This document shows positions 1-64,000 of a stretch of DNA of 64,000 nucleotides, piece after piece. The DNA comes from an uncultured Saprospiraceae bacterium (GTDB lineage Bacteria > Bacteroidota > Bacteroidia > Chitinophagales > Saprospiraceae): NCBI GenBank assembly GCA_938045585.1, contig CALIAU010000011.1:124001-188000 (forward strand), given 5' to 3'. The notes below the pieces were generated by a model. The model was not told the DNA's origin. It saw only the letters and a list, made by a program, of their open reading frames with translations, and searched no databases. The position numbers and the translations under genes were made by a program. Within the stretch, counting starts at the first letter, position 1, and each line of letters starts with the position of its first letter.

Positions 1-153
1 CCGTTTGTCATTATCAATCCCAAGCTTGGCAAATCCAGATATCCACATAGATGAGATAGCATTCAGCGATTGCATGTCTTGAAAATGTGTTTCAAACAAG
101 ACTTGCCAATTTCTATCATCTACTTTTGGGTCAAAAGAACGCTTCGCTTTCAA
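1..153 (-). CDS. Partial protein of unknown function, cut by the left edge
   Basis: An open frame runs from a TTG codon at 153 down to base 1 (51 codons) and leaves the window without a stop. The peptide begins MKAKRSFDPKVDDRNW and has ordinary protein composition rich in charged and aromatic residues. No ATG lies upstream in frame, because a TAA is met at about 175, so TTG would be the start, or an internal ATG would be used. It lies 25 bp after the M20 deacylase stop on the same strand, so it is probably the next gene of that operon. I do not recognise the family from this fragment. Confidence 0.45.
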   Translation of the reverse strand, partial: MKAKRSFDPKVDDRNWQVLFETHFQDMQSLNAISSMWISGFAKLGIDNDKR

Positions 154-178
154 AATGCAAAATTGTTTTTTAGATTAT

Positions 179-1336
179 TTATTCACTAAGTCGATCAATC
201 AATTTGCCCAACATGACACAACATTTTTCCAATTGTTCTTTTGCCACAAATTCATTTGCTCTATGTGCTTGCGCAATATCTCCAGGACCACAGATAACAG
301 CTTGGAACCCTGCTTCTGCAAACTGGCCTGCTTCTGCTGCATAAGAAACAGTGCCTAAGTCAGATCTTCCAGAAATAGCTTGTATAAATTCTACAATAGG
401 TAAATCTTCGAGAGTGTCTAGGGGCGGCACATCGGAGTGGTTCTCTATGGTGCTAATTTTAAAGTCTTTATAGCGCTTTTGACACTCGGCCTCAACTGAT
501 CTGCAATGTTCTTCAAACTCTTGTAGTATAAGTTTCGAACTGTCCTTTGGAATAACACGCACATCCCAAAAGAAGCTTGCTGCATCAGAAATTACATTGG
601 GAGCAATACCAGAATGGGGTAGCCATCCACAATGTATAGAAGTGTGTGGAGGTTCAAAGCGTTCATCTAACTGCCCAGCATCTACTAAGGCATGCATTTT
701 ATTTTCTAGCCAGACAATTAACTTGGCTGTTTCATGAATTGCACTTACCTCTGTACGAATGCGGGAGGAATGTCCAGCGGATCCATTAACACTTGTTTCG
801 TAAATAACCATACCTTTTTGTCCGACAATTGGCTGCATCATACTTGGCTCTCCTATAATGGCATAGGCTGGCGTCTCTTCATAATGTGTATTAATGTGTT
901 CTGCTAATTCTGGTGCTGCCAAACATCCAATTTCTTCATCATAAGAAAAGGCAAAATAGATAGGCTTGCTAAGTTTAGCAGCGATCATCTTAGGTAGCAT
1001 AGCTAAGCAACAGGCAATATATGCCTTCATGTCACAGGATCCTCGACCATAGAGTTTGCCATCATTTTTATCTGTCAAAATAAAAGGATCTGTATCCCAA
1101 TCTTGGCCTTCCACAGGTACTACATCCATATGGCCAGAGAGTATGACACCACCATCTACAGATGGACCTATTCTGCAATGAATAGATCGCTTGCTACCAT
1201 CCTCATTCGGGACATTTGTATATGCCACTCCATGTGTATCCAAATATCCTTCTATCCATTCAGCAATAGGAATATTGCTTTGCCCACCAAGGACAGGAAA
1301 GGATACAAGTTTTGCTAATATCTCGTGCGTATTCAT
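179..1336 (-). CDS. argE: M20 family metallo-deacylase, acetylornithine deacetylase-like (ArgE)
   Basis: A di-zinc M20 amidohydrolase that would remove an acyl group from an N-acyl amino acid; the closest functional label is acetylornithine deacetylase of arginine synthesis. All expected metal ligands are visible, numbered from the ATG at 1336: H69 and D71 in SGHMD, D102 in GRGSCD, the E134/E135 pair in DEEIG, E163 in GEPS, and a late His in AHRANEF. The dimerisation lid sits around residues 175-290. Length (385 aa) is normal. An in-frame ATG at 1351 adds five residues; 1336 fits the family N-terminus better. It follows the YfcC-type transporter by about 50 bp on the same strand. That pairing also fits a peptide or N-acyl amino-acid scavenging hydrolase, so the exact substrate is inferred. 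Confidence 0.85.
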   Translation of the reverse strand: MNTHEILAKLVSFPVLGGQSNIPIAEWIEGYLDTHGVAYTNVPNEDGSKRSIHCRIGPSVDGGVILSGHMDVVPVEGQDWDTDPFILTDKNDGKLYGRGSCDMKAYIACCLAMLPKMIAAKLSKPIYFAFSYDEEIGCLAAPELAEHINTHYEETPAYAIIGEPSMMQPIVGQKGMVIYETSVNGSAGHSSRIRTEVSAIHETAKLIVWLENKMHALVDAGQLDERFEPPHTSIHCGWLPHSGIAPNVISDAASFFWDVRVIPKDSSKLILQEFEEHCRSVEAECQKRYKDFKISTIENHSDVPPLDTLEDLPIVEFIQAISGRSDLGTVSYAAEAGQFAEAGFQAVICGPGDIAQAHRANEFVAKEQLEKCCVMLGKLIDRLSE

Positions 1337-1386
1337 AATCGGAAGATACATTTTTTAGATAGAAGGCAGGAGCAGATTGTCCGAAT

Positions 1387-2784
1387 CTATTGCCAATTAA
1401 TCATAACCATAATTAGTAAAAATACCCAACTAATGAGAAGCAGATACGTTGCGACCGGAAAAATAAAACGTAGCCACTTATCGAATGGGACGCGACACAT
1501 GCTCAACATCGCTATAAGTCCACCAAGAGTAGGATTAAATAGATTTGTAATGCCATCTCCAATTTGAAAGGCTTGAATAGAACATTGTCGGGTAAGTCCT
1601 GCTAGTTCACCTACTGGTATCATAATAGGTAGGGTCGCCAATGCCTGTCCACTGCCAGACGGAATCATTATATTCATGATACACTGAGAAAAGGACATGA
1701 GGATAGCTGAAATATATGTTGGAAATGATGTCAGCATATTAGATAAATAAAAGGCTATGGTATCGCTAACATTTCCCATTTCGAGAATCACTTTTATAGT
1801 CGTTGCAAAGCCTACCATAAAGGCACCAGGAGCCACAAGTGCAATTGATTTGAGCACGGTCTTACTTATTTCAGTAGAAGACATGCGCGAGACTAATCCT
1901 GCGACAATGGAAATCATAAGAAAGACAGCGGAGATTTCATTGATGTACCAATGATGAGCAAAGACACCATAAAGCATAATGCTCATTCCGCCTAGAAATA
2001 CAGCCAAAACCAAGTAGTCTTTACTGTTTAATGAATATTCTTCGATTCTCTTAGTCAAAGTAAACCCTTCTGTATCCAAGCCCACGCCCAAACTATGTTC
2101 AGGATCACTCTGTAAGTTTTTGAAATATCTGAGATTGTAAAATGCAAGTAAGGCCAAGCCAATAAAGCAAAGGATAGACCTATATTCGACTCCAGAAAAT
2201 AAAGGCATTTCAGCAATCTTATGTCCCGTGCCAATCGTATATGGATTTATGGGAGAAAGTCCAAAGCCAACTGTAATAGCAGCAACTGAAATCCCAGCGG
2301 CTAAAATCAAATCACCACCAATGGCAAGAGCAAGGACTGCAGCAATAGGAACCAAGGCTATGTTGTTTTCGTAACCAACAGCAACACCACACATCCCAAA
2401 AATAAAAGTAGCCAGAATGACAATCGTGTTTTTATTATTCACTCCCATTCTATTAACGATGGTGCCAATCACATTTTCTATCATCTTGGTCTTATCCAAA
2501 ATGCCAAACATGATACCACTGGCAAAGACCACCCACATAATATCTGATGCTGCTTTAAAGCCTTTTGAAAATGCAACAAACATATCTAGTAGTCCCACCG
2601 AAGTCTGTGGAATGGTATGAAAGGTGCCCGGTATAACACGCTGTCTACCATCTACCAGTTCCCGTTCAAAGAGACCGGCTGGAAGAATATAACTCAAGAG
2701 TGTTGCTAGTACTACCATCCCAAAGAGCATAGCTACAGGATGGGGGATGTATTCGTACCAGTGTTTCCTTGGAGATGTGGACAT
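1387..2784 (-). CDS. YfcC/AbgT-type inner-membrane carrier
   Basis: A polytopic inner-membrane protein (465 aa) with about 12 hydrophobic segments, beginning with a short cytoplasmic tail and a first helix around residues 17-36. It reads as the YfcC family of the ion-transporter superfamily (relatives: C4-dicarboxylate and AbgT carriers). Features are the early IPHPVAMLFGM segment, a GYENNIALVPIAAVLALA stretch and a late MNIMIPSGSGQALATLPIMIP segment resembling the re-entrant substrate site of these carriers. Family members are thought to move basic amino acids or small peptides. It is the first gene of a unit with the M20 deacylase, which resembles the AbgT plus AbgA/B logic of importing an amide-linked compound and then cleaving it. 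The substrate is not visible in the sequence. Confidence 0.8.
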   Translation of the reverse strand: MSTSPRKHWYEYIPHPVAMLFGMVVLATLLSYILPAGLFERELVDGRQRVIPGTFHTIPQTSVGLLDMFVAFSKGFKAASDIMWVVFASGIMFGILDKTKMIENVIGTIVNRMGVNNKNTIVILATFIFGMCGVAVGYENNIALVPIAAVLALAIGGDLILAAGISVAAITVGFGLSPINPYTIGTGHKIAEMPLFSGVEYRSILCFIGLALLAFYNLRYFKNLQSDPEHSLGVGLDTEGFTLTKRIEEYSLNSKDYLVLAVFLGGMSIMLYGVFAHHWYINEISAVFLMISIVAGLVSRMSSTEISKTVLKSIALVAPGAFMVGFATTIKVILEMGNVSDTIAFYLSNMLTSFPTYISAILMSFSQCIMNIMIPSGSGQALATLPIMIPVGELAGLTRQCSIQAFQIGDGITNLFNPTLGGLIAMLSMCRVPFDKWLRFIFPVATYLLLISWVFLLIMVMINWQ

Positions 2785-2797
2785 GGCTTGAATATAG

Positions 2798-2825
2798 AAA
2801 AGCCCTGAGGTATATCAGAGCTTTT
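2798..2825 (-). terminator. Intrinsic terminator ending the five-gene envelope operon
   Basis: Stem of 10 pairs with one C-A mismatch (AAAAGC-C-CTGA against TCAG-A-GCTTTT), 6-nt loop. On the minus strand the stem ends in a short T run. It lies 22 bp after the FISUMP lipoprotein stop and before the YfcC start, and separates the two transcription units. Confidence 0.6.
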
Positions 2826-2847
2826 CGTATTATATTTGATTATAAGT

Positions 2848-5001
2848 TTAAGATTCTTTTACACAGCGACAGGGAGAACTAATTACTTGTTTAACTGCAG
2901 GAGTAAAATCACTCAATAAAATATTTTCAAAGAGTTCAAATACAAGATAACTGGTTTCATCTAATGTTTCTGTGATGGTTGCTAGAGTCCCAAGATTATA
3001 TGTTCCATCAGTAAATATTTGTCTGTATGTAGAGTTACCCGTTTTTAAACTGTAGCCATCAGCATCCATTGTAAAGTCTGCATTTGGGAGCTGTTCAATT
3101 GCCCATCCTAAACCTATCAATTCTCCGAGTCCATTTGGATCATTCGGATTAGATACTGCTGCAATTAGATTTTCAAAGTCATTTTGCGTAGGTACCCTAT
3201 ATCCATTTGGACAAATATTACCTAAAGCAAGTTCTTCATAGCTATAGTGCCGACCATAGATAGATTGTACACCTAAATTTCCATCTGGTCCATCATAATC
3301 TAGATTTTCTACCATCCAACGTGTGTTTCCAATTAAACGTGTACAGTATTCTTTATCATTGGCATCCTTAATAAGCTCAGTGCATATGCGTGGAGCATCT
3401 TCAGGTTCAATCGATGCCTCCAAAACACATTCATCAGCTACTAAGCTGATAACAATAACCTGGAGTTGAGTGAGTTTGTTTTTCAACTCGATTTCGTGAT
3501 CTGAATTAAATGCAAATTGAGCATCTGCAGGTACGTCCACAAGTCCACCATTGAGAGAGCGCAAAATAAAATGGTCTGCTGTATTACCAGAAGGGTTGTT
3601 TACCCGTAATAATATTTTTTGGTTAGATAATTGACTGTCTTCAACTAGACCAAGTCGTTGAATAACTAGTGTTTGGTCGCTACATGGTGTAGCAATAGGG
3701 ATTACCTTCTTGAAAATGTTAAATGAAAGTTTATATCCATGACCTAATTTTATAAAATCACTTTTCTGTACCCCTTTAATTTGTGTATTGAATAGATTGC
3801 CTAATCGAATTCCTGCAAAATTCGGCGGGAAAATAGAACCCGAGTACATAGATAGATTGAGGCCTGTGTCAAATCGTAGTACAAGGTTTCTATTTATATC
3901 GTCAGTTGCATCAGCAATAGTTGCAGAAAAAACAGGAATGACTTCTGGGGCAACTGCTACACCGAGTGTACCCAATACAGGGAAGGCTATTATAAATTCC
4001 ATACCTACTCCTAAGGATGCACTCAAATTTATATTGAAGTCACTGCGTTTTAAAGTGTCTGAAATTTCCCATGTCACCTCCTTTTGTAATGCCTCTTTGG
4101 AGAAATTATCTCCATCTCCTTCCCAAGTGTAGACAGTGGGTTCGGTTACTCTCCGCACTAATTTAAAAACCTTACCTAATTCAAATTCCGCTTTAATTGC
4201 GCCAAAAAATCGCAAACCAATACCAAGAGCTAATCCTGGAATTGGAGTAGGTGATATAAGTCGTATAAATGGTACTGCATCAGCATCAGTAATTTTTGGT
4301 GGAAAATTAAAACTTTGTGATACGCCTACCTTCAATGCCTTCATTTCTACAGTAAGAGTTGAATTATCTTCATTACGCGTGATCCTTGGTTCACTCATAG
4401 TGTTTTCATCCCATATGTGGGTTGTTTTGATACAGGCTTCATACCCAGCAGTTAGATTAAAACTAATACCAATGTTTTGCATTGCAGCAGTGGGCGTAGG
4501 AACTGTAAAAGGAAGTATTTCTGATCTGGTAATACTTAAAAATTGCATTTCGTCTAGAGAGCTGATCCCGTTAGATTCTAATGGACATGCATCTCTATTT
4601 CTACCAAAAGAAAGTTGGCTAGCATGATAGTACTGAGAAAACGATTCTTTAATAGTTGTCTGTTCAAGATGAAATATTTTTCTTGTGCCTATATCTTCAA
4701 TACTGACAATTTTTCCAAGAATGCCACCTATAAGTTTATGCGATGCCATGGGATAATGAAAAAGTATTTCTCCCACTTTAAGAGTATCAAGTTCAGGAGT
4801 ATTTCTTAATGCAATAAATGTAGAGTCGACAGTAAGAATATCCGCCGTATCCATATGGTTAAGACTCTGCGTAATGGGTTTAAGTACAGTTGGTATAGGA
4901 GCATTTGGGTCGGCTACTGGATCTACAACAAATGCTTCCTTCTCACAATTCCAATGGAGAAAGGCCAAGAGAAATAATATCAAAATGCTATGCGTTTTCA
5001 T
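2848..5001 (-). CDS. Lipoprotein with C-terminal FISUMP domain
   Basis: A 717-aa surface lipoprotein and the last gene of the envelope operon. The N-terminus is a lipoprotein signal with candidate acylated Cys19 (FLHWNC). Residues 20-535 are beta-rich with no family I recognise. Residues ~539-717 carry the FISUMP pattern (Fibrobacter succinogenes major paralogous domain): a D-x-NDKEY-x-T-x-x-IGN-x-x-W-MVENL start, an ICPNGYRVPT segment and a late FELF motif followed by CRC. FISUMP is a C-type-lectin-like fold found on surface proteins; its ligand is usually unknown. The start overlaps the stop of the upstream gene by 4 bp (ATGA), so translation is probably coupled. The role is inferred to be an outer-membrane anchored accessory of the operon. 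Confidence 0.75.
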   Translation of the reverse strand: MKTHSILILFLLAFLHWNCEKEAFVVDPVADPNAPIPTVLKPITQSLNHMDTADILTVDSTFIALRNTPELDTLKVGEILFHYPMASHKLIGGILGKIVSIEDIGTRKIFHLEQTTIKESFSQYYHASQLSFGRNRDACPLESNGISSLDEMQFLSITRSEILPFTVPTPTAAMQNIGISFNLTAGYEACIKTTHIWDENTMSEPRITRNEDNSTLTVEMKALKVGVSQSFNFPPKITDADAVPFIRLISPTPIPGLALGIGLRFFGAIKAEFELGKVFKLVRRVTEPTVYTWEGDGDNFSKEALQKEVTWEISDTLKRSDFNINLSASLGVGMEFIIAFPVLGTLGVAVAPEVIPVFSATIADATDDINRNLVLRFDTGLNLSMYSGSIFPPNFAGIRLGNLFNTQIKGVQKSDFIKLGHGYKLSFNIFKKVIPIATPCSDQTLVIQRLGLVEDSQLSNQKILLRVNNPSGNTADHFILRSLNGGLVDVPADAQFAFNSDHEIELKNKLTQLQVIVISLVADECVLEASIEPEDAPRICTELIKDANDKEYCTRLIGNTRWMVENLDYDGPDGNLGVQSIYGRHYSYEELALGNICPNGYRVPTQNDFENLIAAVSNPNDPNGLGELIGLGWAIEQLPNADFTMDADGYSLKTGNSTYRQIFTDGTYNLGTLATITETLDETSYLVFELFENILLSDFTPAVKQVISSPCRCVKES

Positions 5002-7097
5002 AAGGTATAGTTTAGTATAGTTGACTTTTTAGTTTTCTTTCCATTTTTTCCTACCGCTACGATATAATACTCGTAAGTTCTTTCTTCTTTAATGTTTTTA
5101 TCTGTAATAGAAAGTTTGTTAGGCTTAACAGTTTTAAAGGTTCTGAATGGGCCGTCGTTTACCGATCTATAAATGATATAAGCACGAATATTTTCTGTCG
5201 ATTCATTCCAAGTTAGATCAAGAGCCTTGTTTTCTTTGTCAAAACGTAGATTGAAGTTCTCTATCTCATCTAAATAGAGTTTTCCCATGCCTTTTAATCG
5301 CAGCACATCAGTAGCCATACTACTATTACCCGAGTCGTCTATACTAGAAATAGTATATTCATAGATGACTCCTTCTAGTGCCGTAGTATCTACAAAATTC
5401 ATTGCTTCTTTTCCTAGTTCTTCTAATTGCAGCCATTCGTTTTCACCTAAGATCCTTCGCATAAGCAGCTGCTTTTCAAGATCGATACTATTGCTCCTTT
5501 CCCAGGTCATCTCAATAGCATTTTCCTTGACAAAGTAGTCTTTGAAATAGGCAGGTAGGGGTGGATGTTTGTCTGGTCGTTTAAGTTTGATGGGAGCGGA
5601 CAAAGCAGAATGATTAAAATGTTTATCTAGGGATTGTATTTTGAAATATACATCCTTGTTTAGGTTGTTTAGATCTAAGTGTGTTGTCCACCTAGTGTCT
5701 TTGTAAGCCTTATTTACTAGGTTTGTATATATTCCATCTTTATGATTTGCGATATGTACTTGATAGCCGAGAAGGTCTTTTTCCGGGTTTTCTTCCCATA
5801 TTAGAGTTACTAAGCCAGTTGTATCTAATTCTGCACTCACAAGAATAGGTATGGTAGGTGGAATAGAATCAGGAATAGATATGCCCGTTGGATTTGAGTA
5901 GATATAGTTTTTATTAGAGTCTATTAATTTTAATCGGTAGAAATAATACGGATTACTATCATCTATCTTGTCGACCGCAGAATTTGAATTTGAACTACTT
6001 ACCAGTTCAAAATTCTGATCTGCTTGTAAGGACCGTTCTATTTCTACTATTTCTAAATCTTTTGATTTTTGCTGATTTCTGTATTCCCATTGGATAAGTA
6101 TTTCATTATTTTCCTTCAGGCTCAACCATAGAGTGTCAGGTAGGGTAGGTGCTGTTTTGTCCTCTGCCTGAGCTTCGACTATATTGGAATATTCTGATAT
6201 TTCACCAAAGGGGCTAATGCCTTTAATTTGGTATTTGTACGGTTGGTTATTTTCAACATGATCATGGAAATGAATGTAATCATTGTCCAAATCCAAGAGA
6301 GGGTCTTCAACGTAGAAAAATGGCAGCGATAGAATGTTTCTAAAGCTGCCGGAATCGTTGGCTCTTTCAATCAAGTAGGCCATATAAAAGCCTTCATATA
6401 TTTCTTTCTTCCATTGCAATGAAATCAAGGAATCACTCTCAGATAAGGCATGTATTTCTAATGCTGGGAGAGTATGTACTTTGTCTCCCTCTATTTGAAT
6501 AATATTTGACAGGAGTTGCTTTCCATTGGCTGTGTTAGAAACAATTCTAAAGTAATAATCCTTGGATGCCTCTACCTTACCTATGTCTGCACGTAAACCT
6601 AGTAACATGGAACTTGTAATGTCTAGGTCCGCTTGCATCATTAGGATGCCATGTTGTTGATTTTGTTTATAAACAAGATCAATATGTCCAGTAATGTCTT
6701 TCTCATGTACACTTGGGGTGCTGTCTGGGTGAAGTATTGAAGCAGAAGCTATGAGTGATTTGTTTCTTTTGTCATTTTGGATTGCTGCAAAAAATGTTTC
6801 CCTATTTGCGACTTGTGTAGTTTGGATTTTTTCAAAGTTCTGTGAACTAAAAGACGCTCCTTTATCTATTATTTTTTGTTCTATAATAAAACCGTTCTCT
6901 TTCGCTAAATTAAAATCGGCATAATTATCTATGCGCCAACGTAGTGTTATTTGCTTTCCATCATTTTTTCCCATGAGTAGAATGCCATCCTCATTGTTTG
7001 ATGAGTTTGTTTGTGCCTGTGTAGGCATTGCAGGATACATACTCAAACAAAGGAAAAATAATTGTAATAGCCATTTGCTTTTTATTGTATACTCCAT
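4998..7097 (-). CDS. Secreted fibronectin type III repeat protein
   Basis: A 699-aa exported protein with a signal peptide (hydrophobic 8-27, cleavage after TQA-Q). From about residue 210 onward it is a string of roughly five fibronectin-III-like modules. Each shows an L-x-W start, a central tyrosine-containing strand (YEYTI, YFYRL, YKYQI, YEYYI) and a D-x-x-PP linker between modules. The last module ends at the C-terminus (residue 699), and there is no T9SS sorting tail or lipobox, so it is likely periplasmic or carried by a partner. The ORF begins 2 bp after the stop of the giant gene and overlaps the lipoprotein downstream by 4 bp. Binding or scaffold function is inferred from the module type. 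Confidence 0.75.
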   Translation of the reverse strand: MEYTIKSKWLLQLFFLCLSMYPAMPTQAQTNSSNNEDGILLMGKNDGKQITLRWRIDNYADFNLAKENGFIIEQKIIDKGASFSSQNFEKIQTTQVANRETFFAAIQNDKRNKSLIASASILHPDSTPSVHEKDITGHIDLVYKQNQQHGILMMQADLDITSSMLLGLRADIGKVEASKDYYFRIVSNTANGKQLLSNIIQIEGDKVHTLPALEIHALSESDSLISLQWKKEIYEGFYMAYLIERANDSGSFRNILSLPFFYVEDPLLDLDNDYIHFHDHVENNQPYKYQIKGISPFGEISEYSNIVEAQAEDKTAPTLPDTLWLSLKENNEILIQWEYRNQQKSKDLEIVEIERSLQADQNFELVSSSNSNSAVDKIDDSNPYYFYRLKLIDSNKNYIYSNPTGISIPDSIPPTIPILVSAELDTTGLVTLIWEENPEKDLLGYQVHIANHKDGIYTNLVNKAYKDTRWTTHLDLNNLNKDVYFKIQSLDKHFNHSALSAPIKLKRPDKHPPLPAYFKDYFVKENAIEMTWERSNSIDLEKQLLMRRILGENEWLQLEELGKEAMNFVDTTALEGVIYEYTISSIDDSGNSSMATDVLRLKGMGKLYLDEIENFNLRFDKENKALDLTWNESTENIRAYIIYRSVNDGPFRTFKTVKPNKLSITDKNIKEERTYEYYIVAVGKNGKKTKKSTILNYTL

Positions 7098-7099
7098 AA

Positions 7100-10000
7100 C
7101 TAATAGTTCTTTTTGATTTGTGAAATCGTTTGGTTGAAATGTTTGTAGCTAAACTGAAGTACGGGACCTCCTTTGCTGTTAGACATGTCTGTAGACATAT
7201 TTTCTAAACTTACATATTTGCTTGCAAGCTCGGCTATAAATAGGGGGGCAGACACCTGCGTGTTTTCAATGCTTGGTTGTATGGAAATTACATCTGCTAG
7301 CCAAGTTAGCGTTGCTGTTTTATGATTATCTAAATAGCGTGCTGGGTGATAGTCAATTGTAAGCTTATTTGTATTCTTTTTTAGAAAGGATGAACTGTTG
7401 AAACCAGAAATTTTGTTTTTTAAATTATAGCTATTGTCTGGTATAGGCATCTGTCCTATATTATTTGTGTTTATAGTCAAAAGGCTGTTAATGCCATTTT
7501 GAAAAGGATCGGTATAGTATGGATTGTAGCTATTGTCTACTTCTCCAAGTTGAATTTTTAAACCCTTTTGATTGCTGTTGTTCTTACTTAAACTTAGTTT
7601 ATCTAGTCTGCCATTTTGAGCAAATCTTCCCTTGCCAAAAACAACATCTTTTTTTAAACTGCTTGCTGTTTTCTTATTGTTAGTATAGCTGGCCTTTAAG
7701 TAGTTGAATTTGCTTTCTAAGCTGCTATAATAATCGTTGCCATCTAGAGGATCTGCAATAACAATAATGGGGTGCATAACTTCAGTTCCATTTAGCTCTC
7801 TTTCTTCAAATAACTCAACATTATTTAGACTAATTTTTATGGGCTTTCCACTTGATTGTGTGGTAGGTTTATTACCTGTTTTCCCAAGTGTGTTACCATT
7901 GATGTTTAGTATAAATGGATTGTTATTTTCTTGTTCTGTGATCACTGCTATTTGAATAGCATTTACTTTGGCATTCAGGCTTGCATACCTAGAAGTCTTA
8001 AAAGAGTAACTATAGAATTTTTGGAATTCACCCTCTTCCATATTATCATCTATATGTATACTCGATGTGCCAAGCATGTTTGTACCAAAGAAGGGGACAT
8101 TCCCTTGTATTATAATATTTAGCTTTTTGCGGGATTGAAACTCTATGGCATATTCTTCGGAAGTGGATAGCTCTGGAATTTCATAACTGATAATGCCATT
8201 CGAATAGCTAGCAGGTAGTTGGAAGTATTCACTTTGATCATTGTTTTTTATAATGACCTGATAGTTAAGTGAACGCATGAAGGAAAGATCTGCTATTGCC
8301 TCCTCAAATATTAATTTGCCCTCTCTGCCGCTTACCTCATCAGATAGAAGATACTTTTGATCTCTAAACGGAAATGCTCCTTTTACGTCTTCTGCAGTCA
8401 TGCTAAGTTTTTCTGCTATAGTGAACTGTGCAGTACGTTGCTCACTTATAACTTCTCTATTTCCTTCAAGTCCTGATGCAGTTACTTGGATTGAATATGT
8501 CAATTCAGGTAGGAGAGTAGCGCTAGGATGGAAATGCACAGTAGTCTGATCTGCATTTATTTCCCAGTTTGTTTCTATCTCTCTTCCAGCTGAATTGAGT
8601 AATCGAACGTCAGACAGTTCAACTCGAAAACTTTTAATTTCTTTGTTTCCTTCTGCATCAATTGTTTGATATTCAAAATTTTGATTAATAGGATAGTTAA
8701 GTGTAACTGAAGGAACGATATTGTAATTCACTTCGGAGGAATCCATTGGGCTTAACACACTAATGAGATTGGAACTTTCAAAAGGATTTTCAGTTGCTTG
8801 AATACAGGGTTCACCTATATTGAATTCAAATGCTACATTCTGTTTCCAGGTAGTAACTACCATATCCATTTCAATATCTAAATAGGCTTTCCCTGTTGCC
8901 CAAACTGGTGCTGGTGCTCCTGCTTCTAAGAGGACTAAACTGCGAAGCATAAACAAAGTCATTTCTTCTTGTATCTGAAAATCTACTTCTTTATCATCAC
9001 CCGTAATCAAATTCCAAACGTTTAAACCTGCATTAGTAACAGCTTCACCTGCTTCTGCTGCATTATCTAAAGATTTTTTGAGCCATTCGGGTAATCGTAC
9101 ACCTACATTTCCTTCTACACCCATATATCCTGCTCCCTGTCCATACCATCCATTCATACCAATGTTTTCATGTGCACCACATGACCTGCCAAAAGCCTGC
9201 GTTAAATTGAGATCATAGCCAACAGTAGACGCAAATCGCCCATATACAATAAGTGCATCTACATCTATTTCGGTACTAAACCGCGTTCCGTGCGCAATGC
9301 CAAACCCCGTGGAAGGACCTCCACTAATACCACTGCCTTCTTCGGTAGAAAAGGAACCGCCTCCTCCTTCCGTAGTGGCAGCTTCTATAATGGAGATTAC
9401 TGTAGGAGGTTTTGGAGGTAGATAAGTAGGAACATCTGGCCCAAACCAGAAATAGGTTTCTAGATCGATACTGCCTATGTCCAGATTATATTCTTCAAGG
9501 TTTAGACTTAATCTATTCGGTCTCCATTCTGCTTCTGTAGGACCATAACTTCCTGAACGCATTGTCCATTTCATATTGCCAGGTCCGTTCGAATAATTAT
9601 CCATATAGAAGAATGCATTTCCAGATAAATAGGGTACATGTTCATTGGAATTTCCATACAAAATAGCTGGAGCACCTACAGGGAATCTTACAAAGAGATT
9701 GCCAGAAACCTCTAATGAAAATTTACTTGGGAATTCTGGGAATAGCACCTGAGTCCCTATATCAAACCATACAGGTGAGAGTTCTAAGTTCCCGTTAACT
9801 GGCATAATATAACCAGTGCCTTTTGCCTCCATAGATCGTATACCTCCATTGACTAAATCAATTTCACCTGCGATATACATTTTCCCTAAGAAAGGGTCAG
9901 GTCTAGCAGCTCCCAAAGTCAACCCAAATCCCAAGCCAAAGTTTCCAAATTTAGGTACATACTTTAGTTCTCTATTTCTAGGAATTTGTATAGGTGGACT

Positions 10001-13000
10001 TGGTTCTACTTCTTCTCCAGCCTCATTAACAGCATAGCGCGTATTGGTCAATGGATTAATTGCTATCTTCTCCATGTTATATCTAATACCTCCTTCTAAG
10101 CCATACAAAAAGATGAATTGCTGCCCCATTGGAATTCCTACATTTGTCTCAAATGAAGCATCAGCATAGAAAAAATTAAAATTGTCTTCAGTAAAGTGTG
10201 GTGCATCGACATCTCGTACAGCGGAACCAAATGTGCCATCCATATCTACACGAGCATTGATCATAGGTAATCCAACACTCAAGGAGCCATAAATACCCTC
10301 ATATTTTATTTCTTGTTCCTCTGTTTTGTAGAAACATAATTCGCCTGCTATTCCAACACCACTATAGAGTACATCCATCCCTAAACAATTCAATTGTGCG
10401 GATGCGAGTTTGTATTTTCCTCGTTCTCTTCGTCCAAATACAGAAAAATTTGATTGGATGCCGAGGCTATTATCACCTCCCACCAAACTAAGTCCTACAC
10501 TTAAAGAAACACTAGGTTCTGTAGGAGTACCTCCAAACTTGATATCACTAACATTAATAGGGAAGCCTGCTACCTTAGGTTTCTTGACGACCCCCTCACC
10601 GGGATTTGTTGCCGTTTGATTATTTTGAGAGCCTAATAGTGTAAACTTGGATGCTGCATCAAATCCTGTTTTTGAATTAAACTTGATTTCAAAGGGTATA
10701 TCTGGAAATGTGACATCCGCATCTGGTTTTAAAGCATTTGCTTCTATAAATTCAGAACTCATGGTTAAGTCACCTGCTAATACTAAATCAATGTCAATAT
10801 CATCAAAGAAACTTGATTCTTCAGAGGACTCTTCAGGAGCTTCTTGTGTAGCCTGCGTATATTTCATTTTGATATGCGTAGATGGATTTAGATTAGCCTC
10901 AGCTATTAAAAAAGGCATTGCTACTGCATCTTCACCAACTTTTACATCCAATACATAGGAAATTGTATCTTCTTCAAGTTTACTAATGTCCAAGGCCATG
11001 GTATATTCTAATCGATCCTCGTATTCAAAAAGTGGCAGTCCAACCTGACCTTCAACACCTGCAGATTGAAGAACATTCCGTTGCATACACATGTACATCT
11101 TTTCTAGGCTAAAGGCAAAACCTGAAGTAGAGTCAGCTGCACTAGATGTATCAAAATCTAAAAAATCATTTGTTTCATGGTAGAAAGTAGCAGAAATACC
11201 ACTTTCTTCAATAAGCACATCTTCAACGCCATATGCTAATCTACCTTCCATGCCTAAAAAGTTATTTGGTAAACGGAGCTCAGCAGCTTTTATATAAATA
11301 CCTTTCCAACTGGGTTCGTATTCGTCTGCATGGAACAGTTCATTATTGCTACACTTGGATGGTGGTGTTTTTGACGTAAATGGATTTTCTATTTCAGATA
11401 AATCCATATATGCTTCTTCTACTGTAAAACCCCAACCATCTAATACACTTAGCTGGAAAGGGGAGAACTCTAATCCCAGCATAATATCAAAACTTGAATT
11501 ACCCAGAGCATCATCGATTACAATGTCTTCTAAGTCTGTATTACCAGCAGAAATACCACCACCATCAAGGTCCAGTACAAAATCAAAATCAGCTTTAACA
11601 AATTCCTCTAGATTGCGTTCACCAGTTTCTGGATTTTCTACGACTAATAGTGATTTTGGAATACTCACATTGCCGCGTAATGCCATTCCCTTAATGCCAT
11701 TACAATCAAATTCAAAGAAACATGCATTTTCTCGCGCTTCTTCAGGAGAATTTATGGAGGAATTTCCTGCGAGTTCTACTGAAAGGCCATATAAAGGATG
11801 TTCAGGAGAGATGTCGGCTTCTTCGTTGAGAGTAAAGGTTCTAAAGTTTTCTCCTAAAACTAGCATGGCACGAGATGCTAAGCCTTCAGGATTTAAGCAA
11901 CTGCTTGATCCAAAGGCGATAGTTTTGTTCATTCCCGAAATTGGAATTAACTGTGGCATCGTTAGAAGAAGTGAAATATTCGCATGGGTAGGTGTAAACT
12001 CTAGATTGTTAATACCCATTTTAAACGTATGGTCTCCCAGTCCTAAGTCAACTCCAAAAGGTAAGCTGACTCCGTTGACAAAGTCCGCAGCAGAAAAACC
12101 AACACCTACAATTTCTTGAAATAATTCTAGGTAATCTAAATTTATCTCGCCGGTCTCTGCGTTAAATGTGGAGTCTAATACAAACCAATTATCTCTAAAT
12201 TGAGCTCTTACCGTCCCAGCAATCATTTGTTTTTCACTCGTCAATTTTAAGTCACCAAAATTTACCTTAACCCGCATATTAGATAATCCAGCTATTTCGA
12301 TAATCCCTTTCCCTTTAGCCTTATTACCTGACTCCACCACCATATCAAACTTACCTACCTTTATAGAGTCTCCTACGCTGACACTTACATTTGCTTCTTC
12401 AGCATTTCTAAGGTCAACAAAGCAATTGCATTCATCTACAAGATTTCCATCCTCGTCCATGTCAATATTAGAAAGACTATCTACAGAAACGCTATAGGCA
12501 AAACGATGAATTTCTGATCGACCTCCGTTTTGTAAATCAGGCAGTTCATCCGAACCAAAAGCTTGTACCTGAATTGCATATTCTTTTCCCATTTCTAAGC
12601 CTGGATCACTTCCGTCACCTGGATAAAAGTAGCTGAGTGCATTTATGTTTTCTATATATGCGACTAGGTCAATAGTAGATGAACTATGCATCAACTCTTC
12701 GAGGTCATCCTGGCCAGGTGGTATATCCATAATTTTTAAAGCATATTCAAAAATCTGTGGAGCTGAGGTGAGATGCTCCCAAGTAATAAATATATCTGAG
12801 TTTGGATTTGCAATCACAGTACTTAGATCATCTGGCGTTATAATCCTTGGTGGTTGCGTTATCTCAGCAAAAACATTTCCGCCTATAGAGCAACTTGAAT
12901 CGGATAATTCAAGGGCCAACGCTTCTTCTTGATTTGCAAATACGGCAGTAACGCATAAGCCATATTCTCCTTCAGGTAGAACACCACTAAGGTAGAGCCC

Positions 13001-13462
13001 AGTTAGGTCGTCAAAAGCAGGATCTTCTATTAAGAGGTATTCCTCTATTGCACTCAAGTTCCCATTTAAAAAAGGGTAGGCTTCTGAGATATCCAAAGAC
13101 CTTAAAAGCATAATCGTATTTCCCGTTATGGTAAATGGATTTAATTGTTGGAGTTGTGGGTCGCTTTGGGCAATCCCTTCAGAGAATGTTGTATAGAAGG
13201 CCGTTTGGCCATTTCGAGTTACTTCAAATTCTAAGAAGAATTCAATATCAACTGGAGTATTGTTTGACACAGTAATAGCAACTTGGTTTTCAGCAAAATC
13301 TAAGAGTGTACTAAGGTCACTTGAAAAGCCACTACCTAACTTAACATTGTCAATCGTCATAGCAATTTGAGCTTCAGATCTATTTGTTCCTAATGAGATT
13401 GCTATATAGATAAAGAGCACTTGTATGGGTAGCGTTTTGAGCACCTTTAATAACCAAGCCAT
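7100..13462 (-). CDS. Giant secreted protein (~2120 aa) with TANFOR-like N-terminus
   Basis: A very large exported protein. I choose ATG 13462, which starts a signal peptide (MAWLLKVLKTLP, cleavage after SEA-Q) and leaves 16 bp to the upstream stop. The open frame extends to 13534, but that would overlap the upstream gene. The mature N-terminus (~residues 20-200) has features I associate with the TANFOR family of giant Bacteroidetes surface proteins: a VAITVSNNTP strand, an LPEGEYGLCVTAVF segment, then PPRIITPDD leading into an FN3-like ITWEHL module. The middle ~1300 residues are beta-rich and aspartate/glycine-rich without a known family; an Ig-like Big_5-type module lies near residues 1560-1690. 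No T9SS tail is visible: the C-terminus ends in SQIKKNY. Function unknown; probably a cell-surface structural or matrix protein working with its operon partners. Confidence 0.75.
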   Translation of the reverse strand: MAWLLKVLKTLPIQVLFIYIAISLGTNRSEAQIAMTIDNVKLGSGFSSDLSTLLDFAENQVAITVSNNTPVDIEFFLEFEVTRNGQTAFYTTFSEGIAQSDPQLQQLNPFTITGNTIMLLRSLDISEAYPFLNGNLSAIEEYLLIEDPAFDDLTGLYLSGVLPEGEYGLCVTAVFANQEEALALELSDSSCSIGGNVFAEITQPPRIITPDDLSTVIANPNSDIFITWEHLTSAPQIFEYALKIMDIPPGQDDLEELMHSSSTIDLVAYIENINALSYFYPGDGSDPGLEMGKEYAIQVQAFGSDELPDLQNGGRSEIHRFAYSVSVDSLSNIDMDEDGNLVDECNCFVDLRNAEEANVSVSVGDSIKVGKFDMVVESGNKAKGKGIIEIAGLSNMRVKVNFGDLKLTSEKQMIAGTVRAQFRDNWFVLDSTFNAETGEINLDYLELFQEIVGVGFSAADFVNGVSLPFGVDLGLGDHTFKMGINNLEFTPTHANISLLLTMPQLIPISGMNKTIAFGSSSCLNPEGLASRAMLVLGENFRTFTLNEEADISPEHPLYGLSVELAGNSSINSPEEARENACFFEFDCNGIKGMALRGNVSIPKSLLVVENPETGERNLEEFVKADFDFVLDLDGGGISAGNTDLEDIVIDDALGNSSFDIMLGLEFSPFQLSVLDGWGFTVEEAYMDLSEIENPFTSKTPPSKCSNNELFHADEYEPSWKGIYIKAAELRLPNNFLGMEGRLAYGVEDVLIEESGISATFYHETNDFLDFDTSSAADSTSGFAFSLEKMYMCMQRNVLQSAGVEGQVGLPLFEYEDRLEYTMALDISKLEEDTISYVLDVKVGEDAVAMPFLIAEANLNPSTHIKMKYTQATQEAPEESSEESSFFDDIDIDLVLAGDLTMSSEFIEANALKPDADVTFPDIPFEIKFNSKTGFDAASKFTLLGSQNNQTATNPGEGVVKKPKVAGFPINVSDIKFGGTPTEPSVSLSVGLSLVGGDNSLGIQSNFSVFGRRERGKYKLASAQLNCLGMDVLYSGVGIAGELCFYKTEEQEIKYEGIYGSLSVGLPMINARVDMDGTFGSAVRDVDAPHFTEDNFNFFYADASFETNVGIPMGQQFIFLYGLEGGIRYNMEKIAINPLTNTRYAVNEAGEEVEPSPPIQIPRNRELKYVPKFGNFGLGFGLTLGAARPDPFLGKMYIAGEIDLVNGGIRSMEAKGTGYIMPVNGNLELSPVWFDIGTQVLFPEFPSKFSLEVSGNLFVRFPVGAPAILYGNSNEHVPYLSGNAFFYMDNYSNGPGNMKWTMRSGSYGPTEAEWRPNRLSLNLEEYNLDIGSIDLETYFWFGPDVPTYLPPKPPTVISIIEAATTEGGGGSFSTEEGSGISGGPSTGFGIAHGTRFSTEIDVDALIVYGRFASTVGYDLNLTQAFGRSCGAHENIGMNGWYGQGAGYMGVEGNVGVRLPEWLKKSLDNAAEAGEAVTNAGLNVWNLITGDDKEVDFQIQEEMTLFMLRSLVLLEAGAPAPVWATGKAYLDIEMDMVVTTWKQNVAFEFNIGEPCIQATENPFESSNLISVLSPMDSSEVNYNIVPSVTLNYPINQNFEYQTIDAEGNKEIKSFRVELSDVRLLNSAGREIETNWEINADQTTVHFHPSATLLPELTYSIQVTASGLEGNREVISEQRTAQFTIAEKLSMTAEDVKGAFPFRDQKYLLSDEVSGREGKLIFEEAIADLSFMRSLNYQVIIKNNDQSEYFQLPASYSNGIISYEIPELSTSEEYAIEFQSRKKLNIIIQGNVPFFGTNMLGTSSIHIDDNMEEGEFQKFYSYSFKTSRYASLNAKVNAIQIAVITEQENNNPFILNINGNTLGKTGNKPTTQSSGKPIKISLNNVELFEERELNGTEVMHPIIVIADPLDGNDYYSSLESKFNYLKASYTNNKKTASSLKKDVVFGKGRFAQNGRLDKLSLSKNNSNQKGLKIQLGEVDNSYNPYYTDPFQNGINSLLTINTNNIGQMPIPDNSYNLKNKISGFNSSSFLKKNTNKLTIDYHPARYLDNHKTATLTWLADVISIQPSIENTQVSAPLFIAELASKYVSLENMSTDMSNSKGGPVLQFSYKHFNQTISQIKKNY

Positions 13463-13478
13463 TTGTGTTTGTATAGAA

Positions 13479-15158
13479 TTAAAAATTGATACCATAGCCT
13501 GTAAGAATTCTGTATTCTGAAAAATCATTTGCAATAACAGAGCTTCTTTGTATTCCTAGGATTCTGAAATGCAATGCATTTTTAGAGTTTATTTTAAAAA
13601 GGGATTGAAATTGATATTTTAATACTTGTCCATTACGTTTTTGTTCAATGTCATTATACAGAAGACTGACGTTACTGCTTAGTTGAATACGTTGGTCTAA
13701 CATAAGTTTTTGAACTGCTAACCTCAATCCATACCGTATAGTCTCTCTATCTAAAAAATTGTAGTTTGAATAGAGTAGGGATGGATGTATGCTAAAATGA
13801 TAATGGACAAGTTCTAATCGAAAACCTATATTAGATGAGAAACTATTGTAGCTGTTTTGGAATACAGTAATATTTGAAACATCATTAAATTGCTGTAAAC
13901 CAATAAAACCATTTGCAGCCAATGTAATAGATTCGCTATTGAGGAAACGATAATTCGATGAAAGATTAAGGTTGCGCGAAACAGAAACTTGTCTAAGGGT
14001 GTCATTAAACTCAACAATCTGTCCTTCTGTTGATCGTTGGTAGTTTGAGAAGCTAGCACTGATGCCAAATCTATCATTAGGTGCTGCATTAACAAATAAG
14101 GAACTCACCACGCGTCTTGATTCTCGAACTTTAGTTTTAGATATATTATCTCTAAAAATTCCAAGATTAGAACTTAGCGTAAGTTTTCCTGTTTTACTTC
14201 GCCAGGCAAAATTTCCTGTAATTTCTTCTAAATCATTTTGAAAGAAACTAGAACCAAGTGATCTGAATAAAGGATCAACTCGTTTGTACTTGATGCCAAA
14301 ATTTGATTGCTTTAATGCATATTTAAGTAAAACATGTCCAGCAAAATTCAAACGCGAACTAACAGTTGGATTATAGATGCTCTTTAAGCCGGAATTGTCT
14401 TCTAGCAAGGGGTCGTCACGTCTATCATTTGTAAATCCTGATGCAGCAATGTTTGTCTCAAAGTTAAGTCGATTAAGTGGTCTCAAATGAAGCTTTGCAC
14501 CAAGAATAAAATTTTCATTTGGACTGTGAGTAGATGTGTCGCCTTCCGTTGTTTCAGCAATTTCATCGATAGACTTGAAACCAATAATGTCCAAGTAATT
14601 GCTTTGTTTTCCTATTCCAATTTTGCCTCCAATGGCTTTACGTTCAAACGAGCGTATTGAACTAGCTCCAAATTCATCTAAGAAATTTTGCTTTAATCTA
14701 AAATTTCTGATTTTGCCATACATTGCTCCAAAACGAAACCAGCCTGGATTCCCTTCCACACCTGCGCCAAAAATATTTTTTCTTGCCAAGGTGTATTCCG
14801 AAAATCGCATGGTGGTATGACCGAGGTAAAATCTATACGATTTATACCTCGGCTTAAAACCAATTCTTGATAAGTTGTAATCCAGCTCTTTGCCAGAAGA
14901 ACTCAATAAGAAACGCAAAGGTGCATTAAACTTCCACAGTTTAATATTTTGTCTTCCCACTATTCTCCAACTAAATGGATTAAACCTATCTGTAGTACTG
15001 TCTGTATAATAGAGAGCGCTGCTTAAGTTAATACTCCCATTATATTTGACTAGTTTTTTCTCTGTTTGTGCTTCCATCTGCGTGTGACAAAAGGCACATA
15101 AGCAGATGGAAGCTATAAGAAAACGATAGGTCTTTAAATAGTTTACTCTTGTTTTCAT
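13479..15158 (-). CDS. Outer-membrane beta-barrel protein
   Basis: A 559-aa protein with a signal peptide (hydrophobic 11-24, cleavage after MEA-Q). The mature part is continuous alternating amphipathic strands with many Tyr/Phe/Arg/Asn residues (for example FRFYLGHTTMRFSEY, LSSNYRFLNSESITLAANG) and ends in YGINF. A terminal aromatic Phe is the usual outer-membrane insertion signal. By length it could hold 20 or more strands. Its ATG overlaps the TAA of the repeat-protein gene by one base (TAATG), so the two are translationally coupled. In other Bacteroidetes a giant adhesin is often followed by its own barrel helper (SprB/SprF logic). This barrel does not look like PorP/SprF, so the analogy concerns gene order only. 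Confidence 0.75.
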   Translation of the reverse strand: MKTRVNYLKTYRFLIASICLCAFCHTQMEAQTEKKLVKYNGSINLSSALYYTDSTTDRFNPFSWRIVGRQNIKLWKFNAPLRFLLSSSGKELDYNLSRIGFKPRYKSYRFYLGHTTMRFSEYTLARKNIFGAGVEGNPGWFRFGAMYGKIRNFRLKQNFLDEFGASSIRSFERKAIGGKIGIGKQSNYLDIIGFKSIDEIAETTEGDTSTHSPNENFILGAKLHLRPLNRLNFETNIAASGFTNDRRDDPLLEDNSGLKSIYNPTVSSRLNFAGHVLLKYALKQSNFGIKYKRVDPLFRSLGSSFFQNDLEEITGNFAWRSKTGKLTLSSNLGIFRDNISKTKVRESRRVVSSLFVNAAPNDRFGISASFSNYQRSTEGQIVEFNDTLRQVSVSRNLNLSSNYRFLNSESITLAANGFIGLQQFNDVSNITVFQNSYNSFSSNIGFRLELVHYHFSIHPSLLYSNYNFLDRETIRYGLRLAVQKLMLDQRIQLSSNVSLLYNDIEQKRNGQVLKYQFQSLFKINSKNALHFRILGIQRSSVIANDFSEYRILTGYGINF

Positions 15159-18100
15159 TACTTAGCAATTAAGAGTCGTTTGTTAATTATTCCACTCTTC
15201 ATTTGCAGTTGTAACATGTAATATCCATTGACATAATCAGATAAGTCAATACGCAAATTGGAATCTGTAAATTGAGGGTCTAACTCCAAGAAAATTGTTC
15301 TACCATTTACATCAAACAGGCGAATTGCTTCTATCTTAAGATTAGATCTTAATTGTACTGTTATATGTCCTGATGTTGGATTTGGAAATACTAGAATCTG
15401 ATCAACTAGCTGTGCCTCTTCAGTAGACGTGCTCTCACACGCATCTCCAATACCATTTCCATCTGTATCGGCCTGATCTGGATTCTCAATAAGTGGACAG
15501 TTGTCTTCCAAATCTAAAATGCCATCATTGTCATCATCCTCGTCGCAAAGATCACCCTCACCATCACCATCCGTATCTGTCTGGTCGATATTCATCATTT
15601 CTGTACAGTTGTCATCTTCATCAAGAATACCATCATTGTCATCATCAGGATCACAGAGATCACCTAAGCCATCTCCATCAAAGTCGGCTTGATCCGGGTT
15701 ACTAAGAGTAGGGCAGTTGTCATCCATGTCATTTACACCATCTCCATCATCATCCGCATCACAAGCATCACCTATGCCATCTCCATCTGTATCTAGTTGA
15801 TCTGGGTTAAATACTTCAGAACAATTATCATCCATATCACCAACTCCATCTCCGTCGCCATCGTTTTCACACGCATCCCCAATACCATCTCCATCCGTGT
15901 CAGCTTGATCAGGATTATCCGTAAGTGGGCAATTGTCTTCATCATCATTTACTCCATCTCCATCGTCATCATCATCGCAGGCATCCCCCATGCCATCCCC
16001 ATCTGAATCTATCTGATCTGGATTTACCAAACCAGGGCAGTTGTCCTCACCGTCTGGGACTCCATCTCCGTCTGTGTCGTTTTCACACGCATCCCCAATA
16101 CCATCTCCATCCGTGTCAGCTTGATCAGGATTATCCGTAAGTGGGCAATTGTCTTCATCATCATTCACACCATCTCCATCGTCATCGGCATCACAAACAT
16201 CTCCTTCTCCATCTTGGTCACTATCTAATTGATCCGGATTAGAAGCGAGAGGACAATTATCATTTAAGTCAACAACAGAATCATTATCGTCATCTTCATC
16301 GCAAACATCACCCACACCATCCCCATCATTATCTGCTTGATTCGGATTGGCAAACATTGGGCAATTGTCATCTATATCATCTACACCATCTCCATCATCA
16401 TCAGCATCGCAGGCATCACCAGTTCCATCCATATTAGTGTCAATTTGTGAGGCATTTGCTACATTTGGACAGTTGTCTTCCGCATCTGGAATTCCATCCC
16501 CATCTGTATCATTTTCACAAGCATCTCCTGTACCATCTCCATCCGTGTCTGTTTGGTCTGTATTTGAAGCAAATGGACAATTGTCAGAATTATCTGGAAT
16601 GCCATCATTATCATCATCGTTGTCACAAATGTCTCCTTCGCCATCGTTATCATTATCTGCTTGATTTGTATTTGCAATAGTAGGGCAGTTATCGCTGCTG
16701 TCGGAAATACCATCATTATCGTCATCATCATCACAAACATCACCGATACTATCATTGTCAAGATCGGCTTGAGCTGGATTTGATGTCAAAGGACAATTGT
16801 CAGAACTATCTGGAATCCCATCGTTATCATCATCCGTATCACAAATATCCCCCTGCCCATCATTATCATTATCTTCTTGATCTGGGTTAATTTGATTAGG
16901 GCAGTTATCAGTAGAATCAGAAACACCATCGCCATCATCGTCAGAATCACATACGTCACCCATCCCATCATTATCAAGATCCGCTTGTGTTGGATTTGAT
17001 GTCAAAGGACAGTTGTCACTAGCATCTGGAATCCCATCGTTGTCATCATCTTCATCACACATATCACCTTCTCCATCATTGTCGTTATCTGCTTGGCCAC
17101 CATTTGCAATGCCAGGGCAATTGTCACTGCTATCGGGTATTCCATCACCATCGTCATCACTGTCACATACATCTCCATCTCCGTCGCCATCAATGTCTGA
17201 TTGGTCAGAATTTGCTATAGTAGGGCAGTTATCATTGCTGTCTGGAATGCCATCTCCATCTGTATCATCTTCACAGGCATCACCTATGCCATCTCCATCT
17301 GTATCTGCTTGGTTCGAGTTACTTACAAATGGACAATTATCATTTGTATCTGATACTCCGTCGTTGTCGTCATCTGTATCACAACTGTCACCCATCCCGT
17401 CATTATCATTATCTGATTGAGCTGGATTACTAATAGTAGAGCAGTTGTCCGAACTATCAGTTACTCCATCATTATCATCATCGGAGTCGCATACATCTCC
17501 CATGCCATCATTATCATTGTCTGCTTGATTCGGATTGCTGATCATAGAACAGTTGTCAGATGTATCGGGCACACCATCATTATCGTCATCTGTATCACAC
17601 ACATCACCCATCCCGTCATTGTCGTTGTCTGCTTGACCCGGATTGCTGATCATAGAACAGTTGTCCGAACTATCAGGTACTCCATCATTATCATCATCGG
17701 TGTCGCAAGCATCTCCCATACCATCATTATCATTATCTGCTTGGTTAGAGTTACTTGTCATAGCACAGTTGTCCGATGAATCCGGTACACCATCATTATC
17801 GTCGTCCGTGTCACAGACATCACCCATACCATCATTATCGTTATCAGCTTGATTCGGATTACTTGTTGTGGTACAGTTGTCGGAAGTATCTGGCACTCCA
17901 TCATTATCATCGTCTGTATCACATACATCGCCCATTCCATCATTATCATTATCAGCTTGATTCGGATTACTAATCATCGGACAGTTGTCAGAAGAATCTG
18001 TTACTCCATCGTTATCATCGTCTGTATCACAAACATCTCCCATACCATCATTATCATTATCTTGTTGTCCGGAATTGGATGTAGTCGGACAGTTATCACT

Positions 18101-21100
18101 TGTATCAGGAATACCATCATTGTCGTCGTCTGTATCACACACATCTCCCATACCATCATTATCATTATCAGCTTGATTCGGATTGCTAATCATATCACAG
18201 TTGTCCGATGAATCCGGCACGCCATCATTATCATCGTCTGTGTCGCACACGTCACCCATACCATCATTGTCATTGTCCTGTTGTCCGGAATTGGATGTAG
18301 TAGGGCAGTTATCCGTTATATCTGGAATACCATCATTGTCGTCGTCTGCATCGCAGACATCACCCATACCGTCATTATCATTATCTGCCTGATTCGGATT
18401 GCTAATCATATCACAGTTGTCCGATGAATCCGGCACGCCATCGTTATCATCGTCTGTATCACAAACATCTCCTATACCATCATTATCATTATCCGCCTGA
18501 TTGAGATTTGAAATGAATGGACAGTTATCTGTTGCATCAGCTATGCCATCATTGTCATCATCTGTATCGCAGACATCACCAAAGACATCGCCATCATTAT
18601 TTTCTTGATTCGGATTTGAAATAAATTGGCAGTTGTCAGATGTATCAGGAACCCCATCATTATCATCGTCTGTATCACATACATCTCCCATACCGTCGTT
18701 ATCATTATCAGCCTGATTGAGATTAGAAATGAATGGATAGTTATCTGTTACATCTGCTATGCCATCATTGTCATCATCCGTGTCGCATACATCACCAAAG
18801 ACATCGCCATCATTATTTTCTTGATTCGGATTTGAAACAAATTGGCAGTTATCATTTGTATCGGGTACACCATCATTATCATCGTCAGAATCACATGGAT
18901 TACCCATACCATCATTGTCATTGTCTAACTGATTTGGATTAGAAATATTGGGGCAGTTATCACTTATGTCTGGAATACCATCGTTATCAGAATCATCATC
19001 ACAGACATCTCCGATCCCATCGTTATCACCATCTGCTTGGTTAGGATTAGAAACAAATGGACAATTATCTGTAGCGTCTGATACACCGTCATTATCATCA
19101 TCATTATCACAGGCATCACCCTGACTATCTCCATCATTATTTTCTTGACCCGGGTTAGCAGTAATAGGACAGTTATCAGAGGTGTCTGGCACGCCATCAT
19201 TGTCATCGTCATCATCACAGACATCTCCATTACCATCATTATCATTGTCACTTTGGTTTGGATTAAAATTAAAATGGCAATTATCAGATACATCCGGAAT
19301 ACCATCATTGTCGTCATCAGGGTCACAGACATCACCTATGCCATCTGGTTCAAAATCTTCCTGTCCTGGGTTAGGGTCATTCGGACAGTTATCTACAGAA
19401 TCTGGAATGCCATCCCCATCTGAATCTGGGTTCATGTTTGAGTCTATGATTACAGTAATAAATGATGGAGTAATACATGCTGTAATATCTGTCACCTCGC
19501 ACAGATAGGTTCCGTCCGCCACTGTTGGAAGTCCGGTAAATCCGTTGGAGTTGAAATTGTAAGTACCTACATGTGTTCCAGTTGTACTGAAAATTCCTAT
19601 CGTACCTGTGCCATAGTCAGCAGCATCACCATCTATAAAGGGATTTACAACTCCTGATGGAAAAGTTGTTTTAGGAAGAAAAACCAATCCACTGTTAACT
19701 ATTTGACTTAGATTAATGGAACCCTCAAAATCTTCTAAATGCCCAGATGTTCCATTAAAAAATTCTGGAACACCGTGTGATCCTGTGTAATCAAAAATTG
19801 TCCATTTTCCTGCATTAAAAAAGGTTCCACTGCCATCCATCTCACCATTTATCAGAACTGTAGAACCACAGTTGTCATTTGAAAAAACTGCATCCGATGG
19901 AGTATTGCGTATTGCTTGTAAACCTGAGTCAAATACCGAAATACTATTTCCATTCAGTACATTACCCATGGTTCCAGAGTTATCAATGCCTTGATCACCT
20001 GCATCAATTACTAATAAACTAGCATCCGAGGAATTGAAAAATTCGCCATCGTTATTGAGACCTATTTTTGAAGTCTCATTGATTGCCATTTCGAAGTTGT
20101 TTAAAATAACTCCGCTTGTTTGATTTAAAATTCCATCAGCCGCTGTGTTTCCTAAACTGAGTAGGCCATTATTCGTTATATCGCCACTATTGACTACACC
20201 ATGAAAGCCTGCGCTAAGGATGAAAAAAGCACCATTATTTGTGAATTGTGCTCCAGGTCCTATTGCAATTCCACTGCTGCTGGTATTGTCAATAGTTACA
20301 ATAGCACCACTCTCAACAAATAAATCATCATTTACAATGACTGTTTGAGACGTGTTAGGAAAGTCACTACCCTGTAAGGAAGCGGGTATGGTCATTTTGG
20401 AACTACCATCAGGTGGTCCCATCCCTAAGGGGCCACTGGACCAGTTATTATCTGTATACCATTGGGTATTGTTACCACAGCCAGTCCATACATGTTCGTC
20501 AAATGAAAAAAGCATTGTACCTGGACCAGTTCCCACGATTATACCGCCGCCACCTAGATTGTATATCACACCATTGTTGCTACTGATATCAGAAAGACTG
20601 CTGGAGTATTCTGCAAGTATCCCATCATTCATTATATTTCCAATTACAGGCGTACCAGAAGTAGCATGAATTACACCGCAGGGTTCGTTGTTAAAATTGT
20701 CTCCATCAAAGTCTATAAAGAAATCATCACAAGCTCCTTGCACAATACCATCATTCGTGAATTCTGATCCCGAATTTTTTGAGTGTATGCAATTGCCATC
20801 TACTGAAATAAAATTTATTAATCCTCCTGATGCATTTAAAACCTCCCCATTATTAAGAAATAGACCATGCAAACCAATGTTAGGACCGATGTGTATTTCA
20901 CCTTCGTTAATCAGGTTTCCAATTATGTTAATTGCTTGTTGAGTTCCTTCTACTACAGCTAAAGTACTTCCTCCTCCAACTATTAATGTGCTGTTTCCAT
21001 TAATTGCAATTGGAATACCTACAAGAGGACCAGAGGTTTCTACCTGCATATCGCCTTTTACAATTAATTCCGCAGAATTATTTAAGGTGATAGGATAGGC

Positions 21101-21295
21101 TTGTGCTGTAAATCCCGTGGGTACTACACAGCTGCCTGAGTTTATTATTATATGCTCATCTACAGGTACTGTGCCTGTAGACCAGTTAGACGGATCATCA
21201 TAATCACCTGCGCCACCAAACCACGTGCTTTGACCCCAACTTGGGGAAGAAATGATTAGAAGAGAGAGTAAGAATATCCATTTTAGTTTGTCCAT
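15158..21295 (-). CDS. T9SS-exported giant protein with 37 thrombospondin type 3 calcium repeats
   Basis: A 2045-aa surface or secreted protein and the first gene of the envelope operon. It has a signal peptide (residues 1-22, cleavage after WGQ) and then ~600 residues of short Asn/Gly-rich strands (NNGEV, NDGIV, NSGTM type), probably a beta-helix. Residues ~624-1954 hold 37 tandem thrombospondin type 3 units of ~36 aa with the pattern DxDxDGIPDxxDNCPxxxNPxQxDxDxDGxGDxCD. The tail (~1962-2045) has VFPNPTSGHITVQL, FDVNGR and a final RLLIAK, a type A T9SS sorting domain. The repeats should bind very many Ca2+ ions, with Cys pairs between units, making a long stiff acidic rod. In unit 7 the usual Cys of DNC is Tyr (DNY). 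An adhesion or matrix role is inferred. Confidence 0.9.
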   Translation of the reverse strand: MDKLKWIFLLSLLIISSPSWGQSTWFGGAGDYDDPSNWSTGTVPVDEHIIINSGSCVVPTGFTAQAYPITLNNSAELIVKGDMQVETSGPLVGIPIAINGNSTLIVGGGSTLAVVEGTQQAINIIGNLINEGEIHIGPNIGLHGLFLNNGEVLNASGGLINFISVDGNCIHSKNSGSEFTNDGIVQGACDDFFIDFDGDNFNNEPCGVIHATSGTPVIGNIMNDGILAEYSSSLSDISSNNGVIYNLGGGGIIVGTGPGTMLFSFDEHVWTGCGNNTQWYTDNNWSSGPLGMGPPDGSSKMTIPASLQGSDFPNTSQTVIVNDDLFVESGAIVTIDNTSSSGIAIGPGAQFTNNGAFFILSAGFHGVVNSGDITNNGLLSLGNTAADGILNQTSGVILNNFEMAINETSKIGLNNDGEFFNSSDASLLVIDAGDQGIDNSGTMGNVLNGNSISVFDSGLQAIRNTPSDAVFSNDNCGSTVLINGEMDGSGTFFNAGKWTIFDYTGSHGVPEFFNGTSGHLEDFEGSINLSQIVNSGLVFLPKTTFPSGVVNPFIDGDAADYGTGTIGIFSTTGTHVGTYNFNSNGFTGLPTVADGTYLCEVTDITACITPSFITVIIDSNMNPDSDGDGIPDSVDNCPNDPNPGQEDFEPDGIGDVCDPDDDNDGIPDVSDNCHFNFNPNQSDNDNDGNGDVCDDDDDNDGVPDTSDNCPITANPGQENNDGDSQGDACDNDDDNDGVSDATDNCPFVSNPNQADGDNDGIGDVCDDDSDNDGIPDISDNCPNISNPNQLDNDNDGMGNPCDSDDDNDGVPDTNDNCQFVSNPNQENNDGDVFGDVCDTDDDNDGIADVTDNYPFISNLNQADNDNDGMGDVCDTDDDNDGVPDTSDNCQFISNPNQENNDGDVFGDVCDTDDDNDGIADATDNCPFISNLNQADNDNDGIGDVCDTDDDNDGVPDSSDNCDMISNPNQADNDNDGMGDVCDADDDNDGIPDITDNCPTTSNSGQQDNDNDGMGDVCDTDDDNDGVPDSSDNCDMISNPNQADNDNDGMGDVCDTDDDNDGIPDTSDNCPTTSNSGQQDNDNDGMGDVCDTDDDNDGVTDSSDNCPMISNPNQADNDNDGMGDVCDTDDDNDGVPDTSDNCTTTSNPNQADNDNDGMGDVCDTDDDNDGVPDSSDNCAMTSNSNQADNDNDGMGDACDTDDDNDGVPDSSDNCSMISNPGQADNDNDGMGDVCDTDDDNDGVPDTSDNCSMISNPNQADNDNDGMGDVCDSDDDNDGVTDSSDNCSTISNPAQSDNDNDGMGDSCDTDDDNDGVSDTNDNCPFVSNSNQADTDGDGIGDACEDDTDGDGIPDSNDNCPTIANSDQSDIDGDGDGDVCDSDDDGDGIPDSSDNCPGIANGGQADNDNDGEGDMCDEDDDNDGIPDASDNCPLTSNPTQADLDNDGMGDVCDSDDDGDGVSDSTDNCPNQINPDQEDNDNDGQGDICDTDDDNDGIPDSSDNCPLTSNPAQADLDNDSIGDVCDDDDDNDGISDSSDNCPTIANTNQADNDNDGEGDICDNDDDNDGIPDNSDNCPFASNTDQTDTDGDGTGDACENDTDGDGIPDAEDNCPNVANASQIDTNMDGTGDACDADDDGDGVDDIDDNCPMFANPNQADNDGDGVGDVCDEDDDNDSVVDLNDNCPLASNPDQLDSDQDGEGDVCDADDDGDGVNDDEDNCPLTDNPDQADTDGDGIGDACENDTDGDGVPDGEDNCPGLVNPDQIDSDGDGMGDACDDDDDGDGVNDDEDNCPLTDNPDQADTDGDGIGDACENDGDGDGVGDMDDNCSEVFNPDQLDTDGDGIGDACDADDDGDGVNDMDDNCPTLSNPDQADFDGDGLGDLCDPDDDNDGILDEDDNCTEMMNIDQTDTDGDGEGDLCDEDDDNDGILDLEDNCPLIENPDQADTDGNGIGDACESTSTEEAQLVDQILVFPNPTSGHITVQLRSNLKIEAIRLFDVNGRTIFLELDPQFTDSNLRIDLSDYVNGYYMLQLQMKSGIINKRLLIAK
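15434..19426 (-). repeat. Coding tandem array, 37 units of ~108 bp (thrombospondin type 3)
   Basis: The DNA has a 108-bp period over ~3.99 kb inside the first operon gene. A second period of 216 bp is superimposed, so that two-unit blocks are duplicated. Units 6-7 resemble 8-9 (matching bases at 18577 and 18793). Units 10-11 resemble 12-13 (18065 and 18281). Units 31 and 33 share 89 identical bases (15861-15949 and 16077-16165). This points to expansion by unequal exchange or slippage of two-unit blocks. The arrays are prone to assembly collapse, so copy number should be treated as provisional. Confidence 0.9.
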
Positions 21296-21398
21296 TGTAA
21301 AGGCAGTTTTATGTAAGAAAAAGCTGCCAGAATATTATCAATAGAGTATAACTTGCGTTACAATAAAAAAGATAATCCAACACAGCTTTAAGACTCTT

Positions 21399-21406
21399 CA
21401 AAAATA
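21399..21406 (-). promoter_or_regulatory. Possible -7 element for the envelope operon
   Basis: On the minus strand this reads TATTTTTG, a match to the Bacteroidetes -7 consensus TAnnTTTG, ~104 bp upstream of the operon ATG. No good -33 TTTG is found 19-21 bp further upstream, so the call is weak. A small inverted repeat (GGCAG against CTGCC, ~21304-21330) lies in the presumed leader. Confidence 0.25.
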
Positions 21407-21443
21407 TCTATAGTCTATGTGAAATGAATCTATAGAAACCTGT

Positions 21444-21536
21444 ATGGATAAAAAATCTATGTTTACCCCTAAAGAACATGAAGTGGATCATATAAACAAT
21501 TTGCACATTGATCCAGATACAATTGATTTTTCTTAA
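21444..21536 (+). CDS. Candidate 30-aa small ORF ahead of the oxidoreductase
   Basis: ATG at 21444 opens a 30-codon frame beginning MDKKSMFTPKEHE and ending in PDTIDFS before a TAA. It stops 9 bp before the molybdopterin oxidoreductase ATG. The composition (acidic, His-rich, no hydrophobic segment) is protein-like rather than random AT-rich sequence. It could be a small co-expressed protein, a leader peptide, or the remnant of a former N-terminal extension. I recognise no family. Confidence 0.35.
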   Translation: MDKKSMFTPKEHEVDHINNLHIDPDTIDFS

Positions 21537-21545
21537 CTTACTGTA

Positions 21546-23873
21546 ATGAATCCGCACAATAGAAAAGTCTCACCCTTACCCACTTTAAAACATACAGGTA
21601 TACGTCTGAGCAAACCTGCGAATTATGCAGCTGGTGCTCAGGGAGTAAAAGTTGCAATGGAACATGCCATCTCAGAAATGGGAGCTATCCGGGCTTTTAC
21701 AACACTTGCGAAGATGAATAAAAAGGGTGGCTTTGATTGTCCAGGTTGTGCGTGGCCTGATCCAGATGATAAGCGATCTGTCTTGGGAGAATATTGTGAA
21801 AATGGAGCAAAAGCTCTGGCTGAAGAAGCCACCTTAAAACGTGTTACTCCTGAGTTTTTTGAGAAACATTCTATTCAAGAAATTGCCTCTTGGTCAGATT
21901 TGAAAATAGGGAAGAGTGGGAGGTTAACACATCCTATGCTTTTAAAAGAGGGATCTAACCATTATGAAGCTATCACATGGGAAGAAGCCTTTGATCGAAT
22001 AGGAGATGAAATAAAAAGTCTAGACAGTCCGAATGAAGCAGTTTTCTATACATCGGGAAGGAGTAGTAATGAAGCTGCATTTTTATACGGGTTATTTGCA
22101 CGTGCTCTTGGCACGAACAATATGCCTGATTGTTCAAATATGTGCCATGAGTCGAGTGGTACAGCCCTTAGTCAAACCCTAGGTATAGGTAAAGGGTCTG
22201 TAGTCCTTTCAGATTTTGAACAAGCGGAAGTAGTTATTATTATGGGTCAGAATCCAGGTACAAATCATCCTCGTATGCTTTCCGCACTACAGAAGTGTAA
22301 GAAACAAGGAGGGAAGATTATTACAATTAATCCCCTAGAAGAAGCAGGTCTAAAAAGATTCGTTAATCCACAACACCCTACAGATTTTTTTACGGGAGGC
22401 ACAGCATTGACTGATGTGTTTTTACAAGTTAAAATAAATCAAGATGTTGCTCTGCTAAAATTAATAATGCAGAAGCTGCTTAGTTTAGACGAAAAACAAA
22501 GGGATGTTCTGGATCATGATTTTATAGTAAATAAAACGGCAGGATACCAGGAGTTTGTAGAACAATTGCAAAGAGAAAATACAAAGCATCTGCTTCAAAG
22601 AACTGGTCTGAACATGGAGGATGTAGATGCAGCAGTAGAACTGATTGCAAAAAATAAAAAGATAATAATATGCTGGGCAATGGGTTTGACGCAGCATAAA
22701 AACGGAGTTGAGAATATTAAAGAATGTGTAAACCTGCTTTTGTTGAAAGGGAGTATCGGGAAGCCAGGATCGGGCACCTGTCCCGTTAGAGGCCATAGCA
22801 ATGTGCAAGGGGATAGGACAGTAGGAATTATTCATAAAAATGTTCCGCACATCACGGAAAACATTAAACATACCTTTGGCTTTGATTCTCCCACCGAGTC
22901 CGGTTATGATACTGTGGAGGCTATCCAAGCCATGCATGCAGAAAAAGTAAAACTCTTTGTATCCTTAGGCGGGAATTTTGTCTCCGCTGCCTCCGATACT
23001 CTATATACAGCAGAGGCAATACAAAATTGTAAACTGACTGTTTCTATTAGTACCAAGTTAAATAGAACACATACTATCGCAGGACGCACTTCTCTAATTT
23101 TACCAACGCTTGGAAGGTCAGAGAAAGATGAAAAAAATGGAAAGCTAAGGAAGGTCTCTGTAGAGAACAGTATGGGTAAAGTGCATAGTTCTCAGGGTAA
23201 GTTAAGTCCAGCTTCAGATCAGTTGTTAAGTGAGCCAGACATTATTGCAGGAATTGCTAGTGCGGCAATAGGAGAGGAAAAAGTGCCTTGGCAAACACTT
23301 GTAGAAGATTATGACAACATACGGGACTCCATAGCCAAAGTAATTCATGGATTCAATAACTACAAAGAAAGAATAGATGGAGCTAAAGAATTTTATTTAC
23401 CGAATAATGCAAGGGAAGCAGACTTCAGCAAATTACCAGGGGGTAGAGCGCAATTTACTATTTGTACATTACCGGATCACAATCTTGCAGATGATGAGTT
23501 TCTCCTCATGACAATTCGGTCTCATGATCAATTTAATACGACTATCTACGGTCTGCACGATCGCTACAGAGGAATTCATAATGAACGCAGAGTGGTGCTT
23601 ATGCATCCAGAGGATATGAAAAAATTTGGATTTAGTAAATTAGAATTGATTGATCTTGAAAGCAGTTACAATGATCAGATACGGACGGCAGAACAATTCT
23701 TCGTGGTACCATATTCCATCCCTAGAGGAAATCTTGCGAGCTATTTTCCTGAAACGAACGTTCTCGTACCTATAGACCTGTTTGCAAAAGAAAGCCAGAC
23801 GCCAGTTAGCAAGTCCGTAAAAGTTCGCTGTAAGAAAAGTAAGGTGAAAGCAACAGGAATTGCAACTGTTTGA
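21546..23873 (+). CDS. FdhF/YdeP-family molybdopterin oxidoreductase
   Basis: A cytoplasmic molybdopterin (bis-MGD) oxidoreductase of 775 aa in the formate-dehydrogenase-like YdeP family. No signal or Tat motif is present. The family signature DCPGCAWPDP is at residues 64-73, giving C65-x2-C68 and a further C84. The canonical four-cysteine Fe-S motif of FdhF is not obvious. SNMCHESSGTAL, IIMGQNPGTNHPR, GKPGSGTCPVRGHSNVQGDRT and the C-terminal molydop-binding part (GGRAQFTI, SHDQFNTTIYG) are typical. YdeP in E. coli is linked to acid resistance; the true substrate of the family is unsettled. It stands alone, with no formate dehydrogenase subunits or FdhD nearby. It is divergent from the envelope operon. 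Confidence 0.85.
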   Translation: MNPHNRKVSPLPTLKHTGIRLSKPANYAAGAQGVKVAMEHAISEMGAIRAFTTLAKMNKKGGFDCPGCAWPDPDDKRSVLGEYCENGAKALAEEATLKRVTPEFFEKHSIQEIASWSDLKIGKSGRLTHPMLLKEGSNHYEAITWEEAFDRIGDEIKSLDSPNEAVFYTSGRSSNEAAFLYGLFARALGTNNMPDCSNMCHESSGTALSQTLGIGKGSVVLSDFEQAEVVIIMGQNPGTNHPRMLSALQKCKKQGGKIITINPLEEAGLKRFVNPQHPTDFFTGGTALTDVFLQVKINQDVALLKLIMQKLLSLDEKQRDVLDHDFIVNKTAGYQEFVEQLQRENTKHLLQRTGLNMEDVDAAVELIAKNKKIIICWAMGLTQHKNGVENIKECVNLLLLKGSIGKPGSGTCPVRGHSNVQGDRTVGIIHKNVPHITENIKHTFGFDSPTESGYDTVEAIQAMHAEKVKLFVSLGGNFVSAASDTLYTAEAIQNCKLTVSISTKLNRTHTIAGRTSLILPTLGRSEKDEKNGKLRKVSVENSMGKVHSSQGKLSPASDQLLSEPDIIAGIASAAIGEEKVPWQTLVEDYDNIRDSIAKVIHGFNNYKERIDGAKEFYLPNNAREADFSKLPGGRAQFTICTLPDHNLADDEFLLMTIRSHDQFNTTIYGLHDRYRGIHNERRVVLMHPEDMKKFGFSKLELIDLESSYNDQIRTAEQFFVVPYSIPRGNLASYFPETNVLVPIDLFAKESQTPVSKSVKVRCKKSKVKATGIATV

Positions 23874-23893
23874 TTGAATACGATGTTGTTTTA

Positions 23894-24004
23894 TTTGGGC
23901 GTGCCCCTCAGTACTTCGGGTCGTGCCCTTACATACTTTACATGCGTACGGTCCTTTCAGGACTGCCCTGCGGGCATATTCCAGACCACTCACGCGGAGT
24001 TACA
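23894..24004. repeat. Structured GC-rich intergenic element, copy 1
   Basis: A GC-rich island between convergent genes in otherwise AT-rich DNA. It starts TTTGGGCGTGCCCCT, has GGGTCG then CCCTTA, and ACATGCGT-x-CGGTCC. Two adjacent hairpins follow: GTCCT-TTC-AGGAC at 23951-23963 and TGCCC-TGC-GGGCA at 23964-23976. TTCCAG and a terminal CACGCGG close it. The same blocks in the same order occur at 49249-49396. It resembles the GGGCGT...ACGC intergenic elements I recall from many Bacteroidetes genomes, whose function is unknown. It is not a simple terminator because no T run follows. Confidence 0.6.
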
Positions 24005-24024
24005 CTAAACGATTTTCCTTTGCG

Positions 24025-24678
24025 CTAAAAGTAGTTTGATCTTATATACAGAACAGTAACTACTATGAATGTAATTAAAAAAATAGTATAAGCTATTTCT
24101 AGTTGCAAGTAATTCCTAGATATGCTTTTACTCATAAAATAATTAAATCTAGTAAGGTTCCCTATTTGTAAGTTTTGACTCTTTAAAACCTTTTGCATGG
24201 ACAATTCGTATTTCTCAAATTCTGGAACTTCAAAAATCATGAAGTTATTTTCTTCTAGATTTGGATATTTCTTTTTGATGATTTTATTAAAGACTTTATA
24301 CATAATATAGCTGAAAGGTTTCGCCGCGAGAATGGCAAAAAGCAATGAAATAGAAAGCCCAATAATTAGTACTGGTATAATTTGATTATTAAAAGATACA
24401 TTTCCTTCAAAGTAACTTTCAAATACGATTAAAGCAGATATTATTGCCGTATTTATTCTAATCAAAATTGCAGCTTTTTTATCCGCGATTGCGATTGAAC
24501 TCATTATGAGTCTATTTTGATTTTTCAAATAGACTCCCATGGATTTCCTTGGTTCTTTTTTTGTATCATACATGTCTTTACCTAAATTAATTTTAGCTTT
24601 TGTAATCAATAAATCAGGACCTATATCATTTGAATCTTGAGTTTCATTGTTCATTATTTTTATTGGTTCAATTTTCAA
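24025..24678 (-). CDS. Pycsar-effector-like (DUF5706-like) membrane protein, orphan
   Basis: A 217-aa integral membrane protein. Residues ~66-90 read ADKKAAILIRINTAIISALI, the ADxKAxxLLxxN signature I associate with the DUF5706/PycTM transmembrane effector domain. Helices lie near residues 69-90, 100-126 and 190-213, with a charged loop between. In Pycsar anti-phage systems this effector is paired with a cyclic-UMP/CMP cyclase and opens the membrane on activation. Here the neighbours are an oxidoreductase and an M16 protease, with no cyclase, so it is either a solitary effector or a relative with another role. ATG at 24654 is an alternative start. It is convergent with the oxidoreductase, with the structured repeat between. 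Confidence 0.6.
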   Translation of the reverse strand: MKIEPIKIMNNETQDSNDIGPDLLITKAKINLGKDMYDTKKEPRKSMGVYLKNQNRLIMSSIAIADKKAAILIRINTAIISALIVFESYFEGNVSFNNQIIPVLIIGLSISLLFAILAAKPFSYIMYKVFNKIIKKKYPNLEENNFMIFEVPEFEKYELSMQKVLKSQNLQIGNLTRFNYFMSKSISRNYLQLEIAYTIFLITFIVVTVLYIRSNYF

Positions 24679-25102
24679 GATTGTGTTTAAACTATTTCAA
24701 ACTAAACATTTTTTCTCTTTATTTAATGATATTCATTGTGCTGCTTGTTAGCAGCTTTTATTTTGCATTTCGAATAGGTTTATTCTGTTCTCCTTGCAAT
24801 AAATGAGGTATGATTCTAAATTGAAATTCGCTAATAAGGCATAACATAGCTACATACTTCATTTCATTTAAGAATTTAGTATGTAGTTGTCCCATTTTCC
24901 CAATTATCCCAAGTGCATTATTCCTACATTAGTTTGCAATGCTCAAAACATCGATAATTTGTAATAACTACAAGGCATAACTAAAAATTTAGTTATATTA
25001 TCATGTGATTTTGTCGATAGTATACAAGATCCTATCGAATAGAAGTAAATTTTAAAGCGAATGTGATTAATTTTCTAACCTTATTAAAAAATACAAATCA
25101 AC
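24679..25102. other. 424-bp intergenic region with inverted repeats
   Basis: No convincing ORF. It holds GCTGC-ttgtta-GCAGC followed by TTTTATTTT (24740-24764, a weak plus-strand terminator), a perfect 9-bp inverted repeat CTACATACT/AGTATGTAG (24850-24858 and 24878-24886), and the palindrome AACTAAA-aa-TTTAGTT (24979-24994). These could be parts of a small transcript or operators for the flanking divergent genes. Confidence 0.4.
25010..25040 (+). promoter_or_regulatory. Candidate promoter/operator of the M16 protease gene
   Basis: TTTG at 25010-25013, a 19-nt spacer, then TATCGAAT at 25033. The spacing fits the Bacteroidetes -33/-7 promoter, though the -7 box is only partial. A perfect 7-bp inverted repeat TCGATAG/CTATCGA (25014-25020 and 25032-25038) fills the spacer, where a repressor would block polymerase. 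Confidence 0.35.
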
Positions 25103-27856
25103 ATGAAAAGACTTTCTTTTGTTATCCTAGGATGCTTTTTATTCCTAGGTACACAATCCTATGCCCAAGACTTTAAACTGCCTGCTGGAGTAAAACAAAC
25201 TGCCTCCGTAGAAGGAATAACAGAATACCAATTGCCGAATGGTTTGAAAGTTTTGCTCTTTCCAGACCAATCCAAAGCAACGATAACAGTGAATGTTACC
25301 TACATGGTAGGTTCTCGACATGAGGCCTATGGTGAAACAGGAATGGCACATTTACTAGAACACCTTGTATTTAAAGGAACGCCGGATCACCCGAACATTC
25401 CACAAGAATTGACAGAACATGGTTGTAGACCAAATGGAACAACCTGGTACGATCGAACGAATTATTTTGAAACCTTTAGTGCTACAGAGGAGAACCTGGA
25501 CTGGGCCTTGGATATGGAGTCAGATAGAATGGTAAACTCTTTTATTGCAAAAAAAGATCTGGATAGTGAAATGACAGTCGTTAGAAATGAATACGAACGG
25601 GGTGAAAATTCGCCTGGAAGTGTTCTTATGAAAAGAGTTTTAGGAAGTGCATTCCTTTGGCATAATTACGGGAACACTACCATTGGATCAAGATCTGATT
25701 TAGAAAATGTCCCTATTGATAGATTGAAAGGATTTTATAAGAAGTACTATCAACCAGATAATGCCATTCTACTTGTGGCAGGTAAAATAGATAAAGAAGC
25801 AACACTCCATAAAATTGTAGCCACCTTTGGAAAAATTCCTAAACCTACAAGAGAGTTGATTCCTACCTATACCAAAGAGCCTACACAGGACGGCGAACGT
25901 TATGTGGAGTTACGAAGAGTTGGAGATTTACAGTCAGTTTCTGTTGCCTATCATACACCACCTGGACCACATGCAGATTATGCATCTATTGCGGTAATAG
26001 ACGAACTCTTAACCAATGAGCCTGCTGGTAGATTATACAAATCTTTAGTAGAGACAAAGAAAGCAAGTTATCTCTGGGGGTTTGCACCCTCATTAAAAGA
26101 AGGAGGATATTTCTATGTGAATGCAGATGTACGTAAGGAAAATTCAATGGATGAGGCAAAGTCAGTCTTGTTAAGCACACTGGATGACTTAGCAGATAAC
26201 CCACCAACAGAAGATGAGGTAGAAAGAGCAAAGGCACGTATTCTTAAGAACTGGGAATTATCATATAATAGTTCGGATAGGGTAGGCATGACCATGAGTG
26301 AATATATTGCACAGGGAGACTGGCGTTTGTTCTTCTTGTTCAGAGATAGAATAGAACAAGTAAAAGTAGAGGATGTCATTACAGCAGCAAAAAAATATTT
26401 TAAACCTTCCAACAGAACAGTTGGCGTATTTATTCCAGATGCGAATCCAGATAGAGTAGAAGTACCAAATGCTCCCAATGTGAAAGCTTTAGTTGCTAGT
26501 TATAAAGGGAAAGAATTGATTGCAGAAGGGGAGGCCTTTGATGCTTCACCAGAAAATATTGATGCAAGAACAAATTCTGGAGAAATGACAAATGGAATGG
26601 AGTATGCAATGCTATCAAAAGAGAATAGAGGAGATGCAGTAATTGCTACGATAAGACTGCGGTATGGAACACCTAAATCCTTAGTAGGGAAAAGTGTTGT
26701 AGGTAGTTTTGCTGCAAGTATGTTGGATAAGGGGACAGCAACTATGAGTCGTCAAGAAATACAAGATAAGTTAGATGCTCTTAAGGCACGTACTAGAATT
26801 TTTGGAGGTAAAGAAGGAACAACAATTCGTGTAGAAACAACAAATGAGAATCTACCTGAAATCCTTGATCTTGTAGCAGATATGACTAAAAATCCAGCTA
26901 TGAGCCAAGAAGAGTTTGAAAAAGCAAAGGAAGAAAATCTTGCTTTCCTAGAAGAACAGCTATCTGAACCACAAGCACTTGCAAACAGAGAGTTTAACCG
27001 ACTACTCAACCCATATCCAAAAACAGATGCAAGATACAGTATGACAATGCAAGAGGAAATGGATGCAATCAAAGCGCTTACTCTTGAAGAAGTGAAGATG
27101 TTCCATAAAGAAAATTTTGGGGCAAGCGAAGCAACAGTAGCTGTAGTTGGAGATTTTGACGAAAAGCTTGTGAAGGAGAAAGTAGATAAGCACTTTGGTT
27201 CTTGGGAAAGTCCAGGAAAGTATATTCGTTTAAAAGATGAGTATAATATGCTTCAACCAACGGATGTAAACCTTGAAACACCGGATAAGGCAAATGCGAT
27301 GTTTTTTGCTGGAATGAATCTTCCAATAGGTGATACACATCCAGATTATCCAGCCTTAGTGCTTGGAAATTACATGCTTGGTGGTGGATTTTTAAATTCA
27401 AGACTAGCAACAAGAATACGCCAGAAAGAAGGTTTAAGTTATGGTGTAGGTTCGTGGTTCTATGGTAATTCTCAAGACGAGAGTGGTGGATTTGGAGCCT
27501 ATGCTATCTACGCTCCTGAAAACAGGGATAAAGTACAAACTGCCTTTGTTGAAGAAATTGAAAAAGCAACTACTGATGGTTTTACCCAAGAAGAAATAGA
27601 TGCAGCTAAGTCAGGATGGCTTCAGTCAAGACAGGTGACAAGAGCGCAAGATGGTAGCTTGGCAAATAGTTTTACAAATAATCTTAGATTAGATAGAACA
27701 ATGGCCTGGTCAGCAGAATTTGAAAAGAAAATAGAAATGCTGACGATGGAAGAAATTAATGCAGCGATGGCTAAACACATTGATGCATCCAAGTTTATAT
27801 ATGTAAAGGCAGGAGACTTTGCAAATAAGTTAAACGACTCAGTCATTAAGCCTTAA
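25103..27856 (+). CDS. M16 family zinc protease (insulinase-like, two-domain)
   Basis: A 917-aa exported metalloprotease with a signal peptide (1-21, cleavage after SYA-Q). The inverted zinc motif HLLEH is at residues 83-87 (H83, E86, H87), with the downstream acidic ligand expected in the NEYERGENSP stretch. A second, non-catalytic M16 domain (~500-917) has the R/Y pattern GLSYGVGSWFYG used for substrate closure. Fusing both halves in one chain is common in Bacteroidetes. It would degrade peptides in the periplasm or at the surface. It is monocistronic and ends at a strong terminator. Confidence 0.9.
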   Translation: MKRLSFVILGCFLFLGTQSYAQDFKLPAGVKQTASVEGITEYQLPNGLKVLLFPDQSKATITVNVTYMVGSRHEAYGETGMAHLLEHLVFKGTPDHPNIPQELTEHGCRPNGTTWYDRTNYFETFSATEENLDWALDMESDRMVNSFIAKKDLDSEMTVVRNEYERGENSPGSVLMKRVLGSAFLWHNYGNTTIGSRSDLENVPIDRLKGFYKKYYQPDNAILLVAGKIDKEATLHKIVATFGKIPKPTRELIPTYTKEPTQDGERYVELRRVGDLQSVSVAYHTPPGPHADYASIAVIDELLTNEPAGRLYKSLVETKKASYLWGFAPSLKEGGYFYVNADVRKENSMDEAKSVLLSTLDDLADNPPTEDEVERAKARILKNWELSYNSSDRVGMTMSEYIAQGDWRLFFLFRDRIEQVKVEDVITAAKKYFKPSNRTVGVFIPDANPDRVEVPNAPNVKALVASYKGKELIAEGEAFDASPENIDARTNSGEMTNGMEYAMLSKENRGDAVIATIRLRYGTPKSLVGKSVVGSFAASMLDKGTATMSRQEIQDKLDALKARTRIFGGKEGTTIRVETTNENLPEILDLVADMTKNPAMSQEEFEKAKEENLAFLEEQLSEPQALANREFNRLLNPYPKTDARYSMTMQEEMDAIKALTLEEVKMFHKENFGASEATVAVVGDFDEKLVKEKVDKHFGSWESPGKYIRLKDEYNMLQPTDVNLETPDKANAMFFAGMNLPIGDTHPDYPALVLGNYMLGGGFLNSRLATRIRQKEGLSYGVGSWFYGNSQDESGGFGAYAIYAPENRDKVQTAFVEEIEKATTDGFTQEEIDAAKSGWLQSRQVTRAQDGSLANSFTNNLRLDRTMAWSAEFEKKIEMLTMEEINAAMAKHIDASKFIYVKAGDFANKLNDSVIKP

Positions 27857-27876
27857 TGAATAGTTTAAATAGTAAG

Positions 27877-27910
27877 AGGCTCTTATGCAAAGCATAGGAG
27901 CCTTTTTTTA
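27877..27910 (+). terminator. Intrinsic terminator of the M16 gene
   Basis: 12-pair stem AGGCTCTTATGC/GCATAGGAGCCT with one mismatch, AAA loop, then a seven-T run. An open frame that begins inside it at 27885 is therefore not the real start of the next gene. Confidence 0.85.
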
Positions 27911-27992
27911 TTCCCTAAATCTCCATCTAAATAATTATATTAGACGACTAGCTAGAAACGAACCATTACATTACTATATAAACCCAATTGAT

Positions 27993-28340
27993 ATGAATAT
28001 TAAAAACATCATAGTTGCCATCTGTAGTCTTATGTTTTTTATGATCGGTGCAGACAAATTTTTGAACTTTTTGGAGCCTCCCTGTTCACTAATGACGAGT
28101 ATTTCACCTATCATTTGGAAAGTGCTTGGTGTCTTACAATTGCTTGCGGGTGTTCTTATTTGGCTACCTAGTACAAGAAAATATGTTGTTGGTTTTTTTA
28201 CTGTGTTTATGATTGTATTTTCAATAGTCCATTTAGTACAGGGTACTACTGATGTAGGCGGTGCAGCATTTATGGCATGTTTGCTTGGACTATTAGTCTG
28301 GGATCCGCCATTCTTGGGAGGGAAGACGAATGGACAATAA
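27993..28340 (+). CDS. DoxX-like small membrane protein
   Basis: A 115-aa membrane protein with about four hydrophobic segments. The ATG at 27993 begins MNIKNIIVAICSLMFF with the MIGADKFLNF segment typical of DoxX-like proteins. A longer open frame from 27885 starts in the terminator hairpin and is rejected. DoxX-like proteins are poorly defined and sometimes linked to redox enzymes or stress. It overlaps the alpha/beta hydrolase start by 11 bp, so the two are one transcription unit. Confidence 0.7.
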   Translation: MNIKNIIVAICSLMFFMIGADKFLNFLEPPCSLMTSISPIIWKVLGVLQLLAGVLIWLPSTRKYVVGFFTVFMIVFSIVHLVQGTTDVGGAAFMACLLGLLVWDPPFLGGKTNGQ

Positions 28341-29253
28341 AGGAGCAATGAGAAATTGGAATTTAAATATTGCTGCTTATAGATCGTTTAAGCTAGTTTT
28401 AATTTGTGGACTTATTTATTTGTTTCCGATTTGTAAGGAAGGGCATGCGACAGCTATAGACTCCATAAAAATTGAACATCTTAGTTTTGAAAGCGAAGGA
28501 GTAGATTTAGTTGGAACACTTTTCCAACCAATGAATGCATATGCAGCATTAATTGTTGTGCATAGTTCAGACCCAGTGCCAAGAATGACTGAGTTTGCTC
28601 AACAATTAGCAAAAAGAGGAATTTCGGTTTTAACCTATGATAAACGGGGTGTTGGCGAATCAGGAGGAACGTATGTAGGACCTCAAGTTGGAACAAATAA
28701 TATTAGTCCTGAGAATCTAAATTTACTGGCGAAAGATGCAAGTGCTGCAGTACATACAATGCAAGAATATACTTCGCATATCCCAATTGGTCTGATTGGG
28801 TTCAGTCAAGCAGGATGGATAATTCCTATAACAGCAGCCCAGAATCCTATAATCGATTTCATGGTTTTGTTTAGTTGTCCAACAATTATAACTCTTGAGC
28901 AATTAAGGTTTCAATTTTATACCAATGGGGATAAGGAATTTTGGGAAGAGCATACAGAAGAGGAAGTGCGCTACCATATTAAAAATGATCATGATCGGTA
29001 TCAGTTTGTAGATACTGATCCAAAACTGACTCTAGAAACTCTATCAATTCCTGGTCTTTGGCTGTTTGGAGAGAAAGATATTCAAATCCCAGTAAAATTA
29101 GGAATTGAACATTTGAATGTACTGAAGTCCAAAGGGAAAGCATATGAGTATTGTTTGTTTTCAAATCTAGGACATAACGTCGCGTTTTCAGATTCTAATG
29201 AACCATTAGATATTGCAATCCAATGGATAAAATTGCATGTAATAAAACTGTGA
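28330..29253 (+). CDS. Exported alpha/beta hydrolase
   Basis: A 307-aa serine hydrolase. An uncleaved or signal-like hydrophobic segment spans ~20-35. The catalytic domain shows the oxyanion region VVHSSDPVPR, TYDKRGVGESGG, the nucleophile elbow GFSQAGW with the Ser, and a late Asp (LWLFGEKDIQIP) and His (SNLGHNVAF). These give a complete triad. Related proteins are annotated as esterases or peptidase-like hydrolases (Hydrolase_4/DLH type); the substrate cannot be read. It shares an 11-bp overlap with the DoxX-like gene. The ATG at 28348 (MRNWNLN) is an alternative start. Confidence 0.8.
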   Translation: MDNKGAMRNWNLNIAAYRSFKLVLICGLIYLFPICKEGHATAIDSIKIEHLSFESEGVDLVGTLFQPMNAYAALIVVHSSDPVPRMTEFAQQLAKRGISVLTYDKRGVGESGGTYVGPQVGTNNISPENLNLLAKDASAAVHTMQEYTSHIPIGLIGFSQAGWIIPITAAQNPIIDFMVLFSCPTIITLEQLRFQFYTNGDKEFWEEHTEEEVRYHIKNDHDRYQFVDTDPKLTLETLSIPGLWLFGEKDIQIPVKLGIEHLNVLKSKGKAYEYCLFSNLGHNVAFSDSNEPLDIAIQWIKLHVIKL

Positions 29254-29278
29254 AAAAAGAATATGAGAAGAGCGAAGA

Positions 29279-29728
29279 CTACTCCTTATTTAAAGAAATG
29301 ATCATATCTGAATAAGGAGATAAATGGCTGCCATTTTGTATCAAGCGAATTTCAGTTGCATTCCGATGTGCATCGGATGTTTGATCACCAAATTCGACTT
29401 CATATATCTCTCCACTTATAGAGAGTGTAAACATTTTACATTTGGTAAATCCACAGTTGATGTCTTCCTCACTTAGGTTCCATGTCCCAGACCCTACTTG
29501 TAATGCACCATTTCGAGAAAAAGAGAAAAGTGCTTCGCGATTGCTTTCAAATGTAAACGTACCTTCTGTATTCTCTTCGGTTATATTTTCAGTAGAATTA
29601 TATAACTGTATTTCAGTCACATTCCAAATTCCTGTTAAAGAATCTTGGGCTGAGTTTAAGGAATTGCCACATGCTATAATTATGGTACTAACTACTAAAC
29701 ATAGTAAAAACAAAAGATTTCTATTCAT
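29279..29728 (-). CDS. Small lipoprotein, lipocalin-like
   Basis: A 149-aa lipoprotein with a clear lipobox (TIIIAC, Cys20). The mature part fits the short lipocalin-like Bacteroidetes fold: LTGIWNVTEI at the start, FTFESNREALFSFSRNGAL, GSGTWNLSEEDINC, then a terminal strand. It is a single gene, convergent with the hydrolase. Function unknown; a small ligand-binding or envelope role is inferred. Confidence 0.7.
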   Translation of the reverse strand: MNRNLLFLLCLVVSTIIIACGNSLNSAQDSLTGIWNVTEIQLYNSTENITEENTEGTFTFESNREALFSFSRNGALQVGSGTWNLSEEDINCGFTKCKMFTLSISGEIYEVEFGDQTSDAHRNATEIRLIQNGSHLSPYSDMIISLNKE

Positions 29729-29761
29729 ATCTAAAATTATAAAGACTTATACCATGAACAT

Positions 29762-29792
29762 AAAAAAAGCGAGAAATTTCTTTCTCGCTTTT
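29762..29792 (-). terminator. Strong symmetric terminator hairpin
   Basis: Perfect 12-pair stem AAAAGCGAGAAA/TTTCTCGCTTTT with a 4-nt loop. On the minus strand it is followed by TTTTTTT, so it mainly terminates leftward transcription. It lies 33 bp upstream of the lipoprotein gene, and no annotated gene ends just before it on the minus strand. Confidence 0.7.
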
Positions 29793-30347
29793 ATTGACTA
29801 ATGTAATTTAAACTGTTCAATTCCTTTTGCTCTAAAAGTTGACTAAGCATTGTTAGCCGGTAGTTGTGGTATTGATCTCATTGACTTGTTTTTAAAGGAG
29901 TTGTTAAAAAAAATAATGTTCTACCTATAAGACGCATCTTAGGACACTTACCCTCATCTTTAAAGATGGATTATAGCTAGAATGTCAACTATTTGGCATT
30001 TAACAAAAAAAAAAAGCGAGGAATTAACCTCGCTTAACTGTTTAAAGTAAAAAGTGTTATTAATCGACCTAATTTTGGTCATTAATCATTAAATTTTCTT
30101 GGGCGAAAATTTATCTTAATCTTAAATCAATTATAAGACACTTTATTTTTAACCCTACCCCTATGTCCAGAAATTTTATATTTTTTTGTGCGTATGTAGA
30201 TTAGATGCTTTTATTGGAAATCCCTGATTTAAGCAGAATTATATATCCCTAAAGTCTATCTAGTGGAATAAAAGTTGGGAAATCAAGATAATACCTAATT
30301 TTATTCCTAAGTTCTAATGTACTCAGCTAAGAATGGTAATTTTCGTA
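29793..30347. other. 555-bp intergenic region holding two leftward terminators and no clear gene
   Basis: Bounded by the 29762 terminator and the M42 gene stop. Only a 19-codon minus-strand frame is seen (29850 to 29791, beginning MLSQLLEQKE), ending at the edge of the 29762 hairpin. A small RNA or a short peptide transcript between the two terminators is possible; nothing recognisable. Confidence 0.3.
30005..30035 (-). terminator. Leftward intrinsic terminator downstream of the M42 gene
   Basis: AAGCGAGG-aattaa-CCTCGCTT with an 11-base A tract on the plus strand, which is a T run after the hairpin on the minus strand. It is 313 bp past the M42 peptidase stop, leaving an unusually long 3' tail or a separate short transcript. 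Confidence 0.65.
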
Positions 30348-31436
30348 TTACAGTTTATTAAAATATTTGAAATTATGACCGCTTTTTATAGCAAGTAGTG
30401 ATTCATACATGAGTTTAATTACATTCTCCACATCTGATTTTGCAGCCATTTCTACAGTCGTATGCATATAACGCAATGGTAAAGAAATTAATACGGATGG
30501 AACACCTCCATTAGAATATGCAAATGCATCTGTGTCAGTGCCAGTGGTGCGAGAAGACGCAGATCGTTGGAATGGAATCTTTTTCTTTTCTCCTGTTTTA
30601 ATAATTAAATCAAGTAGATTATTGTGCACAGCGGGTGCATATGTTAGACTTGGTCCAAGACCACATTTAGTATCTCCCTGCTTTTTTGCATCTACTAAGG
30701 GGGTAGAGGTATCATGACAAACATCAGTTATAATTGCTACATCTGGCTTAATTGTATCTGCGACCATTTGTGCACCACGTAAACCTATTTCTTCTTGTAC
30801 TGCGTTAACAACATATAAGGTGTACGGTAGTTTTTTCTTATTTGTCTTAAGCAATCGTGCTACTTCAGCTATGCAGAAGCCTCCCATCTTATTATCTAGT
30901 GCTCTTCCAGCATAATATTTCTTGTTGACTTCAATGAGTTCATCTTCATAGGTAATAACACAGCCTACATGAATACCCATTTTAAGTACTTCTTCCTTAT
31001 TTGCGGCACCTACATCAATAAAAATATTTTCAAGCGTTGGAGAAAGATTTGCATCCTTACCCTTACGTGTATGGATTGCAGGCCAACCAAAAAGACCTTT
31101 GACTATTCCTTTCTTTGTGTGAATATTAACGCGCTTGGAAGGGGCAATAATATGATCAGATCCACCATTTCTGATAACTTGAATATATCCTTTGTCAGAT
31201 ATGTAGTTTACAAACCAACTAATCTCATCTGCATGTGCTTCTATGACTACCTTGTACTTTTTCCCTGGGTTGATTATTCCATACGCTGTACCGTAGTTGT
31301 CTAGCTGCCACTCATCCACGTAAGGCTTGATATATCTCAGCCAGATCTTTTGACCTGATGCTTCAAATCCAGTTGGAGATGCATTATTAAGGTATTCGTA
31401 CAGAAATTTTTCTGATTTTTTATTGAGTGATGGCAT
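30348..31436 (-). CDS. M42 family metallopeptidase (glutamyl/leucyl aminopeptidase type)
   Basis: A 362-aa cytosolic di-metal aminopeptidase that would trim peptides after import. Ligand motifs are present: EAHADEI (H68, D70), RALDNKMGG with the bridging Asp, VQEEIGLRGA with the catalytic Glu pair, ITDVCHDTS, and the late YMHTTVE His. Length is typical, and members form dodecameric tetrahedral shells. It follows pyrE by only 3 bp on the same strand and is probably co-transcribed with it. Confidence 0.9.
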   Translation of the reverse strand: MPSLNKKSEKFLYEYLNNASPTGFEASGQKIWLRYIKPYVDEWQLDNYGTAYGIINPGKKYKVVIEAHADEISWFVNYISDKGYIQVIRNGGSDHIIAPSKRVNIHTKKGIVKGLFGWPAIHTRKGKDANLSPTLENIFIDVGAANKEEVLKMGIHVGCVITYEDELIEVNKKYYAGRALDNKMGGFCIAEVARLLKTNKKKLPYTLYVVNAVQEEIGLRGAQMVADTIKPDVAIITDVCHDTSTPLVDAKKQGDTKCGLGPSLTYAPAVHNNLLDLIIKTGEKKKIPFQRSASSRTTGTDTDAFAYSNGGVPSVLISLPLRYMHTTVEMAAKSDVENVIKLMYESLLAIKSGHNFKYFNKL

Positions 31437-31439
31437 GAA

Positions 31440-32081
31440 TTAGGACTTATTAAGATTAGAAAACCAATGTTCTGGATTACGGCTCCAATCGCTTAGAATT
31501 GAATGTTCCGCGGCGCTAATATAGTTTTTTTCCACGGCACAGTTTAAAAGTTCAGTATAATTTGTAATAGTCGAAAATGCACACTTATTTTCTTTAAAAG
31601 CATGAACTGACTTTTCAAAGCCATAGGTAAAAATAGCAACTACACCCAGTACCTCACAACCTACCTCTCTAACAGCTTGTACAGCTTGTAGAGCACTACC
31701 ACCAGTGGAAATGAGATCTTCTACCAGAAGTACTCTTTGTCCAGACTCCAATTTTCCCTCTATTTTATTTTGTCTGCCATGACCCTTCGCTTTAGATCTA
31801 ACATAGGCAAAGGGTTTGTTTAGCTTTTCTGCAAGCAAGAGTCCATGCGGAATGCCTGCTGTAGCAACCCCAGCAATAATATCTATGTTTTCATAGCTCT
31901 TTGATAGCTCTTCTAAGCCTGCACAAATTTCATTTCTAAGCTCAGGATAGGACAGACTTAAACGGTTGTCACAATAGATTGGTGAACGTAAACCAGAAGC
32001 CCAAGTAAAAGGCGTTTGGGGATTTAATTTTATTGCATTAATTTGCAGAAGTTTTTGCGCTATACGAATTGAGAAACTCAT
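31440..32081 (-). CDS. pyrE: Orotate phosphoribosyltransferase
   Basis: Transfers phosphoribose from PRPP to orotate in pyrimidine synthesis. The 213-aa protein has the N-terminal FTWASGLRSPIYCDNR substrate segment, the VRSKAKGHGRQNKIEG flexible loop and the PRPP motif VLLVEDLISTGGSAL. Length is normal. It heads the pyrE-M42 unit and is divergent from the Nudix gene with 30 bp between, so promoters overlap. Confidence 0.95.
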   Translation of the reverse strand: MSFSIRIAQKLLQINAIKLNPQTPFTWASGLRSPIYCDNRLSLSYPELRNEICAGLEELSKSYENIDIIAGVATAGIPHGLLLAEKLNKPFAYVRSKAKGHGRQNKIEGKLESGQRVLLVEDLISTGGSALQAVQAVREVGCEVLGVVAIFTYGFEKSVHAFKENKCAFSTITNYTELLNCAVEKNYISAAEHSILSDWSRNPEHWFSNLNKS

Positions 32082-32111
32082 GATTACAATCTATTTATAA
32101 AGGAAAGTCAA

Positions 32112-32747
32112 ATGTACAAAATCTACATAAATGAACAGGCTTTGATCCTTTGCTCGAATGAAGAATTAAAAGATATTCCGAAATCCAATTCTCACATAGT
32201 CAGTAAATACTTTGGAAAGAAGAAGTATTTATTGAATTACATAGATATGCTCGAGAAGGGCAGTAGCTTTTCTAATGTTATTATACATTCTGATGACTTT
32301 AAGCAACTCAAGAAAGATTTTAAGAGCTTATATATACGGTCAAAAGCGGGAGGTGGCGTTATTGTAAATGAGAAGAATGAAATCTTATTTATACACAGAA
32401 GAGGCTTCTGGGACTTACCCAAAGGTAAAATTGAGAAAGATGAGACAATTAAGGAATGCGCAATACGAGAAGTTAAAGAGGAGACAGGGATAAAAAAAGT
32501 AAAAGTAATTTCTCGCTTAACAGTCACACGGCATCAATATAGACAAAAAGGTATACGATACCTCAAATTTGTTCGTTGGTACATAATGGAGTCCAAAAGT
32601 CAAGAATTGATACCTCAATTAGAGGAGGATATTGAAAAAGCGACATGGATGACCTTGGAGAAATTTTATAGTAAATCTAGAAAAGTATACAAGAACATCA
32701 TCGACGTTTTGGATGTCTACGAAGAGTCTTTAAAAACAATAAGTTAA
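32112..32747 (+). CDS. Nudix hydrolase with N-terminal extension
   Basis: A 211-aa pyrophosphohydrolase. A complete Nudix box in the form G-x5-E-x7-RE-V-x-EE-x-G-I starts with GKIEKDE near residue 103, following the FWDLP strand. About 75 residues precede the Nudix fold, as in many Bacteroidetes homologues encoded next to pyrE. The likely substrate class is a nucleoside diphosphate derivative; the specific one is unknown. The downstream lipoprotein gene begins 6 bp later, so the two are probably co-transcribed. Confidence 0.9.
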   Translation: MYKIYINEQALILCSNEELKDIPKSNSHIVSKYFGKKKYLLNYIDMLEKGSSFSNVIIHSDDFKQLKKDFKSLYIRSKAGGGVIVNEKNEILFIHRRGFWDLPKGKIEKDETIKECAIREVKEETGIKKVKVISRLTVTRHQYRQKGIRYLKFVRWYIMESKSQELIPQLEEDIEKATWMTLEKFYSKSRKVYKNIIDVLDVYEESLKTIS

Positions 32748-32753
32748 TTAGAA

Positions 32754-33176
32754 ATGAGAATGATAAAATATCTATTATTATTTGTACTCACTATGAGTAT
32801 TATTAGTTGCAGTAAGAAAACAGCAGTAGAGGATCATACAAATGCAGAAGCGCAAGAAATTCCAAAAGGAGAACACATCCAAGGCAAACCAAGTAAAGGG
32901 AAGTCCATGGTGGATGATAGAATAGATAAAATGATTGATGTCATAGGAATGAATAGTGAAAAGGCCGAAAAGTTTAGAGAAATCGAAAAAAAATATAAGG
33001 AAAAACGGCTTGCATTGCGTGATGAAGATTTAGACCAAATGGCTAAACTAGAGAAAGCTCGAAATATGATGAATACTATGGATGCCGAATACAAGGACTT
33101 ACTTAGCGATGAGGAATATATGAAGTATCGAGGGATTATGAACTCTAAAATCCACACAGCACCAGCTCATCAGTAA
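32754..33176 (+). CDS. Small helical lipoprotein
   Basis: A 140-aa lipoprotein with lipobox MSIISC (Cys19). The mature part is highly charged and helical (residues ~60-125, REIEKKYKEKRLALRDEDLDQ), with a DEEYMKYRGIM ending. The length and pattern recall Spy/CpxP-like or LTXXQ-type periplasmic proteins of Bacteroidetes, but no LTxxQ motif is present. A second ATG at 32760 gives a slightly shorter signal. It lies 6 bp after the Nudix gene. Function unknown. Confidence 0.7.
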   Translation: MRMIKYLLLFVLTMSIISCSKKTAVEDHTNAEAQEIPKGEHIQGKPSKGKSMVDDRIDKMIDVIGMNSEKAEKFREIEKKYKEKRLALRDEDLDQMAKLEKARNMMNTMDAEYKDLLSDEEYMKYRGIMNSKIHTAPAHQ

Positions 33177-33780
33177 ACCTTTCTGATTACTTCTTTTTTT
33201 ATTTTATTTGAGTAAAACAGCTCCTAGTATATCTTGTTCGCTGTTCTATCAGCATGATATCTATGTTATTTGCTCTGCTTGATCAATCAATATTGGAATT
33301 GCAAACTAGAAGTCAAATTAGATTTGCTTTCGTCACATGAGAGCCTGACAAGTATTATATGCCTGAACACAAGATAGAAGTATTAGAATGGATCATTAAT
33401 TCAAATAATTTTTCTAATCAATGTTTACCTTTTACAAATTTGTAGCATATATAGTTGAGAAAGGCATAAAGATGTTTTTAAAGAAATTGAATTGTAATAT
33501 CTACTTAGATACGGAAAGAATACTACAGCAAATTTAAAGTCTACAAACTATGCAACGTTTTTGCTGGTATAGAGTATTATAAAGAAAGGAAGTATGTTGA
33601 AAAATCTCTTGTGTTTAAAATGACATATTTTAAGATTTATCGCATAAGCTGGTAACATTTTCGTTTTAAAAGAGATATATAAGAGAAACAATGAATATGA
33701 AAGATCATTTTACAAAGCAATAAATTTTACTAACAGTTTTTACCTAACCAGTTTTTACTAACCAATAAAATAACTTTAAA
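33177..33780. other. 604-bp intergenic region with possible decayed coding sequence
   Basis: No intact gene. Around 33507-33655 a plus-strand frame without ATG reads like protein (IRKEYYSKFKVYKLC, then IEYYKERKYVEKSL) and ends at TAA. Preceding pieces in other frames (from ATG 33359, beginning MPEHKIEVLEWI) also look coding. This may be a gene broken by frameshifts; it cannot be assigned. Confidence 0.3.
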
Positions 33781-33960
33781 ATGAAAAATCCTCTCAGTAT
33801 AGTATTTGCTTTGCTCGCTTGTCTAAGCATTTGCTTATCCTCATGTGCTAATAGGGGCACCGGCTGTTATGTTGACAGCGTTAAAAAGATTGAAATTGAA
33901 GACGTGCAGATTGTAAATACACATGCCGTTGAAAAAGAAATCGAACTAAACGCTGAATAG
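33781..33960 (+). CDS. 59-aa small lipoprotein
   Basis: A short gene of 59 codons plus stop. It encodes a signal with hydrophobic residues 5-19 and a lipobox LSSC (Cys22), followed by a short mature part with a further Cys29 (TGCYVDSV) and an acidic tail (KKIEIEDVQIV). It begins after the phrase AACCAATAAAATAACTTTAA, and the same AACCAATAAAA leader precedes the barrel gene 47 bp downstream. The pair is therefore likely co-expressed. Unknown function; possibly an accessory of the barrel. Confidence 0.65.
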   Translation: MKNPLSIVFALLACLSICLSSCANRGTGCYVDSVKKIEIEDVQIVNTHAVEKEIELNAE

Positions 33961-34007
33961 AAAAAGCAGCAATTAAGTCATTTATATAACCAATAAAAAA
34001 AGATAAC

Positions 34008-34646
34008 ATGAAAAATATACTTTTCGTACTGGGACTGCTATGTACATACAACATCACAGTCGCACAAACAACCTTAGGAATAAAATTAGATTATAGTACT
34101 GGACTCTCAAAGTCCAAAATGCTAGAACTTGATAAGGATAATCGTATTACGTATAACTTTAAGTATAAAGGACAGGAGAATGTCATATCCTTTGGACTTA
34201 GTTCAAGAACACAATTAGGTTCTTTCTTTTTTACGAAAGATGTGTTGTATCGGAAGACAACAAATACATTTGATCTTGAAAACTTTACCATAGAAGATGA
34301 CATCTATCAGCGTAGTGTGTCAGAAACAATGCACCAAATTATAGCACCAATTTCCGCTGGTATTGAAGTTGGAGATATGTATTTTGGTGGTGGTCCTATC
34401 CTAAAATATGGATTGGATACAGAACGATCAGTTGAGTTGACAGAGGCATTTGTTATAAAGGATAGAAAATTTAGTGCAGCTTTCCAATTTATCGCTGGCT
34501 ACAAACTAAATAAACATATACACTTGGATGTAAAGTATGAAGCTGCTCTCAGTTCCATAGGTGACGGCTATTACTATAACTCTGAAAGAGTCAACTTTAA
34601 AACTCCTCCCAACATGGTTTCCTTAGGCTTGGGACTTTATTTCTAA
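34008..34646 (+). CDS. Small outer-membrane beta-barrel (PorT-like)
   Basis: A 212-aa protein with a signal peptide (cleavage after TVA-Q) and a mature domain of ~8 amphipathic strands. It begins TTLGIKLDYSTGLS and ends MVSLGLGLYF with the terminal Phe of outer-membrane barrels. Size and pattern match the outer-membrane-protein beta-barrel / PorT-like family. It is downstream of the 59-aa lipoprotein and ends at a strong terminator. No specific role can be read. Confidence 0.75.
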   Translation: MKNILFVLGLLCTYNITVAQTTLGIKLDYSTGLSKSKMLELDKDNRITYNFKYKGQENVISFGLSSRTQLGSFFFTKDVLYRKTTNTFDLENFTIEDDIYQRSVSETMHQIIAPISAGIEVGDMYFGGGPILKYGLDTERSVELTEAFVIKDRKFSAAFQFIAGYKLNKHIHLDVKYEAALSSIGDGYYYNSERVNFKTPPNMVSLGLGLYF

Positions 34647-34670
34647 AATCATTTCCTATTATTCATAGAT

Positions 34671-34708
34671 AACTGATCATGAAATGTCATGGTCAGTTAT
34701 TTTTTTTT
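34671..34708 (+). terminator. Intrinsic terminator of the lipoprotein/barrel pair
   Basis: 12-pair stem AACTGATCATGA/TCATGGTCAGTT (one G-T pair), short loop, then an eight-T run, 25 bp after the barrel stop. Confidence 0.8.
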
Positions 34709-35264
34709 GAATTAAATTCTCTTATCATTGAGAAGTGGTCTATTTTTAATGCCTTAAATGAGAAGATAATAGACTATAAATCTAATCTGATTAAACATCG
34801 AATGAAGCGAGTTTAATGCTCAGATAGGAGGGAACAACTCTAGCGATTAGCTTTTTTAATATATGCAACTCCTATGATGTAAATAGCAAACTACTTTTGT
34901 TTTGCCCGCATATCAAAGAAGTCCAGTCTCCTTATGTCAAAATTCAAAATCACTATTTAAGCACCATATATATACATAAGTCCTCCACTTATGAAAATAT
35001 ATTAGCATATTTAATATATGTTATTTTTGAAATGTCAATTTTTTTACCTAATTTCATTATTAAGATCGATTAGGTCAACCTCCACTTTTCAAACCCTTAA
35101 GGAATTTTAACTTGTTAATGTGTATTCATATGATTATATGAGTACCTCACCTTTGTAACTTTTTATTCTTAGAAATATTGAGAAAGTTTTCTACTGCGGA
35201 GTACTGCGGTATGTGTTTTAGTATGCACTTATTTGAATTCTTTTTTGTGAACAAATATTTAACT
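34709..35264. other. 556-bp AT-rich intergenic region
   Basis: No ORF or RNA is recognised. It contains very AT-rich tracts upstream of the T9SS protein. An open frame starting at 35178 runs into that gene but lacks a signal peptide at its N-terminus. Confidence 0.4.
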
Positions 35265-36374
35265 ATGAATAAATTTTATTTCTTCTATTTAGTTTTGATA
35301 GGGACTATGTTTTTTAATGTTGAACTTGTGGGTCAGTTACAAGACCGACTGTATGCAGGCCTTAATAATGGGGGTACCAATTTAGAAATATGCTACTCGG
35401 TCAAGAATACATCTCAGAATAACTTAGCCCTGACTTCAGGTAGTGAAAATCAGATAACCATACTATATGGATCTGCTCCGCTGAATGGTTATTTTACTCT
35501 TCCAAACTCCTGCTTAGAAATTCTAAATTACAATGTAGTAAGTGCGCATCCAGATTTAGATGCGGATAGCTTTGATAGTTTCGAAACGGAAGAAAAGTTT
35601 TTATGGTTTAGTTTTAAATCTGAGAATGATCTAAATATCCCAATTGATATTGAAGTAGAGTTATTTTGTTTTAACTGGACAGTAGAAAATAATGCCTGTT
35701 CAGAATTAGTATATTGGACGTTTTGCGACGAAGAAGTACCTGATACGTATTATAATGACTTTGGGATATTTCCTTTGGGTTCTGATTGTACAGAAGGAGA
35801 TCCACAATCTGCAATTACTCAATTTATCTTACCTGTAGTCTTGTCAAATTTTACTGCTGAGCGTGTAGGTCAAAACAATCAAATTTCTTGGTCAACTGAG
35901 TCAGAAATTAACAATGATTACTTTACCCTGCAAAGATCAAGGGATGGAATAACTTATGAAACTATCGCGCAGATAGCATCTAAGGGTAATCTTAACAAGT
36001 CTACAAATTATACCTACTTAGATAAAGAACTAGCCTATGGTCAAACCTACTATTATCGACTAAGCCAGTACGATATAGATGGAACTATAACGAAATTTCC
36101 TAAAGTACTTAGCATGAAAGGCTTGGCAGCACTGGAAAATGAATTCAATATATTCCCTTTGCCAGTTCAGGATGAATTTCATTTTAATTTTGAAAACAAA
36201 GATGGAAAAAGCTTTCAACTTATGCTTGTTGATATGAGAGGTAAGCTTGTGTTTGAAAGAACATTCGCCTCAGATATAAGATTAATAAATATATCTGAAT
36301 TAAAGAGTGGTATGTACAATGCTCTGATCGTGAAAGAGGATGAAACTCTCAAACAAAAGTTTTTGAAAATATAA
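35265..36374 (+). CDS. Secreted protein with T9SS type A sorting domain
   Basis: A 369-aa exported protein. The start is placed at ATG 35265, which begins a signal peptide (MNKFYFFYLVLIGTMFF, cleavage after LVG-Q); upstream codons are rejected because they precede the signal. The mature N-terminal ~170 residues are an unrecognised beta-domain with several Cys. Residues ~190-285 form the stalk module common before T9SS tails: LPVVLSNFTAER, ISWSTESEINNDYF, YYYRLSQYDIDG. The tail FPLPVQDEFHFNF...MLVDMRGK...LKQKFLKI is a type A sorting domain, so the protein would cross the outer membrane by T9SS. The stalk is closely similar to that of the metzincin at 50819. No enzymatic motif is seen. Confidence 0.75.
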   Translation: MNKFYFFYLVLIGTMFFNVELVGQLQDRLYAGLNNGGTNLEICYSVKNTSQNNLALTSGSENQITILYGSAPLNGYFTLPNSCLEILNYNVVSAHPDLDADSFDSFETEEKFLWFSFKSENDLNIPIDIEVELFCFNWTVENNACSELVYWTFCDEEVPDTYYNDFGIFPLGSDCTEGDPQSAITQFILPVVLSNFTAERVGQNNQISWSTESEINNDYFTLQRSRDGITYETIAQIASKGNLNKSTNYTYLDKELAYGQTYYYRLSQYDIDGTITKFPKVLSMKGLAALENEFNIFPLPVQDEFHFNFENKDGKSFQLMLVDMRGKLVFERTFASDIRLINISELKSGMYNALIVKEDETLKQKFLKI

Positions 36375-36403
36375 GAACGGCTTTCATTTTAGTCTAAAGA
36401 GTG

Positions 36404-36436
36404 TGACCCTGTATTGCAAAGTATAATATAGGGTCA
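36404..36436. terminator. Hairpin between convergent genes
   Basis: TGACCCTGTATT pairs with AATATAGGGTCA (one G-T pair) over a 9-nt loop. It lies between the T9SS gene and rarA and could serve both directions, though T runs are weak. Confidence 0.5.
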
Positions 36437-36455
36437 TTCTCAAAAATTCTTCACA

Positions 36456-37730
36456 CTAAAATTTGTACTTATCTCCCCAAAGTTTTCGTAAGCGTTCCTG
36501 TAGCTTTTGCTCAACTACATTGTCTTGACTCTCATAAATATTTGTCTTGCTAAGGCTCTCAGGTAGATATTCTAGATGGACAAAATTGTTTTTTTCGTCA
36601 TGGGCATACTTATAGTCTTTGCCATAATCCATTTTCTTCATCAAATCAGTGGGCGCATTTCTCAAATGGAGTGGGATAGGAGCATTGCCTGTTTGTTTGA
36701 CTATACTCTGTGCCTTTTTAATTGCAGCATAAGCAGAGTTGCTCTTAGGACTGGAAGCTAGATATATTGCAACTTGCGACATAATTATTCTCCCTTCAGG
36801 CATGCCAATTTTAGAGATAGAATCAAAACCTGCATTCGCCAAAAGTAAGGCATTCGGATTTGCTAATCCAATGTCTTCAGCAGCTGCAATGACCATGCGT
36901 CGACAAATAAATTTAGGGTCTTCGCCTCCTTCAATCATACGGGCCAGGTAATACAGAGTAGCATTTGGATCTGAACCACGTATGGATTTAATAAAGGCCG
37001 ATGCCAAATCATAATGCATTTCACCCGACTTGTCAAACAAAACAAACTTGTCATGCAAGACATCTTCCACTAAGGCATTTGTAATTTCTATTTTTTCATT
37101 TTGATGATATTGGTTAATGACGAGTTCTAAGCAGTTGTATAATTTTCTTCCATCACCTCCAGAAAATTTAATGAGTGCCTCTTTCTCCTTAAGTACAATA
37201 TCTCTTTTCTTTAAAATCTCATCTTGTGCAATCGCAGATTCAATCATGTCTACAAGCTCTTCTTCCAATAAATGCTTCAAGGTATATACTTGGCAACGTG
37301 AAAGTAAAGCGGATATAACTTCAAAGGAAGGGTTTTCTGTTGTAGCTCCTATAAGTGTAACTGTACCATTTTCTACAGAACCTAAAAGTGAATCCTGTTG
37401 TGACTTGCTAAAACGGTGAATCTCGTCGATAAATAAAATTGGATTGGGAGCATTAAAAAATCTATTATTCTCTGCTTTTTTAATAGTTTCTCTAATATCT
37501 TTTACCCCAGCATTGATGGCAGTGAGATGAAAAAAAATCCTATCGGCCGAATTTGCAATGATACGTGCTAGGGTAGTTTTGCCCACACCGGGTGGCCCCC
37601 AAAATATCATGGAAGGAATATTATTATGTAATATAGTTTTGCGCACAGGACCATTTGGCCCTACTAAATGACTCTGACCAACGAAATCATCTAGAGTTTT
37701 TGGACGCATCCGTTCAGCTAAAGGTTGCAT
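36456..37730 (-). CDS. rarA: Replication-associated recombination protein A (AAA+ ATPase)
   Basis: RarA/MgsA-type clamp-loader-like AAA+ ATPase acting at stalled replication forks. The 424-aa protein opens with PLAERMRPKTLDDFVGQ, has Walker A GPPGVGKTT (~45-53), Walker B LFIDEIHRF, sensor-1 LIGATTENPSF and the RarA C-terminal tetramerisation part with ICRRMVIAAAEDIGLANP and GNAPIPLHLRNAPT. Length is standard. Single gene, divergent from the 37882 gene. Confidence 0.95.
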   Translation of the reverse strand: MQPLAERMRPKTLDDFVGQSHLVGPNGPVRKTILHNNIPSMIFWGPPGVGKTTLARIIANSADRIFFHLTAINAGVKDIRETIKKAENNRFFNAPNPILFIDEIHRFSKSQQDSLLGSVENGTVTLIGATTENPSFEVISALLSRCQVYTLKHLLEEELVDMIESAIAQDEILKKRDIVLKEKEALIKFSGGDGRKLYNCLELVINQYHQNEKIEITNALVEDVLHDKFVLFDKSGEMHYDLASAFIKSIRGSDPNATLYYLARMIEGGEDPKFICRRMVIAAAEDIGLANPNALLLANAGFDSISKIGMPEGRIIMSQVAIYLASSPKSNSAYAAIKKAQSIVKQTGNAPIPLHLRNAPTDLMKKMDYGKDYKYAHDEKNNFVHLEYLPESLSKTNIYESQDNVVEQKLQERLRKLWGDKYKF

Positions 37731-37881
37731 ATCTGCAATAATACAAGACAGACTTGAGAGATGAAAGAATGCGTAACATTAGTTTTTATATATTATTAAA
37801 GTTTTCATAATTATTATCTATTTGTCGATTTAAATCGTCTACAATGTGAGAAGTGTTTAATACTTTCACATTATATTTTTT

Positions 37882-39369
37882 ATGCATATAATAAAGAAAC
37901 TTAAAATTGGATTATTTGTCTTACTATGTATTTGGTGCAGTAGTAATACATTCGGGCAGTCGGTGCCTGAAGTAAACAAGTATATACAATATGTGAATTT
38001 AAGTATTCATGGGATGAATGAAATCCATAGACATCTGCATGTCTTAAACGAAGAGCTACTCAAAGTGCAAGAAAATCCTTCCTATGAAATTGACAAAAAG
38101 ATAATTTCTGAACTTCCCATAACACTATTTAAAGATGCTTCCTTTTCGCTGTATAGCTATGCCACTCCAGAGCAAATATTTAACAGTATTGACTTAGAAG
38201 TACATTCTGATTTTAAGCGCTCCCTACAGAATGTGAAATATGTATGTGATCTAACTGTATACGAATTAAATACCATCAGACGATTCTTGTTGACCAAGAA
38301 TATAAGAGAAGGGAATAATTTTAATTACATCATGGCGAAGCTTGGGCAGTTTGAAAAAATTTATGAAGACTTTTTCAAATATAGATCTATTATGCATAGG
38401 GTGCTGCTTGAATGGTCTTATAGATTAACAGGAGAGAAGAAGTATCAAGAACTCTACGATAACATAAAAAGCATATACCTTCCAGTGTCAGATATTGTCT
38501 TAAGTCTGAAGTATGTACCCAATTACTTGCCTGATGAAGATTTATATATTCTACATAAAAATTTCAGAGAATTTTTGTATTCAAGAATGGAAATAGAGGA
38601 GGACTTTGATTTTAAAGCAATTAAAGAATTGTTGACCTACAAGATGGGGATGTTTATTACAGATGCAGCAGCTTATCTGGAAGCAAAAAAAGCAAATGGA
38701 AGTAATGATCTAGCATTAACCTACATGTATTACAATACGATTTTGACAAGACACACAAACTTAAGTTATAATGGCTTCTTGGATGATATAAATCAAGTAA
38801 TCACAAACCAGGCTTTCCATGTTCCCATATTGTTAGAATACCCAAGATATTTTAAAATGAGCTATGATAGAATAGTGGGATATAATCAGGTAATTGAACA
38901 GCCGACGCATAGAGTTGTGCTAGATCTGGAAAAAGATGAGCCTAAAGAAGAACTTGTAGTAAAAGAGATCCCAAAGGAACCAAAAGGAATAGCAGCACCC
39001 GTAGTTACAGAAATACCAGAAACAATTAGAGATAGAAAAGTTAAAAAGACGGAATTAGAAATGACTGCAGTTTCAGGTGTTCTTACACTCCGTTTTTATG
39101 ACCATATCCTTTTAGATGGGGACAGAATATCACTTAATTATAACGGTAAGTGGATCTTAGAAGATCACTCTCTTGAAGCCAAACCTGTAGATTTAGAACT
39201 TAGATTAAATGGAGAAGGATTACATTATATCCTAATACATGCTGTGAATATGGGCACAAAACCACCGAATACCGTAGGTATTGAATACGAATTAAATGGT
39301 GAGAAATACAAAAAACTGCTCCAATCAGATATGGGAAACTCAGAAATGATCCAAATAAGACTGAAGTAA
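37882..39369 (+). CDS. Exported protein of unknown function with a PPNT-type C-terminal beta domain
   Basis: A 495-aa protein with a signal peptide (cleavage after TFG-Q). Residues ~30-340 are mostly helical with many Tyr/Leu residues and no family I know. A Lys/Glu/Pro-rich linker (~355-388) joins a C-terminal beta domain (~390-495). That domain has LRFYDHILLDGDRISL, YNGKWIL and GTKPPNTVGIEYELNG, a DGD...PPNT pattern I recall from many Bacteroidetes envelope proteins but cannot name. No sorting tail or lipobox. It is followed by a 338-bp regulatory-looking gap and the ECF sigma gene, so it may not belong to that unit. Confidence 0.6.
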   Translation: MHIIKKLKIGLFVLLCIWCSSNTFGQSVPEVNKYIQYVNLSIHGMNEIHRHLHVLNEELLKVQENPSYEIDKKIISELPITLFKDASFSLYSYATPEQIFNSIDLEVHSDFKRSLQNVKYVCDLTVYELNTIRRFLLTKNIREGNNFNYIMAKLGQFEKIYEDFFKYRSIMHRVLLEWSYRLTGEKKYQELYDNIKSIYLPVSDIVLSLKYVPNYLPDEDLYILHKNFREFLYSRMEIEEDFDFKAIKELLTYKMGMFITDAAAYLEAKKANGSNDLALTYMYYNTILTRHTNLSYNGFLDDINQVITNQAFHVPILLEYPRYFKMSYDRIVGYNQVIEQPTHRVVLDLEKDEPKEELVVKEIPKEPKGIAAPVVTEIPETIRDRKVKKTELEMTAVSGVLTLRFYDHILLDGDRISLNYNGKWILEDHSLEAKPVDLELRLNGEGLHYILIHAVNMGTKPPNTVGIEYELNGEKYKKLLQSDMGNSEMIQIRLK

Positions 39370-39707
39370 TAAACTTAGCCGAAATTCACTTTCTTAGCGT
39401 AGTCCCTAAAATATTATAAGAATTTATATCTTTTTAATATACTGATAGTCAGTGTTTTGTGAAATAAATGTAAATTATTTTATAATTAACCCAACCATCA
39501 GCCAATTTATCTCGTGTACCCTAATGAAACTTATAATTCCAACACACACGATAAGTTTCGTAATGCTGATCAATTCATTTTTGTCCTTATGCTGGGGACA
39601 ATTATCCAACGCGAAACAATAGCAATTGTCGAAATGCTGATCAATTATGGGCTATTTCTGTAGATTTGTACAAGAAATAGACTAAGTTTTATTGCTTATC
39701 CTGTAAA
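39370..39707. other. 338-bp intergenic region upstream of the ECF sigma gene
   Basis: No ORF. A weak hairpin ACTGA-tag-TCAGT (39441-39453) follows the upstream gene. Paired direct repeats and an inverted repeat lie closer to the sigma gene. Confidence 0.5.
39558..39646 (+). promoter_or_regulatory. Direct repeats flanking an inverted repeat, candidate operator of the sigma operon
   Basis: An 18-bp sequence ending AATGCTGATCAATT occurs at 39558-39575 and 39629-39646 with one mismatch, 71 bp apart (about seven helical turns, so on the same DNA face). Between them a perfect 7-bp inverted repeat GACAATT/AATTGTC lies at 39597-39603 and 39624-39630. Position 60-150 bp before the sigma ATG suits a regulator binding site. 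Confidence 0.45.
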
Positions 39708-40292
39708 ATGAAAATTGACGCATTTCTCATAAAAGCTTGCCTGAACGAAGAACGTAAAGCACAGTATACTTTGTATACACAGTGTTACGGCTTTCTTATG
39801 AGTATATGTGTCAGGTATATGCAGGATAGAGATGAGGCGAAAGATATACTTAACCAAGGCTTTTATAAGATCCTAAAAAACTTGGATAAGTATGATACAA
39901 ATATCCCTTTTGAAGCGTGGAGTTCCAAGATTATGGTGAACACCATAATCGATGAATATAGAAAGAACAAGAAGAGAAGGGAATTGGTAGAGCACATTGA
40001 TACCTTATTGCATGTGGATAATTTTTCTTATTCAGAAGCAAATGAGGCAGATGAAATGTTTGATGCAGAAGCAATTGAGCTGATGCTACAGTCTTTACCA
40101 AAGCTAAGTAGAATTGTATTTTCTATGTACGCTATAGAAGGATACAAACATAAAGAGATTGCCGAGAATTTAGGAATGAGTGAGAATACTTCTAAATGGC
40201 ATGTGTCAGCTGCAAGAAAGAGATTGCAGAAAATGATCAAAGCCTCATTGAATACATCAAATTCATTGAATTATGGAGAAACACCTGGATAA
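39708..40292 (+). CDS. ECF-type RNA polymerase sigma factor
   Basis: A 194-aa extracytoplasmic-function sigma-70 factor. Region 2 covers residues ~20-95 (CVRYMQDRDEAKDILNQGFYKIL, then FEAWSSKIMVNTIIDEYRKNKKR). Region 4 covers ~125-180 (LPKLSRIVFSMYAIEGYKHKEIAENLGMSENTSKWHVSAARKRL in outline) with its DNA-recognition helix. It overlaps the next gene by 20 bp, and that product has an anti-sigma-like inner-membrane segment, so the two probably form a signalling pair. The direct repeats upstream suggest regulated expression. Confidence 0.9.
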   Translation: MKIDAFLIKACLNEERKAQYTLYTQCYGFLMSICVRYMQDRDEAKDILNQGFYKILKNLDKYDTNIPFEAWSSKIMVNTIIDEYRKNKKRRELVEHIDTLLHVDNFSYSEANEADEMFDAEAIELMLQSLPKLSRIVFSMYAIEGYKHKEIAENLGMSENTSKWHVSAARKRLQKMIKASLNTSNSLNYGETPG

Positions 40293-41580
40293 ATTTATTA
40301 AAAACAAGCTCTCAGAGCAACGCTTTCCTCTAGATGATGATGCCTGGGAAGGCATGGAAACCATTCTGGATAGTTCCGATCCTCCCTCCTTGGTTGCTAG
40401 AGAAAAACCATTTAAACTATATAAACTTGCAGGTCTCCTGAGTCTAATGGTGCTCTGTTATGCCATCTACATGTTTAGCATGAAAAAGCGAAATGCTAAT
40501 CTAGAAGAAATACATCAGTTAAAAACAATAGTAGAAAATACCGAACCAAGGAACGAAACAATTGCTGATATTTCCAATACAGAAGAAAAAGAAACTAGTC
40601 AGCTTAGCAAATCAATTGTAAAAAGTAGAGTAGATGAAGAACTTGATATAAATACAAGAACGGCGCAAACAAGCACACATCAGATTCTAGCAAATGATGC
40701 GTATGAGAAAGAAATTAAGCCAACAAATAATCAATTTGGAATTACGACTATAAAACAGCTTAGTAATGAGGCCCTAACAGAAAAAAGATCTGATGTAGCA
40801 ATTCAACAATCAGCTGAACAGCGAATGGACTTTACAGACAATGGGACTCATTCAAGTGTTGGAAACACAGAGATAGTGGAGACTAGCAAGGAAACTATAA
40901 ATGCGCGATCTGTTATAGCAACTATAGAGAGTTTGCAATACGTAAAAAATGCATTCTTGACAATGGATAGCCAGTTTACAAAGCTCCCACAATATATGCA
41001 TCATCAACAGGAAGTAGCCGTCGTCAAAGAAAACAGACGTCCTCTTTTTGGCGCCTATCTCGCTTCTCAAAACTATACAACAGATAGATTATATTTAGCG
41101 GGCGTTCATGGTCAACTCTTTTTGAATAAAAATATGTCTCTGAGCATAGAGCCAGGATATAGTTATAGAGCATTGGAACAAAGCTCAGTAGCTAAAGATT
41201 CCTCTGAATTTGTAAGCTTTGGAGCAAACACGTTCGAACAAGACATAGTTGGTCAGTCAGTACATGCAGTACACCTACCAGCAAACTTGAATTACTATTT
41301 ATCAGATCAATTTACACTCGGAGCAGGAGTTTCATACAATCATGTTCTTGCACTGGGAGCTATTAAAGAGACTCGCATAGATGGCATAGTTACTGAAGAG
41401 AAAGAAATCTGGTTAGATAAAGAGTTCTATACAACGCAGTTCTATCGTGGGCAAATCAATGCAGCTTATTTCTTAAGCCAACACCTATCTGTAGATGTGC
41501 AGTATGAAATGCCACTTAAAAGGTCAAACTTATTTAATGAAGAATCTTCCATTGGATTGAGATTAAAATTATATCTATAA
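40273..41580 (+). CDS. Anti-sigma-like transmembrane protein fused to a C-terminal beta-barrel domain
   Basis: A 435-aa protein. Residues 1-48 are cytoplasmic and acidic with a DDDAWEGMETIL segment of the kind seen in Bacteroidetes anti-sigma-like N-termini. One transmembrane helix spans ~50-70. Residues ~71-245 are a Glu/Thr/Ser-rich periplasmic linker. Residues ~255-435 alternate like an 8-strand outer-membrane barrel (FGAYLASQNYTTDRLYL, LSIEPGYSYRAL, VSYNHVLALGA, LRLKLYL). If all parts are real the chain would touch cytoplasm, inner membrane, periplasm and outer membrane. It is coupled to the sigma gene (20-bp overlap) and to the lipoprotein gene (TAATG). The barrel could instead be a periplasmic beta domain. 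Confidence 0.65.
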   Translation: MEKHLDKFIKNKLSEQRFPLDDDAWEGMETILDSSDPPSLVAREKPFKLYKLAGLLSLMVLCYAIYMFSMKKRNANLEEIHQLKTIVENTEPRNETIADISNTEEKETSQLSKSIVKSRVDEELDINTRTAQTSTHQILANDAYEKEIKPTNNQFGITTIKQLSNEALTEKRSDVAIQQSAEQRMDFTDNGTHSSVGNTEIVETSKETINARSVIATIESLQYVKNAFLTMDSQFTKLPQYMHHQQEVAVVKENRRPLFGAYLASQNYTTDRLYLAGVHGQLFLNKNMSLSIEPGYSYRALEQSSVAKDSSEFVSFGANTFEQDIVGQSVHAVHLPANLNYYLSDQFTLGAGVSYNHVLALGAIKETRIDGIVTEEKEIWLDKEFYTTQFYRGQINAAYFLSQHLSVDVQYEMPLKRSNLFNEESSIGLRLKLYL

Positions 41581-42656
41581 TGAGAAATTGCCTACTATTA
41601 TTAATTTGTAGCGTACTCTGCTTTTCTTGCGAAACGGAAGGCTTTGATGATTTTCAAAAAGAAGCTGTATTTGAGACCAATTTGGTTATTGATGGGGAAG
41701 AGGTGAATATACAAGCGGGTGCAGAGGGCTACGTAATGCAGACTGGCTTTAATGAAAATATTTCTGGTACGTTTGACTATTTTTCGGAATTCGCAAATTC
41801 CCAAGAGGGCAGTAAACAACTGAACTTTTATTTTGATGACCTCCCAGTTTTACAAACTCCTTCAGAGGTAGCAGCTTCTGTACACAGCGATTTAAACTTT
41901 GCTCTCAATTTTACTGGTTCAGAAGGAATCATGCTCGTGCCTAATCTTGATGGCCTAAGTACTGCATACACCACAGAATGGTCTGTAGGAGAATTAGAAA
42001 AAACAAACAACAATAATACACTTATCCCTTTGCCTATTTTAAGGGATATTCAAGATATTCCAGTGCAATACAATCTGGAAGTTTCCAATGGGTTTAAAGC
42101 GACCATGAATGGTAGTTTCAATGCTGATCTTACAAAATCTTGTAATGCAATCGTTCAAACTTCATTCGATCAAAGTAATATTTACTTTGGACTAACGGCT
42201 TTCACACAATCACCACTCCAAATTGATTGGAGTAATGGGGAATCCACAACTACGGCAACTTATTCTGTAGATACAGAGCAAGTTACTGTAGATGTGATTT
42301 CTCAAAATTGCAACTTTGACTTCTCCATGGAAATCACAAATGCAGAAAGCCTACCTGCGCAGATCGGTTTTGAAACCATCTTCACATTAGGTCCTGCAAC
42401 AACCTATACAGGCCCAGGTGTAATCTTGGAGTATGTCGACGAAGATGGCAGCGTATTTAGAAGTGATTATGGGCAACAAGACAATACAAGTAGCTTTGTT
42501 GTCGATAGCATAGAAGAATACGAATTAAATCCAGCAGGAAGTAAAACAGTCTTACTCGAAGGTAGAATATCTTGTAAAGTATTTTCTTTAGATGGAAACA
42601 CATCAAAAGAAATAACAGCGGAAAGCATTAAAATTGGACTTGCATACCAGTCCTAA
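41580..42656 (+). CDS. Lipoprotein of unknown function in the sigma operon
   Basis: A 358-aa lipoprotein with lipobox SVLCFSC (Cys17). The mature part is beta-rich and acidic (for example YNLEVSNGFKATMNGSF, TATYSVDTEQVTVDVIS), with a central Cys pair around residues 182 and 240. It starts on the last base of the preceding stop, so it is translated with the barrel-fused anti-sigma protein. A ligand-sensing or surface role for the regulatory unit is an inference; I recognise no family. Confidence 0.65.
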   Translation: MRNCLLLLICSVLCFSCETEGFDDFQKEAVFETNLVIDGEEVNIQAGAEGYVMQTGFNENISGTFDYFSEFANSQEGSKQLNFYFDDLPVLQTPSEVAASVHSDLNFALNFTGSEGIMLVPNLDGLSTAYTTEWSVGELEKTNNNNTLIPLPILRDIQDIPVQYNLEVSNGFKATMNGSFNADLTKSCNAIVQTSFDQSNIYFGLTAFTQSPLQIDWSNGESTTTATYSVDTEQVTVDVISQNCNFDFSMEITNAESLPAQIGFETIFTLGPATTYTGPGVILEYVDEDGSVFRSDYGQQDNTSSFVVDSIEEYELNPAGSKTVLLEGRISCKVFSLDGNTSKEITAESIKIGLAYQS

Positions 42657-42697
42657 TTTCCTTTCGTATTTACCTTAGTTTTTCCTTTATTTACATC

Positions 42698-43375
42698 ATG
42701 TATACGGCTGCATTTAATGAACTAAAAGCGCAATTTGAAGCACATGCAGATGCGGATAATGCGGTAGCTATGCAAAATTATATGAAGGGCAAGTTTAGTT
42801 TTTATGGAATAAAAGCTCCGCTACGTAAAACAATAAATCGACCCATATTTAAAAAATATAAATGTAATCCTACACCAGAGTTTAAAAATCTAATCTCCTT
42901 GCTTTGGAGTCAAGAGCAACGTGAGTATCAATACACAGCTATGGATTGGATGGAACGCTTAGTGCAAAAAATGGATGCATCTTGGCTTCCATTCTTAGAA
43001 GAACTAATTACTAAAAAATCATGGTGGGATACTGTGGATTGGATTGCTGCAAATGGTGTAGGTCGTCTGTTCTTAAACTACCCAGAACTGAGACCCCAGA
43101 ATTGTAATGCTTGGATAGAAAGTAAAAATATCTGGCTTGTCCGCACAGCTATCCTACATCAACTAAAACATCGTGAACAGCTAGATTGGGAATTACTCCA
43201 AAGCTATATCTTGAAACATGCAGACGCAAAAGAGTTTTTTATTAACAAGGCCTCAGGCTGGGCTCTACGTCAGTATCATAAAATAGCACCGCAACGAGTT
43301 TTTGCCTTTGTAGATGCACATCCTGAATTATCAAATCTAACTAAGAGAGAAGCACTTAAGCATCACAAAGAATAA
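42698..43375 (+). CDS. AlkD-like DNA alkylation repair glycosylase
   Basis: A 225-aa HEAT-like-repeat DNA glycosylase that removes alkylated bases. The family core is visible: YGIKAPLRK early, then KSWWDTVDWIA at residues 107-117, where W110 and D114 match the W109/D113 pair of AlkD catalysis. NKASGWALRQY lies near residue 187. Length is normal. It sits 41 bp after the lipoprotein gene and may be read by the same transcript, but function suggests it is independent. Confidence 0.9.
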   Translation: MYTAAFNELKAQFEAHADADNAVAMQNYMKGKFSFYGIKAPLRKTINRPIFKKYKCNPTPEFKNLISLLWSQEQREYQYTAMDWMERLVQKMDASWLPFLEELITKKSWWDTVDWIAANGVGRLFLNYPELRPQNCNAWIESKNIWLVRTAILHQLKHREQLDWELLQSYILKHADAKEFFINKASGWALRQYHKIAPQRVFAFVDAHPELSNLTKREALKHHKE

Positions 43376-43412
43376 GTAGACATCATGAACGCCTAACCCA
43401 CAAGAAATAAAA

Positions 43413-43437
43413 AAGGCAGCGCTAAAAACGCTGCCTT
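43413..43437. terminator. Bidirectional terminator between AlkD-like and S46 genes
   Basis: Perfect 9-pair stem AAGGCAGCG/CGCTGCCTT with a 7-nt loop. On the minus strand it is followed by TTTTTATT, so it best serves the S46 peptidase transcript; it lies between two convergent genes. Confidence 0.75.
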
Positions 43438-43458
43438 CTATATTTCTCTGTTAAAAGC

Positions 43459-45537
43459 TTACATGCGATCTAGCTCTTTCACAATTCTATCTGCTTTGTA
43501 AATGTATTTCAAAGCAGCATAGATTCCACCTGCGTGCACAGATACTGTTCTGTTTGCTTCTTCATCAAAAATAAAGTTACCCGGTAATGACTCTATATTT
43601 CCATCGAATATGAGTCCAACAGCCTCTCCCTTCGCATTGATTAATGGAGATCCTGAATTTCCTCCAATGATATCATTGGTCGAAACAATATTCATAGGTG
43701 CCATCAGTAATTCCATTGGTGGGTTTAACCACTTTTCTGGTAATGACCAAGGCGTTTTTGTATCGTTTGAATAGTGCCTGTCATATAATCCAAAATAAGT
43801 CGTCTTATATGGTGCAACTGTTCCATTGTAATCATATCCATTTACGATACCGTCAGATATTCTTAAAGTAAACGTCGCATCTGGTGGAAGAGAAGTACCA
43901 TATAGATCAAATGCTGAGTTAGCAATTTTTGTTTCTAGATCTCTACGCATAGGAGCGGAGGCACCAAAAGCAGCCGAAGCCGCATCGTATTTTTTTCCAA
44001 ATACACGCGACATAGCTAGGAAAGGATCCTTGCTCTCATTCATTTTCTTACCATCCATCAACATACCACGTACATTTTCAGTAGAACCAAAATCAGATTT
44101 GGATATGGCATCAACAAACTGATAAATATTTTTGCCATCTAATACAGTCTCAAGAGAATTATCACCAGGATAAATATCTTCTGAAATCTCTTGTAGTAAC
44201 ATCGCAAACAATTTCATCTCTCTTTTGTCAGACAAAACAGGAGCCTTTTCTGATATACTAGTAACTGCTGCAGTCAGATCGTCTGGAGATGCCTCTTTGT
44301 CCATAGACAGTTTGTCAAAATTATAAACCTCGTGCATAAGTCCTAGTATCTGCCCTCTAAAGCTACGTGGAGCTAAGTGACTAATTGGCCATGCATGCGG
44401 GTTCAACTCTTCATAGGATGCTGCTAGTTTATCCCAATAGTCCGCACCAGAATTTTTCTGGATATTGGACTCCATTTCCTTCTTACGTCCCATAAGCGAT
44501 TCATTATGTAAACCACCTACGATGCCACCATATGCTTTCATGCTGTTTGACAAACCAAAGATATTACTTAGTAATTCTTGTGCCTCCATCTCCTGCGCTG
44601 GATCATCTTTGATTACATTGTATTCTTCTAACAGCATGTTATGTCTGTTCGTGAGAGACTTAAGCAACATCTTATATCGGTAGTCTCTGTCATATTCTAG
44701 TTGTGCAACAGTTCTATAACGCTCCGTTCTTCCTGGATTACCCACAACAAAAACAGGATCTTGATCCTGAACGCCGTCTGGATTAAACTCCAAGTAGTTT
44801 TCTGAAGTATTTAAAGGCTGCCCATTGTCATCATAGGCTCTCCAGAATGTACAATCTAAATTATACCTAGGGTAGGTAAAGTTGTCAGGATCGCCACCGT
44901 AGAAGCCTAGATCTAGTTCAGGAATCCATACTAATCGGATATCATCATATCGCTTATAGCCATACAGTGAATATCTACCTCCAGAATAATACGTGACTAC
45001 CTGCAGTCTGAGACCCTCCCAGCCAGGCATAGCTGCGTACTTCTCTTCAATCTGCTTAAGTAACTCGGCACGCTTTTCCATGGCCTCATCCTTTTTAAAT
45101 GAAAATTTCTCATTGTTTAATACCTCATCTGTAATATCTACAGTCTGGACAAGTTGCTCTACAAAAAGACCATCTACCTTCCGTTCTTCACCTAATGTAT
45201 TTGCATAGAATCCTCGTTTGTCAAAGTTCTCTCCCTCTTGTTGTACCTGTACAGATACCTCTCTAGAACAATGGTGATTTGTCATGATAAGACCACTTGG
45301 TGAAACAAAAGAAGCCGAACACCAACTAGCAAAACGTAAGGAAGAAAGACGTACATCTTCAAACCATTCTTCACCTGGTTCAAAACCATAGGCTTCCTTA
45401 AACCACTCTTTTGGAGGAGTTTCAAATGTCCACATCTTTCCAAAGTCAAATGGACTGGCTGCCTTTTCCTGCGCAGTAAGTTGAAATCCTCCCAAGATGA
45501 TCAGGAGACTTAATATCTTAACTTTTAGTTTTTTCAT
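43459..45537 (-). CDS. S46 family dipeptidyl peptidase (DPP7/DPP11 type)
   Basis: An exported serine dipeptidyl peptidase (692 aa) that releases dipeptides for uptake. The start is ATG 45537, giving a signal peptide (cleavage after LTA-Q). The frame is open to 45642, but that would overlap the upstream gene and puts no signal at the N-terminus. The chymotrypsin-like fold shows TNHHC with catalytic His at 88/89 and GGNSGSP with the nucleophile Ser628. VGLIFDGNIESLPG follows, as in the family. The region SVHAGGIYAAL, where S1 specificity is set, has small residues, hinting at hydrophobic rather than acidic substrates. It is last in the dynamin-M1-S46 operon. Confidence 0.9.
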   Translation of the reverse strand: MKKLKVKILSLLIILGGFQLTAQEKAASPFDFGKMWTFETPPKEWFKEAYGFEPGEEWFEDVRLSSLRFASWCSASFVSPSGLIMTNHHCSREVSVQVQQEGENFDKRGFYANTLGEERKVDGLFVEQLVQTVDITDEVLNNEKFSFKKDEAMEKRAELLKQIEEKYAAMPGWEGLRLQVVTYYSGGRYSLYGYKRYDDIRLVWIPELDLGFYGGDPDNFTYPRYNLDCTFWRAYDDNGQPLNTSENYLEFNPDGVQDQDPVFVVGNPGRTERYRTVAQLEYDRDYRYKMLLKSLTNRHNMLLEEYNVIKDDPAQEMEAQELLSNIFGLSNSMKAYGGIVGGLHNESLMGRKKEMESNIQKNSGADYWDKLAASYEELNPHAWPISHLAPRSFRGQILGLMHEVYNFDKLSMDKEASPDDLTAAVTSISEKAPVLSDKREMKLFAMLLQEISEDIYPGDNSLETVLDGKNIYQFVDAISKSDFGSTENVRGMLMDGKKMNESKDPFLAMSRVFGKKYDAASAAFGASAPMRRDLETKIANSAFDLYGTSLPPDATFTLRISDGIVNGYDYNGTVAPYKTTYFGLYDRHYSNDTKTPWSLPEKWLNPPMELLMAPMNIVSTNDIIGGNSGSPLINAKGEAVGLIFDGNIESLPGNFIFDEEANRTVSVHAGGIYAALKYIYKADRIVKELDRM

Positions 45538-45574
45538 AAAAAATTTAATTTGAATTTTAGTTGTATAAATATAC

Positions 45575-47425
45575 TTATTCTGACAGTAATACATCCATAG
45601 TTTGCTTCGAAACAGAATGATAATTTTGTCTCGCCTTAGCATAGATAGCCTTTGCTGTCTCTAAGTCCTTATTTTCTTTGAGAGCTCTATAGAGAGGAGT
45701 AAGAAATTTACGCCGCCCAACCTGTATTAAAAAACGCTCTATTTCTGGAGTAATATTTTTATAATAACCGTTGTGAATAGATTTTTCATACCAGGCTGCT
45801 GCAATTTCTGAATTCCCAGAATGTGTAAAACTATATTTTGTATCCAATACCTTAAATACATCCATAGGAGCATCCTTATCAATGCTTCTAATAAAATGCA
45901 GCCATTCATGCGTAGTCCAGGCATCTGTTAAGGCATCATCAGGAATTGCTCCTGTTTCTATGAACGCACCCAAAGATTTTTCAACAGAAACAAATTTATC
46001 TGAACGACTAACCGGACAATTCTCAGGCAAACCAGCACCATAAATCCATTCGTCTGTATTAATTTCTATGCCCCTTTCTTCTAGTAGATTTTTAGCAAGA
46101 TAAGATTCAAATTCAGTCGTTGACATAGACTTAAATTTGTTTTCGTTAAAATACTTTTTTAGAAAAGCATCAAAAGTCTCTCTGCCTACCTTAGATTCTA
46201 TCATACGCAAAAAATGCGCACCCTTCTCATAAGCTATATCTGTCATGCCATCATCTGGATTCCTACCAGCTAAGTTTAATTTTAAATGGGTGTCATGAGA
46301 GTGCGCTCCGAGATCCTTAATCTCATGTTCTAAATCTTGATGGCCTAATAAAGACAGCATATCTGCATACTCCTTTCCATATAAAGCTTCCATAATCCTG
46401 TTTTCAAAATACACAGTAAAGCCCTCATTCAACCAGAAATCATCCCAGGTAGCGTTCGTAACTAGATTGCCCGACCAAGAATGTGCAAGCTCATGTGCAA
46501 TAAGTGAGGTGAGAGATCGATCACCTGCAATAATCGTTGGTGTTGCAAACGTAAGCCTTGGGTTTTCCATGCCTCCAAAAGGGAAGCTCGGTGGTAAAAC
46601 AATAACGTCGTATCTATCCCATAAATAGGGACCATATAACTCCTCAGCTAAAACTAGCATTTTTTCCATCTCACCAAATTCATAGACTGACTTTTCAAGC
46701 ATGGATGGTTCAGCATACACACCTGTTCGTGCACCCACTTTCCCAAACTCCAGATTGCCTATAGCAAGTGCAATGAGGTAGGGTGGTATGGCCTGCTTCA
46801 TCTCAAATGTGTACTTACCATTGGGCGCTTTACTTGTGGTGTTGGAAGCACTCATAACTGCCATCAATGCTTCAGGTACTTCTATCTCAGCATTATAGCT
46901 GATGCGAATACCCGGACTATCCTGACATGGAATCCATGTTCGTGTGAGTATCGCCTGGCCTTGAGTAAAAAGAAAAGGATGTGTTTTGTCAGCAGTTTGT
47001 ATTGGGTCTAACCATTGCACGGCTTCGGCATCTGCAGTAGTACTATAGTCTATTGCTATGGATTTACTGTCTGCTGATATGGGTATGTGCAATGCAGAAC
47101 CTTTTATAGGATCATTACCTTTTACGGTATGTTCTACAACTGCGTTATTTACGCGTACACTAGCAATGTCTAAGCCCTTTATATCTAAGATGATTTCATC
47201 CGCATTGTCATGTTGGATGTCATACCGTGCCGTACCAGTCAGGGTTTTAGATTTGAAGTCCGCTTTAAGTGTCAAGTCTAAGTGAGTACATATCGCTTTT
47301 GAAGGTTCTGCAAAACTATGCGTGTCCTTTCTGTCTTTTGAACTGTATTGACTTAGAGGGGTTTCTGGAGCTGTGCTGCACATCATAAAACTGCATGAAA
47401 TGATTAGGAATAAAAAATGTTTCAT
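45575..47425 (-). CDS. M1 family zinc aminopeptidase, leukotriene-A4-hydrolase-like
   Basis: A 616-aa aminopeptidase, lipid-anchored by its signal (candidate Cys11 or Cys16). It has the GGMEN exopeptidase motif at 284-288 and the zinc site HELAH (H311, E312, H315) with E334 of WLNEGF, an exact HEXXH-x18-E. A helical C-terminal domain (~490-616) resembles that of LTA4 hydrolase. It would trim N-terminal residues of extracellular peptides. It lies 15 bp after the dynamin-like gene and 37 bp before S46 on the same strand. The raw overlap with S46 disappears once the S46 start is corrected. Confidence 0.9.
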   Translation of the reverse strand: MKHFLFLIISCSFMMCSTAPETPLSQYSSKDRKDTHSFAEPSKAICTHLDLTLKADFKSKTLTGTARYDIQHDNADEIILDIKGLDIASVRVNNAVVEHTVKGNDPIKGSALHIPISADSKSIAIDYSTTADAEAVQWLDPIQTADKTHPFLFTQGQAILTRTWIPCQDSPGIRISYNAEIEVPEALMAVMSASNTTSKAPNGKYTFEMKQAIPPYLIALAIGNLEFGKVGARTGVYAEPSMLEKSVYEFGEMEKMLVLAEELYGPYLWDRYDVIVLPPSFPFGGMENPRLTFATPTIIAGDRSLTSLIAHELAHSWSGNLVTNATWDDFWLNEGFTVYFENRIMEALYGKEYADMLSLLGHQDLEHEIKDLGAHSHDTHLKLNLAGRNPDDGMTDIAYEKGAHFLRMIESKVGRETFDAFLKKYFNENKFKSMSTTEFESYLAKNLLEERGIEINTDEWIYGAGLPENCPVSRSDKFVSVEKSLGAFIETGAIPDDALTDAWTTHEWLHFIRSIDKDAPMDVFKVLDTKYSFTHSGNSEIAAAWYEKSIHNGYYKNITPEIERFLIQVGRRKFLTPLYRALKENKDLETAKAIYAKARQNYHSVSKQTMDVLLSE

Positions 47426-47440
47426 ATTCTTGTTATGCTA

Positions 47441-49162
47441 TTATTGTAACTGGGAAAGAAAGCTGTCAAGATCAGATCTGCCATTTTTCAATTCCATTTT
47501 AATTTCTTCGTAAGATCGTTCCAAAGATTCAATCGCTTCTTTTTCTTCATTCAGATGTTTGTCAAACTCAAAGAAATTATCTTCTATACGTTGACGGATT
47601 CTTCCGGTATATGATTTAAGCTTTTCAGGAACCTCCTGTTCTAATTTGCTTCGCCCTTTATCAATTTCGTCATCAAAATTCTTAAGAATTTTTTTCCGTT
47701 TTATACCCACCGTTACACCAGCAAAGACAAGACCTATAGTAGTAAGGATACCACCTGTAATGTCAAAAACTGCACCCTGCAATACAGTTGTCAGCGCACC
47801 AGCAATAGCAATGCCACCACCTGCGACAAGGCTAGGTGCAAGACGACTATCTTCTTTTAATAACTCCTCTTGATAAAAATTCTCAGCACGCTTAAGGAAA
47901 TTTGAAAATGCCTTTTGTAAATCAATCAATACATTCGCTCTCTTTTCTGCTATATTTGAAAATATCTCGTGGTTATCCTTTAGAATAGTTTGGCTATCCT
48001 TGATTTTTACATCCACCAGCTTACCCATGTATTGTATACTCTCTGCAATGTCCACAACACCATCATTCAGTTTGTCTTTCAGCGAAGTATTTAATTGTAG
48101 CTCCAGATCTTTAACAAGATTTTCTAAGTATTCCTTTGGAGATTTTTCAAAACCAAACATCGAACTAAATGATCGTTTGATCATTGTGAAAAACGAAATT
48201 CCATTTCTGAGTTCTTCTTGTTTTTGACCTGTAATTTTATTGTACGTAGCTACCAGGTTTTCTACGAGGATGTTTATTTGACGTTCTGTTTTTTCTTGTT
48301 GATTGGTAAGTGTATTTCGTATCTCATCTCTAAAAGTAACATCCGCTTCATATTGCATTCGACGTATTAACAGTCCATCATAGATCTTTTCATTGATATT
48401 ATAACTTGTATCATTAATATTGATAAGCTTGAGAATAGGTGCCCTGCCTCCCGTGATATTTGCATCAATATATTCTCGCACAGGAAGATAACCACTTTCT
48501 TCCCGTTTACCTTCTTGCTCCATCTTAGCAGACACATCAAAAACATGGATGTCAGTCATTCCTTTCTTTTCTGCATACTCCCTCACACCAGCGATATTAG
48601 TAATCAGATCATCTGGCTCCATTAAATCTTTTTGCTGCAGAATAAAGATGATTTTCTTATGCCATTCTTCCTTTATGAAATCAAAAAATTCCCAAGCAGA
48701 TTGTCGATATGGATTTTTTGATTCAAACACAAAAATGATAAGATCAGAAGCAGGAATAAAACGTTCAGTAATTTCTTGATGATGATCTATAATTGTATTC
48801 GTCCCAGGTGTATCCACTATCGCAATATCTCTCAGTTTTTCTTCAGGGAAAGTAATGCGCTTTATATATTCATTAATCCATTCCTCCGTGTGCGTCTCCC
48901 CATATACGATTTGTTGAATAGTATCCGTCATAGGGGAGGGTGCAACCTTACATATATCTTGCTTCGTATTCAGTAAGGCATTTATAAAACTAGATTTTCC
49001 AGCCTTCACCTCACCGACAATGACAAACATAAAAGGATCATGTATCCTATCCCGCAGGTCTATTAAAGTAGAATTTAGATTTTTATGATCTATCTGTGAC
49101 GTAAGTTGATATAACTTATCTACAGATGCCTGCAAACCTTCTTTGTATGTGCTATGTTCCAT
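47441..49162 (-). CDS. Bacterial dynamin-like GTPase
   Basis: A 573-aa large GTPase that would bind and remodel membranes. G1 is GEVKAGKSS (50-58), G3 is DTPG (117-120) and G4 is QKDL (177-180). Long coiled segments follow, as in dynamin stalks (~250-430). A hydrophobic paddle-like pair at ~440-480 (AGGGIAIAGALTTVL, IGLVFAGVTVGIKRKK) should insert into membrane, and the C-terminus is helical. Length and layout match BDLP proteins. It is first in an operon with M1 and S46 peptidases, an unusual partner set. The operon has no second dynamin gene, although BDLPs often occur in pairs. Confidence 0.85.
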   Translation of the reverse strand: MEHSTYKEGLQASVDKLYQLTSQIDHKNLNSTLIDLRDRIHDPFMFVIVGEVKAGKSSFINALLNTKQDICKVAPSPMTDTIQQIVYGETHTEEWINEYIKRITFPEEKLRDIAIVDTPGTNTIIDHHQEITERFIPASDLIIFVFESKNPYRQSAWEFFDFIKEEWHKKIIFILQQKDLMEPDDLITNIAGVREYAEKKGMTDIHVFDVSAKMEQEGKREESGYLPVREYIDANITGGRAPILKLININDTSYNINEKIYDGLLIRRMQYEADVTFRDEIRNTLTNQQEKTERQINILVENLVATYNKITGQKQEELRNGISFFTMIKRSFSSMFGFEKSPKEYLENLVKDLELQLNTSLKDKLNDGVVDIAESIQYMGKLVDVKIKDSQTILKDNHEIFSNIAEKRANVLIDLQKAFSNFLKRAENFYQEELLKEDSRLAPSLVAGGGIAIAGALTTVLQGAVFDITGGILTTIGLVFAGVTVGIKRKKILKNFDDEIDKGRSKLEQEVPEKLKSYTGRIRQRIEDNFFEFDKHLNEEKEAIESLERSYEEIKMELKNGRSDLDSFLSQLQ

Positions 49163-49248
49163 CAGCGTATTTCAGCCCAAATATAAGGTTTAGACAGTAT
49201 AGCAAAGCAATCTTAAGATTCTAAATAGAGGGATTATTTATAGCTGTG

Positions 49249-49396
49249 TTTTGGGCGTAACCCTCATAATACCTGCGTATTATAAGGGTCGCTCCCTTAT
49301 AAACCTGACTGCTTTCGCATTCAGGCAGGCTCCACATGCGTTCGGTCCCTACGGGACTCTCGCTTAAGCGAGACCTTCCAGGCAGCTTACGCAGAA
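49249..49396. repeat. Structured GC-rich intergenic element, copy 2
   Basis: Same block order as the 23894 element. Blocks are TTTTGGGCGT, a long hairpin CCCTCATAATAC/GTATTATAAGGG (49261-49288), GGGTCG, CCCTTA, a hairpin CCTGACTG/CAGGCAGG, ACATGCGTTCGGTCC, GTCCC-TAC-GGGAC (49345-49357), the palindrome CTCGCTTAAGCGAG (49359-49372), TTCCAG and a terminal TACGCAG. Stem sequences differ from copy 1 but keep pairing, which suggests selection on structure. It lies between the dynamin-like and WbqC genes. Confidence 0.6.
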
Positions 49397-49439
49397 AATA
49401 CTACTGAGCTATCTAGCTTATAATTAGAAATTTGAATCT

Positions 49440-50084
49440 TTAGAAACTAAAAACCTGTCTGTTTAAATGGAATATAGATTCGGGCCCACAGCAGAAAAGC
49501 AGGTCTAGTATGGACAAATTTGGAATAAAACCCTTTTTATCCTCAAATACCTGATTGTATCTTAAGCCGTCCAACGTTCTTGAGCGCATTTGGACATAGT
49601 TATCACTATTGGAATCTCTAAAATCATATGTATAATCTGTATGATATACATCCGTATACTGAATCTTAGCTTCTATAGACAAACAAGAACATACATACGA
49701 ACAAAGCGCTTGATTCAGATCCCATAAGAAAGAATGACGCGCAAAAAGGATGTCTCGTATCCCATCAACATAGTATTCAAAGAAAGGAGATTTACCATAA
49801 TAACTTTGTAAAGCCTGCATGTGGTTCTTTGGCCAATTTTCATCATAAGAAATCTGTACTGCGCGCATAGGAAGCTGCGCATTTTTACCCTTCATTAATG
49901 GTACAGACAAAACAGCTACACCCTGTGGACTTAGTATATACAAACGATTCCTAAATGTACGTTTTTGATAATGCTCATTCTGCTCAATAAAACAATAGCC
50001 TAAGTGAAATAGTCCGGAATAAAATTCAATTCCTCCAAAGTATTGACTTGAAAAAACCGGAAAATTCTGTTTTGTTGAACTCAT
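49440..50084 (-). CDS. WbqC family protein
   Basis: A 214-aa cytosolic protein of the WbqC-like family, found in surface-polysaccharide and flagellin/LPS sugar loci and thought to act on nucleotide-linked sugars. Recognisable parts are SSQYFGGIEFYSGL, EHYQKRTFRNRLYILSPQG, VLSVPLMKGKN and the late LSILDLLFCCGPES. Length is normal. No polysaccharide genes sit next to it here, although a glycosyltransferase lies 3 kb away. The exact reaction is unknown. Confidence 0.85.
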   Translation of the reverse strand: MSSTKQNFPVFSSQYFGGIEFYSGLFHLGYCFIEQNEHYQKRTFRNRLYILSPQGVAVLSVPLMKGKNAQLPMRAVQISYDENWPKNHMQALQSYYGKSPFFEYYVDGIRDILFARHSFLWDLNQALCSYVCSCLSIEAKIQYTDVYHTDYTYDFRDSNSDNYVQMRSRTLDGLRYNQVFEDKKGFIPNLSILDLLFCCGPESIFHLNRQVFSF

Positions 50085-50818
50085 CTTAGGATGAAAATTA
50101 GTCTTTTGATTTATATTTTAATAAAATATTTTTCCAATTCAATACGCCTTGCTCGTATAGACATATTTTTTTTGTCAGCTATTAGCAAATTGAATTTGTT
50201 TTATATTTTAATTTTCTATTGCTAAACAGATGTATACTATATGCATTGTACACTTTTTGTAGATAGTTTGTCATATTTTTAAAATTTCAAAATAGGGTTT
50301 ACATATATAAATTTATTTAATATATATTTAATTATTCATCAACCGCATGTATTGTTAAAAAAGTAATATTAAGTCCTTAGATCAGTCATAAATTATTGCA
50401 ATTTCCAATTTTATTTTCTACAAAAATCAATTTGTCAACTGATTTACATTCCGAGTTGAGACTAGAAAGTTCCACCTTTCGCAGCGTTATTTTTTGTCGT
50501 AGGTTTGAATTGTATTTCGAACATAACCACATTTAGGACACCCTCACCATAACAACTTAACACCGCACACCACTTAACAAGAGTATAGCAACTCTTACAC
50601 ACAAACTCCTTTAAAATTAAAGTTCCGAGAGGGACATTACATTTCACCTTTACCTGACTGGATTAAGTCAACCCTACATAAATACTTTTAAATGTTAGTC
50701 TTCTGTTATCCAAAAACCGGAAGATATAACCCAAAATCGATTGTATGCTAAATCGTATCCCGTGAGAAGATATGATTTGGCGAATGAAACTTGATTTATA
50801 ACATTTAAACATTAGGTA
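50085..50818. other. 734-bp AT-rich intergenic region
   Basis: Apart from the broken zinc-ribbon sequence annotated separately (50487-50647), no gene is seen. Short open frames on the minus strand at 50663-50860 overlap the metzincin start and are not credible. A TTTG / 19-nt / TAACATTT string at 50776-50806 is a weak candidate promoter for the metzincin gene. Confidence 0.35.
50487..50647 (-). pseudogene. Probable broken small zinc-ribbon gene
   Basis: From ATG 50647 a frame reads MKCNVPLGTLILKEF, then VCKSCYTLVK with a CxxC. In another frame of the same strand, GCPKCGYVRNTIQTYDKK ends at TAA 50487-50489; CPKCG is a typical second zinc-ribbon knuckle. Between them the second frame carries TGA and TAA stops, so both halves cannot be one chain without a frameshift and a stop change. 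This looks like a decayed two-knuckle zinc-ribbon protein. A sequencing error is also possible. Confidence 0.35.
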
Positions 50819-52885
50819 ATGAAACGTTTGAAACTTGGATTTTTTCTCACCCTTATACATGCCACATTATTCGCTCAAACTTTCCAGATGGAAAAGCAGG
50901 AGTTCAGATCTTCTGGAGTAACTGAATTTATTAGTGAATATGAAATTTACAATCTTGACTTACAATCGCTAAGTAGGTCGTTAACACAAACAAATGGATC
51001 AGATATTGCGCTAATATCTGATGACTTTTCACTAGAAATGCAACTAGTAACAAATGATCTCTTAGGAGAAGATTTCAAAATACGCGCTCTAAGAGCAAGC
51101 GGTGAAGAAATTCTATCATACAATGATCAGCATACCTACATTGCATATCTAGAGAATGATCCATCTATTGGCTATAGATTCTTTGTATCTGATAATTTCA
51201 TACAGGGTAAGTTTTCTAGCAAAGGAAAAACATATCGCATTGAATCTATTAACAATTACGAAAAAGGAATAGATAGAAATACAGTTGTAATTTATGATGT
51301 AGAGAACAGAAAAGATAATGATGCAAGTGGGTGGTGTGAAGATATTCATGAAGGAGAGCATGACCACGATGATCATAATGAATCGCAGCATGGAGAAATT
51401 ACAACTACAAATAGAAGTATGGGCTGTGTTTCATTAGGAGTTTCCGTGGCAATGGACTATCTCATGTTTGTTGATCAAGGAGAAACTTTAGAAGGAGCAA
51501 TGCAGTTCGCTATTTCAGTATTGAATGATGTAGAAGGTGATTTTGATACACAGTTTGATGACCAAGTTGAATTTTATATTTCAGAGCTATTAGTATCCTG
51601 CTGCGAAGATTGTGATCCTTGGTCATCTACAGTAAACATTTTTGAATTCTATCAGTCTTTCCGCGACTGGGCAATGTATGATTCTGGATTTGATAACGCT
51701 TACAATTTTGCTACAATTTGGACAGATAGAGTTTTTGATACTGGAGCAGTAGGTGTAGCTAGTTCAAATGGAGTGTGTAACTTAAATAAATACAATGCAG
51801 TTAGGAAGTTTTCCACTAATCCTGACAAATTAAGAGTAATGCTTTCGCACGAGATTGGACACGGTTTTGGAGCAAATCATAACTATACACAGGGTGGAGA
51901 TTGTTCGCCTCCAGGAAGAGATAGAATGATAATGGATCCTACTGTGAATCCTGCAGCTGTTACTTGGTCTACGGGAGAAGAGGTTTGCGCAATTAATAGT
52001 GTAGCAACAATTAATAACAAAATTGCAAGCTCAGATTGCTTTGTTTCTTGCGGAGCGAATCCTTGTGATGTCGTAATGAATCTTGTAGTCACTAGTCAGT
52101 TTTCTAACTATGCAGAAGTAAGCTGGGAAGGATCAGCAGGAGAATACCAAATTATGCTTCGAGAAGAGGTTACAGAAACATTATTATTAGATGAAACGAT
52201 AACTGGGGACCCTACAATAGCATTTGATGCAGATCTCTTAGAAGCTTTGACTAACTATGTTGTGATTGTAAGATCTGTTTGTGGAACGGATGCCAGTGAT
52301 TATAAATCAGCTTTGTTCAGAACGACGGATTTAGAATTTTTTCTACCTATTGAATTATTAAGCTTTACTGGAAAAGAAAGAGAAGGAATGGTCACACTTG
52401 ACTGGTCCACGGCATCAGAAATAAATAATGAATATTTTGAAATACTGAGATCAAATGATGGCATGTATTATGAACCAATAGCTAAAGTAATGTCAAAAGC
52501 TAACAGTAGTACAAAACAAAATTATACCCTATTAGATAAAGAACCTTTTGCTGGCACCAATTATTACAAACTAGTACAATATGACTACGATGGGAATTAT
52601 GAAGAATTCCAAGCTATAGTTGTTAACAACACATCAGGAGATAGAGAATTTGCTTTAAGCTTAAATAGTCAAACTGAAACGGAAGTTTCACTACATGTGA
52701 CTGATGATGAAGCATCTGATGTAAACCTTATTATCTACGATTCAAATGGAAGAATAGTCAACAATACCCGAGGTAGTGTGAATGAAACCTACACAATTGA
52801 TACCTCACATCTAAACACTGGAATTTACTTTGCAGCAGCAAGAACAAAGGACAGTGTGGAGACTATTAAATTTTTGAAATACTAA
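50819..52885 (+). CDS. T9SS-secreted metzincin (reprolysin-like) metalloprotease
   Basis: A 688-aa secreted zinc protease. It has a signal peptide (1-19, cleavage after LFA-Q), a propeptide-like region (~20-195) with a His/Asp-rich stretch (HEGEHDHDDHNES), then a catalytic domain. The domain shows the metzincin motif HEIGHGFGANH (from residue ~344) and a downstream Met-turn (DRMIMDP). Four or more Cys suggest disulfides. An FN3-like module (~420-505), a stalk (LPIELLSFTGKE, LDWSTASEINNEYF) and a type A sorting tail (YDSNGR, TGIYFAA, TIKFLKY) follow. It would degrade extracellular protein. Single gene ending at a long hairpin terminator. Confidence 0.9.
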   Translation: MKRLKLGFFLTLIHATLFAQTFQMEKQEFRSSGVTEFISEYEIYNLDLQSLSRSLTQTNGSDIALISDDFSLEMQLVTNDLLGEDFKIRALRASGEEILSYNDQHTYIAYLENDPSIGYRFFVSDNFIQGKFSSKGKTYRIESINNYEKGIDRNTVVIYDVENRKDNDASGWCEDIHEGEHDHDDHNESQHGEITTTNRSMGCVSLGVSVAMDYLMFVDQGETLEGAMQFAISVLNDVEGDFDTQFDDQVEFYISELLVSCCEDCDPWSSTVNIFEFYQSFRDWAMYDSGFDNAYNFATIWTDRVFDTGAVGVASSNGVCNLNKYNAVRKFSTNPDKLRVMLSHEIGHGFGANHNYTQGGDCSPPGRDRMIMDPTVNPAAVTWSTGEEVCAINSVATINNKIASSDCFVSCGANPCDVVMNLVVTSQFSNYAEVSWEGSAGEYQIMLREEVTETLLLDETITGDPTIAFDADLLEALTNYVVIVRSVCGTDASDYKSALFRTTDLEFFLPIELLSFTGKEREGMVTLDWSTASEINNEYFEILRSNDGMYYEPIAKVMSKANSSTKQNYTLLDKEPFAGTNYYKLVQYDYDGNYEEFQAIVVNNTSGDREFALSLNSQTETEVSLHVTDDEASDVNLIIYDSNGRIVNNTRGSVNETYTIDTSHLNTGIYFAAARTKDSVETIKFLKY

Positions 52886-52909
52886 GATATAGTATCATTA
52901 CCTGTATTT

Positions 52910-52960
52910 GGGCTTATTCATCACTTATTGAGAAATAGTGATGTTTAAGCCTACTTTTTT
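52910..52960 (+). terminator. Terminator of the metzincin gene
   Basis: Long interrupted stem (GGCTTA...CATCACT with AGTGATG...TAAGCC) followed by six T. It ends 9-15 bp before the possible GTG starts of the glycosyltransferase. Confidence 0.65.
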
Positions 52961-52974
52961 AGCATTTTGTGCTC

Positions 52975-54225
52975 GTGAAAAGTTTTGAAAAATATCTTGA
53001 ACAGCACGCAGTACGCAAGGGAATCATTACCAGCTCAATACCAGATAATGATCTTGAACTTATAATTGTAATACCGGCTTGCAACGAAAAGGAAAATTTA
53101 CAGCAATGTCTAGCGTCACTAGAAAAAGCTGTAGCTATTCCGGCAAGTATTGAGGTTTTAATTATTCTCAATGATGGGATGAAACCCACCGAAAAAATTA
53201 CAAACAATAATCAAGAATCTTATCGCTTAATCAAGGATTATCCTATTCCCAATAATCCAAAACTAAAGATTCTTCCTGTCTATGTGGACATTTCAAATGA
53301 CAAAAAACCTGGCGTAGGTTTAGCGAGAAAAATTGGAATGGATGAAGCAGTCAGGAGGTTTCTTTTTTTATCTAAAGATGGTATTATAGTATGTTTTGAT
53401 GCGGATTGCACAGTAGACAGAAATTATTTTGTATGCATTAGGAATGGGTTTAAAAGACACCCAAACTACTTAGCAGCAAGTATCTATTTTGAACATACTT
53501 ATAATTACAATAAAGCAAGTATTATCCAATATGAATCCCATCTTCGATACTTTATTGAAATGCAAAGGAAAATTAATTTACCCTTTGCGATACAAACAAT
53601 CGGAAGCAGCATGGCAGTAACAGCAAAAGGATATTGTAAGTATGGAGGAATGAATACAAAGCAAGCAGGCGAAGATTTCTATTTTCTACAAAAATTTATT
53701 TCTAACAATACCTGTTTTGAAATTAATGACACAACGGTGTATCCGAGTGACAGAGGCTCACAAAGAGTTCCCTTTGGAACAGGTAGGGCAGTAAATAAAC
53801 TAGAAGAAAGTCAATTAGAACTGAAAACCTATCACCCGGATAACTTTTACCTCATATATGATTTTATTCAACTTGTATTTAAACACCACGGTTCTGATAA
53901 CTTTACTCCAGAACAATTTCAAAGTTTAAATAGGGGCCTCATAGATTTTTTGGAAAAAAATGATTTCTTAAAAGCCCTAAACCAGACAAAGAGGAATACG
54001 TCCTCAATAGAATCGTTTCAAAAAAGATTTTTCCAATGGTTTAATGCATTTAAGCTAATGAAATGCCTACATAGTTTGCGTGATTCTGCATATCCTGATA
54101 TTGAGATATCAAAAGCTTTAGAGTTATACTTCGGTCCCTCATTAGAAGCAGAAACTAAAGACTCAGAAGAAATGCTTGAAGTCCTGAGAGAGAATGCAAA
54201 AAATAGTCCGCAATTCATTAAATAA
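52975..54225 (+). CDS. Family 2-like glycosyltransferase
   Basis: A ~416-aa GT-A fold glycosyltransferase. It has LIIVIPACNEKENL (residues ~30-43), a GVGLARKIGMDEA segment, VCFDADCTVD as the D-x-D metal/nucleotide site, and a late GEDFYFLQKF acceptor-side motif. No membrane helix. Start codons are GTG at 52969 or 52975; no ATG is available nearby, and 52975 (VKSFEKYL) is preferred. The acceptor and sugar are unknown. It lies directly downstream of the metzincin terminator and is convergent with miaE (1-bp gap between stops). The nearest related function is WbqC at 49440. Confidence 0.8.
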   Translation: MKSFEKYLEQHAVRKGIITSSIPDNDLELIIVIPACNEKENLQQCLASLEKAVAIPASIEVLIILNDGMKPTEKITNNNQESYRLIKDYPIPNNPKLKILPVYVDISNDKKPGVGLARKIGMDEAVRRFLFLSKDGIIVCFDADCTVDRNYFVCIRNGFKRHPNYLAASIYFEHTYNYNKASIIQYESHLRYFIEMQRKINLPFAIQTIGSSMAVTAKGYCKYGGMNTKQAGEDFYFLQKFISNNTCFEINDTTVYPSDRGSQRVPFGTGRAVNKLEESQLELKTYHPDNFYLIYDFIQLVFKHHGSDNFTPEQFQSLNRGLIDFLEKNDFLKALNQTKRNTSSIESFQKRFFQWFNAFKLMKCLHSLRDSAYPDIEISKALELYFGPSLEAETKDSEEMLEVLRENAKNSPQFIK

Positions 54226-54226
54226 A

Positions 54227-54811
54227 TTAATGCAATGCGGCTCTAATTTCAAGTCCTTCAAGAATTTCAGCTTCATGCTTTACCCACCAACGCAATCTAT
54301 CATAGACCTGCTCTTTGGGGAAGTAATTAAGCGCCATTTTTACGAAAATGTGTCCATGTTTTGCCTCAGACACCCATAGCATTTTATAAAACTTTTGTAA
54401 TTCTTCCTCTGTTTGTGCCTCTGCAACCATTTTAAATCGTTCTGCACCTCGAGTCTCCACCACGGAAGCAATTAATAGCCTATCCAGAAAGCGCTCTTCT
54501 CGTCCTGAATGACATAATTTTAACAAGGCCTTTAGATAGGGATCCTCACCAATAGAATGACGCAGAGGTACACCCCGCGCTTCCATCAGGTCATATACCA
54601 TTTTGAAGTGCTCTAATTCTTCAATGCCTGTATCAATAAGCTCAGGAATAATTTCTGTTCTGTCCGGATATTTTGCAACAAAGCTCATTGCCATGGCAGA
54701 TGCCTTTCGTTCACAATCACAATGATCTTGCAGAAAACTATCGAAATCTGCCATGACGGCATCTATCCATTCTTGCTTGCTTGGCACAGCAAGGTCTAGA
54801 TTTAATTTCAC
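54227..54811 (-). CDS. miaE: tRNA-(ms2io6A37) hydroxylase MiaE
   Basis: A 194-aa di-iron monooxygenase that hydroxylates the modified base at position 37 of tRNAs reading U-starting codons. Ferritin-like helices carry the ligands: DTGIEELEHFKMVYDLME, SVVETRGAERFKMV and WVSEAKHGHIFVKMA (E-x-x-H pairs). Length is normal. The start is GTG at 54811, overlapping the TGA of the 42-aa gene by 4 bp (GTGA), so translation is coupled. No competing ATG exists. Confidence 0.9.
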   Translation of the reverse strand: MKLNLDLAVPSKQEWIDAVMADFDSFLQDHCDCERKASAMAMSFVAKYPDRTEIIPELIDTGIEELEHFKMVYDLMEARGVPLRHSIGEDPYLKALLKLCHSGREERFLDRLLIASVVETRGAERFKMVAEAQTEEELQKFYKMLWVSEAKHGHIFVKMALNYFPKEQVYDRLRWWVKHEAEILEGLEIRAALH

Positions 54812-54936
54812 GATCTAAAAATAAAGTATAGTATTACAAGTAATATAACTGTAACAATAGCGGTAATCTGGAAAAATTTCTTTTCCTGTTCCTTTTCTTT
54901 AATTTCTGCTTGTCTTTTACGTTTTGACTTTGCCAT
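54808..54936 (-). CDS. 42-aa single-pass membrane protein, coupled to miaE
   Basis: ATG 54936 opens 42 codons. The protein has a very basic/acidic helical N-terminus (MAKSKRKRQAEIKEKEQEKK) and one hydrophobic helix (~residues 21-40, ITAIVTVILLVILYFIF), ending in RS. By the positive-inside rule the charged end stays in the cytoplasm. It starts 31 bp after the Pif1-like helicase stop and overlaps the GTG of miaE by 4 bp, so it sits inside an operon and is very likely translated. It is too short for most gene callers. Function unknown. Confidence 0.7.
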   Translation of the reverse strand: MAKSKRKRQAEIKEKEQEKKFFQITAIVTVILLVILYFIFRS

Positions 54937-54967
54937 ATCCTAAAAGGGTTTAACTAAAAGCTTTAAT

Positions 54968-56272
54968 TTACAAATACCTTTTCAGACTTGCATAAAAACT
55001 GTGAATTCTTTCATCAACAAAAATATCTCTTGGTCTAAGTGGTTTTTCTAAAACTATGCCGTCCAAGGTTTTACATCTAGACAGCGCAACATAGGTTTGA
55101 CCATAATCAAACGCTCCTCTTCCTAAATCAATGTTTACATGTTCAAAGGTTTTACCCTGACTCTTGTGTATGGTTATTGCCCAGGCAAGCTTTACAGGGA
55201 GCTGGGTGAAAACGCCCACAGATTCTGTCTTAAATTTATGGGGATTTTCTTGGTCCACACGATATTTTAAAATTTCCCATTCCATAGGATGAATTTCTAA
55301 TATATCTTCTCGATCTCCACGTCCCTTAGTATCGATCACTACATGTTCTCTATGGAGCTCTAAGACCCTGCCAAGGGTGCCATTTACAAATTTCTTTTGA
55401 GGGTCATTTTTAACTAACATCACCTGTGCATCTATATGCAATCGCAAGGAAAGATCTGTAGGATAAAGTCTTGGGTTAAAACTGCCAGTAACAGTTCCAT
55501 TATACGTCCTTTCTTCCGTATTTAATTTTCTTAACTCTTCCTGATTTCTAGCATTGGCAATTGCATTTGTTGCACAGAGTGTAATTGCTAATGTGTCTGG
55601 GTCCGCCGTGCGTTCTGCAGCAACATTAATACTGTTCAAGTCATCTTCATCAAAACTGCGCATACGGATATTATCTAGTAGGCGCACAAACATTTTTTCC
55701 TCCTGCCTATACACAGTATTCAACTCAATTGTGACAAAGTTTTCATCATTTTTATATGCCATGGAGGAGAAAAAATAAGGACTATCATAACGCTGATTCA
55801 GAACTTCTCTTTCATAGGTACTGGCAATAACAGGAGGGAGTTGGAACAGATCACCAAAGAAAATCATTTGAACGCCTCCAAAGGATTCAGAACTATCCCT
55901 ATTCACCTTTAGCATCTGGTCAATGGCATCTAACATATCAGCTCTTACCATAGAAATTTCATCTATGATTATCGCATCTACTTTTTTATAAAACCAGTGA
56001 TTCCTTCGCTTTGAAATTTCTTCAGGAGAAATCATTTTTGGAGGAAAGCCAAAAAATGAATGTATTGTTTGTCCCTTTACGTTCAAAGCGGCCAATCCTG
56101 TTGGTGCAAGAGTGACTAAGTTTTTTCGACTTGTTCTTTTAAAGAGATTGAGGAGGGTAGACTTACCAGTGCCAGCTCTACCTGTGATAAAGTAGTTGGC
56201 CTGCGAACTTTCTAATTCGCTAAGGATGTCGGAGAATTCTGAACTAAGTGTGCGCGGTAATGGTAGATCCAA
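54968..56272 (-). CDS. Pif1/RecD-like superfamily 1 DNA helicase
   Basis: A 434-aa 5'-3' helicase. Walker A GRAGTGKST is at 31-39, motif Ia APTGLAALNVKGQTIHSFF follows, and DEIS Walker B is at 104-107. A GDLFQLPPV motif III, and C-terminal HKSQGKTFEHVNIDLG and YVALSRC motifs complete the set. The size is that of small bacterial Pif1-like proteins with no extra domains. It lies 7 bp after the EEP gene and before the 42-aa gene on the same strand. Confidence 0.9.
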   Translation of the reverse strand: MDLPLPRTLSSEFSDILSELESSQANYFITGRAGTGKSTLLNLFKRTSRKNLVTLAPTGLAALNVKGQTIHSFFGFPPKMISPEEISKRRNHWFYKKVDAIIIDEISMVRADMLDAIDQMLKVNRDSSESFGGVQMIFFGDLFQLPPVIASTYEREVLNQRYDSPYFFSSMAYKNDENFVTIELNTVYRQEEKMFVRLLDNIRMRSFDEDDLNSINVAAERTADPDTLAITLCATNAIANARNQEELRKLNTEERTYNGTVTGSFNPRLYPTDLSLRLHIDAQVMLVKNDPQKKFVNGTLGRVLELHREHVVIDTKGRGDREDILEIHPMEWEILKYRVDQENPHKFKTESVGVFTQLPVKLAWAITIHKSQGKTFEHVNIDLGRGAFDYGQTYVALSRCKTLDGIVLEKPLRPRDIFVDERIHSFYASLKRYL

Positions 56273-56279
56273 TCGTTTT

Positions 56280-57305
56280 TTATACTTTCTTAGCTAAATA
56301 TACGAAAACCGGAAAATGATCGCTGTAGCCGCCTATATATTCACTTCCGCTAAAAGTTCTAAATGGGTAACCGCTGTATTTACCACTCTTTTGAATCAAG
56401 AACTTCTTGTTGTATACTATAGTTTTGTAGTGAAAATAACCAGATTGTTTTTTACTTAAAAGTCCGCTCGTCATTAATATTTGATCAAATAAACTCCAAG
56501 CATCCCTATAGGCATTAGATCCTATTCCTCTTCGATATAAGTCTGCCATTGGATTAAATAAGCCACCTTTTTCAACTTCAGATTTTTTTGATTTAGCACG
56601 TAATATACTCTTTACACTTTCACTGCTTGGATCATCATTAAGATCACCAAGAACAAAGATTTTTGCATCTTGATTCACCTGAGTTATCGAATCAATAACA
56701 GATTTCACTACACGAGCACCCTGATTGCGATATGCCTTCGTTTTCTTTTCACCTCCACCTCTTGATGGCCAATGATTTACCATAAAATGCATCTGCTCTC
56801 CATCAAGTAAGCCTTCAACATATAGTATATCTCTAGTGGGACGTGTACTACCTAATTCAGTCAAATTCAAAGTTATAGGCTCTGCTTTTGTTAGCTCAAA
56901 ATGACGTCCCTGGTAGAGTAGGGCCACATCAATACCACGCTTATCTGGAGAGTCAAAATGTACAATTTGATAATCTCTTTCTATAAGATCTTCATGCGCC
57001 ACCAAGTCTTCTAATACCCTCCGATTCTCAATTTCTGATACACCTAGGATTGAGGGGCCAAATGGAGTGACATCCGTTCCCATTTTGGATATGACAAAGG
57101 CCATATTATCCAATTTTTCACTATAGCGTTCTTTAGTCCAAGCACGTCTACCTGCTGGTAAAAACTCCTCATCATTTATGAGAGTGTCATTTTCAGTATC
57201 AAATAGATTTTCTAAGTTATAGAAGCCGACGCAGGCAACCTTATAATCCTCCATTTGAGCAGATAAGGAAAGCGTTAGAAAGAGTAAAAGTATCGTACTT
57301 TTCAT
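56280..57305 (-). CDS. Secreted endonuclease/exonuclease/phosphatase (EEP) family enzyme
   Basis: A ~341-aa exported phosphodiesterase/nuclease. ATG 57305 begins a signal peptide (MKSTILLLFLTLSLSAQ). EEP motifs in order are FYNLENLFDT (metal Asn/Glu), ILGVSEIEN (catalytic Glu), VNHWPSRGGG (His), VLGDLNDDPSS (Asp/Asn) and GGYSDHFPV (final Asp-His). Substrates could be DNA, RNA or phospholipid head groups. It heads a four-gene minus-strand operon and is divergent from a TonB receptor and DUF5689 lipoprotein, a neighbourhood that suggests extracellular nucleic-acid or phosphate use. Confidence 0.85.
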   Translation of the reverse strand: MKSTILLLFLTLSLSAQMEDYKVACVGFYNLENLFDTENDTLINDEEFLPAGRRAWTKERYSEKLDNMAFVISKMGTDVTPFGPSILGVSEIENRRVLEDLVAHEDLIERDYQIVHFDSPDKRGIDVALLYQGRHFELTKAEPITLNLTELGSTRPTRDILYVEGLLDGEQMHFMVNHWPSRGGGEKKTKAYRNQGARVVKSVIDSITQVNQDAKIFVLGDLNDDPSSESVKSILRAKSKKSEVEKGGLFNPMADLYRRGIGSNAYRDAWSLFDQILMTSGLLSKKQSGYFHYKTIVYNKKFLIQKSGKYSGYPFRTFSGSEYIGGYSDHFPVFVYLAKKV

Positions 57306-57450
57306 TCGTTGTAATTTACACAATGATTGGCAAAATTGGCTAAAACATATTAGATAAGCATATATATAAATAATTTAATTTTTTATTAATTACTACCTAA
57401 CTTACCGTAGCTTAGCGTTGTCTTAGTTTAAACCGCCATAATCAATACGC

Positions 57451-60228
57451 ATGAGTCTGCAGATGAAGTTCCTTTTTGCCCTAATATTTGTTGTTTTTAA
57501 TATTTCATTAAGTTTTTCTCAAAGTATTACTGGTAAAGTCCTTGATAGTGAGGGATTTCCATTATCAGGAGCTACTATATCATTAGAGGGAACACCGGTC
57601 CAAACTACTACCAATTCATTAGGAAAATTCAAACTCGAAAATCTTGCAAAAGGGAGCTATACACTCATAGCTAAAACTGGAAATACCACTATACACAGTC
57701 AAAATATCGAATTTGAAGGCCAAGATTTGAAACTCGGACAAATCCAGTCAAGTCTTGGAGAAGACGAATCAGGCGATAATGAAAATTTTGTCATACTCAC
57801 TCTAGATGAATCTGACTTCGAAAACGATACAGATGATCAGGAAGTCTCAGGTATATTATCCGCAAGTGAAGACCCCTTTTTAAGGACTGCAGCCTTTGGT
57901 TTTGGCTCTGCTCGTTTTAATGCGCGAGGCTTTGGTACAGAATATGGAACCATGTATATAAATGGGATACCAATGAATGAATTGGAAAGTGGTAGATTGT
58001 TTTTTGGACAATGGGGAGGATTAAACGATGCACTCAGAAATAGACATATTCGACATGGCTTAGCAAGTTCAGAATTTGGTCTGGGGGGGATGTTAGGGAA
58101 TCAAAATATTGACGTAAGAGCAGGAACACAAAGGCCAGGCACCCGTATTAGTTATGCACTCGCAAATAGATCCTATTCTAATAGAGTAATGTTAACTCAC
58201 AACACAGGATTTAATGAGAAAGGTTGGGCATTTAGTTTTTCTGGTTCGCGTAGATGGGCGAATGAAGGGCATGTCACAGGCACATTCTATGATGCCTGGG
58301 GTTATTTTGCTGGCGTTGAGAAAAAAGTAGGGAATAATCATGAATTCTTTTTTAATGCCTTTGGGGCACCCAATCGAAGAGGACGAGCTGCTGCAGCATT
58401 ACAAGAAATAATAGATATCAAAGGAGATAGATTTTATAATTCATATTGGGGATGGCAAAATGGCGAGAAAAGAAATTCTAGAGTAGGACACGCACATCAA
58501 CCTATCTTTTTACTAGGACACGATTGGAATTCAGATTCTGGGAATACCCAAATATCTACTGCATTTTCATACCAATTTGGACGCAATGGAGGAACAGCGT
58601 TGAATTGGGCAGATGGCAGTAATCCTTCTGGAGATTTCCATAGAAAATTACCCTCAAGAATTGAAGATGAAGCACTTCGGAATGATGTCATCTCATTATT
58701 GCAAGAAGAGGATAACGACTTTTTCCAATTAGATTGGGATTATATGTATGAGGCGAATAGAATCAACAATAGAACTATTGACAATGTAGATGGTATTGAA
58801 GGGAATTCAGTTTCTGGAAAACAAGCAAGATATATCATTGAGGATAGAAGATTTGATTCCAAAGAACTCAATGGAAATCTGACAATTACACAAAGTTTAG
58901 GAGAAAATAATCTCCTACGAGGTGGGGCAAGATATCAGCTGTATAAGGGTCACAATTTCACAGAAATTGAAGATCTGTTAGGAGCGGATTTTTATTTAGA
59001 TATAGACAGATTTGCTGATGCATTTAATAATCCTGCCTCCGTACAAAAGGATTTGGATAGACCCAATAGATTAGTGCAAGAAGGAGATATCTTTGGTTAC
59101 GACTATAATTCTAATATCTCTAAACCCTCAGTTTGGCTTCAAAATGAATACAGTTCACGTAAGTTTGATGCCTTTGTAGGTGGAGAGCTCAGTAATACCA
59201 CTTTCAATAGAGTAGGAAACATGAGAAACGGATATTATCCAGAAAATTCTCTAGGTGCCTCAGAGGATCAAAGTTTCAATAATTTCATGCTCAAGTCTGG
59301 CTTAACCTATAAAATTACAGGAAGAGCACATGCCTGGGCCACTGGTTTCCTAGGAACCCGAGCACCATCTTACAGAAACTCATATTTAAACCCAAGATCA
59401 AATGATTTTACCGTTCCAATGTTGGAAAGTAGTAAACAAAAATCTGCAGAAATTGGATTCCAATATAAATCACCTTCCATCACACTAAAAGGCTCAGGCT
59501 ATTTTGCAGATATTGACGATGAAACGGATGTGGTGTTTTTCTTTAGTGATACGGATTTTGTTCTTTCAGATGGACAGGAATTGTCAGGGGCTTTCGGTTC
59601 TTTTATTAATCACAATATTGATAAAAGACATGTTGGACTAGAGCTTGCAGCAGAAGTGAAATTGAATACAGAGTTTACTTTGAAAACAGTAGCTGCTCTT
59701 GGCCAGCATCTATATGATAGTAGATGGCAACAATGGGCTAAAGCAGACGAAATTCCTGGTTTCTTTAGAGAAGATGTGACGGTATATACAAATAACTTTT
59801 ATGTGGAAACTTCACCGCAAACAGCAGCAAACGTAGAGTTAAAATACTCGTCGCCGCACTTCTGGTTCGCTACATTAAGTTTTAATTACTTTGACAACAG
59901 ATATTTAGATTTTTCTATGGACCGACGGCTTGAAGCAACTACAAATTCGTTTGTTTCTGGTTCTGAAGAATTGAGAGATATAACTATACAAGAAAAGTTA
60001 CCTAGTAGTTATGTGATGGACTTCTTCGTATATAAATCGTTTAAATGGAATGATTACAGAATGGCCTTATCTTTTAGCTTAAATAACATACTAGATAATC
60101 AAGACTTTATAACTGGTGGTTATGAGCAATTACGTTTTGATGGCACAAGAGGCAAGGACTTTTTTGCATCCAAATTTTACTATGGATATGGAAGGAACTA
60201 CTTCTTGGGCATTGTGTTTACTTTGTAA
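57451..60228 (+). CDS. TonB-dependent receptor with carboxypeptidase-regulatory-like domain
   Basis: A ~925-aa outer-membrane transporter. It has a signal peptide (cleavage after SFS-Q), a CarboxypepD_reg-like domain (SITGKVLDSEGFPLSGATISLEG, residues ~24-105), a plug domain (~145-225, FNARGFGTEYGTMYINGIP) and a long barrel ending NYFLGIVFTL. An internal ATG at 57463 gives a more standard signal length. It is not followed by a SusD homologue; its partner 18 bp downstream is a lipoprotein with two DUF5689 domains, likely the surface ligand-binding component. It imports an unknown nutrient, possibly a nucleotide- or phosphate-containing one given the divergent EEP enzyme. Confidence 0.85.
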   Translation: MSLQMKFLFALIFVVFNISLSFSQSITGKVLDSEGFPLSGATISLEGTPVQTTTNSLGKFKLENLAKGSYTLIAKTGNTTIHSQNIEFEGQDLKLGQIQSSLGEDESGDNENFVILTLDESDFENDTDDQEVSGILSASEDPFLRTAAFGFGSARFNARGFGTEYGTMYINGIPMNELESGRLFFGQWGGLNDALRNRHIRHGLASSEFGLGGMLGNQNIDVRAGTQRPGTRISYALANRSYSNRVMLTHNTGFNEKGWAFSFSGSRRWANEGHVTGTFYDAWGYFAGVEKKVGNNHEFFFNAFGAPNRRGRAAAALQEIIDIKGDRFYNSYWGWQNGEKRNSRVGHAHQPIFLLGHDWNSDSGNTQISTAFSYQFGRNGGTALNWADGSNPSGDFHRKLPSRIEDEALRNDVISLLQEEDNDFFQLDWDYMYEANRINNRTIDNVDGIEGNSVSGKQARYIIEDRRFDSKELNGNLTITQSLGENNLLRGGARYQLYKGHNFTEIEDLLGADFYLDIDRFADAFNNPASVQKDLDRPNRLVQEGDIFGYDYNSNISKPSVWLQNEYSSRKFDAFVGGELSNTTFNRVGNMRNGYYPENSLGASEDQSFNNFMLKSGLTYKITGRAHAWATGFLGTRAPSYRNSYLNPRSNDFTVPMLESSKQKSAEIGFQYKSPSITLKGSGYFADIDDETDVVFFFSDTDFVLSDGQELSGAFGSFINHNIDKRHVGLELAAEVKLNTEFTLKTVAALGQHLYDSRWQQWAKADEIPGFFREDVTVYTNNFYVETSPQTAANVELKYSSPHFWFATLSFNYFDNRYLDFSMDRRLEATTNSFVSGSEELRDITIQEKLPSSYVMDFFVYKSFKWNDYRMALSFSLNNILDNQDFITGGYEQLRFDGTRGKDFFASKFYYGYGRNYFLGIVFTL

Positions 60229-60246
60229 GAACTTAAATCAATAATA

Positions 60247-62256
60247 ATGAAATTCATTTTTAGATCTTTTTTACTTCTCTGTATCCTTGGTGCGCATGCC
60301 TGTGTAGACCAAGAGTTTGATATACCGCCAGGTTTTCAATTACAAACAGAAGATATTTCAACCTCTACGATTGAACAAGTTAAATCCATGCATACAGTTG
60401 GGAACGAAGCTTCCCAAATTCCTGCAGGTACAATTGTGAAAGGGATAGTAATCTCGGATGATAGAGAAGGGAATATTTTCCAGACATTATTTATTCAAGA
60501 TGAAACAGCTGGACTACCCATTCGAGTAGGTTTGACAGATTTGAATGCACTATATCCTCCTGGAAGAGAATTGTTCATCGACATAAGCGACCTGTTTGTA
60601 GGAGACTTTAATGGCTTGATTCAAGTTGGTATTTTTGATGAGGCTAATAATGTGGAGCGTATTCCTGAGGCGCAAATGGCTAGCCGATTTATCCTAGGTG
60701 AATTAAAAGCTGAGGTCGTTCCTACGGTACGTACCTTTGGAAGTTTGACAGCAGATGATCTTGGAAGTTTAATCCAGTTTAACAATGTCGAATTTGCAAC
60801 ATCAAATTTAGAAACAACCTATGCAGATCCGAATGGTAGCTTTGCAGTAAATAAAGATGTAGTGGATTGTAACGGTGGAAGTATTGTTATGCGTAATAGC
60901 GACTTCGCTGATTTTGCCGGAGCTGTAGTGCCTGGCGGAAATGGTACCCTAGTTGCGATTTATACAATATTTGGTTCTACCAAACAACTCGTGATTAGAG
61001 ATCGAGATGATCTTCAATTTAATGGAGATAGATGTGATGGATCAGGTGGAGGAGTGCAAGAGGTTGATATTTCAAATATGACAATTGCCAATTTAAAAGC
61101 CATGCACACACCTGGTAATATAGCAAGCGCAATTCCTGATGGAACAATCATAAAAGGAATTGTTAGCTCTGATGATAGACAAGGAAATATTTACCAAACT
61201 ATGTACCTAGAAGATGAAACAGCAGGTATAGCAATACGATACGGAGGGAATAATGGAATTGGTCAAATCTATCCACCAGGAACTAGGGTATATATAGACT
61301 GTTCTGGTTTGTACCTAGGAGATTTCAGAGGACTAATTCAAATAGGAACACAAGACACAGATAATAATGTAGAACGCATTGATGAGGCAGCAATTCCTTC
61401 AGTATTTATAAAAGGACCCCTAGAGGGAATTTTAGATGGAGCTCCCTTGTCTCTTGCTAATATAGATACAGACCTCATAGGAAGAAGGGTGATATTAAGT
61501 GATGTTGAATTTATTAATGCAGAACTTTCTAATTCATATGCAGAAGCAGGAGAAGGATCCTCACGTAATAGAGTACTTTCCGACTGTGATGGAAATGAAA
61601 TTATTATGAGAAATAGTGATTTTGCAGATTTTGCAGGGAATAGCCTGCCAGGTGGAAAAGGAGAACTAAGGGCAGTGTTCTCTGTTTTTGATGGTACGTA
61701 TCAATTGTTCATAAATGATCCCTCAGATGTATCTATGAATGGAAATAGATGTGATAATTCGACTGGGGGGGGAGATCCACTTATTTCTTTAAATTTTGAA
61801 GATTTAGAAGATTTTGACATTATAAATTATTCTGGCTGGATAAATGAAGATCAATTAAATTCTACACAATGGGAAAAACGTTCATTTGATGAAAATGGCT
61901 TTGCACAGATAAGAGGTTTTATGTCTGATGCACCTATGGATACATGGTTGATTACACCAGAGATTGATCTAACGGATGCAACAAGAATGAACTTTCTTTC
62001 TGCAACAGCTTTTTGGACACATAACGGACTAACGGTTATGTATAGCACGGACTTTGCCGGAGATGTAATGAGTGCTAGTTGGACTGAATTAAATCCCACA
62101 ATTGCAGGCTCTTCAGATCCTAACTATGATTGGATACCTTCTGGTGATGTGGACTTAAGTGGAATCAATGCTCCAGGTAGAATTGCATTTAGATACCAAG
62201 GTGATCCCACTTCTAATACAGGTACTATTCGATTAGATGATCTTACAATCGAGTAA
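60247..62256 (+). CDS. Lipoprotein with two DUF5689 domains and a C-terminal adhesin-like domain
   Basis: A 669-aa surface lipoprotein (lipobox ILGAHAC, Cys19). Two DUF5689 repeats lie at ~35-265 and ~275-505; each has I-x-GTI-x-KGIV-x-SDDR-x-GNI and a matching MRNSDFADFAG end. The C-terminal ~155 residues (SLNFEDLEDFDI, SDAPMDTWLITPEIDL, GRIAFRYQGD) fit a choice-of-anchor-J/DUF5017 beta-sandwich. DUF5689 is OB-fold-like as I recall, which would suit binding nucleic acids or sugars. It is translated just after the TonB receptor and is presumably its lid or ligand catcher. Confidence 0.8.
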   Translation: MKFIFRSFLLLCILGAHACVDQEFDIPPGFQLQTEDISTSTIEQVKSMHTVGNEASQIPAGTIVKGIVISDDREGNIFQTLFIQDETAGLPIRVGLTDLNALYPPGRELFIDISDLFVGDFNGLIQVGIFDEANNVERIPEAQMASRFILGELKAEVVPTVRTFGSLTADDLGSLIQFNNVEFATSNLETTYADPNGSFAVNKDVVDCNGGSIVMRNSDFADFAGAVVPGGNGTLVAIYTIFGSTKQLVIRDRDDLQFNGDRCDGSGGGVQEVDISNMTIANLKAMHTPGNIASAIPDGTIIKGIVSSDDRQGNIYQTMYLEDETAGIAIRYGGNNGIGQIYPPGTRVYIDCSGLYLGDFRGLIQIGTQDTDNNVERIDEAAIPSVFIKGPLEGILDGAPLSLANIDTDLIGRRVILSDVEFINAELSNSYAEAGEGSSRNRVLSDCDGNEIIMRNSDFADFAGNSLPGGKGELRAVFSVFDGTYQLFINDPSDVSMNGNRCDNSTGGGDPLISLNFEDLEDFDIINYSGWINEDQLNSTQWEKRSFDENGFAQIRGFMSDAPMDTWLITPEIDLTDATRMNFLSATAFWTHNGLTVMYSTDFAGDVMSASWTELNPTIAGSSDPNYDWIPSGDVDLSGINAPGRIAFRYQGDPTSNTGTIRLDDLTIE

Positions 62257-62271
62257 GAAATAAAGTAGAAT

Positions 62272-62310
62272 AAAAAAAAGCCACACAAATCAATGAGTGG
62301 CTTTTTTTTA
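62272..62310. terminator. Bidirectional terminator
   Basis: AAAAAAAGCCAC pairs with GTGGCTTTTTTT over a ~15-nt loop, with A and T tracts on the two sides, so it ends transcription of both converging genes (DUF5689 and the small HTH gene). Confidence 0.85.
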
Positions 62311-62314
62311 TGTC

Positions 62315-62575
62315 TTAAGTTACTGGCTGAGCGTCTGCTTGAGCTATAATTTTTTTAGCTAGCTGAAGAATTGTTGTGTCTTCTAGGTTAACTATACCAC
62401 CATTAGGACCTGGCTGTATATGTTTACCTACTATTTGACCATTCTCATATTTTTTTGCCCCAAAGTAGTTCCTTACTGTTTGTTCGTCTACACTAAGTTT
62501 TGCGGCAATTTGCTTAATACTTCCAGTTGGTAATTGATGTTTAACATTACGTAATTCATCATAAGTTATATTCAT
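62315..62575 (-). CDS. Small HTH DNA-binding-like protein
   Basis: An 86-aa protein. Residues ~17-40 (TGSIKQIAAKLSVDEQTVRNYFG) fit a helix-turn-helix with the recognition helix around EQTVRNYF. A Gly/Pro loop (GKHIQPGPNGGIV) and a final helix (TILQLAKKIIAQAD) follow. Short homologues are common in Saprospiraceae-type genomes as far as I recall, with no defined role. Single gene, 117 bp downstream of ald on the same strand, so it may be co-transcribed. Confidence 0.7.
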   Translation of the reverse strand: MNITYDELRNVKHQLPTGSIKQIAAKLSVDEQTVRNYFGAKKYENGQIVGKHIQPGPNGGIVNLEDTTILQLAKKIIAQADAQPVT

Positions 62576-62692
62576 AAGCGGAAAGATTAGATTAGGAATA
62601 AAATTTTAATAGGTATAAGTTATGGAAAATATAATTTATTACCCAAGATAATTCCTAAAATATTATATCTGGTATAGAGTAAAATGCAGATT

Positions 62693-63799
62693 TTAAAGTT
62701 CTAAGGGATGATACTCCATGTCAAAAGCTTCTGCAACTGCCTCATATACGATTTTTCCATGTACAACATTCAAGCCTTTGGCTAAGGCAGGATTGTCTTT
62801 ACAAGCTTTACGCCAGCCTTTATCAGCTAACTGAATTGCAAAGGGCAGTGTAGCATTGGTTAATGCAATAGTGGAAGTGTATGGGACTGCACCTGGCATA
62901 TTCGCTACACAGTAATGCACCACCTCATCTATTATAAATATAGGATCCTCATGCGTTGTAGGCTTACATGTCTCAATGCATCCTCCCTGATCAACTGCAA
63001 CATCCACGAGAACTGTACCCGCACGCATTTCTTTTAACATCTCTCTAGTAATAAGGTTAGGCGCCTTAGCTCCTGGTATAAGTACAGCTCCTATAATTAA
63101 GTCATGATTTTTAATAAGTCTTCGGATATTGTATTCATTAGAATACATAGTTGTTACATTAGGAGGCATCACATCTTCTAGATAGCGCAATCTATCTAGA
63201 TTTATATCAAGTATGGTAACATTTGCTCCCAGTCCAGCAGCCATTTTAGCCGCTTGTGTACCTACTATACCACCACCCAACACAAGTACTTTAGCTGGAG
63301 GAACTCCTGGAACTCCTCCAAGCAAAATTCCACGGCCCTTCATAGGTTTTTCTAAATATTTAGCTCCTTCTTGTGTTGCCATTCTACCTGCTACCTCAGA
63401 CATAGGAATAAGTAGGGGAAGAGTGCGGTCATCCGGAGTCACCGTTTCATAAGCTAAACAAACAGAATTACTCGCAATCATTGCATCCGTCAACTTCTTA
63501 TAGGAAGCAAAATGGAAATAGGTAAATAGCAGTTGATCAGATTTAATTAAGGAATATTCCTTTTCTATAGGTTCCTTTACCTTGATGATCATTTCAGCAA
63601 TTGCATAAACCTCTTCAATAGTATCGAGCATTTCGGCACCTGCTTCCATATATTCTTCATCAACAAAACCTGATCCTACTCCAGCTGTTTTTTGTACATA
63701 GACTGAATGGCCTCTTTTAACTAGTTCAATTGCCCCAGCTGGCGTTAATGCGACTCTGTTTTCGTTCGTTTTAATCTCTTTAGGAACTCCTATTATCAT
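62693..63799 (-). CDS. ald: Alanine dehydrogenase
   Basis: NAD-dependent L-alanine/pyruvate interconversion in the cytoplasm. The 368-aa protein starts MIIGVPKEIKTNENRVALTP and carries AGVGSGF, YFHFAS with the active-site region, the Rossmann motif VLVLGGGIVGTQAAKMA (from ~170) and DVAVDQGGC. Length matches the family. Single transcription unit, with the start of the upstream region beyond 63800. It would feed alanine from peptide degradation into pyruvate and ammonia. Confidence 0.95.
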   Translation of the reverse strand: MIIGVPKEIKTNENRVALTPAGAIELVKRGHSVYVQKTAGVGSGFVDEEYMEAGAEMLDTIEEVYAIAEMIIKVKEPIEKEYSLIKSDQLLFTYFHFASYKKLTDAMIASNSVCLAYETVTPDDRTLPLLIPMSEVAGRMATQEGAKYLEKPMKGRGILLGGVPGVPPAKVLVLGGGIVGTQAAKMAAGLGANVTILDINLDRLRYLEDVMPPNVTTMYSNEYNIRRLIKNHDLIIGAVLIPGAKAPNLITREMLKEMRAGTVLVDVAVDQGGCIETCKPTTHEDPIFIIDEVVHYCVANMPGAVPYTSTIALTNATLPFAIQLADKGWRKACKDNPALAKGLNVVHGKIVYEAVAEAFDMEYHPLEL

Positions 63800-64000
63800 G
63801 TCTAATAATTTAACAGCTCACAAAATATAAAAGCTCTGAGAAATACAATGATTTCGACCGGATTTACTTCTTATTTTTCAACTGTTTTATTCCCAAACTC
63901 AACTTCTAAATGTTAATGTTTTGAATCACATTGAAATTTAACTTATATTGGTCTTGTTGTTATGTTAGCGACAAATTCCACCCTTCTTTAAATTCATCCT
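63800..64000. other. Right-edge intergenic sequence
   Basis: 201 bp upstream of ald with no ORF or structured element that I can support; it presumably holds the ald promoter. Confidence 0.3.

What the first reader, a model, noticed from the sequence alone, without database searches (positions are those of the whole stretch)
2848..21295. Five-gene, 18.4-kb envelope operon joining a T9SS calcium-rod protein, a barrel, a TANFOR-like giant, an FN3 protein and a FISUMP lipoprotein
All five genes are on the minus strand and packed with 1-bp, 16-bp, 2-bp and 4-bp junctions, so they should be translated together. Each has an export signal: T9SS tail on the first, outer-membrane barrel second, signal peptides on the giant and FN3 proteins, lipobox on the last. 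The set spans secretion, outer-membrane passage and surface anchoring, so it looks like one machine, possibly a surface filament or calcium-stabilised coat. I do not know a described system with this gene order.
Basis: partly seen in the sequence, partly recalled or inferred. Interest (0 to 1): 0.75.

Follow-up and report, generated by a model that had tools for sequence, protein, structure and literature searches.

The report
Toxin-linked outer-membrane gene cassette
Three of the five genes form a recurring cassette (a large outer-membrane barrel protein, a giant surface protein and a helper) found in many Bacteroidota and in places lying next to known bacterial toxins, so it may be part of how those toxins reach the cell surface.

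Summary
In detail: five minus-strand genes, junctions -1, +16, +2 and -4 bp, a hairpin after gene 5. The interpretation divides. Genes 2-4 (barrel, giant, FN3 protein) are a recurring cassette: 45 of 56 barrel loci have the giant in the operon (30 of 38 in loci that did not build the profiles). The own genome holds five barrel loci. All 149 barrel-positive genomes of 395 encode the T9SS translocon SprA. Genes 1 (TSP3, T9SS tail) and 5 (FISUMP) are lineage-specific additions. The giant's N-terminus is homologous to TANFOR-type proteins (probability 99.7), a published class of Bacteroidetes polymorphic toxins (PMC7073777). In 40 of 40 related Flavobacteriaceae loci a shaft matching the giant follows the barrel; one, F. 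hydatis DSM 2063, carries what fits the proven TANFOR-BaCT DNase. Best reading: a T9SS-linked surface display or delivery cassette; the barrel (26 predicted strands) is a candidate pore or anchor. This copy shows no known toxin domain, and the giant misses the TANFOR family model itself. The window's barrel and shaft match no Pfam or NCBIfam family over cut-off.

The parts
15158..21295 (-). Gene 1: 2045-aa TSP3-repeat protein with T9SS type-A sorting domain; variable member of the operon
   Evidence: repeat region 33% D+E and no K/R
15416..19462 (-). TSP3 repeat region (108/216/324-bp tandem periods)
   Evidence: Pfam TSP_3, 37 stretches; TRF; coordinates converted from residues about 612-1960
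15167..15391 (-). T9SS type-A C-terminal sorting domain
   Evidence: PF18962 2.1e-12, TIGR04183 9.7e-11, both over cut-off
13479..15158 (-). Gene 2: 559-aa outer-membrane barrel (BAR), core gene
   Evidence: AF2 pLDDT 81, pTM 0.71, 26 strands of 3 or more residues, one of them only 4 long; best match MtrB 6r2q_B Z 19.5, 454 aligned, rmsd 6.1
7100..13462 (-). Gene 3: 2120-aa TANFOR-like giant (GIA), core gene; ATG at 13462
12473..13360 (-). N-terminal region homologous to TANFOR-type proteins (about residues 35-330)
   Evidence: hhalign A6 v A8 prob 99.7, E 1.8e-25; A6 v A7 prob 99.8; control A6 v A2 prob 1.3
8783..12328 (-). Conserved beta-rich shaft (residues 379-1560); a separate gene in Flavobacterium
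   Evidence: A5, 26 rows; AF2 pLDDT 69, pTM 0.41
7103..7975 (-). Non-conserved C-terminal tail (residues 1830-2120), no known domain
   Evidence: conservation drop; no phmmer relative among the ORFs searched
4998..7097 (-). Gene 4: 699-aa FN3 protein, core gene
   Evidence: fn3 1.1e-9; alignment A2 of 11 sequences, window included
2848..5001 (-). Gene 5: 717-aa FISUMP protein, probable lipoprotein (atypical lipobox), lineage-specific
   Evidence: TIGR02145 50.5 bits v 41.65 cut-off; relative at same position in G003 C88
2857..3360 (-). FISUMP domain (residues 548-715)
2797..2826 (-). Hairpin after gene 5, possible terminator
   Evidence: 12-bp stem, z -6.1; not flagged by the consensus scan
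21399..21406 (-). TATTTTTG, Bacteroidota -7-like motif upstream of gene 1; no -33 element at the right distance
   Evidence: the motif definition is recalled, not from a call

Best explanation
The operon is one copy of a recurring T9SS-associated surface display or delivery cassette whose core is BAR (large outer-membrane barrel without a plug domain), a TANFOR-type giant or shaft protein, and an FN3 accessory protein. Proposed working: all products cross the inner membrane by Sec; BAR forms a large pore or anchor in the outer membrane; the TANFOR region docks the giant (or, in split versions, separate TANFOR toxins) on BAR and shaft; the variable C-terminal tail is presented outside. FN3 and lipoproteins (a PKD protein in Flavobacterium, FISUMP here) assist. 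The TSP3 rod leaves separately through SprA by its own type-A tail and serves as a co-displayed adhesive or spacer. Shown by sequence: operon structure, recurring gene trio, TANFOR homology, co-occurrence with SprA, neighbourhood with TANFOR toxins in Flavobacterium. Inferred: the pore role, docking, delivery, and the function of this copy, which has no recognised toxin.
For: GIA directly after BAR in 43 of 56 loci, in the operon in 45 of 56; in the 38 loci that did not build the profiles, 28 and 30 of 38. Reverse direction: 44 of 48 strong shaft places have BAR on the same strand within 20 kb, and 47 of 49 shaft-positive genomes are BAR-positive. In 40 of 40 Flavobacteriaceae loci found with a BAR query the shaft follows BAR; 18 of 40 also have a TANFOR-type protein within 10 kb, 17 upstream and 1 downstream. 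F. hydatis DSM 2063 locus L167 has, in the same row, a TANFOR-type protein with E-x-K exactly 118 residues from its end, as in WP_081912444.1 (E1724 of 1841), the proven BaCT DNase. In G254 a TANFOR-type protein ends in a colicin/pyocin DNase domain (3.8e-41), 0.7 kb upstream of a short BAR. All 13 genomes with a TIGR02542 match are BAR-positive and all 149 BAR genomes SprA-positive, of 395. N-terminal homology E 1.8e-25. The barrel model is closest to MtrB, then AlgE, OprD-type porins and ushers. The own genome also has a split version.
Against: The window giant does not reach TIGR02542, and no protein passes its curated cut-off. No toxin or immunity gene is seen in the operon; the giant's tail is unique among the ORFs searched. 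11 of 56 barrel loci lack GIA in the operon. BAR is found in 149 but the shaft in only 49 of 395 genomes, so BAR has other partners (4000-aa giants; more distant 800-950-aa barrel relatives). Tree agreement of BAR with shaft is weak (r 0.23, P 0.03; within-genome shuffles P 0.13), better for shaft-FN3 (r 0.61); the window's nearest relative is G003 C88 in the shaft and FN3 trees but G003 C104 in the BAR tree. Co-occurrence counts are confounded by kinship, and the Flavobacteriaceae loci are close relatives.
Confidence: 0.6

Rival explanations
1. Adhesive surface appendage: BAR anchors the giant as a large adhesin, much as SprF/PorP-type barrels serve type-B T9SS adhesins; TANFOR homology reflects shared anchoring, and toxins are a derived use.
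For: No toxin domain was recognised in the window giant, nor is one among the families listed for the 13 giants of A3; SprB-repeat and T9SS-tailed proteins occur in the same operons; co-occurrence with SprA.
Against: No PorP/SprF match for the barrel and no type-B tail match for the giants in NCBIfam; in Flavobacterium shaft and TANFOR-type proteins sit in one gene row.
Confidence: 0.25
2. Calcium-stabilised coat or filament of all five products.
For: 37 TSP3 stretches with a T9SS tail are in the same operon; a second TSP3 paralogue follows an FN3 core gene on contig C23 of the own genome.
Against: TSP3 N-terminal region found in only 3 of 60 relatives, own included, while the core recurs without it.
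Confidence: 0.08
3. Nutrient or polymer uptake system (SusC/D-like) with BAR as importer.
For: Large barrel plus a probable lipoprotein; Foldseek lists TonB-dependent transporters among barrel matches.
Against: No plug, SusD or TonB-receptor family and no carbohydrate-enzyme family over cut-off in the five genes.
Confidence: 0.04
4. Unrelated genes in a chance operon.
For: Genes 1 and 5 vary between copies.
Against: The trio recurs across many families.
Confidence: 0.03

Closest known systems
TANFOR polymorphic toxins of Bacteroidetes (Jana, Salomon, Bosis 2020, PMC7073777)
   Same: Homologous N-terminal region; Fn3, PKD, SprB and T9SS-tail proteins as neighbours; T9SS genomes; in F. hydatis the same gene row
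   Different: Window giant is below TIGR02542, carries a long shaft, no toxin or immunity gene seen; the words barrel and porin do not occur in the paper's main text; its supplements were not seen
SprB/SprF and PorP-type type-B systems of T9SS (recalled; PMC9143113 seen only as listing and abstract start)
   Same: Surface giant paired with an outer-membrane barrel
   Different: No PorP/SprF match, no type-B tail; large predicted barrel
MtrB and usher (FimD/PapC) barrels
   Same: Closest folds of the barrel model; their 26 and 24 strands are recalled
   Different: 8-12% identity; no cytochrome, chaperone or pilin family in the five genes
CdiA/CdiB two-partner toxin delivery (recalled)
   Same: Works-like analogy: barrel plus giant with variable tip
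   Different: No POTRA or FhaC family match; T9SS setting

Membership tests
TANFOR polymorphic toxins | TIGR02542 match over curated cut-off | tested here: not met
   no hit for window giant; none of 395 genomes had a match over 67 bits
TANFOR polymorphic toxins | N-terminal homology to TANFOR-type proteins | tested here: met
   hhalign prob 99.7, E 1.8e-25 against five proteins that match TIGR02542 below cut-off; control 1.3
TANFOR polymorphic toxins | C-terminal toxin domain with immunity gene | tested here: not met
   no known domain in the tail; next gene is the recurring FN3 gene; an unknown toxin is not excluded
T9SS type-A cargo (gene 1) | C-terminal sorting domain | tested here: met
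   TIGR04183 41.5 bits v 23
T9SS type-A cargo (gene 1) | SprA translocon in genome | tested here: met
   G000:C10:98921-106204
PorP/SprF barrel with type-B cargo | PorP/SprF family barrel and type-B tail | tested here: not met
   0 NCBIfam families for the barrel at E 0.1; none of that kind for the giants
MtrB/usher-like barrels | same fold | tested here: inconclusive
   predicted model only, Z 19.5 (MtrB) and 15.6 (FimD), rmsd 6.1 and 4.8
FISUMP proteins (gene 5) | TIGR02145 | tested here: met
   50.5 bits v 41.65
Two-partner secretion (CdiB/FhaC) | POTRA or FhaC domains | tested here: not met
   no such Pfam hit in the barrel or its 17 homologues of A1

The most novel reading that the evidence does not exclude
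BAR plus the beta-rich shaft is a dedicated outer-membrane export or delivery apparatus for TANFOR proteins, a secretion route distinct from, but dependent on or co-evolved with, T9SS. It could escape notice in domain-based surveys because barrel and shaft have no family model.
Probability: 0.3. Interest if true: 0.85.

Novelty: new variant of a known kind. Interest (0 to 1): 0.6.

Why it matters
How TANFOR toxins leave the cell was left as a hypothesis (export by T9SS) in PMC7073777. A recurring barrel and shaft encoded beside them gives concrete genes to delete, in a Flavobacterium laboratory strain, to answer it. If right it adds an outer-membrane component to Bacteroidota warfare; if wrong it still defines a widespread unnamed surface cassette.

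Tried and rejected
The C1 'giant' beside the barrel in the own genome (L046:1567-9858) was first aligned as a homologue (A3) but appears to be the SprB-repeat protein; it was dropped from the GIA profile. TssR_M and GH85_C hits to the FN3 protein are below cut-off and were set aside. PDB sequence searches with shaft and barrel profiles found 0. The shaft model (pTM 0.41) matches LptD, SlpA and apolipoprotein B in Foldseek and VDAC at Z 13.6 with rmsd 17: too weak to claim a second barrel. 8gl6_A, a T9SS complex chain presumably SprA, is at Z 14.3, rmsd 11.7; PorP/SprF are not among the 50 rows, which excludes nothing. No overlap of 15 bases or more joins contigs C41 and C23, so a TSP3 gene in that copy is only suggested; a transposase-like end on C41 was recognised by eye. 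A strand-alternation score did not separate barrel from other proteins well. Mirror-tree support is mixed. The genome-contig scan with the giant found nothing.

Rows dropped and caps. Of 57 barrel regions fetched besides the window (17, 40), 2 (L109, L125) gave no BAR in my ORF picking, leaving 56 loci with the window. The 40 were picked by hand from the stronger hits, a few of them because TANFOR hits lay nearby. Operon means same strand with gaps under 200 bp. L053-L056 and L127 were left out of A5. 63 of 104 operon mates were scanned. Searches scored at most 3 and 2 candidates per genome, so their place lists are partial (the window's own copy is not in them). The barrel places compared are a typed subset plus one. 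A7 held 2 of 7 proteins (L095, L098) recruited by the giant profile itself; I repeated the comparison without them as A8, E 1.8e-25 instead of 4.7e-29. One of 13 giants in A3 matches TIGR02542; the output does not say which.
Full report
Observation. The last gene is followed by a 12-bp-stem hairpin (z -6.1) in the 63-bp gap before a YfcC-like transporter gene, and the first gene is preceded by a 250-bp gap to a divergent FdhF/YdeP-type oxidoreductase. A five-gene transcription unit is therefore likely; it was not measured. The simple promoter and terminator scan gave fewer sites than shuffles and did not flag the hairpin.

Genes. Gene 1 has 37 TSP_3 stretches and a type-A T9SS tail; residues 611-1960 are 33% acidic with no lysine or arginine. 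Gene 2 has no family in Pfam or NCBIfam; among the 18 sequences of A1 only stray weak Pfam hits appear. Its AlphaFold2 model (pLDDT 81, pTM 0.71) has 26 strands and nothing before them but the signal-peptide-like helix and a short linker, so no plug domain; closure of the barrel was not inspected. The best fold match is MtrB (Z 19.5, 454 aligned, rmsd 6.1), ahead of AlgE, OprD-type porins and the ushers FimD and PapC (Z 15-17). Gene 3 has no family over cut-off; its alignment shows a conserved N-terminal region, a long shaft and a non-conserved tail. Gene 4 has one fn3 match, gene 5 a FISUMP domain.

The core cassette. A search of 60 relatives (own genome included) with the barrel gave hits in 20, with five places in the own genome; the giant gave hits in 16, and 21 of the 28 contigs with a giant hit also carry a barrel hit (my count). 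I scored all ORFs of 57 fetched barrel regions and the window with profiles of the three core genes. In 56 barrel loci (two regions dropped), 45 have the giant in the same operon, 43 directly after the barrel, and 32 have the FN3 gene, several stretches being cut by contig ends or by 4000-aa giants. The 18 first loci supplied the barrel profile and 12 of them the giant profile; in the 38 others 30 have the giant, 28 directly after the barrel, and 19 the FN3 gene. Searched the other way, 49 of 395 genomes of the phylum have a shaft match, 47 of them barrel-positive (the two others, G148 and G321, have weak matches). Of 48 strong shaft places 44 have a barrel on the same strand within 20 kb; the 4 others have no barrel among the rows compared on the same contig.

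TANFOR. The N-terminal regions of 10 giants align with those of 5 proteins that match TIGR02542 (below its cut-off) with probability 99.7 and E 1.8e-25, against 1.3 for a control with the FN3 protein. The 13 of 395 genomes with a TIGR02542 match at 1e-3, none over the curated cut-off, are all barrel-positive (hypergeometric 2e-6, not corrected for kinship). [quoted passage not shown] The strings 'barrel' and 'porin' do not occur in its main text. Domain-based enrichment could not see a barrel or shaft that has no model: my inference.

Split and fused forms. A Flavobacterium barrel as query brought 40 named loci (38 titled Flavobacterium, one [Flexibacter] sp., one Flavobacteriaceae MAG; three genomes twice). 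In all 40 the next large ORF after the barrel is a shaft, 1540-1592 aa in 38 and fragmented in L178 and L186. 18 have a TANFOR-type protein within the 10-kb flanks (17 upstream, 1 downstream) and 5 more a longer match of the giant profile upstream. A 445-452-aa ORF precedes the barrel in 39 of 40; in L167 it has PKD domains. In F. hydatis DSM 2063 (L167) the order is TANFOR-type protein, 358, 278, 434, 447 aa, barrel, shaft. Its TANFOR-type protein, cut at the locus edge, has E-x-K 118 residues from the end; WP_081912444.1 is 1841 aa with the glutamate at 1724, the same place in a protein of the same strain. I take it to be that toxin, and the 358-aa gene to be its immunity gene, by inference. 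In G254 a TANFOR-type protein ends in a colicin/pyocin DNase domain. The own genome has both forms: fused in the window, and split on C1, where a 2551-aa protein with the giant's N-terminal part, a 241-aa gene, a 1842-aa shaft, FN3, a SprB-repeat protein and a barrel follow each other. No Pfam domain was found in the 2551-aa or 241-aa protein.

T9SS. SprA occurs in 303 of 395 genomes and in all 149 barrel-positive ones, weak barrel matches included. Kinship explains part of this. Of 63 of the 104 operon mates scanned, 11 carry a T9SS type-A tail, 5 TIG, 3 collagen, 3 PKD and 2 SprB domains.

Genes 1 and 5. The TSP3 gene's N-terminal 610 residues match 3 of 60 relatives, own included; the sister species G001 has it beside the same oxidoreductase gene, but its contig ends inside the repeats. 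A TSP3 paralogue follows an FN3 core gene on C23 of the own genome. The FISUMP protein matches 10 of 60, own included, mostly by the domain alone; in G003 C88 a protein similar in the FISUMP domain (E 3e-16) and weakly near the N-terminus (E 3e-4) sits 9 bp after FN3. That locus is the window's neighbour in the shaft and FN3 trees, though not in the barrel tree. These two genes are thus add-ons.

Mechanism and limits. I think the core displays or delivers TANFOR-type proteins at the surface, with the barrel as pore or anchor. The support is genomic and from structure prediction only. Against it: the window giant has no known toxin domain, its tail is unique, the barrel is three times more widespread than the shaft, and barrel-shaft tree agreement is weak. 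The shaft fold is unresolved.

Literature. Searches around this arrangement (listings and abstract starts only, apart from PMC7073777) showed no title or abstract start describing the barrel-shaft-FN3 set; the library holds openly licensed PMC papers only.

Noticed in passing
L128:3214-19533 and L046:1567-11621 (own genome contig C1): A split TANFOR-type cassette in the same genome: 2551-aa protein with the giant's N-terminal part, 241-aa possible immunity gene, 1842-aa shaft, FN3, 2763-aa SprB-repeat protein, barrel.
   Followed up: partly
L043:1-349 and L148:1-382 (contigs C41 and C23): A giant gene ends beside a transposase-like start at a contig edge; an FN3 core gene plus a 2307-aa TSP3 protein begin at another contig edge, possibly the same locus.
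   Followed up: partly
L106, L111, L115, L116, L120, L123, L125: Giants of about 3900-4150 aa near the barrel in other families, similar to the window giant mainly in the N-terminal part of the profile (L123 only to position 306).
   Followed up: no
L048:13564-16550 and L058:13624-16619: An 825-828-aa protein plus a 165-167-aa protein with a T9SS-tail-like motif (script pattern) just upstream of the barrel in two genera, a second recurring add-on.
   Followed up: no
L041:9074-9829, L144:2672-3427, L044:1677-3932: Response-regulator-like genes (by eye) and a histidine kinase (Pfam) lie near several cassettes, which may point to envelope-responsive control.
   Followed up: no
window 60247-62256: Protein resembling the M949_1556 lipoprotein family (below its cut-off) with a choice-of-anchor J domain, preceded by a 925-aa protein without an NCBIfam match.
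   Followed up: no
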